Positions 1 through 64,000 of a DNA stretch of 64,000 nucleotides are shown in pieces (position 1 is the first letter of the stretch; every line of letters starts with the position of its first letter). This stretch comes from Flavobacterium zepuense (GTDB lineage Bacteria; Bacteroidota; Bacteroidia; Flavobacteriales; Flavobacteriaceae). The notes below the pieces were generated by a model. The model searched no databases, had not been told where the DNA came from, and was given only the letters and a program-made list of their open reading frames with translations. The stretch lies in NCBI RefSeq assembly GCF_007097145.1, contig NZ_VJVZ01000007.1, forward strand, positions 62,001 to 126,000. The letters are read 5' to 3'. The position numbers and the translations under genes were made by a program.

Positions 1-1961
1 TCGGTATCCGAAAACTCATAATACCCATCGGCCAGGATAATGGTGTTGAACTCGGTAAAATCTATCCTACTGAACTTATCGGCATCTATAATACTAACAG
101 GGTAATCTATAATTTCGTCCATGTAAAACCAGGCCTGCCCAAAATCGGTAGCACTAACCGAACTACCCGATAGCAACAGCACTTTTGGGGCTTCAAGCAG
201 CGGATAGGACTCGGCACCCAGATCGGCACCCGTTACGGCAAAACCACTCTCTATAACTTCGTAGTCGCGCTTGCCTTCCAGCATTACACTCATTGTCTGT
301 TCAAATTGTGAAATATTAGGGTTATCACCCTTTAGTATTACCAAGTCGCCGGGGCTTACTTTAATACCCCTGTACAGCGATGGCTTGGTGGCCGACCGTA
401 CCCTTATCTTATTTTTATGCAGCAGCGAAAGTACCTTTACCGATGCCCTGCCATTCCACGGAACGTAGTAGGCATATACCCTTTCATACTCAAATTTGCC
501 CTTATAGGTAATCTCTTTTTTTGTAGCTACCTGAATATCTCGTTTAACAGCGTAGCTCTCAACCCCAAAGGCATGCGGCAGTGCCCAAGCGGTAATATCA
601 TATGACAGGCTATCGCTTAAGCGCTGCACCGGCTCAAACAATACCTGTGTAAGTACTGCCTTAGGCTGGTTTACGCTAATTATAAGATCGTTAGTTTCCA
701 GCGTAAAATCTTTATCCTTATCGGCCTGGTAGCTGTATCCAGAGAGTTTTTTAGACTCGTTAGCGTAAGCATACTGTATTTTATTGCGTGTAAGTAGTTT
801 AGCAAGTTCTTCGGTTTTACCGCTGTTCTTAACTATATAGGTTTCATACTTACCCTTAGGATGTTCGCGGCTGTCTTTAAAATACGTCCTAAAGTTTTTA
901 ACCAGCTTGTCTTTTTGCCAGGCAGCTGTTTCAACAGCTGTTAGTACTGCGGAGGTGTGGTGCGTAATCCTGTCCTGTAGTGTTAGTATGCCCCCATTAT
1001 CCATTTGCACGGCACGGCCAGCACCTATACCTCCCTGCTCATAGGTCATGCCCACCGCACCATTAAAGGTTGGGTAGGTATCGCCATAGCTTGGGTAAAA
1101 CAAATCGAATACCTCTCGGGTGTAGTAACTCCACCCCTGTGCATCAAAATTTTTGGCAGTCATTTCGCCAATAGCGGTATGAAAATCCTTTTGCGATTGT
1201 GTAATATAATCGTGCATGGGCTCTGCCGGTGGTGGAAAAAAGTACGGCTCATTGTAGCCCATTTCGTGCACATCTACATGTACCATAGGCATCCACTCGT
1301 TATATACAAGCATTCGCTGTTGCGTTTCCTGCTGAATTTGCCATGCCCAGTCGCGGTTAAGGTCGTAACCGTAATGGTTTTGGCGGCCACCGGGCCAGGG
1401 CTCCATATGCTCCCTGTCAGATATTCCCGGGTGTGTCTCTTTACCGCTTACGGTTCGCAACCAGTTGCCATAACGTGAGTATCCGTCGGGGTTAAGGCAA
1501 GGGTCTATAATAACAATGGTATTCTGCAGCCACTCTTTAGTGGCGGCATTGTTAGGGTTAACAAGTTCAAAACCAACATTCATGGCACTTTCGGCAGCGG
1601 CGGGCTCGTTACCATGCACATTAAAACTAAGCCAAACTATGGCTTTATCGCTTGTTGCAGAAGGCTTAACATCCGACAATCCGGCCTGGTACAAATGGTT
1701 CTGGCGGATGTTTTCAATATCTTTTAAATTTTCGGGGGTAGAAATTATGTAGGTATTCAGGCCGCGGCCTTCGGTGGTTTGCCCGTACGGGCGATGCTGA
1801 ATCCCTTGTGAGTTTTGGGTGAGATAGGCAAAATAGCTTTCAAGTTGATAGTAGTATGTTACCTGTTTACCGTAGGCGGGTAAAAATTCGACCGGGCTTT
1901 TAAGCTGTGCGTTTATTGTAAGGGTTAGCAACAGTACAAATGCCGAAAGTATTTTTTTCAT
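1..1961 (-). CDS. M14-family zinc carboxypeptidase, C-terminus cut by window edge
   Basis: The frame is open from an ATG at 1961 to the left edge, so about 653 residues are visible and the stop lies outside. A signal peptide ending near residue 19 (...TINAQ) indicates export. The M14 zinc site is readable: HGNE at residues 116-119 (His and Glu ligands) and the third ligand His232 in VDVHE, at the spacing usual for the family. YEQGG near residue 308 supplies the probable catalytic Glu. IDPCLNPDGYSRY is the usual M14 substrate-binding stretch. A long C-terminal part after residue 330 is typical of large Bacteroidota M14 peptidases. It probably trims peptides outside the cytoplasm; substrate unknown. 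It is divergent from pheT. Confidence 0.9.
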   Translation of the reverse strand, partial: MKKILSAFVLLLTLTINAQLKSPVEFLPAYGKQVTYYYQLESYFAYLTQNSQGIQHRPYGQTTEGRGLNTYIISTPENLKDIENIRQNHLYQAGLSDVKPSATSDKAIVWLSFNVHGNEPAAAESAMNVGFELVNPNNAATKEWLQNTIVIIDPCLNPDGYSRYGNWLRTVSGKETHPGISDREHMEPWPGGRQNHYGYDLNRDWAWQIQQETQQRMLVYNEWMPMVHVDVHEMGYNEPYFFPPPAEPMHDYITQSQKDFHTAIGEMTAKNFDAQGWSYYTREVFDLFYPSYGDTYPTFNGAVGMTYEQGGIGAGRAVQMDNGGILTLQDRITHHTSAVLTAVETAAWQKDKLVKNFRTYFKDSREHPKGKYETYIVKNSGKTEELAKLLTRNKIQYAYANESKKLSGYSYQADKDKDFTLETNDLIISVNQPKAVLTQVLFEPVQRLSDSLSYDITAWALPHAFGVESYAVKRDIQVATKKEITYKGKFEYERVYAYYVPWNGRASVKVLSLLHKNKIRVRSATKPSLYRGIKVSPGDLVILKGDNPNISQFEQTMSVMLEGKRDYEVIESGFAVTGADLGAESYPLLEAPKVLLLSGSSVSATDFGQAWFYMDEIIDYPVSIIDADKFSRIDFTEFNTIILADGYYEFSDT

Positions 1962-2042
1962 GTTGTGCGGTTAAAAACCCAAATGTAAGGAAATTATGAA
2001 TGTTACTGCACAGGTAAAGATGCGGGTTGTTGAATCTCAATG

Positions 2043-2060
2043 TCCAAAAGTGAAATATTA
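2043..2060 (-). repeat. Copy A of dispersed motif TAATATTTCACTTTTGGA
   Basis: The minus strand reads TAATATTTCACTTTTGGA, identical over 18 bases to copy C at 19545-19562. It sits between the divergent M14 peptidase and pheT genes. See the finding on this motif. Confidence 0.6.
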
Positions 2061-2150
2061 AGCCCAAAATTAATTAAAAACACTAAATTTTAATCGTACC
2101 TGAAGGTTATTTTAAGACGGTTTAAAACTTTATCTTTCCATCACAATTCT

Positions 2151-2158
2151 TATCTTTG
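2151..2158 (+). promoter_or_regulatory. Probable -7 element of the pheT promoter
   Basis: TATCTTTG fits the Bacteroidota -7 consensus TAnnTTTG and lies 24 nt before the pheT ATG. The same octamer precedes thiN and mnmE at similar distances. No clear TTG -33 element is visible at the usual spacing. Confidence 0.55.
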
Positions 2159-2182
2159 CGTGCTTTAAAAAAATAGATACCA

Positions 2183-4606
2183 ATGCGCATATCCTACAAC
2201 TGGTTAAAACAATTCATTAAATTAGACTGGAAATCCGAAGAAACAGCCGCCCTGCTTACCGACCTTGGCCTTGAAGTTGAGGGAGTAGACAAATTTGAGT
2301 CGCTTAAAGGCGGGCTTGAGGGTGTTGTAGTGGGCCACGTGCTTACCTGCATTCAGCACCCTAATGCCGACAGGCTAAGGGTTACCACTGTAGACCTTGG
2401 AGACGGCACACCGGTACAAATTGTTTGCGGCGCGCCTAATGTAGCTGTGGGCCAAAAGGTTCCCGTAGCAACCATTGGCACAACATTATACGATAAAGAA
2501 GGAAATGCTTTCCAGATTAAAAAAGGCAAAATTCGCGGCGAAGAAAGCCACGGTATGATATGTGCTGAAGACGAATTGGGCATCGGCGAAAGCCATGACG
2601 GTATCATGATCTTAAAAGACGACCTTAAGCCGGGCACTCCTGCCTCTAAGGTATTTAATATTGTTAGCGATGAGGTGTTTGAAATTGGCCTTACCCCTAA
2701 CCGCGCCGATGCTATGAGCCACCTTGGCGTAGCGCGCGACCTAAGGGCCGGGCTTACCCAAAAAAATGTACATACAGAGCTTATCACGCCCTCGGTTAGC
2801 AACTTTAGGGTAGATAAGCGTACCCTTAAAATAGATATTAAGGTTGAAGATAATAAGCTTGTTCCCCGCTATTGTGGTGTTACCATAAGTGGTGTTACGG
2901 TACAGCAATCGCCGGAATGGCTGCAAAACAGGCTGAAAGCTATTGGGCTTACCCCAAAAAATAATGTGGTTGACGTTACCAATTATGTACTGCATGAACT
3001 TGGGCAGCCACTGCACGCTTTTGATGCTGCTAAAATTAAAGGCCTTAAAGTATTGGTTAAAAATGCTACCGAAGGTACTAAATTTACCACCCTTGATGAT
3101 ATTGAGCGCACGCTAAGCAGTGAAGACATTGTTATTTGCGACGAAAATGGCCCTATGGCCATTGCCGGAGTTATGGGCGGTAAAAAATCAGGTGTTACAG
3201 AGGGTACATCGGCTATATTTTTAGAGAGTGCTTACTTTAATCCGGTAAGCATCCGTAAATCGGCTAAACGCCACGGGATAAGCAGTGATGCGTCATTTAG
3301 GTTTGAAAGGGGTATAGACCCAACCATTACGCAATATGCCCTTAAACGCGCTGCATTGCTTATACAGGAAACCGGTGGTGGCGAAATTACCTGCGACCTT
3401 GAGGATATTTACCCTAAAAAGATAGAAGACCATTCGGTTTTTCTAAATTTTGATAATGTTACCCGCGTTATAGGTCAGGAATTACCTAAGGAAACCATCA
3501 AAAAAATACTGGTATCGCTGGAGGTAAAAATCAGCACCATGTCAGAAAAAGGGCTTGGGCTTATTATACCATCCTACCGCGTAGATGTTGAGCGCGAAAT
3601 TGATGTTATAGAAGAGATACTTCGTGTATACGGCTACAACAATATTAACTTTACACAAAAGCTTAACGCTTCAATCGCAAACGCATCGCGTACCGATGAT
3701 CATAAGCTTCAAAACATTGTAGGCTCGCAGCTTACATCGCTTGGGTTTAACGAAATGATGGCCAACTCGCTTACAACTCCGGAATATATTAAGCTATCCG
3801 AAAACCTTAAGGAAGAATTTAATGTACTTATGCTTAACCCGTTAAGCAGCGACCTTTCTGCCATGAGGCAGTCGCTTTTGTTTAGTGCATTGGAGGCTGT
3901 TTCTTTCAACATTAACCGCCGCCGTGCCGACCTTAAGTTTTTTGAGTTTGGCAAGACATACCATAAAATGCCATCGGGTTACGAAGAGAAAAAACACCTA
4001 ACCCTTACCGTTACCGGAAGCAGGACATCTGAAAGCTGGGCTCAGCAACAAAAAACAGCCGACTTTTTTATGTTTAAAGGCTATGTAACTAATATACTGG
4101 CAAGGCTCGGCTTTAGTAAAGTACAAACTCAGCCGCTTACCAATGATGTTTTTGCAGAGGGTATTGCCCTGGCAATTGGCAGCGATGTTATTGTTGAGTT
4201 TGGTACCATTAAGAAAACCATCCTTAAACATTTTGATATTAAACAGGAAGTTCTATTTGCCGATTTTAACTGGGGGGCTATTTCTAAACTGGTTACAGGT
4301 AAGATTAAGTATACTGATATCTCTAAATTCCCTGAAGTACGCCGCGACCTTGCCCTATTGGTAGACAATGGTGTTACGTTTGAAAGCATTTATGATATTG
4401 CACGTAACACCGAAAAGGTACTGCTTAAAGATATAAGCCTGTTTGACGTGTACGAAGGCAAAAACCTGCCGGAAGGTAAAAAATCATACGCTGTGAGCTT
4501 TATGTTGCAGGATAGCACCAAAACGCTTACCGATGAGCAAATAGACAAGATAATGACTAAAATAAGACAAAACCTGGAAACCCAAACGGGTGCCCAATTA
4601 AGGTAA
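2183..4606 (+). CDS. pheT: Phenylalanine-tRNA ligase beta subunit
   Basis: Beta chain of the heterotetrameric enzyme that charges tRNA-Phe. At 807 residues it has the usual full length. The N-terminus (MRISYNWLKQFI) is typical. An EMAP/OB-type tRNA-binding domain occupies about residues 40-150, followed by the B3/B4 editing region with VVDVTNYVLHELGQPLHAFD, the B5 region and the catalytic-like core (SFRFERGIDPT). The C-terminal FDX-ACB anticodon-binding domain begins near KFPEVRRDLALLV (about residue 715). The alpha subunit (pheS) is not adjacent. The gene is monocistronic: it has its own -7 element and a strong hairpin terminator immediately downstream. Confidence 0.97.
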   Translation: MRISYNWLKQFIKLDWKSEETAALLTDLGLEVEGVDKFESLKGGLEGVVVGHVLTCIQHPNADRLRVTTVDLGDGTPVQIVCGAPNVAVGQKVPVATIGTTLYDKEGNAFQIKKGKIRGEESHGMICAEDELGIGESHDGIMILKDDLKPGTPASKVFNIVSDEVFEIGLTPNRADAMSHLGVARDLRAGLTQKNVHTELITPSVSNFRVDKRTLKIDIKVEDNKLVPRYCGVTISGVTVQQSPEWLQNRLKAIGLTPKNNVVDVTNYVLHELGQPLHAFDAAKIKGLKVLVKNATEGTKFTTLDDIERTLSSEDIVICDENGPMAIAGVMGGKKSGVTEGTSAIFLESAYFNPVSIRKSAKRHGISSDASFRFERGIDPTITQYALKRAALLIQETGGGEITCDLEDIYPKKIEDHSVFLNFDNVTRVIGQELPKETIKKILVSLEVKISTMSEKGLGLIIPSYRVDVEREIDVIEEILRVYGYNNINFTQKLNASIANASRTDDHKLQNIVGSQLTSLGFNEMMANSLTTPEYIKLSENLKEEFNVLMLNPLSSDLSAMRQSLLFSALEAVSFNINRRRADLKFFEFGKTYHKMPSGYEEKKHLTLTVTGSRTSESWAQQQKTADFFMFKGYVTNILARLGFSKVQTQPLTNDVFAEGIALAIGSDVIVEFGTIKKTILKHFDIKQEVLFADFNWGAISKLVTGKIKYTDISKFPEVRRDLALLVDNGVTFESIYDIARNTEKVLLKDISLFDVYEGKNLPEGKKSYAVSFMLQDSTKTLTDEQIDKIMTKIRQNLETQTGAQLR

Positions 4607-4626
4607 AACCTGATTCTCTAAATATC

Positions 4627-4660
4627 AAATGCCCCGTACTTTTAGTATGGGGCATTTTAT
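4627..4660 (+). terminator. Intrinsic terminator of pheT
   Basis: AAATGCCCC (4627-4635) pairs with GGGGCATTT (4649-4657), and the stem extends to about 13 bp with a TTTTA loop. A T-rich tract follows. It lies 20 nt past the pheT stop. Confidence 0.85.
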
Positions 4661-4725
4661 TTTGCCATAAATTACAAGAATTAAATCTAATTGAATTTAT
4701 TCAATTCGCGTCCAATCTATTATAA

Positions 4726-4758
4726 ACAAAAATGCCACCCATAAGGTGGCATTTTTGT
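4726..4758. terminator. Bidirectional terminator between pheT and the TPR gene
   Basis: ACAAAAATGCCACC (4726-4739) and GGTGGCATTTTTGT (4745-4758) form a perfect 14-bp stem with a 5-nt loop and T runs on both strands. On the minus strand it ends the gyrA/TPR transcript, 22 nt after the TPR stop codon. Confidence 0.88.
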
Positions 4759-4780
4759 ATCATATAAAACTTAAAAATTA

Positions 4781-6064
4781 CTATTTAAGTTTTGCTTTCA
4801 TGGCTTTGTAATCGTCCATTCTTTCAAGCGCCTGGTACATACCCGCAAGTACCTGAATAACATACTGATCTTCCGGTTTTGCTTTATGTGCCTTTTCTAA
4901 GTAAGGAATAGCGTTGCTATATAAACCTTCCCTTTGTTTTTTAAGCACATCATAACGCTGATTGTCTTTTGCAGTGTTACCAAGCTTGTTCATTTCATCA
5001 ACGATTTTTTTCTCGTTGCGAATGGCAAGTACACCCATATTAACAAGGGCATCAAAATAATCAGGCTTAAGTTCAATTGCTTTTTTGTAATATTTCTCAG
5101 CCTCTACAGGATCTGCTTCAGATGAAACTACACCAAGGTTAAAGAACAATACTGGGTCGTTAGGGCTTTTTTGGGCAGCCTCTTCAATAAGCCTTTTGTA
5201 GCTGGCCATATCCTTAGTTTTAAGGTAAAGCTCAGCTTCGGCAATAATAAGGCCGGTATCGTTAGGATTAGATTTCCTTGCGTTAGCCATAGCCTGTTTA
5301 GCTTTTTCAGTTTCACCTTTTTGGGCATAGATAAGCGCAATGTTTTTTACGATATCACCTTTTAACGAAGGCAACTTTTCAGCTTTAGGATTGATGTATT
5401 TTCCAGTTTTAACCGAAAGATCCATAGTTTGTTGGTTAGGGAACCCCTCAACCTCGTTGGTTTCTTTATTGGTTGCGGTATAGTTAGTACCTTCGCCTGT
5501 AAAACCTACCCTGTCAAGTTCAAGGTAATGTTTAAGGGCACTATCGTAATCCTGGCTGTTAAGCGCCATTGCCGCAGCATTGTAAAGGCTAACACCATCG
5601 GTTTTATCTACCTCGTAAGCAAGAGCATAGGCAGCTGATGCCTTTTTGTAATCTTTAGCCCTGTTAAAATCATTAGCTGCACTAACCACCATAGTTTTGA
5701 TAGTAGGCAAAATTTGCGTTTGTATCTCCTCGGTGTGGTTCTTTTTACCAGCTTTTTCAAGCTCAATTACCTGATTATAATCTGCAATAGCAGCAGGTAA
5801 CATTGACGGCGCTAACGACTGGTTCTTTTTAATTTCACCAACCGCGTATTGTGCTTTGTAAAAATAAAAATCAGCTTTTTGATCGTTAGAGGCAGCACCT
5901 ATAAGCGGCTCTGCCTTATCCAGCAATGTTTTGTATTCTGCAGGATACGTTTGAGTTGCAGCACCTTTGTCGTTTAATTTTTTAAGTGCCTTTAGCTCAT
6001 CTTTTTGTGCAAATGCGCTTATTGATACCAATAGCGACGCTGCAAGTGCATACTTAATGTTCAT
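4781..6064 (-). CDS. Secreted tetratricopeptide-repeat protein
   Basis: A 427-residue protein starting at MNIKYALAA (ATG at 6064). The frame is open further upstream, but only this start gives a clean signal peptide (cleavage after SISAFAQ) and avoids overlapping gyrA, whose stop is 10 bp away. The mature part is helical and built from TPR units. The clearest are in the C-terminal half, for example DPVLFFNLGVVSSEADPVEAEKYY followed by KKAIELKPDYFDALVNMGVL. It probably acts as a periplasmic scaffold; its partner is unknown. The tight spacing implies co-transcription with gyrA. No enzymatic motif is seen. Confidence 0.85.
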   Translation of the reverse strand: MNIKYALAASLLVSISAFAQKDELKALKKLNDKGAATQTYPAEYKTLLDKAEPLIGAASNDQKADFYFYKAQYAVGEIKKNQSLAPSMLPAAIADYNQVIELEKAGKKNHTEEIQTQILPTIKTMVVSAANDFNRAKDYKKASAAYALAYEVDKTDGVSLYNAAAMALNSQDYDSALKHYLELDRVGFTGEGTNYTATNKETNEVEGFPNQQTMDLSVKTGKYINPKAEKLPSLKGDIVKNIALIYAQKGETEKAKQAMANARKSNPNDTGLIIAEAELYLKTKDMASYKRLIEEAAQKSPNDPVLFFNLGVVSSEADPVEAEKYYKKAIELKPDYFDALVNMGVLAIRNEKKIVDEMNKLGNTAKDNQRYDVLKKQREGLYSNAIPYLEKAHKAKPEDQYVIQVLAGMYQALERMDDYKAMKAKLK

Positions 6065-6074
6065 AAAATTATAT

Positions 6075-8660
6075 TTATTCGTTTGTTTGTTCGTCTTCGT
6101 CAGTAAAATCAGCAGGGTCAATGTTAAGGTCATCAACATCAGTACCTTCCGGTACTATGATACCATTAACGCCATTTTCGGCATCAATATCACCTTCTGC
6201 AATAGCCTCTTCCACGGCTTCCTCTTCGCGCATAACCTTAGTTACGGCAGCAATAGAGTCGTTACCTTTAATATTAATAAGGCGTACACCCTGTGTAGCA
6301 CGGCCCATAACCCTAAGGTCACTTACCGCCATACGAATAGTAAGGCCTGATTTATTAATGATCATAAGGTCATCAGCATCGGTAACACTGTTAATAGATA
6401 CAAGGCTACCGGTTTTATCTGTAATATTTAGGGTTTTAACACCTTTACCACCACGGTTGGTGATCCTGTAGTCATCAAGGCTGCTTCGCTTGCCATATCC
6501 GTTTTCTGATACCACAAGAATTTCGCTGCTCATATCATTTACAGATACCATGCCAATAACTTCGTCTTTCTCGTCCTGAAGGGTAATACCACGAACACCC
6601 GATGCGCTACGGCCCATTGGGCGGGTCTTGCCTTCTTCAAAACGAACCAGCTTGCCCGATTTTACCGCTATAAGCACCTGGCTCTCGCCTGTGGTAAGTT
6701 TAGCTTCTAACAGCTCATCATCTTCACGGATGGTTATCGCGTTGATACCGTTAAGTCGCGGACGTGAGTATTGCTCCAGCAAGGTCTTTTTAACGATACC
6801 CTGTTTGGTAGCCATAATAACATAGTGGCTGTTTATGTACTCCTCATTCTTAAGATCCTGAGTACAGATAAACGCCTTAACCTTATCGTCATTCTCTATA
6901 TTAATAAGGTTTTGAATAGCGCGGCCTTTGCTGGTTTTAGTACCTTCCGGAATTTCGTAAACCCTCATCCAGAAACATTTTCCTTTTTGGGTAAAGAACA
7001 GCATATAGTTATGATTTGTAGCCACGAACAGGTGCTCAAGGAAATCCTGGTCGCGTGTTGCCACGCCTTTTTGGCCTACACCACCCCTGTTTTGTGTTTT
7101 GTATTCAGAAAGCGGGGTACGCTTAATGTAACCTGCGTGTGATATGGTAATAACCACATTTTCATCGGCAATAAGGTCTTCTATACTAACATCGCCACCG
7201 GCATATTCTATTTGAGAACGACGGTCATCGCCATATTTATCGCGTATCTCTACAAGCTCTTCTTTAATAAGTGCCATCCTAAGTTCTTTGCTCTCTAATA
7301 AAGCTTTTAACTCAGCGATCAATTTCATTATCTCTTCATATTCTGCACGAAGCTTATCCTGCTCCAGGCCGGTAAGCTGCCTTAAACGCATCTCTACAAT
7401 AGCACGCGCCTGAATTTCAGAAAGGTTAAACCTTTCAATCAATTTACCACGCGCTTCTTCGCCATCTTTCGATGCACGTATAAGCTGGATAACCTCATCA
7501 ATATTATCAGATGCTATAATTAAACCCTCTAATATGTGCGCACGTTCTTCGGCTTTACGAAGTTCAAATTTAGTCCTCCTAACAACTACATCGTGCCTGT
7601 GCTCCACAAAGTAGTGAATCATGTCTTTCAGGTTAAGCATTTGCGGCCTGCCGTTTACAAGCGCAATATTGTTAACACTAAAAGAAGATTGTAACTGTGT
7701 ATATTTATATAAGGTGTTAAGCACCACGTTAGGCACCGCATCGCGCTTAAGGATGTAAACGATACGCATACCGTTCCTGTCCGACTCATCGCGGATATTG
7801 GCAATACCCTCAATTTTTTTATCATTTACAAGGTCGGCAGTTTTCTTGATCATCTCTGCCTTATTAACCTGGTACGGAATTTCGGTAACGATAATGCATT
7901 CACGCCCGTCAACCTCTTCAAAGTTGATCTTAGCACGAACCACAATACGCCCACGGCCTGTTTTAAAAGCTTCGCGAACGCCTTCATAACCATATATTAC
8001 ACCACCCGTAGGAAAATCCGGTGCTTTAATATGGTGCATTAGCTCGTCTATCTCAATCTCATTATTATCTATGTAGGCAAGTGTACCATCAATAACCTCG
8101 GTAAGGTTGTGTGGCGGCATGTTAGTTGCCATACCTACTGCAATACCACTTGCACCGTTAATTAAAAGGTTAGGCACCCTGGTTGGCATAACCGTAGGTT
8201 CCTGTAGTGTATCATCAAAGTTTAACTGAAAGTCTACTGTTTCCTTATCAAGGTCGGCCATTATCTCTTCAGATATTTTACGCATCCTTGCCTCGGTATA
8301 TCGCATTGCTGCCGGGCTGTCGCCGTCTATAGATCCAAAGTTACCCTGTCCGTCTACCAAAAGGTACCTAAGACTCCAGTCCTGGGCCATACGTACCATG
8401 GCATCATAAACAGATGTATCGCCATGCGGGTGGTACTTACCTAATACCTCCCCTACTATCCTTGCTGATTTTTTGTGGGCCCTGTTAGAAAGCACCCCCA
8501 GTTCGTACATACCAAAAAGTACCCTTCTATGCACGGGTTTCAAGCCATCCCTAACGTCCGGAAGCGCCCTGGAAACAATAACCGACATTGAATAGTCAAT
8601 GTAAGCCGATTTCATTTGGTCTTCTATATTAATGGGAATTAACTTTTCTCCTTCTGCCAT
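6075..8660 (-). CDS. gyrA: DNA gyrase subunit A
   Basis: Breakage-reunion subunit of the type II topoisomerase that introduces negative supercoils. The 861-residue frame starts [29 protein letters not shown], a typical GyrA beginning. The winged-helix CAP domain carries [16 protein letters not shown] and the catalytic tyrosine Tyr121 ([10 protein letters not shown]). The quinolone-determining segment reads [10 protein letters not shown]: Thr82 and Asp86 correspond to E. coli Ser83 and Asp87. The C-terminal beta-pinwheel contains QNRGGVG (GyrA-box position), followed by an acidic tail rich in Asp and Glu, common in Bacteroidota. gyrB is not nearby. It is divergent from clpC and followed at once by a TPR gene. 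Confidence 0.98.
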
Positions 8661-8941
8661 AAGTAGTTATATTAAAATTTATAGTTATTACAAAACGTGC
8701 CAATATACGCAATTTTATTACGATTTTAATCGTTTTAGCTTAGATTTTTAAACCATTTATCAACATTGCTACCTCCAATAAAAGTTCATAAACTAATATA
8801 AAAACGCTTTTATTATTCACTTATTTTTCGTCACTTAGCATGACAATACTTTTAAAGCGTATTGTCAGTACATTTAACTGGGTATGGTTTTTGTAAATTC
8901 TTAAACTAAATAGTTAAATTTACACTATTAAAGATAACATT

Positions 8942-11491
8942 ATGGATGATAATTTTTCACCAAGGGTCAAGGATGTAATAACCTACAGCAAGGAAGAGGC
9001 TTTAAGGTTAGGGCATGACTTTATTGGTACAGAACACTTAATGTTGGGAATTTTAAGGGACGGTAATGGTAAGGCTATTTCTATCCTTAATAACATATCG
9101 GTAGATTTGGAGCATTTACGCAAAAAAGTTGAGATATTAAGCCCTGCAAACCCTAATGCTGAGCGTAACAATGAAAAGAAAAACCTTCATTTAACACGCC
9201 AGGCCGAAAGGGCACTTAGAACTACTTTCCTGGAAGCTAAAGTCTTTCAGAGCACCTCTATAAGCACGGCCCACCTATTGTTATGCATATTGCGCAATGA
9301 GAACGACCCTACCACAAAATTGCTCAACAAACTAAAAATTGATTACGAAACAGTTAAAGAACAATTTATCAGCATGACATCAAACGAAGAAGACTATATG
9401 GAAAATCTGCCAAAAGCAGAGTCCTATAACGACGATCCAGGACAGGATGACAGTTTGCGCGAAAGCACATTCAATAACCCTGCAGCAGGCAATAAGACCA
9501 ATAAAAAATCTAAAACCCCGGTATTGGACAATTTTGGCCGCGACCTTACAGAACTTGCCGAAGAAGGCAAGCTTGACCCTGTAGTGGGCCGTGAAAAGGA
9601 AATTGAGCGTGTGTCTCAAATTCTTAGCCGCCGTAAAAAAAACAACCCCTTACTAATTGGTGAGCCGGGTGTGGGTAAATCGGCCATTGCCGAGGGCCTT
9701 GCACTGCGCATTATCCAAAAGAAAGTATCGCGTATACTTTTCAATAAACGTGTTGTAACCTTAGACCTTGCCAGCCTTGTTGCAGGCACTAAGTACCGCG
9801 GACAATTTGAAGAGCGTATGAAAGCAGTTATGAACGAACTTGAGAAAAATGATGATATTATCCTGTTTATAGATGAGATACATACTATTGTAGGTGCCGG
9901 TGGCGCTACGGGTTCTCTTGATGCGTCTAACATGTTTAAACCTGCTTTGGCAAGGGGCGAAATTCAATGCATCGGGGCTACTACATTAGATGAGTACCGC
10001 CAGTACATTGAGAAGGATGGCGCTCTTGAAAGGCGTTTCCAAAAAGTAATTGTAGAGCCTACCACGGTAGAAGAAACAATTACTATCCTAAACAACATCA
10101 AAAACAAATACGAAGATCACCACAATGTAATTTACACCCAGGAAGCTATTGAGGCCTGTGTAAAACTTACAAGCAGGTACATGAGCGAGCGCTTTTTACC
10201 GGACAAAGCTATTGATGCTTTAGATGAGGCAGGATCACGCGTTCACATTACAAACATTGATGTTCCTAAACAAATACTTGACCTCGAAAGGCAGCTTGAA
10301 GAGGTTCGTGAGCTTAAAAATACCGTTGTTAAAAAACAAAAGTATGAAGAGGCCGCTAAACTTAGAGACGACGAGAAACGTATAGAAAAAGACCTTGCTA
10401 TTGCCCAGGAGCAGTGGGAGGAAGATTCTAAAAACAACCGTATTACTGTTACCGAAGATAATGTTGCCGATGTGGTAAGTATGATGACAGGCATTCCTGT
10501 TAATCGTATTGCACAGACAGAGAGCAACAAACTTGCTAAATTGCCGGAACTTATTCGTGGTAAAGTAATTGGCCAGGATGAGGCAGTTAACAAAATTGCC
10601 AAATCTATTCAGCGTAACCGTGCAGGGCTTAAAGACCCTAACAAACCAATTGGGTCGTTTGTATTCTTAGGCCAAACCGGTGTTGGTAAAACACAGTTGG
10701 CTAAAGTTATTGCAAAAGAGCTTTTTGACAGCGAAGATGCCCTTGTGCGTATAGACATGAGCGAGTACATGGAGAAATTCGCCATCTCTCGCCTTGTAGG
10801 TGCGCCTCCGGGATATGTAGGTTATGAAGAAGGTGGACAGCTTACCGAAAAAGTGAGAAGGAAACCATACTGTGTGGTGCTTCTTGATGAGATCGAGAAA
10901 GCTCACCCTGATGTTTTCAACATGCTTTTACAGGTACTTGATGACGGTTTCCTTACTGATAGCTTAGGCCGCAAGATCGACTTTAAGAACACTATCATAG
11001 TAATGACATCTAACGTTGGTGCAAGGCAGTTAAAAGACTTTGGCCAGGGTGTAGGTTTTGGTACATCTGCCAAAAAACTACAGGCAGATGAGCACAACAA
11101 AGGTGTTATTGAAGCCGCGCTTAAAAAAACCTTTGCACCAGAGTTCATTAACCGTATAGATGATATTATTGTGTTTAATGCCCTTGAAAAAGAGCACATA
11201 GACCTTATTATTGATATTGAGCTTGAAAAACTATATGCAAGGATAAAAGACCTTGGCTATAACATAGCACTTAGCGATAAAGCCAAAGATTTTATTGCCG
11301 AAAAAGGATTTGACAAACAGTATGGTGCAAGGCCACTTAAAAGGGCTATCCAGAAATATGTTGAAGATGTTTTGGCCGAAGAGATCATTACATCTAAAAT
11401 ATCAAGCGGTGATGAGATTTTCATGGATCTTGAAGAAAACGGTACAGAGCTTTCTGTTGCCATCAAGAAAGCAGAAAATCCTGCAAGCTAA
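8942..11491 (+). CDS. clpC: ATP-dependent Clp protease ATP-binding subunit ClpC
   Basis: Hsp100 AAA+ unfoldase that feeds substrates to ClpP. It has 849 residues. The N-domain with two Clp repeats occupies residues 1-145, followed by a linker rich in Asn, Asp and Lys. The first AAA module has Walker A GEPGVGKS at residues 240-247. A UVR-type coiled segment (QKYEEAAKLRDDEKR) in the middle domain distinguishes ClpC from ClpA and ClpB. The second AAA module has Walker A GQTGVGKT at 577-584 and Walker B VVLLDEIEKAH. The C-terminal sensor region has YGARPLKRAIQ. The gene stands alone with a strong terminator; no mcsA/mcsB/ctsR genes are nearby, unlike Gram-positive clpC operons. Confidence 0.96.
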   Translation: MDDNFSPRVKDVITYSKEEALRLGHDFIGTEHLMLGILRDGNGKAISILNNISVDLEHLRKKVEILSPANPNAERNNEKKNLHLTRQAERALRTTFLEAKVFQSTSISTAHLLLCILRNENDPTTKLLNKLKIDYETVKEQFISMTSNEEDYMENLPKAESYNDDPGQDDSLRESTFNNPAAGNKTNKKSKTPVLDNFGRDLTELAEEGKLDPVVGREKEIERVSQILSRRKKNNPLLIGEPGVGKSAIAEGLALRIIQKKVSRILFNKRVVTLDLASLVAGTKYRGQFEERMKAVMNELEKNDDIILFIDEIHTIVGAGGATGSLDASNMFKPALARGEIQCIGATTLDEYRQYIEKDGALERRFQKVIVEPTTVEETITILNNIKNKYEDHHNVIYTQEAIEACVKLTSRYMSERFLPDKAIDALDEAGSRVHITNIDVPKQILDLERQLEEVRELKNTVVKKQKYEEAAKLRDDEKRIEKDLAIAQEQWEEDSKNNRITVTEDNVADVVSMMTGIPVNRIAQTESNKLAKLPELIRGKVIGQDEAVNKIAKSIQRNRAGLKDPNKPIGSFVFLGQTGVGKTQLAKVIAKELFDSEDALVRIDMSEYMEKFAISRLVGAPPGYVGYEEGGQLTEKVRRKPYCVVLLDEIEKAHPDVFNMLLQVLDDGFLTDSLGRKIDFKNTIIVMTSNVGARQLKDFGQGVGFGTSAKKLQADEHNKGVIEAALKKTFAPEFINRIDDIIVFNALEKEHIDLIIDIELEKLYARIKDLGYNIALSDKAKDFIAEKGFDKQYGARPLKRAIQKYVEDVLAEEIITSKISSGDEIFMDLEENGTELSVAIKKAENPAS

Positions 11492-11508
11492 TTATAAAGT
11501 TTAATTCA

Positions 11509-11552
11509 CCACAAAAATCCCCATTTCTAACGATCTGGGGATTTTTTTGTGG
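11509..11552 (+). terminator. Intrinsic terminator of clpC
   Basis: CCACAAAAATCCCCA (11509-11523) pairs with the segment 11536-11552 (TGGGGATTTTTTTGTGG, two extra T) around a 12-nt loop. It lies 17 nt past the clpC stop. Confidence 0.88.
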
Positions 11553-11859
11553 ATTTATATTTGTTCTGATTTCGGGGTAACGCAAAGCGCGGTAACCAAA
11601 TATAATTACTCTGTAATAAATAAGGGGTCACCTGGCTAATTATCATATTTATCCTCGCGCCCCCCCCTGCACTATACTGCCAATTAAGAATAAAAACATA
11701 GTTTGCTTCATTAGGCTTTATGCAACAACTTATGTGCGAAAATCAGCGCTCATAATCATATACCTATTCTACAATCTATTACCATCAAAATTAAACATAA
11801 TCAAAAAACTATATCGATTTTTTGCGAATTAAAGCCCTACCTTTTACAACGAGTTTTCC

Positions 11860-11867
11860 TATATTTG
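11860..11867 (+). promoter_or_regulatory. Candidate -7 element for icd
   Basis: TATATTTG fits TAnnTTTG, 132 nt upstream of the icd ATG. No TTG is found at the expected -33 spacing, so this is tentative. Confidence 0.35.
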
Positions 11868-11950
11868 CAGGCTTTGCTTTTATATTACAGGCTATTGCAC
11901 TAATGTAAAATCAGGCAACCCAAACAAACACACATAACGTATTAATAATC

Positions 11951-11980
11951 AGCCTTTCGGGCTTTTTTTAGGACGAAAGG
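11951..11980 (+). promoter_or_regulatory. Overlapping hairpins in the icd leader (possible attenuator)
   Basis: AGCC/GGCT (11951-11954 with 11960-11963) followed by a T7 run looks like a minimal terminator. The segment CCTTTCG (11953-11959) can instead pair with CGAAAGG (11974-11980). The two structures exclude each other. The first has only four pairs, so a regulatory role is a guess. Confidence 0.25.
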
Positions 11981-11996
11981 ATATTTAAAAATTTAA

Positions 11997-14225
<2,229 letters not shown>

Positions 14226-14253
14226 TCAATTATAATTAGTTACAAATTCTTAT

Positions 14254-14281
14254 AAAGCTATCCTGAAAAGGGTAGCTTTTT
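14254..14281 (+). terminator. Intrinsic terminator of icd
   Basis: AAAGCTATCC (14254-14263) pairs with GGGTAGCTTT (14270-14279), with one G-T wobble, followed by T residues. It lies 28 nt past the icd stop. Confidence 0.8.
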
Positions 14282-14345
14282 GTTTAATATTTAATTCGAT
14301 AGGGCTTGACACAAATTTCACAAATTCGCACAAATCAAAAATAAG

Positions 14346-15044
14346 CTAACCCCTCCCCTTTTCACTAAGCAAAATCCTGTATTTGCGGCCAACGGGTACT
14401 ATGCTTCCGTTAGAAAGCCTTACCTCCTGCCCCGCTGTATTTTGAGTATGCATAATATTAATAATGAATGATTTATGCACGCGTACAAAATTGGCATCAA
14501 GATCATTAGCTATGGCGCTAAGGGCACCGTAAACTACAACCGGCATTTGCCTGCCCATTAAATATACCTTAAGGTAATTGCCGTAACTTTCAATATAAAT
14601 AACATCAGTAATAGGTACATTTATAGTGTCTTTAGCAGTCTTTAGTGACAGCATGGTTTTGTTAGGAGCTAAAACTTTGGCATCACAAAATATCTTAGCT
14701 TTCTCAACGGCTTTTGTAAAGGCGGGCAAGCCAATGGGCTTTACTAAATAATCAACAGCATCATACTTAAATGCATCTAATGCATAGTCAGAATAGGCCG
14801 TAGTAATAATGGTTGCAGGGCGAAAAGGCAGCTGCTCCATCAGCTCTATACCGGTGGTTATTGGCATATTAATATCCAGGAAAACGATATCAAACCGCCG
14901 CTGCTCTAAAAGCTGTATTGCCTCTTTACCATTAGAGGCACTGGCTATAAACTCCAGTCCCGGTGTGTTTTTTATATGCGACTGAATAACAAGGTACGCC
15001 GGAACCTCATCATCAACTATCAGGCATTTGTAGGTAGGTCCCAT
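14346..15044 (-). CDS. LytTR-family response regulator
   Basis: A 232-residue two-component regulator. The receiver domain occupies residues 5-120, with acidic pocket Asp11-Asp12, phospho-acceptor Asp57 (FLDINMP) and the conserved Lys in DYLVKPIG. The C-terminal LytTR DNA-binding domain (about residues 135-230) has IYIESYGNYLKVYL and FVRVHKSFIINI. It overlaps the upstream histidine kinase by 25 bp, so the two are translationally coupled and very likely partners. The next in-frame Met lies deep in the receiver domain, so the overlapping start is correct. The likely target is the divergent TonB receptor operon. Confidence 0.93.
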   Translation of the reverse strand: MGPTYKCLIVDDEVPAYLVIQSHIKNTPGLEFIASASNGKEAIQLLEQRRFDIVFLDINMPITTGIELMEQLPFRPATIITTAYSDYALDAFKYDAVDYLVKPIGLPAFTKAVEKAKIFCDAKVLAPNKTMLSLKTAKDTINVPITDVIYIESYGNYLKVYLMGRQMPVVVYGALSAIANDLDANFVRVHKSFIINIMHTQNTAGQEVRLSNGSIVPVGRKYRILLSEKGRG

Positions 15045-16015
15045 AGCTGTAATTTTAATTTATAATGCTCATTATCCTGTTCGCAGTCAATACTATATTT
15101 AATAGAAAGTACTTCCAGCCTTCGCATTAAGTTACTGATGCCTAAATTAGTGCCGTTTAGCTTAGAGCCTTCCGGCAGATAGCTGTTCTCTATCATAAAG
15201 CAAAACTTTTGAGGCGTAATTTCCCAGTCCATTTTTATGTAAGGTTCATCGGTTTCCGACGAGAATTTAACGGCATTCTCCACCAACGGCATCAATACCA
15301 AAGGCGGAATTACCCTGTCCTGATTGGGTGCTATAACAGCATGGTTAATAACGGTAAGCTTGCCACTTTTGTACTGGTAATATTCCATATACTTTTTTAC
15401 AAAATCCATCTCGCTTATAAGCGAAACGCTCTCTTTCTTGGTAGCCTCTATCTGGTAGCGCAACAGTGTAGAAAGTTCTAATATACGTTCGGGTATACTT
15501 TCAGGCCGGGCGAGCGATTCGCCATACAAATTGTTCATGGCATTAAGCAAAAAGTGCGGGTTAAGCTGCTGCTTTAAAAAGTTGAGTTCATTTTCCGTCA
15601 CGGCCAGTTTTCTGCTGGTGGTAATAATATTTTGTGTAATCCACAAATGAATAAAATAGAAACCGCTACCTACAATAGCAATAAAAAACTGCCTGAAAAC
15701 CCTGGTAACACCTGCATGTTCTGGTTTATAAAAATTCGGGATATAGAAACCTAAAATGGTCATAACCATCCAGTACAAAAGGAAAAAAATAATAAAGTCG
15801 CCATATTTATTTTTATGCAATAAACCATTAACTAGCAGCAAATTACTACCTAATATAAGCAAATAATTAGGGTATACCGCATAAGAAATTTCCGCAACCC
15901 TATCTTCATTCGAAGGACCTTCAAAATGATCTATTAAAATAATAGTGCAAAAAATAAGTGTCAGGAAAAACAAATTCCTGAACCATATATTCTCATACCT
16001 AAAGTATCTTACCAT
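15020..16015 (-). CDS. LytS/YehU-type sensor histidine kinase
   Basis: A 331-residue membrane sensor. Four hydrophobic segments (about residues 12-28, 48-66, 73-91 and 108-128) precede the kinase part. The His_kinase motif QLNPHFLLNAMNNLY places the phosphorylated His at residue 154. The ATP-binding half has PPLVLMPLVENAVKFS (N box) and GTNLGISNLMRRL (G box). There is no large extracellular sensing domain, so the stimulus probably acts in or near the membrane. The gene overlaps the LytTR regulator and diverges from the TonB receptor across a 161-bp region. Confidence 0.92.
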   Translation of the reverse strand: MVRYFRYENIWFRNLFFLTLIFCTIILIDHFEGPSNEDRVAEISYAVYPNYLLILGSNLLLVNGLLHKNKYGDFIIFFLLYWMVMTILGFYIPNFYKPEHAGVTRVFRQFFIAIVGSGFYFIHLWITQNIITTSRKLAVTENELNFLKQQLNPHFLLNAMNNLYGESLARPESIPERILELSTLLRYQIEATKKESVSLISEMDFVKKYMEYYQYKSGKLTVINHAVIAPNQDRVIPPLVLMPLVENAVKFSSETDEPYIKMDWEITPQKFCFMIENSYLPEGSKLNGTNLGISNLMRRLEVLSIKYSIDCEQDNEHYKLKLQLWDLPTNA

Positions 16016-16063
16016 ACAAACAAAATTAGGGCATTATAGGTGTTGAAACCGTTATAACAACGC

Positions 16064-16092
16064 TTTTTATGCAAACGGCGTTTGTATAAAAA
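16064..16092. promoter_or_regulatory. 29-bp palindrome in the kinase/receptor divergent region
   Basis: A near-perfect palindrome centred on 16078. Its core is CAAACG-G-CGTTTG (16072-16084) and the arms extend through TTAT/ATAA into T5/A5, with one mismatched pair (16071/16085). It lies 49 bp from the kinase start and 85 bp from the receptor start. Candidate operator; it does not resemble a typical LytTR direct repeat. Confidence 0.45.
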
Positions 16093-16176
16093 AGTATGCT
16101 TACCATAATTTAATACAATGGTTAAAGTTATAGTTAATACTTTTACTACAAATCATCAATTAACCCAATCAAAACA

Positions 16177-18555
16177 ATGAACAGACGTTTTATTTTGTAC
16201 TTTTTAATGGCACTCTTTTCGGCCGTGTCGGGTTTTGCCCAGCAAAAGTTTACACTTAGCGGCACCATTGCCGATGTAGGCAATAAAGAAACACTAATAG
16301 GTGCCAGCGTTTACATTAAAGAACTGGAAATGGCGGTATCTACCAATGCTTCAGGAGCGTATAGTATATCACTTCCCGCAGGCACTTACACCGTACAGGT
16401 TAGTTTTGTAAGCTATGGCACTACTGAAACCACCATTGTTCTTAATAAAAACACAAAAAAGAACTTTGAACTTAGCAACAGCTCGCAGGAATTGCAGGAG
16501 GTGGTTATCTCTCAAAACACAAGCAAGCGCGCCAATATTAAGAGTCCGGAAATGAGCGTTGCCAAGCTAACTGCAGAGGATATTAAGAAAATGCCTGCGG
16601 TATTAGGCGAGGTAGACGTAATAAAATCGCTCATGCAATTGCCTGGCGTTACCAATGCCGGCGAAGGTTCATCGGGCTTTAATGTGCGTGGTGGCGCGGC
16701 CGACCAAAACCTTATATTACTGGATGATGCCAACCTTTTTAGCTCATCGCACTTATTTGGGTTCTTTTCGGTTTTTAATTCAGACGCCATAAAAGACCTT
16801 AACCTCTATAAAGGCGGGGTACCGGCACGTTACGGCGGGAGGGTATCATCGGTACTGGATATTACCCAGCGCGAAGGCAGCCTTACCGATTTTCATGCCG
16901 TGGGTGGTATAGGGCTGATATCGAGCAGGCTGGTTGCCGAAGGGCCCATCAAAAAAGATAAAGGATCGTTTTTAGTGGGAGGAAGAAGTTCTTACGCCCA
17001 CCTGTTCCTTAAACTGGCTGATAATGAGAACTCAGCTTATTTTTACGATCTTAATACAAGGGCCAATTACAAGCTTGGCGAAAATGACAAGGTATATTTT
17101 TCGGGTTACTTAGGGCGCGACGTTATTAAGATCGCCGAGAGCTTTAGCAATATCTACGGTAATACCGTAGCTAACATGGGCTGGAGCCATAAATTCAGTG
17201 ACAATCTAAGTGGCAACATGGCAGCCATTTACAGCGATTACCTGTATGGTATGGAGCTCGATTTTATTGGCTTTAACTGGGAAAGTGGCATTAAAAGCTA
17301 CACGTTTAAATATGATTTTAAACACAAGCTAACCGATAAGTTTAAGCTAACCTACGGTCTTAGTGGTATTTACTACAACTTTAATCCCGGTACTATAGAA
17401 CCAAGCGACGCAGATTCCGGCATAAATGCCGATCAGCTTGACAGGAAATATGCCTTTGAAAGCGCCCTGTATTTAGATGCCGAACACGAACTTACCGATA
17501 AGTTTACCGTGAGCTACGGCCTGCGCTACAGCAGGTTTAACCGATTAGGATCGCAGGATGTTAACCTTTATGCTAATAATCAGGCAGTTGTTTTTAATGA
17601 CGAACTTAAGATTTATGAAAAAGGTGTACCAATAAGTACCCAACATTACAGCGGTAGCGAAAGCATAGCAAAATTCGACAATTTAGAGCCCCGTGCGGCC
17701 GTTTCATACCAGTTAGGAGAAGACCAGTCGGTTAAGGCGAGTTACAACCGCATGGCGCAGTACCTGCACTTAATAAGCAACACGGCATCGGCAACGCCCC
17801 TTGATGTTTGGGCACCAAGTGACGACTTTATGAAGCCGCAGTTGCTGGACCAGTATGCAGCGGGGTACTTCCGCAACTTTAAAAATGACGCCTATACCCT
17901 TGAGACAGAGGTATTTTACAAGACCATGAAAAACAGGGTAGATTATATTGATGGCGCCGACCTGATAGCTAACGACGCTATAGAGCAGGTGGTACTTCCC
18001 GGCAAGGCAAGGGCTTACGGGCTTGAGGTACTGGTGCGTAAAAACAAGGGCAAACTAACCGGATGGATAGCTTATACCCTATCACGATCAGAGCAGCGAA
18101 CCCCTGGCAGGAATGCAACCGAAACCGGTATTAACAACGGCGAATGGTACAAAACGGGTTATGATAAACTGCATAACCTCTCTGTAACAGGGTCTTATCA
18201 ATATACTGATAAATGGTCGTTTAGCGGGATATTCTCGTTGCAGTCGGGTCGCCCGGTAACCAACCCTAACGGGCAATACCAGTATGGCGATATCATCGTA
18301 CCAAGTTACAGCAACCGTAATGAGAACAGGCTGCCTGCCTACCACCATTTAGATGTTTCGGCAACGTATACTCCTAAGCCTGAGAAGAAAAAGGGCTGGC
18401 AGGGCGAGTGGGTCTTTAGCATTTACAACCTGTACAACAGGCAAAACGCTGCCTCTATTACCTTTGGGCAGAACGAAGATACCGGGGTTAACGAGGCTAC
18501 AAGGCTGTCTATCTTTGGGGTGATCCCGAGTGTTACGTATAACTTTAAATTTTAG
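16177..18555 (+). CDS. TonB-dependent outer-membrane receptor with carboxypeptidase-regulatory-like domain
   Basis: A 792-residue outer-membrane transporter. The signal peptide ends near residue 21 (SGFAQ). A carboxypeptidase-D regulatory-like beta-sandwich (GTIADVGNKETLIGASVYIKE) occupies about residues 25-110. The plug follows, with MPAVLGEVDVIKSLMQLPGV, FNVRGGAADQNLILLDDA and GGVPARYGGRVSSVLD. The rest is a 22-strand barrel ending in an aromatic Phe (VTYNFKF). It is shorter than SusC proteins and lacks a SusD partner; the following DUF4249 lipoprotein is its usual companion. The substrate cannot be read from the sequence. Regulation by the divergent LytS/LytTR pair is likely. Confidence 0.93.
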   Translation: MNRRFILYFLMALFSAVSGFAQQKFTLSGTIADVGNKETLIGASVYIKELEMAVSTNASGAYSISLPAGTYTVQVSFVSYGTTETTIVLNKNTKKNFELSNSSQELQEVVISQNTSKRANIKSPEMSVAKLTAEDIKKMPAVLGEVDVIKSLMQLPGVTNAGEGSSGFNVRGGAADQNLILLDDANLFSSSHLFGFFSVFNSDAIKDLNLYKGGVPARYGGRVSSVLDITQREGSLTDFHAVGGIGLISSRLVAEGPIKKDKGSFLVGGRSSYAHLFLKLADNENSAYFYDLNTRANYKLGENDKVYFSGYLGRDVIKIAESFSNIYGNTVANMGWSHKFSDNLSGNMAAIYSDYLYGMELDFIGFNWESGIKSYTFKYDFKHKLTDKFKLTYGLSGIYYNFNPGTIEPSDADSGINADQLDRKYAFESALYLDAEHELTDKFTVSYGLRYSRFNRLGSQDVNLYANNQAVVFNDELKIYEKGVPISTQHYSGSESIAKFDNLEPRAAVSYQLGEDQSVKASYNRMAQYLHLISNTASATPLDVWAPSDDFMKPQLLDQYAAGYFRNFKNDAYTLETEVFYKTMKNRVDYIDGADLIANDAIEQVVLPGKARAYGLEVLVRKNKGKLTGWIAYTLSRSEQRTPGRNATETGINNGEWYKTGYDKLHNLSVTGSYQYTDKWSFSGIFSLQSGRPVTNPNGQYQYGDIIVPSYSNRNENRLPAYHHLDVSATYTPKPEKKKGWQGEWVFSIYNLYNRQNAASITFGQNEDTGVNEATRLSIFGVIPSVTYNFKF

Positions 18556-18564
18556 TACGCAATC

Positions 18565-19383
18565 ATGAAAAACTTAAAATATATACTTCTGATTTTAAAC
18601 ATCTTACTACTAACTTCGTGTGAAGAAGTAGTTGATGTAGACCTTGATACTGCCCCGCCCCGCCTGGTTGTAGAGGCCTCTATAGACTGGGAAAAAGGCA
18701 CATCGGGCACTAACCAAACTATTAAGTTAACTACTACTACAGGCTACTATGACACTGTAATACCGGTAGTTAACGGTGCAACAGTGTTTATAACCAATAG
18801 CGCCAATACGATATTTACCTTTACCGAAACGCCGGGCAGCGGGCAGTACGTTTGCGACAATTTTTACCCCGAACTGGGCGAAACTTATACCCTAACGGTA
18901 ATCAGCGGCGGACAGACCTACACTGCTACCGAAACCATGATGCAATCGCCTGATATTACGTATACTACACAGGCTGAGGAAGGTGGTATTTTAGGCGATG
19001 AAATAGAAATTCGTTACTATTATAACGACATACCCGATGAAAGTAACTACTACCTTACACGTGCTACTGCCTCTGTAATACCCGTTCCTGAGTACGATCT
19101 TAACAGCGATGAGTTCTCTGAAAATAATGAAATGTTTGAGTTTTTTAGCGATGAAGACCTTAAGGCCGGCGACGTAGTAAACGTGAAACTATACGGAATA
19201 TCAGAGCGTTACTACGAATTTATGAACATATTACTGGAAGCTGCAGGCGGTGGTGGCAACCCTTTTCAGGGGGTGCCTACCATGGCCCGTGGCAACCTTT
19301 TAAACCAGACTGACGAAAGCAATTATGCCTTGGGATATTTTAGGGTATGCCAGGTAACGAATTTGGATATTACGATTCAGTAA
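18565..19383 (+). CDS. DUF4249 lipoprotein
   Basis: A 272-residue protein beginning 9 bp after the receptor gene, so it is in the same transcript. The lipobox LLLTSC places the lipidated Cys at residue 19. The mature protein starts EEVVDVDLDTAPPRLVVEASIDW, the typical opening of DUF4249, followed by beta-rich sequence and the late motif YALGYFRV. DUF4249 proteins recur next to TonB receptors with a carboxypeptidase-regulatory-like domain. They probably act as surface accessory subunits, but no ligand is established from the sequence. Confidence 0.9.
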   Translation: MKNLKYILLILNILLLTSCEEVVDVDLDTAPPRLVVEASIDWEKGTSGTNQTIKLTTTTGYYDTVIPVVNGATVFITNSANTIFTFTETPGSGQYVCDNFYPELGETYTLTVISGGQTYTATETMMQSPDITYTTQAEEGGILGDEIEIRYYYNDIPDESNYYLTRATASVIPVPEYDLNSDEFSENNEMFEFFSDEDLKAGDVVNVKLYGISERYYEFMNILLEAAGGGGNPFQGVPTMARGNLLNQTDESNYALGYFRVCQVTNLDITIQ

Positions 19384-19473
19384 AAAATATTTAAAAATTG
19401 AACGATTGAAAAATTTAACAATTGCAATTCATGATTTTGAAATTTGGGGTTCAAATCTGAAATTTTAACACTG

Positions 19474-19490
19474 ATATTTCACTTTTGGAT
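19474..19490 (+). repeat. Copy B of dispersed motif
   Basis: ATATTTCACTTTTGGAT, exact 17-bp match to copy C, whose start lies 73 bp downstream. Confidence 0.6.
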
Positions 19491-19544
19491 TTTGAAATGG
19501 CCATTTCTGACCTCAAAAAAGGGGGATTTTATGTCAAAAAAGGC

Positions 19545-19563
19545 TAATATTTCACTTTTGGAT
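19545..19563 (+). repeat. Copy C of dispersed motif
   Basis: TAATATTTCACTTTTGGAT. With the preceding GGC (19542-19544) it shares 20 bases with copy D inside the start of a GH28 gene at 59474-59493. Confidence 0.6.
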
Positions 19564-19734
19564 ATCGAGTTGTAAAATTAGATTTTTAGATCATCAGATT
19601 TTTAGAAATTTAATGATCGGGATTGCAAATTCGGAATTGATTTTTGAAATTTGGATTTTGAAATTTGGATTTTGGATTTTGGATTTTGTGATTTGGATTT
19701 TGGAATTTAAAAATTTGGATTTTGGAATTTTCAC

Positions 19735-19769
19735 AAAAAGTACTGAAGCAACCACTTCAGTACTTTTTT
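19735..19769 (+). terminator. Intrinsic terminator upstream of thiN
   Basis: AAAAAGTACTGAAG (19735-19748) and CTTCAGTACTTTTT (19755-19768) form a perfect 14-bp stem with a 6-nt loop and T tract. It probably ends the receptor/DUF4249 transcript 350 bp after its last stop and insulates thiN. Confidence 0.85.
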
Positions 19770-19782
19770 GCTTTAAAGGGAT

Positions 19783-19790
19783 TATCTTTG
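19783..19790 (+). promoter_or_regulatory. Probable -7 element of thiN
   Basis: TATCTTTG, 19 nt before the thiN ATG and 14 nt after the preceding terminator; same octamer as upstream of pheT and mnmE. Confidence 0.55.
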
Positions 19791-19809
19791 CAGCACCAAA
19801 ATGTAACCA

Positions 19810-20472
19810 ATGTCATCACACCACATCGTTAGAGACGACCAGGAACCTGCTTTAATAATTGCAAACGGCGCTGCGTGCAGTATGGAACTTATGGGTCAGC
19901 TGCTGGAATGGTCGCCACTGGTTATCGTGCTCGATAGTGCCATACAGCGCGTTATAGACCTCGGCATAAAGGTAGATGTGCTGTTGGGCGACTTTGACCG
20001 TGGTTTTGACCCTGAGTATTACCGCAGCCTGCAATACCCGCTGGAAATAGTGCACACGCCCGACCAGAATAAAACCGACCTGGAAAAGGCTTTTGACTAT
20101 CTTATAGAACGTAAATTTCCCGCTGTAAACGTTATATGGGCCACCGGCCGCCGTGCCGATCATACCATTACCAACATTACCAACATAGTGCGCTTTAGTA
20201 AGCAGCTTAAAATTGTAATGTTAGATGATAACTCCAAGATATTTCAACTACCCAAAAAATACGAAAAGTGGTACCCTGCCGCCACCCCCATCTCGCTTAT
20301 TCCTGTGGGCAAGGTTTCGGGTATAAACTCATCCAACCTAAAATACGAGCTTGATAACGATGAGCTTACCATAGGCTACCGCACCGGCAGCAGTAACGAG
20401 GTACTTACAGATGGCATGGTGGTTATAAAGCATAAAGAAGGCGACTTGTTGATGATGGAATGCTTTGATTAA
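19810..20472 (+). CDS. thiN: Thiamine diphosphokinase
   Basis: Transfers pyrophosphate from ATP to thiamine, giving the active cofactor thiamine diphosphate in the cytoplasm. The 220-residue length is usual. Readable family motifs are GDFD (residues 60-63), DQNKTDLEKA (85-94) and TGRRADHTITNI (112-123), which form the catalytic and thiamine-contacting core. The C-terminal half is the beta-sandwich thiamine-binding domain. No other thiamine gene is adjacent. It is preceded by a terminator and its own -7 element, so it is probably transcribed alone. Confidence 0.93.
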   Translation: MSSHHIVRDDQEPALIIANGAACSMELMGQLLEWSPLVIVLDSAIQRVIDLGIKVDVLLGDFDRGFDPEYYRSLQYPLEIVHTPDQNKTDLEKAFDYLIERKFPAVNVIWATGRRADHTITNITNIVRFSKQLKIVMLDDNSKIFQLPKKYEKWYPAATPISLIPVGKVSGINSSNLKYELDNDELTIGYRTGSSNEVLTDGMVVIKHKEGDLLMMECFD

Positions 20473-20553
20473 TTCTGTTTATTGGTTGATGGTTGCCGGA
20501 CTGAATACCCCCAACGTATAATCTAAGAAATACCGGAATATCCCCGTCAACGT

Positions 20554-20589
20554 CTCCCCTCTCCTTCGGAGAGGGGTTGGGGGTGAGGA
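20554..20589. repeat. Bacteroidota-type intergenic palindromic repeat with G-rich tail
   Basis: CCCCTCTCC (20556-20564) and GGAGAGGGG (20568-20576) form a 9-bp stem with a TTC loop, followed by TTGGGGGTGAGG. In reverse, translation gives LTPNPSPKERG, a string I recall from spurious proteins in many Bacteroidota genomes. It lies between thiN and the type IX-secreted protein gene and has no T tract on the thiN side. Confidence 0.6.
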
Positions 20590-20739
20590 CTATTCTGTTA
20601 GTAGTCCTACATCGTACTGGCAAAATATCAAATTCTCAATAGCAGGCTTCAAATTCTAAGCTAATACAGGCAAATCTATAAAAAATGGATTCCTAATTAC
20701 AAATTCCCTATACTTTTACTGCATCAAATCATCTCTATA

Positions 20740-22302
20740 ATGAAAAAGATACTTTACTCAATGCTATTGCTTGGCTGCAGCTATGTTCAGGCACAAACAT
20801 TTAGCTGGGTTAAAACACCGCCCATAGATATAGAATTTAATACCGACTATATGGGCTATTGTAATGCCGTTGATGCGCAGGGAAATATATATTTTGCCGG
20901 GCTTAAAGACAACGCTGTACCGCTTAATGAGCTTTTGGGCAACGTATACTATCAAAAATACGACAGTAACGGCAATGAGTTGTTTAGCAAGGTAATAACA
21001 GGAGATGCATCGGCATATGCCATGACAATAGATGCTAATAATAACGTGATTGTGAGTTTTGGCTTTTATGATAGTATTACCATTGACGATCATACCGAGG
21101 TGGGCGACCCCCAGGAGGTTGCCGATATGCGTTTTTTGTTGGTTAAATTTGATGAAAACGGCACCATGTTATGGAGCCACAGGTTGCATACCGATGAAGA
21201 GTACCCGTACGTCTCAGACGCTCGCGGCCTTACCACCGATGCTAACGGCAGTATTTATGTGGCGTATGATAATTACAATAACAGCTATATATCAAAATAC
21301 GCGCCCGATGGCGTTAAAGCCTCTACCATTGTGCAGCAAAATGTTGCAAGGGTAACATCGGTTAGTGTAGATACCGATGGTAACATATACGCAGCCGGCG
21401 CGTGTGCAAGTCCGCAGTCGGTTTTTGGCAACACGCCGGCCCAAATGATAAACGACTACAATATTTATGTGGTAAAATACTCCGCTGCCGGCCAAATGCA
21501 ATGGTTAAAAAATAATTTAGATATTACCTGCCCGGATCCTAAAGTGGTGGCATACTCGCCAGATGAGGTGTATTTTTGCTCATACCTTTTTGGTACTTAC
21601 CCGTTTGACGACATCGTTCCGGAAGGCCCGCTTACCTTTGGCGAAGACTTTTTTATTGCAAAGCTAAACGGGCAGGGCCAGTATCAATGGGTTCAGGAAG
21701 TACCCGGCGCTGGCGGTGCTGCAATGGGCAGGCGCAACACTTTAAGCCTTGACGCAAACGGCAACATTTACATGGCTGGCTATACAACAGGTACCGTGCA
21801 ATGGACCAGCCAAATAACCACCACAGTAACCATTGCGGCGCGCGATGCGTTAGTGCTTAAATATAACCCACAAGGACAACTACTCGCAGCCATAACAGCC
21901 GGTGGCGAAGGCTACAACCGTGCCGATGCTGTTGCAATAAACGCCACAGGAGATGTTTACATGGCAGGTTTGGCAAACAGCACCGTAAATTTTGGCAACA
22001 TTACTATTGAGGCCGGTACTTTTGATAACTACCCCTACTTGGCTAAAATTGCAGGAGAATCTTTAGGCGTTAGCAATCCTAAGGTTGTAGTGGCAGGGCT
22101 ATACCCCAACCCTGCTAACGGCTATTTTTATATTAATGGATTAGAGGGCAGTACTAAAGGCAACATAACAAATACATTAGGCCAAAAAGTTGCCGACTTT
22201 AACGCTACTGCTAACGTACCTGTAAACATAGCCCACCTGCCACAGGGCACTTATTTTATACAAGCCGATGGCTTTGCTACAGCCAAGCTGATTAAAAATT
22301 AG
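20740..22302 (+). CDS. Type IX-secreted beta-propeller protein
   Basis: A 520-residue exported protein. A signal peptide ends near residue 18 (SYVQAQ). The body consists of repeated blades with GNIYFAG / GSIYVAYD / GDVYMAGLANSTVNFG patterns, resembling SBBP-type beta-propeller repeats. The C-terminal 70 residues are a type A T9SS sorting domain: LYPNPANGYFYI, then NTLGQKV, NIAHLPQGTYFIQ and a final KLIKN. It should therefore reach the cell surface or medium through the Por/type IX pathway. Function is unknown; adhesion or binding is plausible. No partner genes are adjacent. Confidence 0.88.
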   Translation: MKKILYSMLLLGCSYVQAQTFSWVKTPPIDIEFNTDYMGYCNAVDAQGNIYFAGLKDNAVPLNELLGNVYYQKYDSNGNELFSKVITGDASAYAMTIDANNNVIVSFGFYDSITIDDHTEVGDPQEVADMRFLLVKFDENGTMLWSHRLHTDEEYPYVSDARGLTTDANGSIYVAYDNYNNSYISKYAPDGVKASTIVQQNVARVTSVSVDTDGNIYAAGACASPQSVFGNTPAQMINDYNIYVVKYSAAGQMQWLKNNLDITCPDPKVVAYSPDEVYFCSYLFGTYPFDDIVPEGPLTFGEDFFIAKLNGQGQYQWVQEVPGAGGAAMGRRNTLSLDANGNIYMAGYTTGTVQWTSQITTTVTIAARDALVLKYNPQGQLLAAITAGGEGYNRADAVAINATGDVYMAGLANSTVNFGNITIEAGTFDNYPYLAKIAGESLGVSNPKVVVAGLYPNPANGYFYINGLEGSTKGNITNTLGQKVADFNATANVPVNIAHLPQGTYFIQADGFATAKLIKN

Positions 22303-22326
22303 ACGTTCTTTACTTTTGTCCTGATA

Positions 22327-22362
22327 AAAAACCCCTTTAAGAAATTTCTTAAAGGGGTTTTT
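22327..22362. terminator. Bidirectional terminator between convergent genes
   Basis: Two perfect 18-base arms (22327-22344, 22345-22362) around ACCCCTTTAAGAAA, with A and T runs at the ends. It serves the type IX-secreted protein gene on the plus strand and the hydrolase gene on the minus strand. Confidence 0.9.
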
Positions 22363-22408
22363 GTTAAGATTGCGTTGCAATATATTTATAGTACCTTAGA
22401 AGTGGAAT

Positions 22409-23257
22409 TTAAGAATTTACAAAGTCGATAATGTCTTCGTTAAACCTGTTCTTATGGGTATAGAACAACCCGTGAGGCGCATCATCATACACATGGTATT
22501 TTGCATGCGGAACGCGTTTTACCGTTTCTTCAGATGAGGCATCAATAGGCACCGTTTCATCGGCCTTACCGTGAATTACAAGCAAGGGCACTTTAATGGC
22601 ATCCACATCGTCCCTAAAATCGGTGGTAGACCACGCCTGCATGGCTTTTACTGTAGAATACCCTGCCGAACTTAATGCCAGCACGGCATCATGCTGCAAC
22701 AGCTCTTCGCTTACCGGTTTGCTAAACAGGTGTACACCGTAGAATGTTTTTGCAAAACCGGCCAGGAATTTTGGCCTGTCGTCTTCAATTTGTTCTTTAA
22801 TACCATCAAAAATTTCCTGTGGCAGCCCGGTTGGGTTGTCATCGGTTTTTAAAAGGAAAGGTGTAACGGCGCTTACAAGTACGGCTTTGGTAACGCGACC
22901 TGCGGTATTGTATTTAGAGAGGTAACGTGCAACCTCGCCCCCACCCATAGAAAAACCTACAAGGGTAACATTGGTAAGGTTAAGCTCTTCTAAAACAAGG
23001 CCTAAGTCCTGTGCAAAGGTATCATAGTCGTAACCCTCCCAAGGGCGTGATGAAAGGCCAAAGCCCCTTCTGTCGTAAGCTATTACGCGTATGTTATGTT
23101 TAGGGAACTCGTTTAGCTGGTATTCCCACATTTGATAGTTTAAAGGCCAGCCGTGTATAAGTACAACGGGTTTACCCCTGCCGATGTCCTGGTAAAATAT
23201 ATTTACTTCTTCTGAACTGCCGGAGAGGCTAACGGAGTTGGTGGTGATAAAAGGCAT
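22409..23257 (-). CDS. Alpha/beta hydrolase, non-heme chloroperoxidase/arylesterase-like
   Basis: A 282-residue alpha/beta-fold hydrolase without a signal peptide, so cytoplasmic. The catalytic triad is readable: nucleophile Ser103 in GFSMGG, Asp233 in GKADETVP and His262 in APHGL. The oxyanion-hole motif HGWPLN and the segment YDRRGFGLSSRPWEGYDYDTFAQDL place it with cofactor-free haloperoxidases and aryl esterases. The natural substrate is not deducible. It is monocistronic; its upstream region is a 294-bp stretch of G-rich and AATTTGG simple repeats. Confidence 0.9.
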   Translation of the reverse strand: MPFITTNSVSLSGSSEEVNIFYQDIGRGKPVVLIHGWPLNYQMWEYQLNEFPKHNIRVIAYDRRGFGLSSRPWEGYDYDTFAQDLGLVLEELNLTNVTLVGFSMGGGEVARYLSKYNTAGRVTKAVLVSAVTPFLLKTDDNPTGLPQEIFDGIKEQIEDDRPKFLAGFAKTFYGVHLFSKPVSEELLQHDAVLALSSAGYSTVKAMQAWSTTDFRDDVDAIKVPLLVIHGKADETVPIDASSEETVKRVPHAKYHVYDDAPHGLFYTHKNRFNEDIIDFVNS

Positions 23258-23383
23258 ACTTGGTATTGTTTTGAATTAATAATTACATAAAATTACTAAC
23301 CAAAAAAAAGAGCATACCAACGATTAAGAAATAATTGGCTGTTAATGAAAGGATAAAAGCAAAATTGAGGATTTACAGCGGGT

Positions 23384-23551
23384 TATGAATTGTGGGTTGT
23401 GGGTTATGAGTTTCGGGTTGGGAGTTGTGGGTTGGGAGTTGTGGGTTGGGAGTTCCAAGTCTCTGTTTGAAATTTGTTATTTGGAATTTGGAATTTGGAA
23501 TTTGGAGCTTGTGATTTGAAATTCGTAATTCGTAATTTGAAATTCCCAATT
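23384..23551 (+). repeat. G-rich tandem repeat and AATTTGG array
   Basis: From 23415 to 23453 the plus strand repeats GGGTTGGGAGTTGT about 2.8 times, giving six GGG runs. From about 23470 to 23545 it carries repeated ATTTGGAATTTGG / AATTCGTAATTCG units. The segment lies between the MutS-like gene and the hydrolase start. Apparent frames through it are translated repeats. Confidence 0.75.
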
Positions 23552-25324
23552 CTAAACCACCCCCATTTTTTCCATAATAAAGGTGGCGCTTTTATTTTTA
23601 CAGATGCCGTCGCGAAGTTTATAGTCAAAATACAATTCGTTGTCAATTATCTGAACTTCAAAACAGCGATTAACCAGTTTATCAGGGTATTGCAGGGCGG
23701 TTTCGCACACTTCAATATCGTGGGTGGCAATAGCACCCACAGCATTTAAGCCTACCATTTTTTTAATGACTTTAATGGTACCCATCTGCTTGTCGTCGCT
23801 GTTGGTTCCGCGCAGTATTTCATCAAGCAGCACAAAGGCAGTCCCGTTACCAAGCGCATCCATTATCTGGCGCAGGCGCTTAATTTCTGCAAAGAAATAC
23901 GATTCAGAATCCGATAACGAATCTGACAATCGCATCGATACCAATACCGGCAAGGGGTGTACAACGGCTTCTGTAGCGCAAACAGGGGCACCTGCACCTG
24001 CAAGTACCATATTAATGCCCAAACTCCTTAAAAACGTACTTTTACCCGACATATTAGAGCCCGTAAGTATGGTAAACCCGGGGTTAAAAATAATATCATT
24101 ACCCACCCTTACCTGCTTTTTAACAAGCGGGTGCGCCAGGTTTTTAAAGGCAATTGCTCCGTTACTATTAAGGGTTGGGAAGGTAAAATCAGGATTGTTG
24201 TAATAAAGGTTGCCCAGGCTGCCCAGCGCCTCGGCCTCGGCAATGGCATCCAGCCAAAGCGGTACGTTTTGGGCGTGTTGCTTCTTCCATTTTATAAGCG
24301 ACCTATACACATGAAAATGAAACAAAAAGAACCCGTTTAACACCGCAGCCCCTAATATGTTGTTTACAATATCCATCTGGCCAAAAAGCTTTGCCAGCTT
24401 TTTTATGTGTAGGCTGGCTTTTTGGTCGTTGTAAAACAGGTTGGCTTTTAATGCTGCTAGTTTTTCACTTTCGAAACTTTCATTTTCAAGCTGCTCAATA
24501 ATAAGGCTGTAACGGCGAATGATATCGTGAATCTCGGTGGTATCGCCTACTTCTTTTTTTATGATCTTTACATAGCCAAGTATAAAGATAAGGTTAAAGG
24601 CAATTAAGTAGCCTCCTACTGTTGTAAATGTATTGTCTCCGCTTATAAAATAGCCCAGCAAACATAGTACAATTACAACCGGCGATGCCACAGCGACAAT
24701 TCCCGCTATTTTAGAAACATCCCCCGCTGCCCGTTGCAGCCAGTTAGTAAGCCTTTGGTATACGGCGGCACTGTCTTTATTATTGCGGCCCAGCGCCATA
24801 ACCTCCTGCCTCCATTCGGGTTTGGCAGCCAGTTCTTTAATGGCATGCTGGTTTTTAAGTATTTCATCCTGGGGCGCTATATCATTTAGCATTGCTGCCA
24901 ATTTTTGCTTGCCTTTGTAGGTTTCGGTACGGTTAAGGTTATGAAAGAGTGACCGCTGCCCAAAAACATCCAGATCGTGTGAATACGGGTGCTGAAAATT
25001 TACAAACTCCACGCCATCATCAAACGGAAGTGCTGTTCCGTTCAGGTAGGCTATTTCATTCTCATTTACTTTTACTAATGCTTCAGCACGCTCTTTTTGC
25101 TGCGATACTTTGGTATGCTTTTTCATAAGTACAGAAAATACAACAGCACAAATTGCCATACCCACAACAAATTGGCTGCTGTCATTGGCTGCAATGCTGT
25201 AATATCCTAAAATAAGGAAGATAACGGCCACAACCAGCCTTGCCATGCTTAACATATTGTATTTAGAGCGCTGCGCGGTAAGTTCCTGTAAGAAAATAGT
25301 TTTGCGGGTATTGTAAAATTCCAT
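23552..25324 (-). CDS. Membrane-anchored MutS-family ATPase
   Basis: A 590-residue protein whose C-terminal 200 residues are a MutS ATPase: Walker A GSNMSGKST (422-430), SMRLSDSLSDSESYFFAEIKRL, Walker B FVLLDEILRGTNSDD (Asp501-Glu502) and the ATHD switch. Unlike MutS1 it lacks the mismatch-recognition domain (no N-terminal Phe-x-Glu). The N-terminal part has hydrophobic segments at about residues 27-45, 52-68, 205-225, 236-253 and 322-340, so the protein should sit in the inner membrane. There is no Smr nuclease domain, so it is not MutS2 either. A role in canonical mismatch repair is unlikely; true function unknown. Confidence 0.85.
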   Translation of the reverse strand: MEFYNTRKTIFLQELTAQRSKYNMLSMARLVVAVIFLILGYYSIAANDSSQFVVGMAICAVVFSVLMKKHTKVSQQKERAEALVKVNENEIAYLNGTALPFDDGVEFVNFQHPYSHDLDVFGQRSLFHNLNRTETYKGKQKLAAMLNDIAPQDEILKNQHAIKELAAKPEWRQEVMALGRNNKDSAAVYQRLTNWLQRAAGDVSKIAGIVAVASPVVIVLCLLGYFISGDNTFTTVGGYLIAFNLIFILGYVKIIKKEVGDTTEIHDIIRRYSLIIEQLENESFESEKLAALKANLFYNDQKASLHIKKLAKLFGQMDIVNNILGAAVLNGFFLFHFHVYRSLIKWKKQHAQNVPLWLDAIAEAEALGSLGNLYYNNPDFTFPTLNSNGAIAFKNLAHPLVKKQVRVGNDIIFNPGFTILTGSNMSGKSTFLRSLGINMVLAGAGAPVCATEAVVHPLPVLVSMRLSDSLSDSESYFFAEIKRLRQIMDALGNGTAFVLLDEILRGTNSDDKQMGTIKVIKKMVGLNAVGAIATHDIEVCETALQYPDKLVNRCFEVQIIDNELYFDYKLRDGICKNKSATFIMEKMGVV

Positions 25325-25359
25325 AGTTTTTGCTAAACGGCAAATATAGATAATAAAAA

Positions 25360-25377
25360 ATCCCGCCGGGGCGGGAT
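25360..25377 (-). terminator. Intrinsic terminator of the universal stress gene
   Basis: ATCCCGC (25371-25377 read in reverse) pairs with GCGGGAT (25360-25366 in reverse) around a 4-nt loop, followed on the minus strand by TTTTTTA. It starts 7 bp after the stop codon. Confidence 0.85.
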
Positions 25378-25383
25378 GGTGTT

Positions 25384-26220
25384 CTAATCTTCGTGAAAAA
25401 CCAGCAAAGGCACTTTACTGTGGTACGCCATTTTTTTAGTAAGGCTACGGTGAAAAAGGCTCTCAAAAAAGCCTCTCTTGTGCGTGCGCATTACTAAAAG
25501 GTCGGCGTGCTGGTTCTCAATAAAATCCAGTATGGTTTGCTCTATATGGTCGCCATCAATATTAAAAAAGTCAATATCCTCGTCGCGGTAGTATATCTTC
25601 CACTCGTTAATACGCTCATCAATATCTTCTGGGTCATCGTCGTTTTTTATATACAGGCAGGAAAGCCTTGCTTTAAACTTAGTGGCAATATTTAACGCAT
25701 TGCGAAGGGCATCATTATCTTTATCCCTGTACTGCGTGGTAAAGGCTATATTTTTTATGGGGCTGTACGTAGCTTCAGCAGGAATGCCCAATACAGGCAC
25801 TTTTGCATTGGTAATAACCGATGCCGTGGTAGATCCTAAAAATGTTTCTTTAAGGCCGCTCGCTCCTTTAGTACCCATTACAACAAAATCTACCCCTTCC
25901 TCTTCACAAACCTTGTTAATGTTATACACCAGGTCGCCATACAACAGCACGTTACGCACCTTTATATGGCCCATGTTAAGCTCTTCGGCAATTTTATGCA
26001 GGCCGGGCAACTCTTCCCTAAAGCTTTCAAACTGGTGCATCTCTACAATATCAAAAATCTCAAGCGTGCTTTCCGGCAGGGGCTGCGACTCTACAATGGG
26101 CAGGTCGTATACGTGTAGTATAAGCAATTCAGAATCAAACTGATTGGCAAAGTTTAGCGCATATATAAAAGCATTGCGCGCGGTATCAGAAAAATCAGTT
26201 GGAAAAAGTATCTTTTTCAT
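25384..26220 (-). CDS. Tandem universal stress protein (UspA family)
   Basis: A 278-residue protein with two Usp domains in tandem (about residues 1-145 and 150-278). The start MKKILFPTDFSDTARNAF (ATG at 26220) is the classical beta-1/Asp motif; an in-frame ATG 12 nt upstream is possible but adds only MVHN. Domain 1 has VVMGTKGASGLKETFLGSTTASVI, the G-2x-G-9x-G(S/T) nucleotide loop. In domain 2 this loop is degenerate (MRTHKRGFFESLFHRSLTKK), so only the first domain probably binds ATP. Cytoplasmic stress adaptation. It is divergent from mnmE. Confidence 0.9.
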   Translation of the reverse strand: MKKILFPTDFSDTARNAFIYALNFANQFDSELLILHVYDLPIVESQPLPESTLEIFDIVEMHQFESFREELPGLHKIAEELNMGHIKVRNVLLYGDLVYNINKVCEEEGVDFVVMGTKGASGLKETFLGSTTASVITNAKVPVLGIPAEATYSPIKNIAFTTQYRDKDNDALRNALNIATKFKARLSCLYIKNDDDPEDIDERINEWKIYYRDEDIDFFNIDGDHIEQTILDFIENQHADLLVMRTHKRGFFESLFHRSLTKKMAYHSKVPLLVFHED

Positions 26221-26244
26221 GTTGTGTACCATTGGTTGTTGTGT

Positions 26245-26252
26245 TAAAGATA
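26245..26252 (-). promoter_or_regulatory. Candidate -7 element of the universal stress gene
   Basis: The minus strand reads TATCTTTA, one base from TAnnTTTG, 24 nt upstream of the ATG at 26220. Confidence 0.4.
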
Positions 26253-26307
26253 CTTAAAATCATGTATTTTTCCTACGTTTTATGTAATGCTTAACAGTAT
26301 AATAATG

Positions 26308-26400
26308 AGTTTTCAGTCGCAGTCACAGTTAGCAGTTTGCTACCTGGCTATAAGTTTCAACAATTAATGCCTCTGAAAACTGCGACTGCGACTGAAAACT
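26308..26400. repeat. 17-bp inverted repeat between usp and mnmE
   Basis: AGTTTTCAGTCGCAGTC (26308-26324) is exactly repeated in inverse orientation as GACTGCGACTGAAAACT (26384-26400), 59 bp apart. The right arm ends 7 bp before the mnmE -7 octamer. The arms are internally repetitive (CAGTCGCAGTC). Confidence 0.75.
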
Positions 26401-26407
26401 AAAACAC

Positions 26408-26415
26408 TATCTTTG
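26408..26415 (+). promoter_or_regulatory. Probable -7 element of mnmE
   Basis: TATCTTTG, 23 nt before the mnmE ATG, followed by GCAGCA as at thiN. Confidence 0.55.
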
Positions 26416-26438
26416 CAGCAACGAAAGGATTACAGAAA

Positions 26439-27827
26439 ATGATTTCACAAGATACCATAGTAGCGCTTGCCACGGCTTCGGGTGCGGGTGCTATTGCCAT
26501 ATTACGAATTTCCGGCGCCGATGCCATTACCATTGCAGCAAGTGTGTTCCAGTCGGTTTCCGGTAAAGATATTACCCGTCAAAAATCGCACACCCTGCAT
26601 TTAGGCCACATACAGGACGATACCAAAATATACGACCAGGTATTACTGTCGCTCTTTAAAGGGCCTAACTCATACACCGGCGAAAATACCGTAGAAATTT
26701 CCTGCCACGGATCGGTTTACATACAGCAGCAAATAATTCAGCTCCTGCTGAGAAAAGGCTGCCGTATGGCTAATGCGGGCGAATTTACCCTGCGTGCTTT
26801 CCTTAACGGAAAGTTAGATTTAAGCCAGGCGGAGGCTGTTGCCGATCTTATTGCCAGCGATAATGAGGCCAGTCACCAGATTGCTATGCAACAAATGCGT
26901 GGCGGCTTTAGTAACGAGATTGCCCGACTGCGTGAGGAATTACTAAACTTTGCATCGCTTATAGAGCTGGAACTTGATTTTGCCGAAGAAGATGTGGAGT
27001 TTGCCGACCGTACCCAGTTTTTTGAACTGCTGTCGCGTATTGAGTTTGTGCTTAAGCGCCTTATAGATTCTTTTGCGGTAGGTAACGTGATTAAAAACGG
27101 TATACCCGTGGCTATTGTGGGCGAACCCAATGTGGGTAAATCTACATTGCTAAATGCCCTTTTAAACGAAGAACGCGCCATTGTTAGTGATATTGCCGGT
27201 ACTACCCGCGATACTATAGAAGATGAGCTGGTTATAAGCGGTATAGGCTTCAGGTTTATAGATACTGCCGGTATTCGCGAAACAGAAGATGTTGTTGAGA
27301 GCATTGGCATCCGCAAAACGTTTGAAAAAATAGAACAGGCACAGGTGGTGGTGTATTTGTTTGATGCCTCGCAGTTTGCTGTTGAAGGATCGGGCATTAG
27401 GGTTGAGATCGAGAAGATCAAAAACCAGTTTCCGCTTAAACCGCTGTTGATTATTGGCAACAAAGCCGATAAGCTTACCGATGCTCAAAAAGCTCAGGCG
27501 GTTAATGATATTCCGCAGCTGCTGTTAGTATCTGCCAAAGAAAATAGTGGTGTAGAAGACCTTAAGGAAAAACTGCTGTCTTTTGTAAACACCGGTGCCC
27601 TGCGCAATAACGAAACTATTGTTACCAATACCCGCCATTACGACTCGCTTATTAAAGCGTTGGAAGAAATACAAAAGGTACAGTTTGGCATGCGCTCCGG
27701 CATCTCAGCCGATTTGTTAGCTATTGATATCCGCCAGGCTTTGTACCATTTTGGGGAAATCACGGGCAGCGTTAGTAACGACGAATTGCTGGGTAATATC
27801 TTTGCTAACTTCTGTATCGGTAAATAG
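26439..27827 (+). CDS. mnmE: tRNA modification GTPase MnmE
   Basis: Works with MnmG to build the 5-carboxymethylaminomethyl group on wobble uridine 34 of certain tRNAs. The 462-residue length is normal. The N-terminal folate-binding domain opens MISQDTIVALATASGAGAIAILRISG; the central helical domain follows (NGKLDLSQAEAVADLI). The inserted G domain has G1 GEPNVGKS (228-235), the G2 segment GTTRDTIEDE, G3 DTAG and G4 NKAD. The invariant C-terminal FCIGK, with the catalytic Cys, ends the protein. It is monocistronic with a hairpin terminator. Confidence 0.97.
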   Translation: MISQDTIVALATASGAGAIAILRISGADAITIAASVFQSVSGKDITRQKSHTLHLGHIQDDTKIYDQVLLSLFKGPNSYTGENTVEISCHGSVYIQQQIIQLLLRKGCRMANAGEFTLRAFLNGKLDLSQAEAVADLIASDNEASHQIAMQQMRGGFSNEIARLREELLNFASLIELELDFAEEDVEFADRTQFFELLSRIEFVLKRLIDSFAVGNVIKNGIPVAIVGEPNVGKSTLLNALLNEERAIVSDIAGTTRDTIEDELVISGIGFRFIDTAGIRETEDVVESIGIRKTFEKIEQAQVVVYLFDASQFAVEGSGIRVEIEKIKNQFPLKPLLIIGNKADKLTDAQKAQAVNDIPQLLLVSAKENSGVEDLKEKLLSFVNTGALRNNETIVTNTRHYDSLIKALEEIQKVQFGMRSGISADLLAIDIRQALYHFGEITGSVSNDELLGNIFANFCIGK

Positions 27828-27856
27828 AGGGCACAAAACATCACAAGATAAAACAA

Positions 27857-27910
27857 AGAAACCCAATTAAAATGTTATAAAATAGCACTTTAACTGGGTT
27901 TCTCTTTTCT
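27857..27910 (+). terminator. Intrinsic terminator of mnmE
   Basis: AGAAACCCAATTAAA (27857-27871) pairs with TTTAACTGGGTTTCT (27889-27903) in 14 of 15 positions around a 17-nt loop, followed by CTTTTCT. Confidence 0.75.
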
Positions 27911-27932
27911 GTTTATTTAGCTTTATTTACAG

Positions 27933-27973
27933 TGACTAGTCCTAAAATAGGTTGACTATTTTAGGACTAGTCA
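27933..27973. repeat. Perfect 18-bp inverted repeat with 5-nt loop
   Basis: TGACTAGTCCTAAAATAG (27933-27950), loop GTTGA, CTATTTTAGGACTAGTCA (27956-27973). Each arm begins with GACTAGTC, itself a palindrome. It lies between convergent genes and has no T tract, so it is not an ordinary terminator. Confidence 0.8.
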
Positions 27974-27994
27974 TTCATTAAATCCTATATTAGC

Positions 27995-28858
27995 TTACGC
28001 TAAAAGATCGTTTATGCCAAAGGCTGTTAAAACTTTTGCATACTCAGAGGCTACGGCGTTGTTAGCCGCCTCAACAATTTTTCCTGTGGCAGGGTCAACA
28101 ACCGTCCTCAATGGCCTTTGCCCTTTAGGTAAATTAATCAGTTTTACTACCGCATCTGCAACATCCTGCGGGTCTGGTTTTACTGTTTCAAATATTTGGC
28201 CTATAGCCGCAAACATTTTATTTGGAACATCTTCTATAGCTTTATAACCGTCTATAACCGATGTGTCAGAACCCGTCTGGATTTTCTGCGACATTTCGGT
28301 AGGAAAGGCACCCGGCTGAACAATGGTTACATCAACCCCCAGCGGGCGCACTTCATAATGCAACCCCTCGCTTAAACCTTCCAGGGCAAACTTTGAAGCA
28401 CCATACACTACCGAGAACGGGGCTGAGAACCTGCCCCACCCGCTCGATACATTAATAATTAAACCTTCCGACTGTTTACGCATAAACGGCAACACCAGTT
28501 TCATTAGTCGCCAGGGGGCAAAAACATTAATATCAAACATGCGCTGCACATCATCGGTAGTAGAACTTTCTGCCACCCCAAATACCGCTGCACCTGCGTT
28601 ATTTACTAACACATCTATTGCTCCCTCTTTCGCTATGATCGTGTCAATAGCATTTTTTACACTCGTTTCATCAGTTAACGATACTTCTAAAACGGTTATG
28701 TTTTCTACCTGGGCCAGGGCTTTTGCTTTATCGGCATTTTTCCCCTCCGTATCTCTCATGGTAGCATAAACTTTGTGGCCCAAAGCCGCGATACTATTGG
28801 CTGTTAGCCATCCAAACCCACTATTTGTTCCTGTAATTAATACAACTTTTTTGCTCAT
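27995..28858 (-). CDS. Short-chain dehydrogenase/reductase
   Basis: A 287-residue classical SDR starting at MSKKVVLITG (ATG at 28858); the frame is open 27 nt further up but the extension is not needed. The Rossmann motif TGTNSGFG lies at residues 10-17, NNAG follows in VLVNNAGAAVFG, the catalytic Ser is in INVSSGWGRFS and the Tyr/Lys pair in YGASKFALEG. The NADP/NAD choice and substrate are unclear. It is preceded by the Crp/Fnr-type gene (77 bp), with a 16-bp palindrome in the gap placed exactly as in front of that regulator, so the two are probably co-regulated. Confidence 0.9.
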   Translation of the reverse strand: MSKKVVLITGTNSGFGWLTANSIAALGHKVYATMRDTEGKNADKAKALAQVENITVLEVSLTDETSVKNAIDTIIAKEGAIDVLVNNAGAAVFGVAESSTTDDVQRMFDINVFAPWRLMKLVLPFMRKQSEGLIINVSSGWGRFSAPFSVVYGASKFALEGLSEGLHYEVRPLGVDVTIVQPGAFPTEMSQKIQTGSDTSVIDGYKAIEDVPNKMFAAIGQIFETVKPDPQDVADAVVKLINLPKGQRPLRTVVDPATGKIVEAANNAVASEYAKVLTAFGINDLLA

Positions 28859-28882
28859 ATCATTGTTCTTTAAATAATAATA

Positions 28883-28891
28883 CAAAGGTTA
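28883..28891 (-). promoter_or_regulatory. Candidate -7 element of the SDR gene
   Basis: The minus strand reads TAACCTTTG, a -7-like element with one extra base, 24 nt before the ATG. The upstream palindrome lies at the same distance as in the regulator's promoter. Confidence 0.35.
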
Positions 28892-28911
28892 GCATCTAAA
28901 ATAAGAAAATA

Positions 28912-28927
28912 TTTACCAAATGGTAAA
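28912..28927. promoter_or_regulatory. Operator 2: TTTACC-N4-GGTAAA
   Basis: TTTACCAAATGGTAAA, the exact reverse complement of operator 1 at 29538-29553. It is 29 bp from the 3' edge of the SDR -7-like element to the proximal edge of the palindrome. Confidence 0.7.
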
Positions 28928-28934
28928 AAGTAAA

Positions 28935-29504
28935 TTACCGGATGTTTTTTCTAATCCTGCTTAGCGATTGTTGCGTAATGCCCAGATACGAAGCGATGTG
29001 CGAAAGCGGGATGCGATTAACAAGGCCGGGAAAATGCTCAATAAACGATAAGTAACGCGTGGTGGCATCTTCTGAAACCAGCGGGCTCCTTCTTTCTATT
29101 GTTTTAAGCAGGCAATTTTTTAAAATCAGTCCGGTAATTGCATCCCAGCCAACAATGGTATTACCTATATCATCCCAATCTTTCTTAGAAAAAACAAGCA
29201 ATTTACAGTCGGTAACTGCCTGTATGTATTCAGATGCCACTACCTGTGCCTCAAACTTTTGCTGGTCTGAAACAAAATTGTTCTCATCAATAAAATGATG
29301 GGTAATTTCCTGTCCTTTATTATTGTAATAGCAAAAACGAACAACACCTTCAAGAAGAAATCCTACCTGCCTGGGTATCTTTCCGGCTTCCGAAAAATAT
29401 TCATCCTTATGGAGTTCGATAGTTTTTGCCTTGCTCATAATAAGGTCCGTCTGTTGGGTATTCAGATTCCCAAACTGCAATATGTAGTCAATAAACGCTT
29501 TCAT
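28935..29504 (-). CDS. Crp/Fnr-family transcriptional regulator
   Basis: A 189-residue regulator. Residues 10-120 are a cNMP-binding jelly roll (KDEYFSEAGKIPRQVGFLLEGVVRFCYYN) without the full cAMP phosphate-binding cassette. The C-terminal part contains a helix-turn-helix (IPLSHIASYLGITQQSLSRIRKNIR). It belongs to the short Bacteroidota Crp group whose effector is usually unknown. There are no Cys residues arranged as in FNR clusters. It is followed by an SDR gene; both have the same 16-bp palindrome in front, which suggests autoregulation and activation of the SDR. A -7-like element ends only 4 nt before the ATG, hinting at a leaderless mRNA. Confidence 0.88.
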   Translation of the reverse strand: MKAFIDYILQFGNLNTQQTDLIMSKAKTIELHKDEYFSEAGKIPRQVGFLLEGVVRFCYYNNKGQEITHHFIDENNFVSDQQKFEAQVVASEYIQAVTDCKLLVFSKKDWDDIGNTIVGWDAITGLILKNCLLKTIERRSPLVSEDATTRYLSFIEHFPGLVNRIPLSHIASYLGITQQSLSRIRKNIR

Positions 29505-29508
29505 ACCT

Positions 29509-29516
29509 GAAAGATA
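29509..29516 (-). promoter_or_regulatory. Candidate -7 element of the Crp/Fnr-type gene
   Basis: The minus strand reads TATCTTTC, immediately upstream of the ATG at 29504. The palindrome's proximal edge is 29 bp away, as at the SDR gene. Confidence 0.4.
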
Positions 29517-29537
29517 CTATTTATTGAAAGCATTTTA

Positions 29538-29553
29538 TTTACCATTTGGTAAA
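29538..29553. promoter_or_regulatory. Operator 1: TTTACC-N4-GGTAAA
   Basis: TTTACCATTTGGTAAA. The symmetry extends to 29535-29556 (TTA...TAA). It lies 34 bp upstream of the Crp/Fnr-type gene. The dyad with a 4-bp centre fits a Crp-family dimer. Confidence 0.72.
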
Positions 29554-29589
29554 TAATAATTTTGGGCTTTCATTTATATTAGATCAAAA

Positions 29590-29626
29590 TAAAAGCCCAA
29601 AACCAGTACTTAGTTTTGGGCTTTTA
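29590..29626 (-). terminator. Intrinsic terminator at the end of the rhamnose region
   Basis: TAAAAGCCCAAAAC (29590-29603) and GTTTTGGGCTTTTA (29613-29626) form a perfect 14-bp stem with a 9-nt loop and T residues on either strand. It lies 26 nt past the stop of the small membrane-protein gene. Confidence 0.87.
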
Positions 29627-29651
29627 TCCACTTAATACGGTAGCTTTATTT

Positions 29652-29786
29652 TTATTTAGGCACACCGGAAAAAGGTTTTTTCTGTTTATCCTCTTTAGGA
29701 ATTTTATTAACCGTAGCTGCTATTAGAAAAAATACTGCAATAACCGAAATTGCAAGAATCACGAAGGTATTAACTAATGGATTCAT
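29652..29786 (-). CDS. Small single-pass membrane protein (44 aa)
   Basis: A short open frame, MNPLVNTFVILAISVIAVFF followed by a Lys-rich tail, with one transmembrane helix at about residues 6-26 and a charged C-terminus (IPKEDKQKK). Support comes from its context: a TATATTTG element at 29806-29813 lies 19 nt upstream, the same spacing as at thiN, and a strong terminator lies 26 nt downstream. I do not recognise a family. It follows lldD by 78 bp. Expression is likely, but coding status cannot be proven without homologues. Confidence 0.6.
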   Translation of the reverse strand: MNPLVNTFVILAISVIAVFFLIAATVNKIPKEDKQKKPFSGVPK

Positions 29787-29805
29787 AATGTAAGAGATTT
29801 ATAAT

Positions 29806-29813
29806 CAAATATA
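29806..29813 (-). promoter_or_regulatory. Candidate -7 element for the small membrane protein
   Basis: The minus strand reads TATATTTG, matching TAnnTTTG, 19 nt before the ATG at 29786. Confidence 0.45.
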
Positions 29814-29864
29814 TGAAATACAAATCAAATTCACTATATCGTTTTAGTTAATTATAGTCTTTGG

Positions 29865-31013
29865 CTACTTAATACGATGGTTGGGGAAATCCTGCACCCT
29901 TTCGCAGCACACCTGTTCCATAACCTGTTGCAGTTGTATTTTTAGCATAGAAATGGCGTGGCTGCCGCCTTCTTTGCCTAAGGCAGCTACACTATACATA
30001 AACGTCCTGCCCAGAAAGCTAAAGTCTGCACCACAAGCCAATGTCCGTGCCACATCTACCCCGGAGCGGATACCGCTATCCATCATGATCTTTATTTGGT
30101 CTTTATACTTTTCTACTATAGGATGCATAGAACTTATGGCGCTTTGCCCGGCATCAAGCTGCCTGCCCCCGTGGTTGGAAACAATTACACCATCAAAACC
30201 AAGCCTAATGGCCATTTCTACATCTTCGTTACTCGCAACACCTTTTAAAACCAGCTTGCCCTTCCATATATCGCGTATGGGCGCTATACGCTCCTCGTTT
30301 ACCCTGCCAGAAAAGGTACGGTTCATAAACTGCCCCAATTGCGCCATGTTTAAATCTTTAGGCATGTAAGGCTTAAGAGTTTCAAAAGCGGGTTGCCCAT
30401 GCATAAGTGTTTTAATTGCCCACTCCGGCCTGCCAAGTATTTGCATGATATTTCTCAACGTCATCCTTGGTGGCATGGCAAGCCCGTTACGAATATCGCG
30501 TGGCCTAAAGCCGAACGTAGGTACATCGCACAAAACCACCAATACAGGGTATTGTGCCGCCTCTGCACGCTTTATAATGCTATCCCTAACTTCAGTTTCG
30601 GCAGGATGGTACAACTGGTACCAGGCATGGCCTTGGGTAATTTCGCTTATGCGCTCAATACTGGCGGTAGTAACGGTGCTTAATATAAACGGAATATTAT
30701 GCTCGAATGCCGCCTTTGCCAAAATTTCCGGGGCATTGGGCCACATAAGCCCCTGCAAGCCAACAGGCGATATGCCAAACGGAGCATCATAGGTATGCCC
30801 AAACAACTCAGTCTTCATTTCCGACTTGGTATGTTTAGACAGATAATACGGCTTTAATTCAATATCCCGAATTTCGGCTGTATTCTTAATAAGGTTTACA
30901 TCTTCATTGCACCCACCATCTAAATATTCAAAAGCAAACCGCGGTATCTTGCGCTTTGCCTGTTTTATAAGGTCTTCTACCGATGGATAGTTGCTATTGT
31001 ATTTTAACTGCAT
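29865..31013 (-). CDS. lldD: FMN-dependent L-lactate dehydrogenase (alpha-hydroxy acid oxidase family)
   Basis: A 382-residue flavoenzyme oxidising L-lactate (or another 2-hydroxy acid) to pyruvate. It starts with the usual N-terminus (PSVEDLIKQAKRKIPRFAFEYLDGG). FMN-binding Lys257 lies in LVLKGVA, the catalytic His281 in SNHGGRQLD, and the phosphate-binding region is MMDSGIRSGVDV. The substrate-binding Arg is present in RPRDIRNG. It begins 10 bp after the kinase gene and is the last enzyme of the rhamnose transcript. This fits oxidation of the lactate that the fused aldolase/dehydrogenase should make from rhamnose, but exact substrate is inferred from context. Confidence 0.88.
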   Translation of the reverse strand: MQLKYNSNYPSVEDLIKQAKRKIPRFAFEYLDGGCNEDVNLIKNTAEIRDIELKPYYLSKHTKSEMKTELFGHTYDAPFGISPVGLQGLMWPNAPEILAKAAFEHNIPFILSTVTTASIERISEITQGHAWYQLYHPAETEVRDSIIKRAEAAQYPVLVVLCDVPTFGFRPRDIRNGLAMPPRMTLRNIMQILGRPEWAIKTLMHGQPAFETLKPYMPKDLNMAQLGQFMNRTFSGRVNEERIAPIRDIWKGKLVLKGVASNEDVEMAIRLGFDGVIVSNHGGRQLDAGQSAISSMHPIVEKYKDQIKIMMDSGIRSGVDVARTLACGADFSFLGRTFMYSVAALGKEGGSHAISMLKIQLQQVMEQVCCERVQDFPNHRIK

Positions 31014-31023
31014 TGTAAATTAT

Positions 31024-32400
31024 TTAAACGTCGAAAAATAACGGCACGAGCTTTTTCATGCGGTAGTTTTCTTTAAGGAATTTAGAGGTAACCTGCTTGT
31101 CTGATATTACCATGGCCGCACCAAGCGCAGAACCCAGTGGAGATTGTGTAGACAATACTTTAAAATTACTAAAATGATGCGACATTAATTTCATAAACAC
31201 ATCATTATCGGTAAAGCCTCCATCTATATAAATAGTCTTGATCTCGCTGTTGCCGATGGCGTTGCTAATAGTATCTATCTGTAACTCCATGAGCTCTATC
31301 ATTAGCTGATGGTATGCTTCTTCAAAGGTATCAAAAGGCTCCAACTCTGTTTCTTTAGGCAGGCGCTGTAACGATATGCCTTCAAATTTAAAGTATACTT
31401 TAGGCTTTTCTATAAGGCGCAGGTAAATATCCTGGTTAAAGGCAACGTTGCGGTGGTAGCCATAATCTTTTTTATAATATTCGGTAAGTTTTTCTACCTG
31501 AAGGCGGTACTCATTACCCATAAAAAAACGTGATGCCTTTACCCTTTTGCCATCAATTCGCAGATAGTTAAGGCAGTTGTTTTCTATATCTTCGGTACTT
31601 AAACTTTCTGAATTGTACGGGTTAAGTGCAATGCTCCACGTACCCGTACTAAGCAACAGGAAAGGTTTTTTCTTGCTCAAAATATAAGGCAGCAATGCCG
31701 AGGAACTGTCGTGTATGCCCACACCTATTTTTATTTTCCTGTCTTTGTACGTTGTATTAATACTCGCCGATGTAGGTACAATAGGCGGTAATATCTTGTC
31801 TATGCCCTCGGCATGCACCCAACTGTGATAATCTTCGGCATCATAGTCCCATAAGTTGGTATGGCAGCCTATGCTGGTGTATTCACTAACAGGTATCCCT
31901 GTAAATAAATAACTAAGGTACTGCGGCAAATGCAGGCTGTATTTAATGCGTGAAAAAATTTCGGGCTTGGTATATTTTAACCAATACAATTGCATGCCTG
32001 AATTTAGCATACCCGATTGTGGCGATGCCGTTTGGGCTGCAATAGTAAGTGAGTCGCCGTATCGTTTATAAAATTCATCGGTAACAAAATCCGGTATGTC
32101 CTTAGTATAATTATACAGAGGTGTAAGTGCCTTGCCTTTATAATCTAAATGCACCAGGCTGGCACCGTAAGATGAAAAGTTAAGTGTTTTAACATCATAC
32201 TCCTGATTATCAAGAACGCCGTCAAAAGTATTTTTCATCCACTCGCGCAATGCCTCCAGGTCTTCGGTTTCAAAGCCATCTTCATCCACAGTAAGCGGGA
32301 GGTTTACATATTCCCTATGTACCTCATTATAATCGTCATCAAAAAGAAAAAACTTTTTGTTGGTCTTACCTATATCAAATACGGCATTCACTTTAATCAT
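31024..32400 (-). CDS. rhaB: FGGY-family carbohydrate kinase, probable rhamnulokinase
   Basis: A 458-residue kinase of the actin-like FGGY fold. The N-terminal phosphate-1 motif is FDIGKTNKKFFLFD. The ATP-binding half has LLLSTGTWSIALNP (phosphate 2) and the adenosine motif IYIDGGFTDNDVFM, and QSPLGSALGAAM closes it. The order between rhamnose isomerase (3 bp upstream) and lldD makes L-rhamnulose the likely substrate. The protein is diverged from the E. coli RhaB type and resembles the kinase found with RhaI and the fused aldolase in other Bacteroidota. Cytoplasmic. Confidence 0.82.
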   Translation of the reverse strand: MIKVNAVFDIGKTNKKFFLFDDDYNEVHREYVNLPLTVDEDGFETEDLEALREWMKNTFDGVLDNQEYDVKTLNFSSYGASLVHLDYKGKALTPLYNYTKDIPDFVTDEFYKRYGDSLTIAAQTASPQSGMLNSGMQLYWLKYTKPEIFSRIKYSLHLPQYLSYLFTGIPVSEYTSIGCHTNLWDYDAEDYHSWVHAEGIDKILPPIVPTSASINTTYKDRKIKIGVGIHDSSSALLPYILSKKKPFLLLSTGTWSIALNPYNSESLSTEDIENNCLNYLRIDGKRVKASRFFMGNEYRLQVEKLTEYYKKDYGYHRNVAFNQDIYLRLIEKPKVYFKFEGISLQRLPKETELEPFDTFEEAYHQLMIELMELQIDTISNAIGNSEIKTIYIDGGFTDNDVFMKLMSHHFSNFKVLSTQSPLGSALGAAMVISDKQVTSKFLKENYRMKKLVPLFFDV

Positions 32401-32403
32401 AGC

Positions 32404-33684
32404 TTATAGTCCTGTAGCTTTAGATGTTGTACCACGCTCTTTTATAAGTTCTTCGCGCACCAAAAGTTTCCTGTAGGCCGCAAGCGGATCTATAACGCCA
32501 CCTGCGCTTAGCCTCGCCGCTTTTAGTATGGCCCTCACATCGGTACGATACGCATCCTGAAGTATCTCCTGGCATTGCACCACATCGTTTTCCTGCTGTG
32601 CAATCCTCAACGCTTTCTGGTCTACCAGCAGCGCCTGTGTATAGGCAATCAGGATAGCCTCCAACGACTGTATAAGGTCTTCTAAAGGGTCTTTAGTGTT
32701 ATGGCTTGCATCTATCATCCACGCAAGGTCCGGGTTGTTATGGTTGTTCTCCATACCGTAAACCAGCTCATTAAAGATAAGGAACAAAGCATACGGTTTT
32801 ATAGCGCCCACAGTAACATCGTCATCGCCATATTTACTGTCGTTAAAGTGGAAGCCTCCCAGCTTGCCCTTCATCATCAGCGTAGCTACAATTTGCTCTA
32901 TATTAGTGTTAGGCAGGTGATGCCCAAGGTCTACCAATGTATAAGCCCTCTCACCACAAGCATTTGCCAGCATGAACGATGTGCCCCAGTCCTGGATAAC
33001 CGTGCTGTAAAAAGCAGGTTCGTAAGGCTTGTATTCTATAAACAGTTTCCAATCCTGTGGCATGCCGGCGTAGATAGATTTAAGGCTGTTCTCGGTATGG
33101 CGCAACGCGGTTTGAAAGTTACGCTGCCCGGGGAAGTTAGCCCCATCAGCCAGCCATACGGTAAGGCTTTTAGAGCCTAACTGCTCGCCTATTTTTATAA
33201 CATCAAGGTTATGCTGAATGGCATATTCCCTTGACGCATCTACATGGCTGCTTAGTGAGCCAAATTTATAACTCTCTGTAGCGCCGGGCTGGTCCTGAAA
33301 GGTATTGGAGTTCATGGCATCAAAAATAATCCCGTGCCCCTGTGCTACTTCTTTAATCGTTTTATAATCCTGTGGGATATCCCACGGAATGTGCAACGAT
33401 ACCGCCCCAGCGGACTGCGTAAGGGCATGCAGCAGGCCTATATCGTCAAGCTTTTGCTCTAACGATGCCGGTTCGCCACCATAAGAAAATCGCCCGAAAC
33501 GGGTTCCCCCTGCGCCTAATGCCCAGCTGGGTATGGCAACCTGAAAATCGGCCACTTTTTTAATAACCTCATCAAGGCTTATACTATTGCGGCTTAATTT
33601 AGTATCCAAAAGGTTTAACTCTTCCTGATATGAATTATCCTGTGTTTTATTTAAATCAGCAATATGCTGTGCGGTAATCTTCAT
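32404..33684 (-). CDS. rhaI: L-rhamnose isomerase, RhaI type
   Basis: Converts L-rhamnose to L-rhamnulose. The 426-residue protein is of the RhaI class, a TIM barrel related to xylose isomerases and distinct from E. coli RhaA. Readable features are PSWALGAGGTRFGRFSYGGEP near the N-terminus and the metal-binding carboxylates and His in LFIEYKPYEPAF, TLVDLGHHLPNTNIEQIVA and GGFHFNDSKYGDDD. It is spaced 20 bp from the fused aldolase and 3 bp from the kinase, so it is co-transcribed. Confidence 0.92.
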   Translation of the reverse strand: MKITAQHIADLNKTQDNSYQEELNLLDTKLSRNSISLDEVIKKVADFQVAIPSWALGAGGTRFGRFSYGGEPASLEQKLDDIGLLHALTQSAGAVSLHIPWDIPQDYKTIKEVAQGHGIIFDAMNSNTFQDQPGATESYKFGSLSSHVDASREYAIQHNLDVIKIGEQLGSKSLTVWLADGANFPGQRNFQTALRHTENSLKSIYAGMPQDWKLFIEYKPYEPAFYSTVIQDWGTSFMLANACGERAYTLVDLGHHLPNTNIEQIVATLMMKGKLGGFHFNDSKYGDDDVTVGAIKPYALFLIFNELVYGMENNHNNPDLAWMIDASHNTKDPLEDLIQSLEAILIAYTQALLVDQKALRIAQQENDVVQCQEILQDAYRTDVRAILKAARLSAGGVIDPLAAYRKLLVREELIKERGTTSKATGL

Positions 33685-33704
33685 AGTGTTTAATTTAAAG
33701 CTTG

Positions 33705-35801
33705 TTAACGTACAAAGGCATTGGCCATGCCGCCATCTACATTAATAGTGTTTCCGGTACTTTTGTTGAGTATTGCAACACAGGCAAAAACGCCGTTTGC
33801 AATATCATCCGGGTAAATAATTTCGTTAAGCAGGTTGCGCTTGGCATAATGCTTAGGCAACTCCTCTACCGTTATACCATAGGCTTTGGCGCGGCCTTCG
33901 GCCCACTCGCCTTCCCATATTTTACTGCCCACAATAACACCATCAGGGTTTACTGTGTTAACACGTATCTTATCGGTGGCAAGTTCTGCGGCAAGCAGTC
34001 GCGTCATGTGCTGTTGGGCTGCTTTTGCAGTACCATAGCCCACATTGTTAGGCCCTGCTACAAGACCGTTCTTACTGGCAATATTTACAATATCGCCGCC
34101 AAGGCCCTGTTTTCTCATAATAGCAACTCCCTGCTGCGCCATAAGGAACTGCCCTTTTACCAATACGTTTTGAAGGATGTCCCAGTCTTTTAACGTGGTA
34201 TCTTCTAACGATTTAGAAATAGCAAGCCCGGCTGAATGTACAATAATATCTACACCGCCAAAAGCAAGCGAAGCTTTTTTATAAGCCTCTGCAATAGCAT
34301 TGGCATCGGTAACATCGCACACTACGGTTTCGGCCTGGTCTTTTTTATAGGTTTTAAGTGCTGTATCCAAAGCTTCTGCACTCAGGTCGGTAAGTACTAC
34401 AACGGCACCTTCGGCAACCAGTTTATCGGCAATAGCCTTACCAATACCGCCACCGGCACCGGTAACAATGGCTACCTTGCGCGAAAGTGGTTTTTCGGCC
34501 GGCATACGTTGCAATTTAGCCTCTTCAAGCAGCCAGTATTCTATATCAAAAGCTTCCTGCCTTGGTAACGATGTATACGATGTTATCGCCTCGGCACCGC
34601 GCATTACATTAATGGCGTTTATGTAAAACTCACTGGCAACGCGGGTGGTTTGCTTATCTTTTGCAAAACTGAACATACCCACACCCGGATAAATAATGAT
34701 AACCGGATTAGGGTCTCTCATAGCTGGGCTGTTAGGGTGCTTACAGTTTTCATAATACTGCTTGTATTCTTCGCGGTACTGTGCAAAAGCCGGTTTCAGT
34801 TTTTCCAGAATTGCAGCAGTATCGTCTATATTTTCATCCACAGGTAAATTTAAAACCAGTGGCTGTATCTTGGTGCGTAAAAAGTGATCCGGGCACGAAG
34901 TCCCCATTGGGGCAAGTCGCTCCAGGTCGTTACTATTAATGTATTCCATTACCACATCGCTGTCGGTAAAATGGCCAATCATCCTGTTTTCGCTTGATGC
35001 AAGCCCACGTAACAAAGGCATTATGGCCGCAGCTTTTTCAAGGCGCTGTTCGTGCGGAAGCCCCTCAATCTTAGCCCCGCCAAAAACACTGCCTTTCTGG
35101 GCAATTTTTTTAGCAATATATTTAGAAGCCATCTCTATAACCTCTAAACTGTTGATGTAGCATTCGTATGATGTATCGCCCCAGGTAAACAAGCCGTGGC
35201 TACCTAATATAATACCCCTTATGCCGGGATTATCGGCAAGGCATTTTTCCAGCTGAAGGCCCAAATCAAACCCCGGACGCTGCCATGGCACCCAACCCAT
35301 AGTATCGCCCCAAATTTCTTTAGTTACCTGTTCGCTGTCTTTAGCGGCAGCAACGGCAATAAGTGCATCGGGGTGCAGGTGGTCTATATGTTTAAAGGGT
35401 AGTAATCCGTGTAGTGGCGTATCTATAGAGGGTGCTTTACTGTTAAGGTCGTAAATACAATGGTCAAAAAGGCCTACCATGCGGTCTTCATCAGCAAGGC
35501 CGCCGTATACATTTTTAAGGTCGCGCAGCCTGCCGGTGTAGAGGCCTGCAATGCCGCTGCGGGTAAGGGTGCCAATATCGCCCCCAGATCCTTTTACCCA
35601 CATTACCTCAACCTCTTCATTAGTAAGAGGGTCTTTTTCTATTGTTTTGCAGGATGTGTTGCCACCTCCATAATTTGTTATCCTAAGATCGGCACCTAAA
35701 ATATTTGAACGGTACAGGAACAAGGCCACCTGGTCATCGCCAAGCTGTGCCGCTTTTTGCTCATCCCACAAATAATCTACATATTGAAAGGTCTTTTCCA
35801 T
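33705..35801 (-). CDS. Bifunctional rhamnulose-1-phosphate aldolase / L-lactaldehyde dehydrogenase
   Basis: A natural fusion of 698 residues. The N-terminal part (about 1-420) is a class II aldolase: metal-binding His in HGLLPFKHIDHLHPDAL and in GSHGLFTWGDTSYE. It cleaves L-rhamnulose-1-phosphate to DHAP and L-lactaldehyde. The C-terminal part (from about residue 440) is an SDR with TGAGGGIG, HSAG, and YGTAKAAQ. In characterised homologues the SDR part oxidises lactaldehyde to lactate. The fusion channels lactaldehyde, and lldD three genes downstream would take lactate to pyruvate. No separate rhaD is present. Confidence 0.93.
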   Translation of the reverse strand: MEKTFQYVDYLWDEQKAAQLGDDQVALFLYRSNILGADLRITNYGGGNTSCKTIEKDPLTNEEVEVMWVKGSGGDIGTLTRSGIAGLYTGRLRDLKNVYGGLADEDRMVGLFDHCIYDLNSKAPSIDTPLHGLLPFKHIDHLHPDALIAVAAAKDSEQVTKEIWGDTMGWVPWQRPGFDLGLQLEKCLADNPGIRGIILGSHGLFTWGDTSYECYINSLEVIEMASKYIAKKIAQKGSVFGGAKIEGLPHEQRLEKAAAIMPLLRGLASSENRMIGHFTDSDVVMEYINSNDLERLAPMGTSCPDHFLRTKIQPLVLNLPVDENIDDTAAILEKLKPAFAQYREEYKQYYENCKHPNSPAMRDPNPVIIIYPGVGMFSFAKDKQTTRVASEFYINAINVMRGAEAITSYTSLPRQEAFDIEYWLLEEAKLQRMPAEKPLSRKVAIVTGAGGGIGKAIADKLVAEGAVVVLTDLSAEALDTALKTYKKDQAETVVCDVTDANAIAEAYKKASLAFGGVDIIVHSAGLAISKSLEDTTLKDWDILQNVLVKGQFLMAQQGVAIMRKQGLGGDIVNIASKNGLVAGPNNVGYGTAKAAQQHMTRLLAAELATDKIRVNTVNPDGVIVGSKIWEGEWAEGRAKAYGITVEELPKHYAKRNLLNEIIYPDDIANGVFACVAILNKSTGNTINVDGGMANAFVR

Positions 35802-35950
35802 TATATATTACAATGATTTGATTGAATTTATATTTATTACTCATCCAAAAGTACCTCTATTGCATTAGTAAGGTATCCTGTACTGTACAGCCTGAGACTA
35901 ATATTTTTGATGCAATTTGGTAAACAATCTATTTTAATTGAGGCATGCCT
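35802..35950 (-). promoter_or_regulatory. Gap between rhaM and the aldolase fusion, with a short palindrome
   Basis: This 149-bp gap holds CTGTAC-T-GTACAG at 35878-35890, a 13-bp perfect palindrome 77 bp upstream of the aldolase start. It may contain an internal promoter; no clear -7 octamer was found. Confidence 0.3.
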
Positions 35951-36265
35951 TTAAGGCAGATAAAAGACCTCTTTAAGCGGCGTGCTTACCGGCGAATTAT
36001 CTGCGTTGCTTTGCATGATGTCCTTCATATACGCCCACCATTTTTGCATGACCGGATGCGAGGGCAAGTCATCAAATTTTGACCGGTCGCTTATAAGCAG
36101 TGTGCCAAACAACGCATTTGTAGATTCATCTAAAAAAATAGAATAATCACTTACACCTGTTTGCTTCAGCAAGTTTTCAAGCTCCGGCCACAACTCATCA
36201 TGGCGTTTTTTATATTCGGCTTCAAAGCCTTTATGCAATTGCATTTTAAATGCTAATCGTTTCAT
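35951..36265 (-). CDS. rhaM: L-rhamnose mutarotase
   Basis: Interconverts alpha and beta anomers of L-rhamnose. Starting at [10 protein letters not shown] (ATG at 36265) the protein is 104 residues, exactly the length of E. coli RhaM. The catalytic residues of that enzyme are conserved at the same numbers: His22 ([11 protein letters not shown]), Tyr41 (SDYSIFLD) and Trp76-Trp77 (QKWWAYM). The C-terminus [15 protein letters not shown] is nearly identical to that of E. coli. An upstream extension of the frame is not coding. It lies 84 bp downstream of the transporter gene. Confidence 0.95.
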
Positions 36266-36349
36266 TTTTCTCTTGATTAATGTTTGAATTTTCAGAGTAT
36301 ATAATGTCTGACAACTGTCAACCGGCAACCAACAACTAATAACGGCAAC

Positions 36350-37438
36350 CTATTTCAACGAGTTACCGTAACCTACCACTAATACCGATAGTAGAATTGC
36401 AAGTATACCCAATGAAATTGTTGCAACGGTTTTACTGTTTACACCTTTCCATTCTTTTAAGATAACACCCCAAAGATTGGCTATAAAAATTATAAAGGCC
36501 ATGTGAAGTATCCACGAGCTTGGGCCGTTACCCATGCGGCTCTCTCCCATTCCGTAAAAAAAGAATTGTAAAAACCAGGTAGTACCTGCCAGAGCACAAA
36601 AAATTATATTGGATAGCACAGGCACGTTAGGCTTGGTATAATCGCTTAGTGTTTTATTTTTTATAGCGAGGAATAAGCAGCCTATTAAATTGCTTAGGAG
36701 TCCGCCCCAAAGCACCACCACATAGGTTACATTATTTTGAAACAGGAATTCTCCCTGACCTGGGTTAGCAGCCTTCCAAACTTCGTTAGCGATATCAGCC
36801 ATTGGCTTGCCCGCTTCCAGCCCAAAGTTAAAACAGGCGCTCAGTACGCCGGAAATGATTGAAACAGTTAGCCCTAAGGCGAATTTATATTCGGTTTTAA
36901 CCACAACCCCGTGCGGATCTGTACCTGCTGCACTTAACTGCCTTTCCTTCATTACTCCGGCCTTACCACATATAGCAATACCTATTACGCATATCAATAA
37001 GCCCAGTAATACCATTTGGCCCCATGCAGAAGATACAATGGCTCCTATACCGTCTTTACCCGCCTGCGGATAAAATTCGTAATAAACCGAGGGTAGCAAC
37101 GAGCCAAAAACCATACATAGGCCGAGTATAACACTACTGCCAAGAGCAACACCGAGATAGCGTACCCCAAGGCCATAGGTAAAGCCACCTACGCCCCATA
37201 GCAGGCCGAATATAAATGCCAGCGTAATTACGGCCGAATCAGCCCCGGCTATGATGCTCCAGAAATCAGGAATAGTTAGCCATGCCGCTAACGGGGGAAC
37301 GATAAGCCATGAAAAAATACCTCCTATAAGCCAGTAGGTTTCCCATGCCCAGCCTTTTACTTTTTTAAACGGAATATAAAAACTTCCGGAAGCAAAGCCC
37401 CCGATGAAGTGAAAAATAACACCAAAGATAGCGCCCAT
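36350..37438 (-). CDS. rhaT: L-rhamnose/proton symporter
   Basis: Imports L-rhamnose with protons. The start MGAIFGVIFHFIGGFASGSF (ATG at 37438) aligns with the RhaT N-terminus, followed by YIPFKKVKGWAWETYW; the 14 codons upstream are left out. The 362-residue protein has about ten hydrophobic segments, as in the RhaT family, and the conserved TWFLQFFFYGMGESRMG and SSWILHMAFIIF near the C-terminus. It leads the rhamnose part of the cluster. The upstream region carries a tandem GTCATGTA repeat. Confidence 0.93.
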   Translation of the reverse strand: MGAIFGVIFHFIGGFASGSFYIPFKKVKGWAWETYWLIGGIFSWLIVPPLAAWLTIPDFWSIIAGADSAVITLAFIFGLLWGVGGFTYGLGVRYLGVALGSSVILGLCMVFGSLLPSVYYEFYPQAGKDGIGAIVSSAWGQMVLLGLLICVIGIAICGKAGVMKERQLSAAGTDPHGVVVKTEYKFALGLTVSIISGVLSACFNFGLEAGKPMADIANEVWKAANPGQGEFLFQNNVTYVVVLWGGLLSNLIGCLFLAIKNKTLSDYTKPNVPVLSNIIFCALAGTTWFLQFFFYGMGESRMGNGPSSWILHMAFIIFIANLWGVILKEWKGVNSKTVATISLGILAILLSVLVVGYGNSLK

Positions 37439-37521
37439 AAAAATATGTTCTTTACTAATTATACCTTGTACAGGTAACACTTGTTAAAAGTGTGAAAATA
37501 GCTATATTAAAAACAAGCACC

Positions 37522-37539
37522 GTCATGTAGTGTCATGTA
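37522..37539. promoter_or_regulatory. Tandem direct repeat upstream of rhaT
   Basis: GTCATGTA occurs at 37522-37529 and again at 37532-37539, exactly 10 bp apart (one helical turn). It lies 84 bp upstream of the rhaT ATG, in the gap separating the pectin enzymes from the rhamnose genes. Candidate site for an activator. Confidence 0.45.
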
Positions 37540-37615
37540 AAATTATAGTATCAAAAAATTTAATTAATTATAATTTCACTTAGTGCAATTTTATAAAACT
37601 TATATCTAAATAATC

Positions 37616-38761
37616 TTATTTAAGCTTGTAAACCTCGCTACCCGCAAGCAACAGGCAACCCAGGCCATAATCTTCAAAATCGGGCTCTTTGGATACCGAT
37701 AGCGGCATACCATCTTTAGGCTCTTTACCGGTACCCTGCACCCAACCTAAAAAGCCATTGGGCTGTACACAATCTTGAGTAATCCCGCTCCATGCTTTAA
37801 GCAGTACGGGCAGGTAGGTTTTACGGTCTATAATCCCGTTATTAATACCATAAGCCATACCGTAAACAAATAGTGCACTACCCGTCATTTCTTTGCCTCC
37901 AAAATGATCCGGGTCATGCAGGCTTGCATTCCACAAGCCATCGGTACGCTGGATAGCAGGTAAAGCCGAAAGCAAATCCTTATAATCCTGTAGGTATTCG
38001 GCATAATGCGGGTTGGATTTCGGGGTTATATCCAGCGTGCGAACCAGCGCGGCAACTACCCAGCCATCGCCACGGCTCCAATAGCAATCTTCTCCGTTAG
38101 GTTCTTTATAGGGAGGCACAAAATCTTTATCCCTCCACCAAAGTTTATCTGCAGCGTTGTACAACCCGTTGCCGCCATGTTTGTTTTTGGTAAATGCATA
38201 CATTTCATAATTGCGTTCATAGTATTTAGGGTCGTTATACAGCCTGCCCAGTTTAGCATAAACCGGCATGCACATTTGCAACGCATCAATCCAGTCCCAG
38301 TCGTCTACCTTAGATGTTGCCATCATCCTGTCTATTGACTCTTTAATATCCTTAACTCTTTCCGGATGTTTTTTACCGTCTATTTCATACAGGTCGATGT
38401 AGGTTTGGCCAGCACAATGATTATCAGCATGCCTTGTTTCTACACCGCTGCGAAGCCCCCATTTATGCCTTTCGCCCCATAATACGGCATAATCGTAATA
38501 TTCTTTTTTAGGCTCTACAGCATATAGCGCCATTAAGCCTTCATAGTACACGGCCCTTGTCCACAAATTGCTCGAACGCTCCTTGCCCCCACCAAAGGTT
38601 GGCGCACCCGGATCGGGCCATTTGTTTACAAAATAAGTATTGGCCCTGTGCATTACATCGAGCACGTCGGCTTTCGCCGGAATTTTTTGCCTGGTTTGTG
38701 CACAGCTTGTATTTACAAGCATGGTAACTATAATAAAGCTGAATAGTGATATGTACTTCAT
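37616..38761 (-). CDS. GH105 unsaturated rhamnogalacturonyl hydrolase (first copy)
   Basis: Removes the unsaturated galacturonyl residue left at the non-reducing end of rhamnogalacturonan oligosaccharides after lyase cleavage. It has 381 residues with an export signal; MLVNTSC may be a lipobox (Cys20). The (alpha/alpha)6 barrel shows ETRHADNHCAGQTYIDLY, DDWDWIDALQMCMPVY (likely catalytic Asp region), YWSRGDGWVVAALVRTL and the C-terminal FEDYGLGCLLLAGSEVYKL. It follows the CE12 esterase by 21 bp. Two further GH105 genes are in this cluster; this is the most distant of them from the side-chain enzymes. Confidence 0.9.
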   Translation of the reverse strand: MKYISLFSFIIVTMLVNTSCAQTRQKIPAKADVLDVMHRANTYFVNKWPDPGAPTFGGGKERSSNLWTRAVYYEGLMALYAVEPKKEYYDYAVLWGERHKWGLRSGVETRHADNHCAGQTYIDLYEIDGKKHPERVKDIKESIDRMMATSKVDDWDWIDALQMCMPVYAKLGRLYNDPKYYERNYEMYAFTKNKHGGNGLYNAADKLWWRDKDFVPPYKEPNGEDCYWSRGDGWVVAALVRTLDITPKSNPHYAEYLQDYKDLLSALPAIQRTDGLWNASLHDPDHFGGKEMTGSALFVYGMAYGINNGIIDRKTYLPVLLKAWSGITQDCVQPNGFLGWVQGTGKEPKDGMPLSVSKEPDFEDYGLGCLLLAGSEVYKLK

Positions 38762-38782
38762 AATCAGTGGGAGTTTGTATTC

Positions 38783-39568
38783 TTATTTTTTAATATAATT
38801 TTTCAGTTTGCAGCTTGATGGCAATTGCTTTACACCTTGTACAACAATTTTCGCATTAAGTTTTGCACCTTCCCTGTTGGTGTGGGTATGATCTGTAGGA
38901 AAATAATTCTTTACTGCATTAGCGCCGGCTTTTTGATAATTTTTTATAACCAGGTCGTTTAGCGGAATAAAATAAGCGCCTGTTTCAGTAGCGATATCTT
39001 TAGCCCATGCAGCATATTTGTCTTTTTTAATGGTACCGTCGGTTTCAAAAGTATTTCTTGGTACAGGCGAGCAAATAATTGCAGTCGCTCCCTTAGCTTT
39101 GGTTTCATTTACATATTTGCGCATGTACCAACCATAGCTGTAAACAGTCTCTTTTACTTTTCGGATGGGATTAAAGATCTCAGTGCTGTCGTTACCCATA
39201 CCGGGAATGGTTCCCCTTGCGCGTGAGGTATCATCAAGCGGGCCGCCATCGTTATGGCCAAACTGCATTATAACGTAATCGCCTTTTTTTAGGGTAGATA
39301 GTATTTTATCCCAGCGCCCGTCGGTTAGGAACGTACGGCTGCTGCGGCCGCCAATAGCATGGTTTTGCACATTGATTTTAAGGGTATCAAAATGGGTATT
39401 CATAAAACTGCCCCAGCCCCACAATGAGTCTGATCCCATGCCCGTACCGTTCTTAACTGTAGAATCGCCAATGATGTATAAGGTTGGCTTATCTGCCTGA
39501 CGTGTAAAAGAAAAGCATAACACCGAAAACAATATCAATAATGAGATAGGAAAAAATTTAGTCTTCAT
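38783..39568 (-). CDS. Rhamnogalacturonan acetylesterase (SGNH, CE12 type)
   Basis: Removes acetyl groups from the galacturonate residues of rhamnogalacturonan. It has 261 residues with a signal peptide (cleavage near residue 22-25). The SGNH blocks are GDSTV (Ser36), GGRSSRTF (Gly block), QFGHNDGG (Asn block) and the DHTHTNREGA triad end (Asp and His). This is the single-domain form; a larger CE12-type protein lies at 48358. It begins 3 bp after the PL11 lyase gene, so the two are translated from one message and act on the same backbone. Confidence 0.9.
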   Translation of the reverse strand: MKTKFFPISLLILFSVLCFSFTRQADKPTLYIIGDSTVKNGTGMGSDSLWGWGSFMNTHFDTLKINVQNHAIGGRSSRTFLTDGRWDKILSTLKKGDYVIMQFGHNDGGPLDDTSRARGTIPGMGNDSTEIFNPIRKVKETVYSYGWYMRKYVNETKAKGATAIICSPVPRNTFETDGTIKKDKYAAWAKDIATETGAYFIPLNDLVIKNYQKAGANAVKNYFPTDHTHTNREGAKLNAKIVVQGVKQLPSSCKLKNYIKK

Positions 39569-39571
39569 GCG

Positions 39572-41476
39572 CTATTTTTTTTTAATAGTAATGTTAGGCT
39601 TTTGCTGTTGTGGCATGGTTTCATCCATATAAAAACTGGTATGGGGTGGCTGGTTATATGCTACGTTTTGCCATGCGATGCTTAACCTGTATTGCGGGTT
39701 ATGCATTAGGGTATACAGCCTGTGATCGGTAGGGATATTAGTAGTAAAAATGCGGAGTTCTTTGTTATCGGTTGTCCTGTAGATGACCTCTTCGCGCCAG
39801 TCGCCAAAAATATCTGCCGATAGCACGGGGTTCATTTTGGTACCGTTATTACTAACGCAGTCAAAATCTTTAGTATCAAGCAGTACCGTTGTACTTTCGG
39901 TGGTATAATCCCATTTGTCTATAACCGTACCGTTAAGTAGTTCACTAAGCAGGTCGCCATCCCAATAGATCCCAAAATTACATGAAGGTGCTTTTTCTGA
40001 TATCCTGTTACCTTTGGCATCATACATGCCCGACATCCCTGCATTTAGCGCCCAGCACTCAGAACCCGGATACCTTGGGTCGATATTAAGCGCAAGCCCA
40101 CGGCCGGGACCCTGGCCTTTATCCACTTTAGTTAATGATGGTTTTTTCCAGAGTACTTCGCCCGTTGCGCCATCCCTAAAATGCATCCCGGCATCATCAA
40201 AGCGTTCCTGTATATCAAATATTTCAATGCCGGGGTGTGTAGGATCAAGGTCGCCTACATGCAGTGCATCGCCGTGGCCAAAACCAGTGCTGTTTAAGCC
40301 AGTACCATTATCATCAATGGTCATGGCTCCATAAACAATTTCGTCTTTGCCATCATTATCTACATCGGTAATAGAAAGGTTGTGATTGCCCTGACCCCTG
40401 TATTTCCTGTTTTCTTCAGAGCTATCCGAATCAAACAGCCAGCGCAGGCTCAGTTTTTTATTTTTGAAATCCCAGGCTGCAATAGCCGTTCGGGTGTAAT
40501 AGCCCCTGCACATAATTAGGCTTGGCGTTTTACCATCAAGGTAGGCAGCAGCCGCAAGGTAACGGTCGCTGCGGTTGCCATTGCCATCGCCCCAAACTTC
40601 TTTAAGTTGTTCTTCAGTTGGGTCATCTGTCCCTGAATAACGTGGCACAGCATACTTTACTGTGTGTACCTCGGCACCTGTTAGGCCATCAAAAACAGTA
40701 AGGTACTCGGGTCCCGATAATATATGCCCCGTAGCATTTCGGTAATCTTTAGAGGCATCGCCTATAATTTTGCCTTTACCATCTTTTGTGCCGTCGGCGG
40801 TTTTCATGGCGACTTCGGCTTTACCATCGCCATCAAGATCGTATACAATAAACTGTGTGTAATGCGCCCCTTCGCGAATGTTTTTACCCAGATTAATCGT
40901 CCACATTAAAGTACCATCTAATTTATACGCCTGAAATATGGGTTCATCGGTAGGGCCGTCGTGGCTGTTATCGTGCGCCTTGCCGGTTTGGTGCAGCACG
41001 ATTTCATATTCACCATCGCCATCAAGGTCGGCAACGGATGCATCATTTGGCGAATATCCCTCAGGGGTTTGTAACGGAACAGACAGGTAAGGAAGCTGGC
41101 CTTTTTTTAACGTAAATGAGCCATTGGCTGGCAACTCTTTTTTACCGGATAGCGCCTTTACCGAATACGTGTTTACCTGGTTTTTATCGGCAGTAGTATC
41201 TAAAAAATTAGTGCCTTTTGTAAGGGGCTTAGTGTTAAGTTTTACTTCTTTTCCATTTGTTTTTCGGTAAACATTAAAGGCAGTGTTACTGTCTTCGCTA
41301 CCCAGCAGCCTCCAGCTTACAAATATACCCGAGCTGCTTGTGGTGGCGGCAACACCCCTGTTTAAATACTCCATTTGGGGTTGTGCCATAAGGCCATTAC
41401 TTGCTGTAATGCAAAACAATATAAAACTCAGCAAATACCGAAAACGATTTAGTAAATTAGGTAAAGTTTGTGCCAT
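39572..41476 (-). CDS. Rhamnogalacturonan lyase, PL11
   Basis: Cleaves the rhamnose-galacturonate bond of the RG-I backbone by beta-elimination, leaving unsaturated ends for GH105. It has 634 residues with an N-terminal hydrophobic export segment (about residues 13-31). The PL11 features are MEYLNRGVAATTSSSGIFVSWR, the FN3-like start, and an eight-bladed propeller with Ca-binding DLDGDGEYEIVLHQ, DLDGDGKAEVAMK and TDVDNDGKDEIVYG loops. Late conserved segments are FGDWREEVIYRT and HNPQYRLSIAWQNVAYNQPPHTSFYM. It is of normal length and has no added binding module. Confidence 0.95.
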   Translation of the reverse strand: MAQTLPNLLNRFRYLLSFILFCITASNGLMAQPQMEYLNRGVAATTSSSGIFVSWRLLGSEDSNTAFNVYRKTNGKEVKLNTKPLTKGTNFLDTTADKNQVNTYSVKALSGKKELPANGSFTLKKGQLPYLSVPLQTPEGYSPNDASVADLDGDGEYEIVLHQTGKAHDNSHDGPTDEPIFQAYKLDGTLMWTINLGKNIREGAHYTQFIVYDLDGDGKAEVAMKTADGTKDGKGKIIGDASKDYRNATGHILSGPEYLTVFDGLTGAEVHTVKYAVPRYSGTDDPTEEQLKEVWGDGNGNRSDRYLAAAAYLDGKTPSLIMCRGYYTRTAIAAWDFKNKKLSLRWLFDSDSSEENRKYRGQGNHNLSITDVDNDGKDEIVYGAMTIDDNGTGLNSTGFGHGDALHVGDLDPTHPGIEIFDIQERFDDAGMHFRDGATGEVLWKKPSLTKVDKGQGPGRGLALNIDPRYPGSECWALNAGMSGMYDAKGNRISEKAPSCNFGIYWDGDLLSELLNGTVIDKWDYTTESTTVLLDTKDFDCVSNNGTKMNPVLSADIFGDWREEVIYRTTDNKELRIFTTNIPTDHRLYTLMHNPQYRLSIAWQNVAYNQPPHTSFYMDETMPQQQKPNITIKKK

Positions 41477-41532
41477 TATGGTATAATTTTTAGTTAGATG
41501 TAATCAATAAAACTGTTGTTAGTACAAACGCG

Positions 41533-43170
41533 TTATAAAGAAACGCCCCGTTTCCACGGAATAAAATCGTCCTGATTGAGCAAAACTGCCTTAGGTGTTA
41601 TTTCTCCGCTTGCGACTTTTATACAATATTCCAGTATCTCCTCTCCCATTAGCTCAATGCTTTTTTGCCCTTCAATTACAGGGCCGCAATCAATATCTAT
41701 AATATCGCTCATGCGTTTTGTCAGGCTGCTGTTGGTAGATACCTTAATTACAGGGCAAACAGGGTTGCCTGTTGGCGTGCCCAGTCCGGTTGTGAACAAT
41801 ATTAATGTTGCGCCACTTGCAGCTTTACCGGTTGTGGCTTCTACATCATTACCCGGCGTACACACCAGGTTGAGGCCCGGTTTTGTAGCAGGCTCGGTAT
41901 AATCCAATACAGCTACTACGGGCGATGTACCAGCCTTTTTTGCAGCACCGGCACTTTTTATAGCATCGGTTATTAAACCGTCTTTTATATTACCCGGTGA
42001 GGGATTCATAGAAAAACTCGACCCGGCATTGGTTACGATCCTGTCGTAACTTTTCATAAGGTGGATGAATTTCTCTGCCGTGGGTTGGTCTACCGATCGG
42101 TCTATAAGTTCCTGTTCCACTCCGCAAAGCTCAGGGAATTCGGCAAGCAATACTTGTCCGCCTAATGCTACCAACAAATCAGCGCAGTAGCCCACCGACG
42201 GATTTGCCGAAATACCGCTAAAACCATCACTGCCACCACATTTTACCCCAAGTGATAACTTGTTCAGCGGAGCCGGTTGGCGTTCCAGCTTATTGATCTC
42301 AACAAGTCCTCCAAATGTTTGGCGAATGGCATCGGCAATTAACTGTTCTTCACTTTGCGATTGCTGCTGCTCAAAAACAAATAGTGGTTTATTAAAGTTA
42401 GGGTTGTGTGCTTTAAGGTCGTCCATAAAGTCCTGCACCTGTAAGTTCTGGCAGCCAAGGCTCAGCACAGTTACCCCACCCACATTAGGATGGTCGGCAT
42501 AAGCAGCCAGTAACTTACTCAGTACGGCCGCGTCCTGGCGGATACCACCACAGCCCCCCTGATGGTTAAGGAATTTTATACCATCAACATTTTTAAACGG
42601 CCTGTTTTGTATATTTAAAGATGGCGCAAGGCTTATGTTCTCTAAGGTTTCGCCATTGTTGTGCGCTTCCAGCAATTGGTGCGTGTATTGCTTGTATTTA
42701 TCGGTAACAGCATAACCTAACTCATTATGCATTGCCTCGCGGATAACATCAAGGTTCCTGTTCTCGCAAAAAACCGTGGGGATAAACAGCCAGTAATTGG
42801 CCGTACCTACCCTGCCATCGGCACGATGATAACCGTTAAATGTCCTGCCATCAAATTTAGAAACATCAGGCGCATGCCATTCAAAATCAACCTCTCGGTA
42901 AGCGTAAGGCTCTGCAGCATGTTTAAGGTTTTCAGTGCTCATCCGGTTACCGGCTTTTACCGGTTGTTGTATTTTACCCACCAGTACGCCATACATAAAT
43001 ACTTCGTCTCCGGGCTGCATATCCTGCATGTAAAATTTATGCTTTGCGGGAATGTTTTCCTGCAAAACATAGGTATGCCCTTCAAACAAAATAGTATCGC
43101 CTTTGGCTAAATTAGCCAGTGCAACAATTACATTATCTTTACTGTGGATTTTTAATACGCTGTGTGCCAT
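41533..43170 (-). CDS. uxaA: Altronate dehydratase
   Basis: Dehydrates D-altronate to 2-keto-3-deoxygluconate in galacturonate catabolism. The 545-residue length is that of the fused SAF + UxaA enzyme. The N-terminal SAF domain occupies about residues 1-95 (VLKIHSKDNVIVALANLAKGD). The large C-terminal domain has DGRVGTANYWLFIPTVFCENRN, the Cys-containing HQGGCGGIRQD, LGVKCGGSDGFSGISANP and GNPVCPVIKVSTN, likely the metal and catalytic region. It is cytoplasmic and lies 5 bp from uxaB. It takes the galacturonate part of the polymer, complementing the rhamnose genes. Confidence 0.94.
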   Translation of the reverse strand: MAHSVLKIHSKDNVIVALANLAKGDTILFEGHTYVLQENIPAKHKFYMQDMQPGDEVFMYGVLVGKIQQPVKAGNRMSTENLKHAAEPYAYREVDFEWHAPDVSKFDGRTFNGYHRADGRVGTANYWLFIPTVFCENRNLDVIREAMHNELGYAVTDKYKQYTHQLLEAHNNGETLENISLAPSLNIQNRPFKNVDGIKFLNHQGGCGGIRQDAAVLSKLLAAYADHPNVGGVTVLSLGCQNLQVQDFMDDLKAHNPNFNKPLFVFEQQQSQSEEQLIADAIRQTFGGLVEINKLERQPAPLNKLSLGVKCGGSDGFSGISANPSVGYCADLLVALGGQVLLAEFPELCGVEQELIDRSVDQPTAEKFIHLMKSYDRIVTNAGSSFSMNPSPGNIKDGLITDAIKSAGAAKKAGTSPVVAVLDYTEPATKPGLNLVCTPGNDVEATTGKAASGATLILFTTGLGTPTGNPVCPVIKVSTNSSLTKRMSDIIDIDCGPVIEGQKSIELMGEEILEYCIKVASGEITPKAVLLNQDDFIPWKRGVSL

Positions 43171-43175
43171 TATAT

Positions 43176-44678
43176 TTATTTAACCAACTCCAGCGCTGCA
43201 ACGGTTTGCAGTGCGCCATTGGCAATTATATTTTGTAATTGTGTTTTTACGAAATTTGCAAATCCGGGTAATTGCGTTAAATCAGTACTCCAAAGCGATT
43301 CATTTTTAAGTACTTGCTCTGCAACAGCACGGGCATCATTATTTTGCCATAGCTCATAAAAATAAGCCGCTGCATCGTCTTTTATTTCATACCGCTCGCC
43401 ATTCCTGTCGCCAAAGTATTTATCACTGTCCTTAACCGATTTCATATACAGCAGGTAGGCTGCAAAACCGGTACCCATATACTGAGGGACCGAACTATTA
43501 AGCTCATAATGACGGAGCAGCAACGGCACGTTACGCATATTCATTTTAGAAGTATATTGCGTAGTAATGCTTTGCCATTGGTGATTAATAAACGGATTGC
43601 AAAAACGCTCGAACGTATTTTTAACGAAAGCTGCCTTTACATTTTCATCTATTTTATACGGAATGGCATCGCTTATCTGTTTCATAAGCTTGCGGGTAAA
43701 TGTGCCGTAGTGTTCATCGCCCACAGCTTCTCTTGTAAGGTTAAAACCGCTTAAAAATGCCGTACCACAGTTAAAGGTATGCGTACCGTTTAGTATGCGT
43801 AGCTTTAGTTCTTTGTATAATGTAATGTCCGGCTCAATTTTTACAGCATCATCAATTTTGTAGAATGACAGCACCTCCTTAACCTTTTCATTGCCTTCTA
43901 TTGCCCACAGGCGAAACGGCTCGCTCATGGTAAGCAGGGCATCAGTATAACCCAATGATGTTTCTAACTCTTCTAAGTCGGCACTGGATGGCTTACCGGG
44001 AACAATCCTGTCTACAAGCGAATTGCAAAAGGTATTGCTGCTTGTAAGCCAGTTGATAAACGCACTGTCCAGTTTATTGAAATTAGCAAGTTGTAGCATT
44101 ATGCCTTTAAGTTTATCACCGTTATCGGTAATAAGTTCAGTAGGCACTATTACCATACCACTATCGGCAGCACCATTAAATGCATTGTAGCGCTCATATA
44201 AAAAAGCCAGTAATTTACCGGGAAAGGATGATGGCACACCCTCTAAAACATTCTCTTCAACCAGTTGGATGCCAACCTCGGTAGTGTTAGAGAGAACAAT
44301 ATTCATGTCGGCATTATGGGCACATTCTAAAATTGTAGGCCAGTCAGACTTTGCAGTCAACACACGGCTTACCGATGCATTGATGATATCCTCCTTAATT
44401 TCCTGGCCATCGGCAAGACCTCTCACAGAAACGGTGTATAAGCCATCCTGTTGGGCAAACTCATCATTACTGCCATCGGTAGATTTTACAATTACTACCC
44501 TGCCGTTAAAAATACCCTGTTTATTGGCTTTGTCAATAAAATAATCGGGCAACCCGCGGAGCAATACCCCGGTACCAAATTGCAATACCTTTTCAGGTAA
44601 CGCCAGTAATTTTTCATCGGGAATTTCAAGTCCCGGTTTTGCTTCTATATTTTTTAAGGTATGTTTAGATAACTGCAT
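43176..44678 (-). CDS. uxaB: Tagaturonate reductase (altronate oxidoreductase)
   Basis: NADH-dependent reduction of D-tagaturonate to D-altronate, one step before UxaA. The start MQLSKHTLKNIEAKPG (ATG at 44678) lies 2 bp beyond the preceding stop; an upstream ATG would overlap that gene and adds only lysine-rich residues. The protein has 500 residues of the polyol/mannitol dehydrogenase family: VLQFGTGVLLRG (nucleotide fold), VLSNTTEVGIQ, LRILNGTHTFNCGTAFLSG and the substrate region RNVPLLLRHYE. The isomerase UxaC that should feed it is not in the window. Confidence 0.93.
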   Translation of the reverse strand: MQLSKHTLKNIEAKPGLEIPDEKLLALPEKVLQFGTGVLLRGLPDYFIDKANKQGIFNGRVVIVKSTDGSNDEFAQQDGLYTVSVRGLADGQEIKEDIINASVSRVLTAKSDWPTILECAHNADMNIVLSNTTEVGIQLVEENVLEGVPSSFPGKLLAFLYERYNAFNGAADSGMVIVPTELITDNGDKLKGIMLQLANFNKLDSAFINWLTSSNTFCNSLVDRIVPGKPSSADLEELETSLGYTDALLTMSEPFRLWAIEGNEKVKEVLSFYKIDDAVKIEPDITLYKELKLRILNGTHTFNCGTAFLSGFNLTREAVGDEHYGTFTRKLMKQISDAIPYKIDENVKAAFVKNTFERFCNPFINHQWQSITTQYTSKMNMRNVPLLLRHYELNSSVPQYMGTGFAAYLLYMKSVKDSDKYFGDRNGERYEIKDDAAAYFYELWQNNDARAVAEQVLKNESLWSTDLTQLPGFANFVKTQLQNIIANGALQTVAALELVK

Positions 44679-44680
44679 TT

Positions 44681-45511
44681 TTATTTTGTTTGTTTTAATA
44701 GCCATTTTGCAAATTCTTCTGCCGCTGCAAGATTTTGATAATCAGCAGGCATTTTTTTTCCGCCAACATATTCGTTGTAAATCCACGGATCGCCCAGGGC
44801 AAATACGGTTCCCTTACCGTACTTTGCAACAGCCATAAGGTTGTTCTCCCCGCTTTTAAGCACCGTTTTTGCCGGACTCGTAACATTTAACGAACTGTAT
44901 TCTTTTACATACAATTTTTTAGGCGAACCAAATATCTCATGCCCGGCGGGAGTCATTACAGCACCCTGCTCAAAAATATCGTTTTGTACACGGTTGTGGC
45001 TGTCTTCATTAAAATGGACGCCAAATTTGTCTGACAGTTTATTGAAGTTTTTAAGCTCTGCATTGCCGGCATCGTTAGTTAGCAATACCAGTACACCACC
45101 CTGTTTTACCCAGGCAGCAATGCTTACAGCAGCCTCTTCATCCATAAAATTAGGCTTGGCTGTTTCTTTTTCGGTATCCGGATCTACAATAATATATACC
45201 GATGCATTTTTTAGGTTGGCAGCTGTAGGCTTACTTTCAAGCGAAGCTATCTTTGCCCCCTGCTTTTTAAATATATCACCTAAAACTGAATACCCTCCAA
45301 AAGTGTTATCCTCCCAGGTATAGTGCCAGCGGTAGTCTTTACCTTCAACATCTTTTTTCCATTCGTTATTGTAATAATAGTCCAGCATTACTGTTTTTTC
45401 TTTGCCTGCAACCTCTGTATCTAAAAGGTTTACTACAGGTATACATTGTGGCAGTATAAACATTCCGCAAACGGATGCCAGTACCTTTATCTTTTTTTGA
45501 TAGCTAAACAT
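44681..45511 (-). CDS. Exported stand-alone domain associated with GH105 (function unknown)
   Basis: A 276-residue protein with an N-terminal hydrophobic export segment (about residues 8-28). The rest resembles, from memory, the C-terminal region that follows the GH105 barrel in some Bacteroidota unsaturated rhamnogalacturonyl hydrolases: LDYYYNNEWKKD, RWHYTWEDNTFGGYSVLGD, IIVDPDTEKE, the Rossmann/glutaminase-like GGVLVLLTNDAGN and GKGTVFALGDPWIYNEY. No nucleophilic Cys or clear catalytic set is visible. Here it is encoded alone between GH106 and uxaB. It could be a carbohydrate-binding or partner subunit of one of the three GH105 proteins. Assignment rests on recollection of sequence patterns. 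Confidence 0.65.
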   Translation of the reverse strand: MFSYQKKIKVLASVCGMFILPQCIPVVNLLDTEVAGKEKTVMLDYYYNNEWKKDVEGKDYRWHYTWEDNTFGGYSVLGDIFKKQGAKIASLESKPTAANLKNASVYIIVDPDTEKETAKPNFMDEEAAVSIAAWVKQGGVLVLLTNDAGNAELKNFNKLSDKFGVHFNEDSHNRVQNDIFEQGAVMTPAGHEIFGSPKKLYVKEYSSLNVTSPAKTVLKSGENNLMAVAKYGKGTVFALGDPWIYNEYVGGKKMPADYQNLAAAEEFAKWLLKQTK

Positions 45512-45533
45512 ATTTATTGTTTTATAGTATTAA

Positions 45534-48323
45534 TCAGTCCTTTAAAAAATTTACCGGTGTAATGGTTACAGTACCTCCCAGTCCTGAAGGCTGTACCTCC
45601 CAATTTGAAGCATCAAAACTTTCGTATTTAATGTTTACAAAGTTTATTTCGTGGTATTTTCTCCACTCCAGTTTATTTTGATCCATGTAGCGAATACGGT
45701 TAGCCATAAGGTTGCGCACTTCAATTTCTATGGTGTTTTCGCCTTTTTTTAAATAGTTGCCGATGCTCAGCTTATACGGAACACTCCACACAAGGCCGGC
45801 ATCTTTACCGTTTACCGTAACCCTGGCGCTTTCATATAACTGATCCAGCTGTAATACATAGTCATCGGCATTTTTACGCTCTACTTTAAATATAGTAGTA
45901 TACGTAGCTGACCCAGAGAATAATTGTGTTGCTACATCATCGGTAAAATCGGTCCAGGGTTGTAGCGTTTTCATGGTTTTATCTGAAGGCACAACCGGCC
46001 CACCGTTATTAAAATGCAGTTTCCAGGCATTATTTAACACGATTGGATTTGCATCTTTATCGTGATAATTCCATTTATCTTTAGCATTACCTAACTCATT
46101 TAACGCTTTTACAAATATAGCCTCACCCGGCTCTAATTGCAGCTTTACGCTTATGTTATTTTTTTGTGCGGTAAAACTGCCCACACCCGTTTTACCCGTT
46201 TGCGGATCTAACAGTACCACGCTTTTTGCCGATGTATTTAAAGCAACAAGTCCGTCAATTTTATTTGGTGTATGGTTTACAATATAATAGTATGTGCCAT
46301 TATCAATTTTACGCTTTATGAATTTTAAACCCCTGTCGGTTAATGTCTCACGGTTTATGTTGGCATAAGCCAATCCCTGCGAAATGGTATCGGTAATGAT
46401 TATTTTGCCATTGCCCAAAACAGCCTCTTTAATGCCATTGTTTTTTTGCTGTACTGTTATTGATGCTATTAAATCCTTTAGCTTGTTGCGGTTGCTTTCC
46501 AGGTTATTAAATCCGGGAACGTCTTCCGGAAACTGCTGCATTACAATAGTACAACCACTTTTTGCCAGGCGGATAATATGCTCTAACGTAGCAACCGGCA
46601 TGTATTTGGTTTTAGAAATTACCAGTACTTTATAAGCCGCGCCCTTATCTGTAACTTTTATCTGCCCGTCAACAACTTTAGCCTCTGTCAGCATTTTATC
46701 CGACGAATAATCCAAAGAATACCCAATGCTATTAAGCGTCTCGGTATTAGTGTAAAAATCTGTCGGGCACAGCCAGTTATCAATCTGGTGGATGCCAAAA
46801 GCCATATCCAGCCCTTTTGGGTTGGCCCATGTGTCATAAATTGGCCAGTATGCCAATACTTCGTTATCAGGCTCGCCGCTTTGCAATATGCTCTGGCAAC
46901 GGGTTATGTACTCGTTTAAACCTTTTAAATGAGGCCACAAACTGTTTTGAGGCACAAAATTGGTTGACGCGTAAAACAGCCATCCGGGGAAAGCCGCATT
47001 AGCAGGCGTATAAGTTGTACCGTGATAGAACACGTGGTTAATACCGCTTAAAAAAACCTGCTCAACCTCCGGCTTGCACTGCCCCCACGATGTTTTAAAA
47101 TGCTCTGTAAGCCACGTAAATGTTTCGTTAGAGGTAAGTTTTTTTCCGGTAACGTGCGCTGCAGACGATGCAAACTTCAGCACGGCAATATCCGGCTCTA
47201 CGCTTTGCACATCGGTACTGGCCCTGCGTAAACCGGGAATGTAAAAGGTTGTACTGCCAAAGGTTTCCGATTCCGGGATATCAACCAATGCGTACAGGTC
47301 TAATAAATTTCCGGGCGAACCGTGTGCCTGGTTGGTGTTCATCGATTTTTTACCGTGCGCCCAGGCCGTAAATTTTGAGGTAAAATTCTCCAGCATTAAG
47401 GCGCTCATAGTTTCCCTGTAATCGCTTTTAACGCGGGCAATTTGCTCATTACCCTCTTTTGTAACCAGATCTTTAATATACAGCCTGAGGTCGTACCCCT
47501 TTCTTTTTTGGAATTCGGTAAAAAAATCAGGCGTCCAGTTGGCACCGTATACTTCGTAACTATCATTAAAAAAAGAACGTACGCCGTGGTTAGAATTTCC
47601 AAAGGCGGTATCAAACGCCTTAAAATAGTTGCCAAGTGCAGTGTCCGAAAAATGGTCTAACGTATACCCTTCGCCCCCTGCGGCTGCCCGCTTTACCTTT
47701 TGCCCGGTCTTGCCAACAAAAAGTGCATACAGTTGCCAGTTGCCGCCTTTAGGCGACCATTGTAACGTACCATCCTGCAATACCTTATCGGTTATTACGG
47801 TTGCTTTTCCATTTTCATCATAGGCTGTTACAGCGCTTAAAAATACCCCGGGAATGCCTTTTTGCTTTTCATCGTTCATCACGATCTTTTCCTGCAATGT
47901 TTCGCCAGCCTTTAATGAATAGGTTTCAACGACCATTTTAGTGGCAGCGTCCTGTGTGCTTACCTGCGGGCCGCCAATGGGCCAGCCCGTACCTACAGAG
48001 ATATCTACCCCCATATTTAAACCAGCCGATGTTGCCACCGTATAATCCAGCACATTCATCCACTGCGGGGTGAGGTAATTTATGTATTTATCTTCATAAC
48101 CTATTGCCCCATAAATAGGCACTACCTGCGTACCGCCAAAGCCTGCATTGCTTAAGTCTTGTAGCTGGGCTTTAATGCCGCTTTCGTCTACAGCGCTGCC
48201 CATCCACCACCACCGTGTCCATGGCTTAGCTGTTTGTGTAACAGGAGGCCATTGTTCCTGAGCCTGGGCAACGGGAGTTAAGCCTAAGGCAAAAACAATG
48301 GGTAATAGTTTTTTAATGATCAT
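45534..48323 (-). CDS. GH106 alpha-L-rhamnosidase
   Basis: Releases terminal L-rhamnose from rhamnogalacturonan oligosaccharides. It has 929 residues with a signal peptide ending near residue 21 (PVAQAQ). The N-terminal catalytic region shows the GH106 signature TRWWWMGSAVDESGIKAQLQDLSNAGFGGTQVVPIYG and DISVGTGWPIGGPQV. Mid-domain segments are FNDSYEVYGANWTPDF and NQAHGSPGNLLDLYALVDIPESE, carrying conserved acidic residues. The C-terminal part has a galactose-binding-like beta-sandwich (YESARVTVNGKDAGLVWSVPYKLSI). It is periplasmic or surface. It lies 22 bp upstream of the stand-alone domain gene. Confidence 0.9.
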   Translation of the reverse strand: MIIKKLLPIVFALGLTPVAQAQEQWPPVTQTAKPWTRWWWMGSAVDESGIKAQLQDLSNAGFGGTQVVPIYGAIGYEDKYINYLTPQWMNVLDYTVATSAGLNMGVDISVGTGWPIGGPQVSTQDAATKMVVETYSLKAGETLQEKIVMNDEKQKGIPGVFLSAVTAYDENGKATVITDKVLQDGTLQWSPKGGNWQLYALFVGKTGQKVKRAAAGGEGYTLDHFSDTALGNYFKAFDTAFGNSNHGVRSFFNDSYEVYGANWTPDFFTEFQKRKGYDLRLYIKDLVTKEGNEQIARVKSDYRETMSALMLENFTSKFTAWAHGKKSMNTNQAHGSPGNLLDLYALVDIPESETFGSTTFYIPGLRRASTDVQSVEPDIAVLKFASSAAHVTGKKLTSNETFTWLTEHFKTSWGQCKPEVEQVFLSGINHVFYHGTTYTPANAAFPGWLFYASTNFVPQNSLWPHLKGLNEYITRCQSILQSGEPDNEVLAYWPIYDTWANPKGLDMAFGIHQIDNWLCPTDFYTNTETLNSIGYSLDYSSDKMLTEAKVVDGQIKVTDKGAAYKVLVISKTKYMPVATLEHIIRLAKSGCTIVMQQFPEDVPGFNNLESNRNKLKDLIASITVQQKNNGIKEAVLGNGKIIITDTISQGLAYANINRETLTDRGLKFIKRKIDNGTYYYIVNHTPNKIDGLVALNTSAKSVVLLDPQTGKTGVGSFTAQKNNISVKLQLEPGEAIFVKALNELGNAKDKWNYHDKDANPIVLNNAWKLHFNNGGPVVPSDKTMKTLQPWTDFTDDVATQLFSGSATYTTIFKVERKNADDYVLQLDQLYESARVTVNGKDAGLVWSVPYKLSIGNYLKKGENTIEIEVRNLMANRIRYMDQNKLEWRKYHEINFVNIKYESFDASNWEVQPSGLGGTVTITPVNFLKD

Positions 48324-48357
48324 TATGCTTTATTTCTGTTCAGATTTTTGTCTGAAT

Positions 48358-49692
48358 TTAATTTCCGTCGGGTTTAACTGCGCTTACAAAACCGCTTTGC
48401 GGCCAGTAAAATGTTGCAACAGGATTTGGCCTGGCCGGATTGTATTCTTTTACGTTCTTTCGGATGTATTTTGCCAGCGGCAGCTTTTGCTCACGAATAC
48501 TACTTACTACACAACTTGCCAGCTCGTAAGCACCATAAGGATTAAAGTGGGTATTATCCTCCAAGGTTTTGGTTTGGTTAGGATAGGTATTGGCAGGATA
48601 ATGCACAAATGCCTTTACCGACTGTTCTTTACCAAGGGTTTCATACAATGTTTTGCTCATGGCGCTCAGGTCTATCAATGCTACATTTTCTTCTTTGGCA
48701 GCTTGCCTCATACCCTCAGGATAATCTAAGAGCGTATTTACAATATGCCCCTGTTCATCAAAATTCCTGCGCTGTGTAGAGGTTACCAGCACCGGTATCA
48801 TATCCCTTTTCCGGGCTTCGGCAATCCAATTTTTTAATGTTTCCTTAAACGTGGTAAACGCATCCAGGTGGTTGGGCCCGGGTTTTTGATCGTTATGCGT
48901 AAATTCTATAAAAAGGTAGTCGCCGGGTTTAGCCATGCTCCATATTTTTTCGAACCTGTTTTCGTTTTCAAAAGCCTTAAGGGTTTCGCCACTCTCGGCA
49001 TAATTGGCCACAGCCACTTTAGATGGAATAAGGAATGCCGGGAACATTTGGCCCCACGACGCATACGGGTCTTCCGGCTGGTCTACCACGGTCGAATCGC
49101 CTGCCAAAAAAATAGTGGCTGCCGATTTATTCGGCGTAATTTCTATAGCACATATTTTAGGGAGCGAATCGTTAAACTCAAGCGTTAATACATTATCCCA
49201 ATGCAGGTAGTTTTTTTCGCGAGGTTTTACGTGAACTTTATCAATTACGTTACCTTTACCGTCCCTGATAAGGCTATCCCTCACATGAACGGTAAATGTT
49301 CTTTCAACCGTTTCGCCTTGTTTTGTAGTTACCTGAGGTAGCATAAGCCTCCTGCATTCGGCACGTACACTTGTTGCCGATGTACCTTTTGTATCGCCTA
49401 ACACTACTTTTACATCATAATTACCCTCCGGCAGTTTTACCGAAAAATAAAACGGACCCTTACCTGTAATGTAGTCACCCTTTAATGCCGAACTGTCATT
49501 TTCAACCGATTTTATTTTTGAGTCGAAATCGAATCCATAGCCGGTTTGGGAAGTGTATTTAGTTTCAGGCATTACCTGCGTATATCCTTTCTCTACCTTA
49601 CCCGACCCGAAGTCAAACTTAAAAGACGTTTGCTGGGCCTCCGTAAAGAGCGAAAAAAGTAATGTTAGTATGATAAAAAAGTAATGCTTCAT
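48358..49692 (-). CDS. Two-domain rhamnogalacturonan acetylesterase (CE12-like)
   Basis: Starts at MKHYFFIILTLLFS (ATG at 49692): AGGAGG lies 8 nt upstream of this codon, whereas it is only 2 nt from the ATG at 49698. The 444-residue protein has a signal peptide, then a galactose-binding-like N-terminal domain (about residues 20-180) that begins FKFDFGSGKVEKGYTQV, then an SGNH esterase with LAGDSTVVDQ (Ser near residue 200), FIEFTHNDQKPGP and HFNPYGAYELAS (His). The domain order matches two-domain CE12 enzymes. It probably deacetylates differently placed or longer backbone fragments than the single-domain enzyme. Confidence 0.88.
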   Translation of the reverse strand: MKHYFFIILTLLFSLFTEAQQTSFKFDFGSGKVEKGYTQVMPETKYTSQTGYGFDFDSKIKSVENDSSALKGDYITGKGPFYFSVKLPEGNYDVKVVLGDTKGTSATSVRAECRRLMLPQVTTKQGETVERTFTVHVRDSLIRDGKGNVIDKVHVKPREKNYLHWDNVLTLEFNDSLPKICAIEITPNKSAATIFLAGDSTVVDQPEDPYASWGQMFPAFLIPSKVAVANYAESGETLKAFENENRFEKIWSMAKPGDYLFIEFTHNDQKPGPNHLDAFTTFKETLKNWIAEARKRDMIPVLVTSTQRRNFDEQGHIVNTLLDYPEGMRQAAKEENVALIDLSAMSKTLYETLGKEQSVKAFVHYPANTYPNQTKTLEDNTHFNPYGAYELASCVVSSIREQKLPLAKYIRKNVKEYNPARPNPVATFYWPQSGFVSAVKPDGN

Positions 49693-49705
49693 GGTCATTC
49701 CCTCC

Positions 49706-51070
49706 TTAGTCTTTATAGTATTGTATAGCGCTGTCGTTAATTTTTATCTTGCTGGCATTTACCAGGCTAATGATCTCAGCACCGGCCATAAGTACCGGCC
49801 CATAACCGTGTGCAGCATAATTGTTAACCGGGCGGTAATAATAAAATGCAGGGTCAAAGCCCATGCCTGTGCCTACGCACGTGCCTTCTACCTCGCCTTT
49901 AGCATTTACTTTAGTGCTAACCGCATTCCACCCTAAAAGTGCCATAGGGCTGTACGCCTGGGCATCAAGCCAGCCTTGGTTAATTCCGCGGGCTATGCAA
50001 TAGGTGTATATTGCTGTAGCCGAAGTTTCAAGGTACGAATCGTTCCTGTCCAGCAACTGGTGCCAAAACCCGGTACCTGACTGATAGGAAGCCAGCCCCT
50101 TTGCATGTGCCTGAAACTGGGCCAGTACAAAAGGCCTGTCAGGATGGTTGGCAGGCAGCACATCTAACAATTCTACAGCAGTTAAAAATGCCCAGCCGTT
50201 TGCCCTTGCCCAATGAAATTGTGGGTGAGGGTCCATACCCTCTATCCAGCCGTGCATGTAAATGCCTTTTTGTGCATTAAACATACGCGGAACAAACTGT
50301 TTAAATTGCTTAACGGCATCATCAAGGTAGCTTTTATTGCCTGTAAGCTGGCTTAATTGTGCAAGTGCCGGGATGCCCATATACATATCGTCGAGCCAAA
50401 GCGAGTTTTTTAGCGGACGCAGCCTTGCCAGTGTACCATCGCTAAGGCGGTGCTCTTTATTGGTTATAAAATCGGCGTACACATCTATTGTGGGTTTAAG
50501 GTTAGCCTCGCTGGCATTACCCGTTTTAATAGCTTTTATCATTGCGGCACAAATTGCCCCGCAATCATCAAGGGCATGCGGCTCTATTGAACCGCGGAAC
50601 GGATAGCTCTTATCGGTGATTTTACCATCGGCTAAAGCCTTTTTTACTGCCGGTATCCAGGTACCCATAAAGCTAAATCGATTGCGGACATAGTCGGAAT
50701 ACCGCTTATCCCCAGTGCTTTTGGCAACGCTTAACATGGCGCCATACGTAACACCCCATTCGTAGCTGTTAAGGCGGTAACTGCCTTGTTTTAGCTCCAC
50801 AGAGTTATCCAGTTTTTTTGTATCTGTAAAAGTCTTCCCGTCTTTTTTATTGATCATTTCATACGGTGTTTCAGCATCCAGATAGGTAAATACACGGTCT
50901 AATACAGCTTTAACCTGTTCAGCTTTAGGAGCTTCGTAGGGCATTGGGTAATCCGGTTTTAAAAGGTGCAGCGGCGAGGTAACATCGTTACCTTTTTTAT
51001 CGGTGTATTGTGCCGATGCAGTAAAGCTCCCCACACAAAGCAACGGTAATATGTAGTATATTTTCTTCAT
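49706..51070 (-). CDS. GH105 unsaturated rhamnogalacturonyl hydrolase (second copy)
   Basis: A 454-residue exported (alpha/alpha)6-barrel protein with a signal peptide ending near residue 20 (TASAQ). The family features are EWGVTYGAMLSVAKSTGD, LKNSLWLDDMYMGIPALAQL with the catalytic-region Asp pair, FHWARANGWAFLTAVELLDVLP and LDRNDSYLETSATAIYTYCIARGINQGWL. It is longer than the other two GH105 proteins owing to N-terminal and mid-barrel additions, so it may prefer another oligosaccharide. It sits between the GH2 and CE12 genes with gaps under 35 bp. Confidence 0.9.
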   Translation of the reverse strand: MKKIYYILPLLCVGSFTASAQYTDKKGNDVTSPLHLLKPDYPMPYEAPKAEQVKAVLDRVFTYLDAETPYEMINKKDGKTFTDTKKLDNSVELKQGSYRLNSYEWGVTYGAMLSVAKSTGDKRYSDYVRNRFSFMGTWIPAVKKALADGKITDKSYPFRGSIEPHALDDCGAICAAMIKAIKTGNASEANLKPTIDVYADFITNKEHRLSDGTLARLRPLKNSLWLDDMYMGIPALAQLSQLTGNKSYLDDAVKQFKQFVPRMFNAQKGIYMHGWIEGMDPHPQFHWARANGWAFLTAVELLDVLPANHPDRPFVLAQFQAHAKGLASYQSGTGFWHQLLDRNDSYLETSATAIYTYCIARGINQGWLDAQAYSPMALLGWNAVSTKVNAKGEVEGTCVGTGMGFDPAFYYYRPVNNYAAHGYGPVLMAGAEIISLVNASKIKINDSAIQYYKD

Positions 51071-51102
51071 GATATTATAAGATATGTGTTTGTTTTTAGT
51101 GG

Positions 51103-53952
51103 TTAATCGGTTAAAATATTTTCAGATGGCATGATAAATTGTACGTCTTTAGCATTGCTTTCGGGCGAACCAAAATAAAAATGCAGCGTCCGCTTTTTTG
51201 TACCATGCAGCTTATTAAGCTCTCCTAACGGGCCAAGGGAAGCGGTATCAGTGTTGATGCCAAAAGCCAGTTTACCCGCTATTGGCGGGATTGCCTCCAA
51301 AAATGAAATGTCACCTTTAGGCAATTCCGGCTGCGGTACAGGCCCCGATAAAGCATAAAAGTCGAACAGGCGCACAAACAAATTTTCCTGCTCGGTACCC
51401 ATTAAAAATTTGCCTTCGGCAGTATCTATTTCCATCCAGGTAATATCGCTGTAATAGCCTTTAAATTCAGGATACGTCCACGCGTAACCCGTTTGCGTTG
51501 TGTTCATAATGTTGCCCCAAACGTTGTGGGTAACGCCATCCATACGGTTCTTCCAAACCCTGTACTGGCCATTGCCCAGCCATTTTGCCGAAAATACATA
51601 ACTTACAGGATAATTAAAGCTTACGCCGGAGTAGGCAAAGTCGCCTTCAGCCTGGTATTCATAGGCCAGTTCCAGCCAGCCGTTCGGTTTAAGTTTCCAC
51701 AGCACCTTCTTCATATCGCCGGAATAAGTGCATTCTACAACCTGGTTGCTGCCTTCTTTATAGGTTTTGATGTTTTGTAACGCAGCAGTACCCGAAACCA
51801 ACACCGGGCCATTGGTAAACGATATTTTCTTGCCTTTTTCGGTCACAACCAAAGCAAGCAGGCCATCTTTTTTGCTGATGGTTATCACAATTTCTTTAGC
51901 CATTAGCTCTATCGCAGTATCGGTTTCCTGAACCGCTACAGCCGATTCCTTTTCAGGTGTTTTTACAAGGGTAGCCACGAAGTCTTTATTGGATTTTATC
52001 TTCCATGTCCAGGTATATAGTTCCTTACCAAAAGGATCTATGGCACGTAATAAAAGCGCATCAGTATCTTTCCAGTTTTTAGGCAGATTAATTTTGATGT
52101 TGCCTTTTAGGGTGGGCTTAACATCGGGTGCTTTTATATCGCCTTTTTGGGATATTGTGTAGCCCAAAACGCTTTCACCCGGTTTGGCAAAGTTTACAAG
52201 CTCCCATTGTAGGGTACACTGGTTTATGTTGGTATAGTGATAACGATTCTCCACCGGTATGGTGCCTGTAAAATTATCCGGCAAAACTGCCATATCTATC
52301 TTAACCGGACTGTATATTTTTTTAATAGCGTTGTAGCAGCCCTCCTTTTCACGATGTGGCCCAAGTATACCATCCGGCGCGTTAATGCCATTGGTATCAA
52401 TACGGCCGTTGTAATCGGTTCGTACAAGGCCTTCATCCAGTAATGCCCAGATAAACCCACCGGCGCCTTTTTTAGAGTTCCAGTGCAGATCCCAAAAATC
52501 GGCTAATGAGGCTGCCCCACCGCCATCGTCCTGGGCATGTAAAAACTCCGTAACCATGTAGATATTCTCGTCTTCAAGGATTTTTTTACTGCTGTAGTAG
52601 TTTTCATAGTGGTTACAATCTATACCGCCAAAAGCATTGCCCGGCTTGTGGTGCGCATGTATAACCGGCCTGCCCGAAAGGTCGTATTGGGCATAATCAT
52701 CATCAAGGTCAAAATTATGGCCGCCCTCGTTACCATTGCTCCAGATTATTATAGAAGGATGGTTGCAATCGCGTATTACCATTTCTTTAACCAGCGGTGC
52801 TCCGGCTTTTGTACTGTAGGCTTTTTGCCATCCCGCAAGCTCGTCTAAAACATATAAGCCCAATGAATCACAATACTGTAAAAATGCTTTATCCGGCGGG
52901 TAATGCGAGCAGCGCACTGCATTCATGTTCATGCCTTTTATGATCTCTACATCCATCAGGTCGATCTTCGCATTGATTGTCCTGCCCGTTTCCGGCCACC
53001 AAACGTGGCGGTTTACGCCTTTCATTTTTACTTTAGTGCCGTTTACGTAGATGCCATCGCCTTTGCGTACTTCAATGGTCCTGAAACCAAAGCGGTCGTT
53101 AGTCTTATGAATATCCTTACCACTTTGCTTTAGCGTATAATGCACATGGTAAAGATTTGGGGTTTCGGCTGTCCAGAGCGCAGGTTTCTTAACCGAAATG
53201 TTTGCTTTTACAAGCGTATCGCCTGCTTTTAAAGGTACAGTGGCAGAGCCTACGGTTTTATTTGCTTTGTCTTTTAATTCAACCAATACTTCGCCCGTTT
53301 TCTGGATACCTTCAACATAAATATTGCTTTTAAAGCTGCCATCGGCTTTGGCATCTATAGATGTCCATGTTATATGCGTTTGTGGTGTAGCTTCAAGGTA
53401 AACCGGCCTGAATATTCCCCCAAAGATCCAGTAATCAGCTAAGCGCTCTGCGTTGTTAACAGATTGGTCGGCAGACATTTTAGATACCGTTACTTCAAGC
53501 TTATTTTCTTTACCAAACTGAACCTTATCGGTAATATCATATTTAAATCGGTAAAACGATCCCTGGTGTATGGCACCGGCTGATTTACCGTTGATCTTTA
53601 CTTCGGTATCGGTCATGGAGCCTTCAAAAACGATCGATATTTTTTGCCCTTTCCATGAATCCGGCACCATGAAGGTGTGTTTGTAGAGCCCTTTTTCATC
53701 GGCAAAACGAAAATTTTTACCATACGTGGTGTAGTCCCTGCCGTAATTGTATGCCCCAAAACCCTGCTGCTCCCAATGGCCCGGTACTTGTATAGTTGAC
53801 CATTTGCCCGCATTGCGTCCGCCGGTAACCCAAAAATCCCAGGCTACGGTGTTTTCATTATCGGTCCCTGAAAGGTACTTAACCTGTTTGGTTTGTGCCG
53901 TAACAGGTGTACCCAGGGTAATAATAAAAGCAAGGAGTAATAAAAAGCGCAT
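51103..53952 (-). CDS. GH2 beta-galactosidase
   Basis: Exported beta-galactosidase of about 949 residues; the start MRFLLLLAFIITLG (ATG at 53952) gives the signal peptide. The sugar-binding jelly roll (VPGHWEQQGFGAYNYGRDYT), Ig-like domain and TIM barrel (VNGTKVKMKGVNRHVWWPETGR) are followed by the C-terminal Bgal small-chain beta-supersandwich (GNGQYRVWKNRMDGVTHNVW). The acid/base Glu is in IIWSNGNEGGH and the nucleophile Glu in MVTEFLHAQDDGG. In this cluster it should trim galactose from galactan or arabinogalactan side chains of RG-I. The 140-bp gap before it holds two hairpins. Confidence 0.9.
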   Translation of the reverse strand: MRFLLLLAFIITLGTPVTAQTKQVKYLSGTDNENTVAWDFWVTGGRNAGKWSTIQVPGHWEQQGFGAYNYGRDYTTYGKNFRFADEKGLYKHTFMVPDSWKGQKISIVFEGSMTDTEVKINGKSAGAIHQGSFYRFKYDITDKVQFGKENKLEVTVSKMSADQSVNNAERLADYWIFGGIFRPVYLEATPQTHITWTSIDAKADGSFKSNIYVEGIQKTGEVLVELKDKANKTVGSATVPLKAGDTLVKANISVKKPALWTAETPNLYHVHYTLKQSGKDIHKTNDRFGFRTIEVRKGDGIYVNGTKVKMKGVNRHVWWPETGRTINAKIDLMDVEIIKGMNMNAVRCSHYPPDKAFLQYCDSLGLYVLDELAGWQKAYSTKAGAPLVKEMVIRDCNHPSIIIWSNGNEGGHNFDLDDDYAQYDLSGRPVIHAHHKPGNAFGGIDCNHYENYYSSKKILEDENIYMVTEFLHAQDDGGGAASLADFWDLHWNSKKGAGGFIWALLDEGLVRTDYNGRIDTNGINAPDGILGPHREKEGCYNAIKKIYSPVKIDMAVLPDNFTGTIPVENRYHYTNINQCTLQWELVNFAKPGESVLGYTISQKGDIKAPDVKPTLKGNIKINLPKNWKDTDALLLRAIDPFGKELYTWTWKIKSNKDFVATLVKTPEKESAVAVQETDTAIELMAKEIVITISKKDGLLALVVTEKGKKISFTNGPVLVSGTAALQNIKTYKEGSNQVVECTYSGDMKKVLWKLKPNGWLELAYEYQAEGDFAYSGVSFNYPVSYVFSAKWLGNGQYRVWKNRMDGVTHNVWGNIMNTTQTGYAWTYPEFKGYYSDITWMEIDTAEGKFLMGTEQENLFVRLFDFYALSGPVPQPELPKGDISFLEAIPPIAGKLAFGINTDTASLGPLGELNKLHGTKKRTLHFYFGSPESNAKDVQFIMPSENILTD

Positions 53953-54057
53953 ATAATTGGTGTGCATAATCATGGTAATAAAAAAGCTAATCTAACAAGT
54001 TAATGGTAAAGGAGTATCCCGAAGTGTCCTGTACGGAATCGTTATCGTGAATTTTTT

Positions 54058-54091
54058 AGGATATAGCTATCCTGGCCGCAGGAGTGCAGCC
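54058..54091 (-). repeat. Two consecutive hairpins between the GH42 and GH2 genes
   Basis: AGGATA/TATCCT around TAGC (54058-54073), then GGCCGCA/TGCAGCC around GGAG (54074-54091, one mismatch). No T tract follows on the minus strand beyond short runs. They lie about 105 bp upstream of the GH2 ATG. Confidence 0.5.
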
Positions 54092-54113
54092 GGGTATATT
54101 TAATGAGAGAACC

Positions 54114-56195
54114 TTAGTTTTTAAATTTCCATACTACTACGCCTGCGGTGCTAAGGGTAGGTTTGCCAATAAGCACTTCGGCGTCTTTTGGCAACGTAAC
54201 TTCGTACGGCTTATCAGAGTAATTCATGGCTATGCCAAAGCCATCGCGGTACTCCACCGTAACGCCCGGCGGGTAATTCTGCACCGGGATATTCAACTGT
54301 TTGTACAGTTTGGTAAGCACGGCCTGCTCTAAATCGCCGGTGGTGCTATCGGCACCCACATAGGTTACCGTGCCTTTGCCTAAATTAGTATGTGTAACAG
54401 CAGCCTTGCCAGCGTAAAAATCGCCCTGATAGGTAGCCCAGGTTTTTGTGGCGCCTGTGGGCTTAAGCACATCGCCCCAGCTTGCCCAGGCAAATTGTGC
54501 GTTATCCATCTTTACGGTATCAGGCGCATAGGGCTTTAGGAGGTCGTAAAACTCGATCTCCGCACCAATAAGCGGATATATAGGCGCGGCATGGCGGGCT
54601 TCCCAAAGATGGCCCTGCTCATCCTGATGACCGGTTCGGCTGGATAGTATAAGATTACCGCCATTGCGGGCATACTTTTCTAATTTAGCTATCAAAGTGC
54701 GGCTCATTTGCTGGTAGGCAGGCACTACAATAACCGGGTATTTAGAAAAATCAACGCTGTCGCGGATGATATCTACCGGTGCACCAAAACCTTTAAGCGT
54801 TTTGTAGTATTTAAGTACGTGGGCTTCGGTATCCCAAAGGGTTGTCTGTTTATTCTGGTTGATGGCAACAGTATTATCAGGGTCGTACAAAATGGCTGTT
54901 TTACGCTTCAGGTAATCAGCCGGCATTTTGCCTGTTGCCTGGTTTTTTCGCAAAACTTTAATATCTTTTATAAATTGCTCAAATTCCAGTCCGCCACTGG
55001 TCGGCGTTACACCATCGGTACCTAAAATACCTGCATGGTATTGCTCATAACCATAAATAGGTGCGCGAAAACGGTAGGTACAGGTAAATTTACTGCCCCC
55101 TGCAAACACGTGCCACAGCCACAGGTTAACCGCACCCGGTAAAGGCTGCGAGTTAATACTGCCCCAGTTAACCTGCCCCGGCTGAAGCTCCATAACGCCA
55201 TAAAGCGGCGAAAGCGGCCTGAAAAAATCGTTAGACATGGCAATGCGGCTGTACTCGCCAACGCGGTAGCCTTTAGGCCCAATGCCATTACTCTCACCAT
55301 ACACCATATAGCGTGTATAAGTAATAAAATCCAATTCTGAACTGTTGCCTATGTAACGTGCCTCGTAGTTAGGGATATAGTTTGATGTGATCCACTGTTT
55401 TGGGGTGGTATACTTACGGATTACCTTTGCCTGCTCATCAAGGAAATTGGCAGTTTCGGCATCGCAAAAACGGCTGTGGTCTAATTGCTGGTATAAGTTC
55501 ATGCCCCACTGTGCGTGTTGCGGCAGGTTTATCTGGTTGAAGTCCGTATACGTGCCGCTCCAAAAATTAGTACCCCAGGCCTTGTTAAGCGCATCTATGG
55601 TTTTATATTTATTTTTAAGCCAAACCCTAAAACGGTTTTGGGCATCGTTGCCATAATCAACGTTAGAAGCCGGTTCGTTATCCAGCTGCCAGCCCATTAT
55701 ACGGCTGTCTTTGCCGTAATGTTTTGCTAATTCGGCTATCATTTTCATGGAATAGGTACGGTAAATTTCGCTGGAAAATGAGGCGTGCTGCCTGGACCCA
55801 TGATCCATATAGGTGCCATCTTCGCGCTTTTTTAAAATTTCAGGGTATTTTCGCGTTAGCCATACGGGCGGCGTAGCGGTGCTTGTACACATAATTACTT
55901 TTAGCTTGTACTTAGCTGCCAGTGCTACAGCCCTGTCCAGCCAGGCGAAGTCATATCGGCCTTCTTCCGGCTCCAGCTGTGCCCAGGCAAACTCGGCAAA
56001 ATGGGTAAACTCAAATCCCATATCGGCCATTTTTTTCATATCCCGTTCCCATTGCGACTCGTCCCAATGTTCGGGGTAATAATATGCGCCTACGGTGGTA
56101 AGCTCTTTTTCAGGGAAATAGTCGGCAGCTTTTTTTTGTGCCATGGCACTGAAAAATAAACCTGTTATAAATGCAAGACTGAGTATTTTTTTCAT
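54114..56195 (-). CDS. GH42 beta-galactosidase
   Basis: A 693-residue beta-galactosidase with a signal peptide ending near residue 19 (SAMAQ). The TIM barrel has YYPEHWDESQWERDMKKMADMGF, EFAWAQLEPEEGRYDFAWLD, the acid/base Glu in MGWQLDNEPASN and PPVWLTRKYPE. The middle trimerisation domain follows (ILSSRTGHQDEQGHLWE), with a short C-terminal beta-domain. Unlike cytoplasmic GH42 enzymes of Gram-positive bacteria this one is exported. With the GH2 enzyme it suggests galactan-bearing RG-I. A 69-bp gap separates it from the GH28 gene upstream. Confidence 0.92.
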   Translation of the reverse strand: MKKILSLAFITGLFFSAMAQKKAADYFPEKELTTVGAYYYPEHWDESQWERDMKKMADMGFEFTHFAEFAWAQLEPEEGRYDFAWLDRAVALAAKYKLKVIMCTSTATPPVWLTRKYPEILKKREDGTYMDHGSRQHASFSSEIYRTYSMKMIAELAKHYGKDSRIMGWQLDNEPASNVDYGNDAQNRFRVWLKNKYKTIDALNKAWGTNFWSGTYTDFNQINLPQHAQWGMNLYQQLDHSRFCDAETANFLDEQAKVIRKYTTPKQWITSNYIPNYEARYIGNSSELDFITYTRYMVYGESNGIGPKGYRVGEYSRIAMSNDFFRPLSPLYGVMELQPGQVNWGSINSQPLPGAVNLWLWHVFAGGSKFTCTYRFRAPIYGYEQYHAGILGTDGVTPTSGGLEFEQFIKDIKVLRKNQATGKMPADYLKRKTAILYDPDNTVAINQNKQTTLWDTEAHVLKYYKTLKGFGAPVDIIRDSVDFSKYPVIVVPAYQQMSRTLIAKLEKYARNGGNLILSSRTGHQDEQGHLWEARHAAPIYPLIGAEIEFYDLLKPYAPDTVKMDNAQFAWASWGDVLKPTGATKTWATYQGDFYAGKAAVTHTNLGKGTVTYVGADSTTGDLEQAVLTKLYKQLNIPVQNYPPGVTVEYRDGFGIAMNYSDKPYEVTLPKDAEVLIGKPTLSTAGVVVWKFKN

Positions 56196-56264
56196 GTATG
56201 ATACTTTTTTGTGAGGTACAGTAATTTAGTTTTTTAGCGATGATTTAAGTGTAAGTAAAACACT

Positions 56265-57803
56265 TTACAATTTTAAGCTTTTTAACGTCTTAAATTTCTT
56301 ATCCTTTAAATTATTTACACGATGGATGCTAAAATCGGTTACATTTTTCAATTCAAACACCGTTACATCAGGCATGGTTTGAACGGTAATATCATAAAAA
56401 TCAGCGCCTTTAACATCCTCTAATATAAAAGCAGGCCGCCAATCGGGGTTGTCAAATTCCATTGTAATATGGTGCATACTAATATTGCGCGCATGGCGAA
56501 TGTAAAAGCCATAGGCGGGTATTTTCCCAAACTCCTGAGGGTCGGGGTACGAGGTTTCATGCTCCGGCACTATAACTTTAGATTGTTCCTGAGACCCGCC
56601 GCCCGTTATTTTAATATGGATGTTAGAAAACACGATATCCTCTACATCATGGCCGGGTATGCCCATGAGCATCGACCCGTATTGCGGATTTGAAGCCGTA
56701 ATAATTACATTATCAATCAATACACGTTTAAAGCTGCCTACTTTTGCATCAGACGGGCCACGCATCCTCCTGCCAAGCCTGAAAAAGAACGGCGCGTTAC
56801 GTATATCATCCATAACAATGTTAGATACTGTGATGTTCTCCAGCACGGACCCATCAACGGTTTCAAGCGCTAAGCCGCGGCAATGCTGAAAAGTACAATT
56901 GCTTATGGTAATGTTTCTGAAATCACCGTTAGATTCGGTTCCCAGTTTTATACGGCCGGTAACCACGCCTTTATCCGGCGCGGCTTTTTGTGTGGTTTTA
57001 AACGAGCCATCAAGAAAAGTGCCCTCATCATACCCATACACCGCGCAGTTGGTAATGGTAATATTTTCGGTACGCGCGGCATAGCCCAATGCGTAGGAAG
57101 CCTTTAGCACCAGTGCATCATCATTAGGGGAGTTAAGCGAACAATCGGAAACGTGCACATACCGGCAACAATCTATATCTATGGCATCGCGATTGGTATC
57201 GATCTTTAAGTTATTGATGGTCATGTTATCTACACCCGTAGCCAGGATAGCAAAATGCCCGCCCTGCAATACGGAAAAATCACGCAGTGTAACGTTGCGG
57301 CATTTTTTAAGGGCGATAGATTTATTGCCAAGCCCGGGTGTAGTCTTCCCCCATTTTTGCAGGCCTCTGCCGTAAATCAACCCCGGGCCTATAATGGAGA
57401 TATTATTTAAGTCTTCGCCCCAAATAAGGCTGTTATGGAAATGGCTGTGCCCAAAATCCTGGTACTGTAATGAGTCGCCCCACACGTTGGGTTCAGGATC
57501 GTCGTATTTACCCTTTTGGTCGTCCATATTGGCAGCAATAAGGGTAGACCCCGCACTGAGGTAAAGCGTAATATTACTTTTAAGGCGGATGGAAAAACTA
57601 AGGTAGTTGCCTGCCGGAAAATATACCGTACCGCCACCTGCCATTGCTGCTGCATTGATAGCATTGTTTATGGCATCGGTATCTAAATGGATGCCATTGC
57701 CCATTGCTCCAAAGCTTTGCACATTAAATACAGCATCGTTATCAGGCCTGGCATAACCAAGCCAAGTACTTAACAGCATCAAATAAAATAGCACGATCTT
57801 CAT
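56265..57803 (-). CDS. GH28-family pectin hydrolase with altered active-site motifs
   Basis: A 512-residue right-handed beta-helix protein with a signal peptide ending near residue 19. It starts with the GH28 opening FNVQSFGAMGNGIHLDTDAINNAI. The first two catalytic motifs are recognisable: TNRDAIDID (for NTD) and SPNDDALVLK (paired Asp). However, the His motif (GHG) appears as TGRIKLGTES, and the RxK motif appears as GLALETVDGS. It may therefore act on a different linkage, such as galacturonate-rhamnose bonds, or use other residues. It lies 3 bp after the next GH28 gene, so it is co-translated. Confidence 0.85.
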   Translation of the reverse strand: MKIVLFYLMLLSTWLGYARPDNDAVFNVQSFGAMGNGIHLDTDAINNAINAAAMAGGGTVYFPAGNYLSFSIRLKSNITLYLSAGSTLIAANMDDQKGKYDDPEPNVWGDSLQYQDFGHSHFHNSLIWGEDLNNISIIGPGLIYGRGLQKWGKTTPGLGNKSIALKKCRNVTLRDFSVLQGGHFAILATGVDNMTINNLKIDTNRDAIDIDCCRYVHVSDCSLNSPNDDALVLKASYALGYAARTENITITNCAVYGYDEGTFLDGSFKTTQKAAPDKGVVTGRIKLGTESNGDFRNITISNCTFQHCRGLALETVDGSVLENITVSNIVMDDIRNAPFFFRLGRRMRGPSDAKVGSFKRVLIDNVIITASNPQYGSMLMGIPGHDVEDIVFSNIHIKITGGGSQEQSKVIVPEHETSYPDPQEFGKIPAYGFYIRHARNISMHHITMEFDNPDWRPAFILEDVKGADFYDITVQTMPDVTVFELKNVTDFSIHRVNNLKDKKFKTLKSLKL

Positions 57804-57806
57804 GTA

Positions 57807-59495
57807 TTATTTTGTTTTGGATAATTTCACGGCAGCTTTGTTCACGTCCCTGGCAATTGACGTTTTTTCTTTACCGTAAACCGATTTGATGTTGATATTT
57901 TTCGACTTGCTGCCCGATACTTCATAAACTGTAGCCTGATCATCAGTAGTTGTAAAGCCATCTATAGCAACATCTTTTACATTTTTAAGGATAAGGGCCG
58001 GGCCGCCGTCCACCGTGACCTTTATATTTTTAAGCCTGATATTTTCTGACTCTGTCAGTTCTGCACCTTTTTTGGCGTGTACTGTAATATTCTCAATATT
58101 AATGTTTTCGATATTTTTTTCGGGCAAACCATTAAAGAACATTGCCCTTCCGGCATTGCTGCACACCACATTTTTTATATAGATGTTCCTGAAAACGGGG
58201 GTGGTTTCATCTACCACAGGCAAAACGTCTTGTTTAGGTGTTTCGATACCCTGCTCTAAGGTTTCAACCGCCGACTTTCCGCCATAATACAGGTCAAAAA
58301 GCAATGGCTCGGTAGCGATATCAAACATGCTGATGTTGGAAATGTAAATATTCTCGACCACGCCTCCCCTGCCCCTTTTGCTTTTAAAGCGCAGGCCAAC
58401 ATCGGTACCTAAAAACTGGCAGTTGGATACCCAGATATTCCTCACCCCGCCCGACATTTCACTGCCCACTACAAATCCACCATGCCCCCTGAACACGGTA
58501 CAGTTGTTCACAATTACATTCTCACAAGGGAAATTGCGTTTCCTGCCGTCTTCATCCTTGCCTGATTTGATGCAAATGCCGTCATCGCCCGCATCAAACG
58601 TGCTGTTAACGATAATGGCGTTTTTGCAGGACTCCAAATCGAGCGCATCGCCGTTTTGCGCATACGGCGGATTGCGTGCCATGATACTGTCTATAATGAT
58701 ATTCTCGCACATTAACGGGTGCAGGTTCCACGCCGGTGAATTTTGAAAGATAACGCCCTGTAACAGTACGTTTTTACAGTTTTGAAGGCTCACCATTACC
58801 GGCCGCAAAAAATCGCGTATGGATGCCCAGTCAGCATCGGTATTTAAGTTGCGCGGTACATTCATATCGCTTATCGAATCGCCATGGCGAAACTGTTTAG
58901 ATGGCATCCAGTAGTCGGCGCGCTTAAACGTACCGCCCTTTGAGGTAGCCTCTTTCCAGAATTTATCCGATACCTTATCTTTCTTTAACGCCCTCCAGTA
59001 CTGCCCGTTACCGTCTATAGCGCCTTTGCCCGTTATAGCAACGTTAGTTAAATCCTTGCCCCAGATAGGCGACTGGCAGCGGCGGGTATCCAGCCCTTCA
59101 AAAGAAGTATCTACTATGGTATACAGGTCTTTATCGGGCGAGAACAAGATGATGGCGTTGTCCTGCAAGTGCAGGTTAATGTTACTTTTGAGCACGATAG
59201 GCCCGGTAAACCATACTCCTGCGGGAACAATGAGCCTGCCACCTCCTTTTGCTGATAGTACCGCTATAGCTTTGGCAAAGGCATTAGTGTTTAATGTAAC
59301 GCCATCGCCCACCCCACCAAAATCTTTGATGGAAACATCGTAATCAGGAAAAACGGGTGCAGATAGCACCGGCATCTCAAAAGGGAGGTTGTTGTATAAA
59401 TATTCGTAACCGGTTTTTGCAGTTTTGTCCTGAGCGTAAAAATTTAAGTTGCAAAAAAGCGTGAAAACGAAAACCAAAAGTGAAATATTAGCCAT
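57807..59495 (-). CDS. GH28 polygalacturonase/rhamnogalacturonan hydrolase, canonical motifs
   Basis: Starting at MANISLLVFVFTLF (ATG at 59495) the protein has 562 residues and a proper signal peptide (cleavage after LNFYAQ); the upstream open extension would overlap the GH105 gene. The beta-helix has all four GH28 motifs: NGDALDLE, AGDDGICIKSG, RGHGGFVVGSE and RFKSKRGRGG. The pattern is that of exo-acting GH28 enzymes. Copy D of the dispersed 20-base motif coincides with its first codons. It is exported and acts with the PL11 and GH105 enzymes on the backbone. Confidence 0.92.
   Translation of the reverse strand: MANISLLVFVFTLFCNLNFYAQDKTAKTGYEYLYNNLPFEMPVLSAPVFPDYDVSIKDFGGVGDGVTLNTNAFAKAIAVLSAKGGGRLIVPAGVWFTGPIVLKSNINLHLQDNAIILFSPDKDLYTIVDTSFEGLDTRRCQSPIWGKDLTNVAITGKGAIDGNGQYWRALKKDKVSDKFWKEATSKGGTFKRADYWMPSKQFRHGDSISDMNVPRNLNTDADWASIRDFLRPVMVSLQNCKNVLLQGVIFQNSPAWNLHPLMCENIIIDSIMARNPPYAQNGDALDLESCKNAIIVNSTFDAGDDGICIKSGKDEDGRKRNFPCENVIVNNCTVFRGHGGFVVGSEMSGGVRNIWVSNCQFLGTDVGLRFKSKRGRGGVVENIYISNISMFDIATEPLLFDLYYGGKSAVETLEQGIETPKQDVLPVVDETTPVFRNIYIKNVVCSNAGRAMFFNGLPEKNIENINIENITVHAKKGAELTESENIRLKNIKVTVDGGPALILKNVKDVAIDGFTTTDDQATVYEVSGSKSKNINIKSVYGKEKTSIARDVNKAAVKLSKTK
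59474..59493 (-). repeat. Copy D of dispersed motif, at a GH28 start
   Basis: The minus strand reads GGCTAATATTTCACTTTTGG, beginning at the third base of the GH28 ATG and covering its first seven codons. The same 20 bases occur at 19542-19561. Confidence 0.6.
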
Positions 59496-59502
59496 ATTTT
59501 TT

Positions 59503-60660
59503 CTATTTTTTGAGTTCAAGGCACCCCATGATAAATGGCCCGGTTGCCTTGGCATCGTTATCGCGAATGCGTTCAGTTACATAGTACTCAAAACTGCCGT
59601 CACGGTATGGTGTACCCCCTAAACCTGCTACAGCACAGCACTTTGTGAGCTTTAATGTGCCATCGGCATTTTCAACTATCAGGTTGTCCATCAGCCCGTT
59701 ATAGGCTTTTTCGGCCACTTTTTTGTATTTGGTATCTATATATCCCTTATTTACCGCCTTTGCATATGAATACATAAACATAGACGACACCGAAGCCTCC
59801 AGGTAATTACCTGATTGTGAACCTTTATCGACAACCTGGTACCATAAGCCGGTTTTATCCTGGTAACGGGTAAGTGTCTCTGCTAATTCTCTGACCATAC
59901 GTAGCAATTCAGGGCGTTTCGGGTGATTTTCAGGTATATAGTCCAATGTATCTACCAGTGCCATGTACCACCAGCCTATACTTCTGCCCCAAAAATTAGG
60001 CGACTGCCCTGTGGTTGGGTTGGCCCATTTTTGGGTCTTGCTTTCATCCCAGGCATGGTAATACAGGCCGGTTTTTGCATCATAAGTATGCTTAGCGCAT
60101 ATAAGAAACTGGTTTACAACATCATCCGTGAGTTCCGGTTTATTAAAGGTTACTGCATACTGCGCAAGAAATGGCGACCCCATGTACAGGCCATCCAGCC
60201 ATATTTGATGCTGATAGATAAGCTTATGCCAAAAGCCGCCCTCCAGCGTGCGCGGGTGGTTGCGCATCTGCTCTACCAGCCTGTCCATCGCCAGTTTATA
60301 CTTGTTATTACCGGTTTGCTTATACACATCAAAAAGTACCTTACCGGCGTTAACGTAGTCAATGTTATAGGTTTCAGGCTTATACAAATGGATCTCACCC
60401 TTATCGTTAATAACGGTATCAGTCCATTTGGTTACGTAATCCAGATATTTTTTATCGTTGGTAGCGTTCCACACCTTTAGCAACGCCAGGCAGCCAAGCC
60501 CTTGGGAATAACCAAAATACAGCCGGCTACCATGGTCTAACTGCCACGCCTGTGGAAAACGTTTCATCTCAGAATCAGCAAATTGTATAGCCGTCTTTTG
60601 AGCTTTTAAACCCGGAGTTACAAACAGCAATACGGCGAATATTAAAAAATATTTCCTCAT
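59503..60660 (-). CDS. GH105 unsaturated rhamnogalacturonyl hydrolase (third copy)
   Basis: A 385-residue exported GH105 protein with a signal peptide ending near residue 20 (GLKAQ). The barrel motifs are QAWQLDHGSRLYFGYSQGLGCLALL, EGGFWHKLIYQHQIWLDGLYMGSPFLAQYA (catalytic Asp region), NFWGRSIGWWYMALVDTLDYIP and LEASVSSMFMYSYAKAVNKGYID. The C-terminal CCAVAGLGGTPYRDGSFEYYVTE is typical of the YesR/YteR group. It sits between the six-hairpin glycosidase (13 bp) and the GH28 gene (7 bp). It is the closest of the three copies to classical rhamnogalacturonyl hydrolases. Confidence 0.93.
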   Translation of the reverse strand: MRKYFLIFAVLLFVTPGLKAQKTAIQFADSEMKRFPQAWQLDHGSRLYFGYSQGLGCLALLKVWNATNDKKYLDYVTKWTDTVINDKGEIHLYKPETYNIDYVNAGKVLFDVYKQTGNNKYKLAMDRLVEQMRNHPRTLEGGFWHKLIYQHQIWLDGLYMGSPFLAQYAVTFNKPELTDDVVNQFLICAKHTYDAKTGLYYHAWDESKTQKWANPTTGQSPNFWGRSIGWWYMALVDTLDYIPENHPKRPELLRMVRELAETLTRYQDKTGLWYQVVDKGSQSGNYLEASVSSMFMYSYAKAVNKGYIDTKYKKVAEKAYNGLMDNLIVENADGTLKLTKCCAVAGLGGTPYRDGSFEYYVTERIRDNDAKATGPFIMGCLELKK

Positions 60661-60673
60661 AATACTCTAATTA

Positions 60674-62812
60674 TTAAGGCATTGGTTTGAGGCCTTCCCA
60701 AACTACGTTCCACATACCATCTTTAGGGAAACCGGGATTTGTAACTGTGTTGCCGTCCCATCCGGCGCACATCATGGCCACTGCGGCAAGCAGCCCCCCA
60801 TTACCCGGAAGGTACACCCGTAGCCGCTCATCCTGGTAGTTGTGCCCGTTTATTAAATAGGTATTGGTGCGTTTATCCATAAGCAGTGCGCCAACAGCTT
60901 TGTCGGGCTCGCCCATTCGCGCGGCGCTCATGGCTACCATTGGGTAATCCCAGCCCCAGGTTTCATCCCAGTTCCAGTTATCCCAAATCCAGTTCAGGGT
61001 ATTTTTCATGACCTCCGGCTTTGCTAATCTGCTTTGCGGCAGTATGCCTAATGCCCCTAAAACAGCGGGATGGTCTGACGTAAAGCGGATATCAGTATAG
61101 GTATTCAGGGCATCTTCCGAAGCCAGATACAAACCATCTTTAGCGGCAAGCGGTGATAGTTTTTTAATAAGGTCGTCCCATTGCGGGTTACGTTTTTGCC
61201 CCATACGCTCCCTCCACTGTTGCGCCACCTGCATGGCATAGTGCCAATAGGATAGCTCAAAAGGTGGATTGATAGTCTCTGAAGCTTTAAGGGTTTCCTG
61301 TGCCGCGATGATACCTTTTAAAACATAACGATCCTTAACCTTATCATAATCAGCGAATGAGGCCATAAATTCGGCGGTTTGCTGCACGAGGAAGTTATAC
61401 TTCTCCAAGACCTCTTTATTGGGCTTATTCCTGTAAATAAGCTCTGACATGTATATAAAATGGGGCTGTTGCCAAATGAGGAACGACCCCACACCCGATG
61501 GCGCTTCCTGTGCGGTAGGATCGGTCATTTTCATCCAACGAATGCCTTTAAACCCCTGCCTTTCTGCAATTTGCTTTGCTATTGGGTAGGCTGTAGTGTA
61601 CCAGTCCATACTGCGTTCCAGCAAATCGGTACGGTTCCATAAGGCAAAATGGGCAGCATGCCACCAGTGCATTTCGAGATGGAATTTTCCGAACCAACTG
61701 TTATATGTAAGCCCCGTTTCCTGCGGTGGGTATTTACCAGCCGACTGTATTGCCATTAGGTATTGCGACAGTATAACGCGGCGTTCCAGCTCCTTGGCTC
61801 TTGCATCGGTACATTTTGAAAAATCTACAGCGGCACCTTTTTGCCAGAACATATTCCAATACGTTGATGTTGCAGCATAGGTTTCATGAATTTTAGTTGT
61901 AGTTACAGCAGGTGCTTTTTCAGTAAACGTACAGGTAAACGAGAATTGGTCGCCTTGTAGCGAAAGAATAAAGTAATGCGCCTCTTTTTGTTGCAAAACT
62001 GCTTTACCATCATATTTTACTGATACATAGTACACTGTAGTATCTAATGTTCGTTTGAATACAAATGAATGTTCATCCTGAGAAATGATTTCAGTTTTAT
62101 GTTTTGAAGCTGAAGTCCAGTCAGTTGCATCATCGGTATGTTTACCTGTGGGATACGGAAAGCGAAAATTCACCTTTAACTGCTTTTTGGCGATAAGCCC
62201 TGATTTAATAGTGACTGCTAATTGGTCGAGCACAGGGTGTACAGCCGTTTTGACTGAAACCGCCTCATCTTCAATTGTATAGTTGCTTTCTATCAACCCA
62301 TTCCACAGGTCAAGCTGTTGGTCTATATTAATGATCTCCTGTATATCTGCCGGTTTACCATTGCCCTTAAGTAGCTCAAGGCCAACATACCCCAAATGCA
62401 GCCTGTGAAGGTTTGCCCTGAAATAATCAGCCGCTTCCTGCTGCCTGCCCGGCTCCTTAAACTGAACGGCATATGGCTCTTCCTTATCTCTGAAGTTGTA
62501 GTTTTTTAAAGCTTCTTCGCGCTTAAAGCCCTTAGTATCAGGAAAACTATGCCATCCACATTGCGATTGTGTACCTAAAGGCACACCACTGGCATAAAGC
62601 GCTGGGAATGTTTGCAGCCCGGTGGCATCTACAGTATAGGCAAAATTACCGTTACCTACTGATAATGAGGATAGTTTATCAAACTGCCTTATGTGCGGAT
62701 TGTTTCTTTTTACCAATGCCTGCCTGTCAATCTTAGCTGTAGTTTGCGCACTAATTGATAGCGAACAAAAGGCCAGCAAACAGAAAAACATTTTCTTTAT
62801 ATTCTTATTCAT
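60674..62812 (-). CDS. Exported six-hairpin glycosidase of uncertain family
   Basis: A 712-residue protein with a signal peptide ending near residue 22 (SISAQ). The N-terminal 280 residues are beta-rich (VGNGNFAYTVDATGLQTFPALY), as in GH65/GH95-like supersandwich domains. From about residue 330 an (alpha/alpha)6 barrel follows, with GLTYNSWFGKFHLEMHWWHAAHFALWNR, SFLIWQQPHFIYMSELIYR, PPFELSYWHYAMQVAQQWRERMG and WNWDETWGWDYPMVAMSAARMG. Conserved acidic residues in HLEMHWWH, FELSYWHY and WDETWGWD are candidates for catalysis. I cannot assign a CAZy family. Its place among RG-I enzymes predicts a pectic side-chain or end residue as substrate. Confidence 0.7.
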   Translation of the reverse strand: MNKNIKKMFFCLLAFCSLSISAQTTAKIDRQALVKRNNPHIRQFDKLSSLSVGNGNFAYTVDATGLQTFPALYASGVPLGTQSQCGWHSFPDTKGFKREEALKNYNFRDKEEPYAVQFKEPGRQQEAADYFRANLHRLHLGYVGLELLKGNGKPADIQEIINIDQQLDLWNGLIESNYTIEDEAVSVKTAVHPVLDQLAVTIKSGLIAKKQLKVNFRFPYPTGKHTDDATDWTSASKHKTEIISQDEHSFVFKRTLDTTVYYVSVKYDGKAVLQQKEAHYFILSLQGDQFSFTCTFTEKAPAVTTTKIHETYAATSTYWNMFWQKGAAVDFSKCTDARAKELERRVILSQYLMAIQSAGKYPPQETGLTYNSWFGKFHLEMHWWHAAHFALWNRTDLLERSMDWYTTAYPIAKQIAERQGFKGIRWMKMTDPTAQEAPSGVGSFLIWQQPHFIYMSELIYRNKPNKEVLEKYNFLVQQTAEFMASFADYDKVKDRYVLKGIIAAQETLKASETINPPFELSYWHYAMQVAQQWRERMGQKRNPQWDDLIKKLSPLAAKDGLYLASEDALNTYTDIRFTSDHPAVLGALGILPQSRLAKPEVMKNTLNWIWDNWNWDETWGWDYPMVAMSAARMGEPDKAVGALLMDKRTNTYLINGHNYQDERLRVYLPGNGGLLAAVAMMCAGWDGNTVTNPGFPKDGMWNVVWEGLKPMP

Positions 62813-62829
62813 AACAGCCTGTTTTTAAA

Positions 62830-64000
62830 CTATTCAGCTTTTATTTTAACATTTTTTAAAACCACATTGTTAATGGTTTTTACCTTTTCTTCAGCACCAT
62901 TTTTAGATCTAATTGCCACATTTTCAAAGGTAAAATCCTTTAATTCGTACTTGTCGGATTCGGCAATATCAAAGCCAACCTTACAGTCCAGCTTTATGTT
63001 TTTCATGGTTATATTTTGCGCATAAGACATTAAAGGTTCTGTACGGCCTTTTAAATCAAAGAATTGCGTCCACGGTTTGATGCTGATCAGGCTTCCTGCA
63101 TCTCCGGTAATATCTTCAACCAAAATGTATTCATACAGCTGTGGCGTATCAGGCCGTATTTTAAGGTGCAGTGTTTTTTCGGCCTCATGAAGTTTGCATC
63201 GCCTGAAGATAACATTGTAATTATGAATGGATTCGCTACCGCAGGTTAACGCGCTGTGGCAAAATCCGTACTCGTTATCCTCTATGATAATGTTGCGGTT
63301 TTCGCCATTATTTCCGTCATTATCGGCATATGGGCCTTTGCCGCCTTTTAGGGCAACGGCATCATCATTAACAGACATATAGCAGTTTTTAATGAGGAAA
63401 TTGGTGCATACATCAATGTCCACAGCATCGGTGCTTGGGGCTTTTACAGGGGCTTTAGGCGAGGTAATGCGAAGGTTTAAAAGCTTAACATTATGGCATT
63501 TATAAAAATGGGTGGTCCAGAATGGAGAGTTCTTTAAGCTAATACCTGATATCTGAACATCCTTACTGTTTGACACATACACCAGCCGCGGGCGCATTTC
63601 ATCTTTATTAGTACACTTGGGATTAAATTCCCTGCGCAGCCAAAAGGCTTTCCAGTAGCGCAACCCATTACCATCTATAGTACCTTTACCACTCATACTG
63701 AATCCGTTAACCCCATCGGCATTTACAAGTGCGGGGAAATATTGGCATGTTTCCCCCTCCATACGGGTAGTAATCACTGGGAAGTTACTAATATCATCGC
63801 TGCCTTTAAGCACTCCATCTTTTTCGATGTAAAGGTGCGTGCCCTGCTTAAAAAAGAGCGCTCCGCTAAGGTAAGTGCCTTTAGGTATGATGATTACGCC
63901 ACCACCAGCCTGCGCCGCCTTGTCTATCACTGCCTGTATTTTAACTGTCTGAACCAGGGTACTATCGGTGCTAACCCCATGATCTGTGAGCTTATACTGT
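62830..64000 (-). CDS. GH28-family hydrolase, N-terminus beyond the window
   Basis: The frame is open from the stop at 62830 to the right edge (about 390 residues); a GTG at 63930 is internal, since DHGVSTDSTLVQTVKIQAVI upstream is the usual GH28 opening. Motifs are APSTDAVDID, VNDDAVALKGG, GFCHSALTCGSES (His kept, HS instead of HG) and HLKIRPD. This pattern resembles rhamnogalacturonan-active GH28 proteins of Bacteroidota more than polygalacturonases. It is 17 bp upstream of the six-hairpin glycosidase gene and is the first visible gene of the cluster. Confidence 0.88.
   Translation of the reverse strand, partial: QYKLTDHGVSTDSTLVQTVKIQAVIDKAAQAGGGVIIIPKGTYLSGALFFKQGTHLYIEKDGVLKGSDDISNFPVITTRMEGETCQYFPALVNADGVNGFSMSGKGTIDGNGLRYWKAFWLRREFNPKCTNKDEMRPRLVYVSNSKDVQISGISLKNSPFWTTHFYKCHNVKLLNLRITSPKAPVKAPSTDAVDIDVCTNFLIKNCYMSVNDDAVALKGGKGPYADNDGNNGENRNIIIEDNEYGFCHSALTCGSESIHNYNVIFRRCKLHEAEKTLHLKIRPDTPQLYEYILVEDITGDAGSLISIKPWTQFFDLKGRTEPLMSYAQNITMKNIKLDCKVGFDIAESDKYELKDFTFENVAIRSKNGAEEKVKTINNVVLKNVKIKAE

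Follow-up and report, generated by a model that had tools for sequence, protein, structure and literature searches.

In this Flavobacterium-like bacterium, the minus-strand genes in the right-hand part of the window (the 64,000-nucleotide stretch of DNA analysed) probably belong to a polysaccharide utilisation locus (PUL) for rhamnogalacturonan-I (RG-I) that also encodes catabolism of its two backbone sugars and is, as we propose, jointly regulated by a GntR-type protein. By gene content alone it would be a good but ordinary RG-I PUL. What is new here is a 17-bp DNA element that recurs at promoters of the locus and in front of rhaEW in other members of the family.

The first-pass annotation had described a 34-kb RG-I locus at 29,652–64,000, on one strand and with mostly short gaps. 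Its content and layout hold, whereas its end at 64,000 does not: the locus continues past the window edge to ~82,780 and comprises 33 genes in 53 kb. All genes in the 29,865–64,000 part lie on the minus strand (Table 1). Beyond 64,000, Pfam and NCBIfam profiles identify GH115, SusC/D, another GH28, KdgA, UxaC, KduI and the GntR regulator. Fifteen of the 21 intergenic gaps are 35 bp or shorter, two of these being overlaps, and the remaining six measure 56–177 bp (counted with corrected ATG starts for RhaM at 36,265 and RhaT at 37,438). A Crp-like gene (28,935–29,504) lies immediately left of the locus.

Each of the polymer-degrading enzymes named at first pass (PL11, three GH28, three GH105, GH106, two CE12-type esterases, GH2 and GH42) is confirmed by a Pfam or NCBIfam profile. 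RhaT, RhaM, RhaI, the kinase, the fused aldolase, UxaB and UxaA were also identified by profile, the kinase being weakly rhamnulokinase-like. The LldD-like gene and the genes for the 276-aa and 712-aa proteins had been omitted. Scores for RhaI, the kinase, LldD, UxaA, KdgA, the MFS transporter, GH106, GH2 and two GH28 fall below curated NCBIfam cut-offs. The SusC/SusD pair adjoins CAZyme genes, as in a PUL, and the genes of an RG-I PUL are present: a backbone lyase (PL11, a single match in this genome), rhamnogalacturonidases (two GH28 that score above cut-off with B. thetaiotaomicron rhamnogalacturonidase models), three GH105 and a rhamnosidase (GH106).

Table 1. Predicted genes and candidate operators of the RG-I locus (window coordinates, continued past 64000 where stated).
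Feature	Coordinates	Strand	Evidence
LldD-like FMN-dependent L-lactate dehydrogenase, predicted	29865..31013	-	PF01070 385 bits; NCBIfam L-lactate dehydrogenase 286 bits, under cut-off 376
RhaK-type FGGY kinase	31024..32400	-	PF00370, PF21546; NCBIfam rhamnulokinase just 55 bits, cut-off 528
RhaI L-rhamnose isomerase, rhizobial type	32404..33684	-	TIGR02629 500 bits, under cut-off 647
RhaEW fused rhamnulose-1-phosphate aldolase/lactaldehyde dehydrogenase	33705..35801	-	NF006191 1367 bits, cut-off 1240
Candidate operator upstream of rhaEW	35872..35891	-	PWM score 24.2, best in own 78-kb region
RhaM L-rhamnose mutarotase	35951..36265 (ATG start; open frame to 36328)	-	TIGR02625 133 bits, cut-off 99.6
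RhaT L-rhamnose/proton symporter	36350..37438 (ATG start; open frame to 37480)	-	NF010024 502 bits, cut-off 468
Candidate operator upstream of rhaT	37519..37538	-	Exact match to RCAKGAYANNRCAKGAY; PWM 12.9, at background level
GH105 unsaturated uronyl hydrolase a	37616..38761	-	PF07470 258 bits
GDSL (CE12-like) esterase 1	38783..39568	-	PF13472/PF00657
PL11 rhamnogalacturonan-I lyase	39572..41476	-	PF21348 705 bits, PF18370
UxaA altronate dehydratase	41533..43170	-	PF20629 317 bits, PF04295
UxaB tagaturonate reductase	43176..44705	-	NF002969 553 bits, cut-off 359
DUF4350/GATase1-like protein, 276 aa	44681..45511	-	PF14258 29 bits, slightly under cut-off
GH106 alpha-L-rhamnosidase, BT4145-like	45534..48323	-	PF17132 246 bits; NF049897 1045 bits, under cut-off 1300
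GDSL esterase 2, CE12-like, with galactose-binding-like domain	48358..49698	-	PF21254, PF13472
GH105 unsaturated uronyl hydrolase b	49706..51070	-	PF07470 290 bits
GH2 beta-galactosidase, BT4156-like	51103..53973	-	PF02836/PF02837; NF049891 846 bits, under cut-off 1700
Candidate operator upstream of GH2	54013..54032	-	PWM 15.6, fourth best in 78-kb region; background maximum 12.8
GH42 beta-galactosidase	54114..56195	-	PF02449 398 bits
GH28 rhamnogalacturonidase, BT4146-like	56265..57803	-	NF049898 738 bits, cut-off 500
GH28 alpha-galacturonidase/polygalacturonase-like	57807..59555	-	PF00295 117 bits; NF049892 278 bits, under cut-off 800
GH105 unsaturated uronyl hydrolase c	59503..60660	-	PF07470 395 bits
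712-aa protein, distant GH65-like candidate glycosidase	60674..62812	-	Relatives' profile vs GH65 structures
GH28 rhamnogalacturonidase, BT4153-like	62830..64000 (runs past window to 64155)	-	NF049899 759 bits, cut-off 650
SusC + SusD	67559-72622 (continued)		SusC TIGR04056 790 bits, cut-off 368; SusD PF07980
GntR-type regulator, right end of locus	80268-81314 (continued)		LacI-type effector domain

In the proposed pathway, SusC/D would take up RG-I pieces, and PL11, GH28, GH106, GH105, GH2, GH42, GH115 and the GDSL esterases would break these down to rhamnose, galacturonate, unsaturated galacturonate and galactose, with RhaT and the MFS transporter importing the released sugars. Rhamnose would be converted to DHAP and pyruvate by RhaM, RhaI, the kinase, RhaEW and LldD. 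All members of the RhaEW-type pathway set (RhaI, kinase, RhaEW, transporter and mutarotase) are present, RhaI and the kinase scoring under NCBIfam cut-offs, and RhaEW has one full-length match in the genome among the matches listed. The kinase is taken as a rhamnulokinase by position, its place beside rhaI and rhaEW being conserved. We propose that the LldD-like enzyme, if acting as named, performs the last step, lactate to pyruvate. Galacturonate would pass through UxaC, UxaB and UxaA, and then KdgK and KdgA, to pyruvate and glyceraldehyde-3-phosphate, while KduI would begin the processing of lyase-derived unsaturated uronate; no kduD was met in the locus.

Complete routes for both sugars had been claimed. 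By gene content the claim stands for rhamnose, as far as pyruvate if LldD acts as named, but not for galacturonate, for which the window holds two steps. Among the genes that were expected to the right, SusC/D, uxaC and kdgA are there. By contrast, kdgK is absent from the whole locus, the right-hand extension included, leaving UxaC, UxaB, UxaA and KdgA together in the locus without KdgK. A likely kdgK on another contig (C2:6487-7419) is 67% identical to the kdgK found inside the locus of two relatives. UxaB is a single match in this genome; for UxaA, NCBIfam yields just galactarate dehydratase (295 bits, under the cut-off of 731).

The 276-aa and 712-aa proteins recur in RG-I loci of this sort and are candidate RG-I enzymes or accessory factors. 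In seven of ten class relatives the 276-aa protein is the C-terminal part of a longer fusion (614–677-aa frame), the N-terminal part of which is GH105-like in a PDB search with one relative's fusion. Its structure model (pLDDT 80) is matched by Foldseek to IFT52 GIFT, ThuA-like and GH42 structures. The 712-aa protein itself has no Pfam or NCBIfam match at first cut-offs and no GH65 match; a profile of 11 relatives matches GH65 structures (E 2e-4 to 8e-4), with weak matches to PF03632 in five of the 11 and to PF14498 in three. Its structure model was unusable (pLDDT 41).

Exact matches of the 17-bp element, RCAKGAYANNRCAKGAY, number three in the whole 4.76-Mb genome, and each of them lies inside the RG-I locus (rhaT, susC/GH115 and gntR gaps). 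Across six genomes, 14 of 20 exact matches fall inside the locus and one further match precedes a gntR paralogue by ~0.4 kb. The scan that yielded the element covered these very upstream regions, and G was relaxed to K at one position once the rhaT sites were known. Its specificity is weak at one mismatch: 10 matches against 5 with the reversed pattern, and after relaxing 24 against 13 (22 against 20 in F. akiainvivens). Thirty-one rhaEW upstream regions (30 from other genera, one from the same genus) were unused in defining it. The element occurs within one mismatch in 19 of the 31 and within two in 25, compared with means of 0.045 (maximum 3) and 0.46 (maximum 8) for 200 permuted patterns.

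A position weight matrix (PWM) built from 24 rhaEW-promoter sites of other genera only finds its four best sites here in the rhaEW, susC/GH115, gntR and GH2 gaps. The four sites scoring at least 15 compare with a mean of 0.13 (maximum 1) in 100 shuffles and 0.2 (maximum 2) with 200 column-permuted models. The rhaEW candidate has two mismatches to the first consensus. The rhaT site is level with the best background score of 12.8 in 68 kb, and a similar site occupies the equivalent place in four relatives; a site within kduI scores 12.7, and those at GH28c (8.8) and GH43 (6.9) are under that background maximum. Sharing of the element is hence clear for rhaEW, susC/GH115, gntR and GH2, and weaker for rhaT, GH28c and GH43.

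The shared element suggests one regulon across much of the locus and argues against separate regulation of sugar genes and polymer enzymes, the outcome that the first-pass annotation had set against its own reading. On this view GntR would recognise the element in front of rhaEW, susC/GH115, DUF4861/gntR and GH2, and with less certainty in front of rhaT, GH28c and GH43, and the importer would respond jointly with the polymer enzymes and the sugar genes. It is improbable, but worth serious thought, that several independent regulators act instead, the element marking no more than the rhamnose genes and some promoters while the uronate genes and PL11–GH106 are controlled otherwise. Indeed, only the four promoters listed as clear exceed background by the independent PWM, no element stands immediately before PL11, uxaA, GH106, GH42 or uxaC, and the available text of PMC3878776 assigns the three functions separate regulators in B. 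thetaiotaomicron. Those five genes are assumed to be transcribed by read-through, which the short gaps favour. Moreover, the DUF4861–kduI–uxaC–kdgA–transporter run begins at the gntR gap with its exact element, and by Pfam no HTCS, AraC or LacI gene was met among the 33 locus genes, the sole regulator being GntR-type.

That regulator probably runs the regulon. A GntR relative (41–72% identical) lies within the 20-kb stretch examined in 24 of the 31 rhaEW neighbourhoods, but six of the seven lacking a nearby one still carry the element, as they would if another transcription factor encoded elsewhere bound it and GntR were a mere neighbour. We regard this as unlikely, though it has a substantial case. 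Among eight genomes, each represented by its best GntR relative, five carry the element in the 4-kb stretch examined around that gene, and it is missing there from Sd200 and the two Chryseobacterium genomes; a second GntR-like gene, 40% identical, lies at C2:22795; and the element is laid out as a direct repeat, unlike the inverted repeat usual for GntR-family operators. The rhaEW copy in the window can, however, also be read as an inverted repeat, CTGTAC-A-GTACAG. Here and in several relatives the element also occupies the gap that separates gntR from the gene divergent to it; in F. plurextorum, F. oncorhynchi and two MAGs this is the gntR/rhaT gap, with one mismatch each. It is present upstream of the gntR paralogue in F. 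rivuli as well, and inspection by eye of ORFs of at least 150 aa upstream of rhaEW in the seven GntR-less loci revealed no other regulator. The GntR protein probably senses rhamnose or a rhamnose product. Here gntR is divergent from the DUF4861–kduI–uxaC run and not from the rha genes, as might be expected of a uronate or rhamnogalacturonide sensor; we doubt this, since uxaA and uxaB are near rhaEW in one of the 31 neighbourhoods against 24 for GntR, and GntR relatives adjoin rhaT in two Bacteroidota MAGs as well as in F. plurextorum and F. oncorhynchi. Another rhamnose/uronate polymer (RG-II, arabinogalactan caps or ulvan) is very improbable as the actual target. The locus contains GH115 and GH43, which are not known as RG-I backbone enzymes, and a sulfatase-like ORF was seen by eye near rhaEW in one relative, but PL11, the two GH28 above rhamnogalacturonidase cut-offs and the BT4145-like GH106 fit the RG-I backbone.

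More tentatively, in these Flavobacteriia one cytoplasmic GntR that senses a backbone monosaccharide may have taken over the whole RG-I system, from the outer-membrane importer and the polymer enzymes to uptake and catabolism of the two backbone sugars, through a conserved family-wide direct-repeat operator, replacing the oligosaccharide sensor and separate sugar regulators of Bacteroides. The same locus would also encode a glycosidase, GH65-like and unassigned, together with a GATase-fold protein associated with GH105. If the single regulon is true, a released monosaccharide would give simple control of a complex pectin system, and the element would be a ready motif for finding rhamnose-linked polysaccharide loci across Flavobacteriaceae.

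Gene order is largely kept in F. rivuli, F. akiainvivens and F. sp. Sd200, where PL11–uxaA–uxaB, the rha genes and GntR recur mostly in the same order, and partly in two Chryseobacterium genomes. The F. rivuli locus differs in being split by ~47 kb, and susC/D of this kind were not found in the 100 kb read; it and the F. akiainvivens locus retain kdgK. In Sd200, rhaT, gntR and susC/D are rearranged and the 80 kb read contained no GH106. Polymer enzymes of these kinds are present in eight of the 31 other Flavobacteriaceae rhaEW neighbourhoods, uxaA with uxaB being rarer. Rhamnose genes embedded among polymer enzymes are thus not unusual, nor special to this genome, being common to the three Flavobacterium relatives, those eight neighbourhoods and published Gramella flava clusters.

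In the available text on Gramella flava JLT2011 (PMC5306329), complete rha genes cluster with lyase and GH genes in a rhamnogalacturonan PUL-like cluster, and a pectin PUL carries uxaA, uxaB, uxaC, kdgK, eda and kduI; its authors report no rhamnogalacturonan lyase and no significant change of the rhamnogalacturonan cluster on pectin. Whereas those clusters are separate, here the genes for both sugars and PL11 share one locus. RhaEW-type rhamnose regulons are described in Chloroflexus, Bacillus, Actinomycetales and others, some including lldD or lldEFG, which extend the route to pyruvate (PMC3870299). The RhaEW pathway and, as proposed here, the lldD extension are shared with the present locus, but their regulators are of DeoR, LacI and AraC families, and "GntR" is absent from the main text of that paper. 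Models bearing the names of enzymes from the Bacteroides thetaiotaomicron RG-I locus BT4145–BT4183 (BT4145 GH106; BT4146, BT4153 and BT4155 GH28; BT4156 GH2) match several proteins here. According to the available text of PMC3878776, that locus likewise has SusC/D; its assigned regulators are HTCS BT4178/BT4182, and those of the rhamnose genes and the uronates are the AraC-type RhaR BT3768 and the LacI-type KdgR/UxaR, respectively. This bears out the first-pass view that the present arrangement is the tighter one: no HTCS was met, the sugar genes lie inside the locus and there is one GntR regulator.

The window corresponds to C39:62001-126000 of a 4.76-Mb genome assembled in 41 contigs (C numbers denote contigs), and the host is, judged from its sequence, Flavobacterium-like, since locus proteins reach up to 94% identity with those of F. 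rivuli. Between 29865 and 64000 all locus genes lie on the minus strand, and profile searches identified their families, confirming the enzymes that the first-pass annotation had listed there. Transcription from the right runs through a GH28 (BT4153-like, above its curated NCBIfam cut-off), a 712-aa protein, GH105, two GH28 (one BT4146-like, above its cut-off), GH42, GH2, GH105, a GDSL esterase, GH106, a 276-aa protein, UxaB, UxaA, PL11, a second GDSL esterase, GH105, RhaT, RhaM, the fused aldolase/dehydrogenase RhaEW, RhaI, an FGGY kinase and the FMN-dependent lactate dehydrogenase LldD, with gaps of at most 35 bp in 15 of the 21 neighbouring pairs. An end of the locus at the window edge was ruled out, as genes continue rightward past 64000; the whole locus comprises 33 genes in 53 kb. 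SusC/D, uxaC and kdgA, for which a search to the right had been advised, are all present (67559-77940). Searched up to E 1e-40, UxaB and PL11 each match once in the genome, and RhaEW has one full-length match among the matches listed. Sigma-70 promoter-like sites in 29000-38000 were not above shuffles (20 versus a mean of 21.3); terminator-like sites there numbered 17, compared with 9.6 in shuffles (s.d. 3.3).

Selected features of the locus (coordinates above 64000 continue past the right edge of the window)
Feature	Position	Strand	Remark
UxaB	43176-44705	minus	
GH28c	end at 64155	minus	GH28 running off the window edge
GH115	64303-67158	minus	
SusC	67559-70645	plus	
SusD	70664-72622	plus	
GH28	72791-74158	plus	BT4155-like, below its cut-off
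MFS transporter	74330-75718	minus	predicted hexuronate uptake
KdgA	75749-76438	minus	
UxaC	76537-77940	minus	
KduI	about 78003-78800	minus	
DUF4861	78829-80019	minus	
GntR	80268-81314	plus	LacI-type effector domain
GH43	81311-82780	minus	

RhaT, RhaM, RhaI, the kinase, RhaEW and LldD would together take rhamnose to DHAP and pyruvate. Either lldD or lldEFG has been reported in some regulons of RhaEW-bearing bacteria (PMC3870299, in excerpt). An LldD relative is present in 21 of 31 rhaEW neighbourhoods from other genomes (L numbers denote such fetched loci), and in four without it (L108, L109, L112 and L116) ORFs with LldE/LldF-type beginnings, recognized by eye, adjoin rhaEW; the L109 ORF, the only one of the four scanned, scored 436 bits against the LutB/LldF model, just below the cut-off of 445. 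For galacturonate the locus encodes UxaC, UxaB, UxaA and KdgA. KdgK, also sought to the right, was not found in the locus, and a likely copy is the PfkB kinase at C2:6487-7419. Loss of kdgK was rejected because this protein is 67% identical to a kinase lying between kdgA and uxaC in F. rivuli and F. akiainvivens. KduD was not met in the locus; in the F. akiainvivens counterpart one ORF resembles short-chain dehydrogenases. About 15 kb from the likely kdgK, C2 carries a second GntR-like gene (C2:22795-23778, 40% identical), and the two possibly belong to another uronate locus.

Three further gene products deserve comment. GH115, an alpha-glucuronidase family, also adjoins enzymes of the locus's kinds in L035, L102 and L125. 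Glucuronic acid is not part of the RG-I backbone, and the recurrence of GH115 may point to side chains that bear it. Seven of 10 class relatives have a longer frame of 614-677 aa, whose C-terminal part corresponds to the 276-aa protein; the N-terminal part is GH105-like in the one relative searched (YteR-type matches in the PDB). UxaB-like sequence adjoins five of the ten, and the model of the 276-aa protein (pLDDT 80) resembles IFT52 GIFT, ThuA-like and GH42 structures. Of the 247 genomes in the class sample, nine, this one included, encode the 712-aa protein. A single-sequence PDB search with it gave no match up to E 0.1; a profile of 11 relatives reached GH65 structures at E 2e-4, a distant link, and five of the 11 have weak GH65 Pfam matches. 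In one relative it shares a reading frame with GH105-looking sequence (by eye), and a structure model from four sequences had a pLDDT of 41. We take the protein as a candidate glycosidase of GH65/GH95-like fold.

A search for loci related by PL11 returned 20. The PL11-uxaA-uxaB block, the rha genes and most CAZymes are common to F. rivuli, F. akiainvivens and F. sp. Sd200; susC/D of this kind were absent from the 100 kb examined in F. rivuli, and GH106 from the 80 kb examined in Sd200. In two Chryseobacterium genomes PL11, GH106, GH2 and rha genes are present, but no uxaAB lies between them. Among 149 genomes sampled from the family, RhaEW is near full length (at least 1216 bits) in 33, of which 32 exceed the cut-off, UxaB exceeds its cut-off in 43, and PL11 occurs in seven. 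PL11 lies within about 30 kb of RhaEW on the same contig in five of these seven; UxaB is likewise close only in F. zepuense, and in one other it is on the same contig about 100 kb away. Of 32 rhaEW neighbourhoods retrieved from other genomes, L128 (3.2 kb, at a contig end) was dropped, leaving 31, one of them (L097) from the same genus. Enzymes of the locus's kinds at 36% identity or more were present in eight (in one by the 712-aa protein alone) and weaker relatives in three more; SusC was found in eight, a GntR relative in 24, and uxaA with uxaB in one, where UxaB passes its model. From these counts, it is not rare in the family for such a locus to contain rhamnose genes, but it is rare for one to contain uxaAB. 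What is special to this lineage is that rha genes, uxaAB and polymer enzymes all occur together.

In C. piscicola (L094 5600-20000, L095; genome G395:C11 about 765600-839600) about 74 kb separates rhaEW from rhaI, compared with 178 bp in C. cheonjiense. The first 14 kb of this interval, the part that was read, holds large ORFs not placed by eye; insertion of an element into the rha operon may account for the interval. The F. rivuli locus is in two parts about 47 kb apart (genome G396:C1 about 111400-158700), with intervening genes that by eye seem to have no connection with it (helicase-like and transporter-like ones among them) and exact matches to the regulatory element described below in both parts. 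The UxaB of F. zepuense, at 553 bits, is the third lowest of 47 family matches above the cut-off. In another family (L057), a copy sharing 58% identity with it adjoins a long ORF that bears DUF4350, which may hint that the uxaAB block was transferred.

A palindrome-seeded scan of 92 upstream regions from six genomes led to an element that proved to be mainly a direct repeat of 10-bp period, RCAGGAYANNRCAGGAY; other candidates were also obtained, many of them AT-rich, such as the AAAACGTTTT type found in some of the susC gaps. Across the genome the element has two exact matches, one between GH115 and susC (67473) and one between DUF4861 and gntR (80177), and eight with one mismatch, one of them upstream of GH28c (64213); the reversed pattern gave five matches in all. 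After relaxation to K (G or T) at one position per half, introduced once the sites had been seen, the region upstream of rhaT (37522) also matches exactly, and the 4.76-Mb genome then has three exact matches, every one of them in the locus. Of the 20 exact matches to the relaxed element that the six genomes contain, 14 fall in the locus. With one mismatch allowed the signal is weak: 24 matches versus 13 for the reversed pattern in this genome, 34 versus 14 in F. rivuli, 22 versus 20 in F. akiainvivens, 37 versus 13 in Sd200, and 16 versus 7 and 15 versus 5 in the two Chryseobacterium genomes.

Since the pattern had been built on this and related loci, it was tested on the 300 bp upstream of rhaEW in 31 other loci (30 from other genera, one from the same genus). 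A site with at most one mismatch was present in 19 of them and one with at most two in 25; for 200 permuted patterns the corresponding means were 0.045 and 0.46, with maxima of 3 and 8. The 32 fetched neighbourhoods held 33 matches within one mismatch, versus 0 to 3 for eight permuted patterns; in L097 the element precedes rhaT, with none before rhaEW. A weight matrix was then made from 24 of the 25 sites, none from the F. zepuense locus, the incomplete L123 site being left out. In the 78-kb region around that locus it ranked rhaEW (24.2), GH115/susC (20.4), DUF4861/gntR (19.0) and GH2 (15.6) highest, followed by rhaT (12.9) and a site within kduI (12.7); GH28c scored 8.8 and GH43 6.9, and the best match in 68 kb of other loci of the genome was 12.8. 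The four sites scoring at least 15 compare with means of 0.13 (maximum 1) in 100 shuffles and 0.2 (maximum 2) for 200 permuted matrices. All 31 genomes come from a single family, which means that their rhaEW promoters do not count as independent. Descent of that promoter from a common ancestor nevertheless does not account for the occurrence of the element at susC, gntR and GH2 here.

The simplest reading of these sites would be one regulon spanning sugar and polymer genes. GntR is likely its regulator because it is the only one met among the 33 genes, its own gap holds the element, and its relatives adjoin rhaEW or rhaT in other genomes, in several with the element between them; we infer both the pairing and the effector. 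A Crp-like gene lies just outside the locus (28935-29504). Against the pairing with GntR, the fetched 4-kb locus of the best GntR relative per genome contains the element in only five of eight cases, and the element is kept in six of seven rhaEW neighbourhoods that have no GntR.

Ulvan loci with rhamnose genes exist, and the RG-I enzymology of B. thetaiotaomicron has reportedly been published. The most useful addition here is the candidate operator. In the literature searched (open-licence articles: titles, the starts of abstracts and some passages) we recognized neither a GntR/rhamnose regulon nor this operator as described for Flavobacteriia; the rhamnose regulator used in PMC12858550, from its excerpt, is that of E. 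coli. The gene content first noted is confirmed and its interpretation partly upheld: this is an RG-I PUL with both sugar routes, but the kind is common to relatives and parts of it are already published (PMC5306329, in excerpt). In B. thetaiotaomicron, HTCS, AraC and LacI regulators are assigned to the same three jobs (PMC3878776, in excerpt), and the F. zepuense locus is the tighter of the two.
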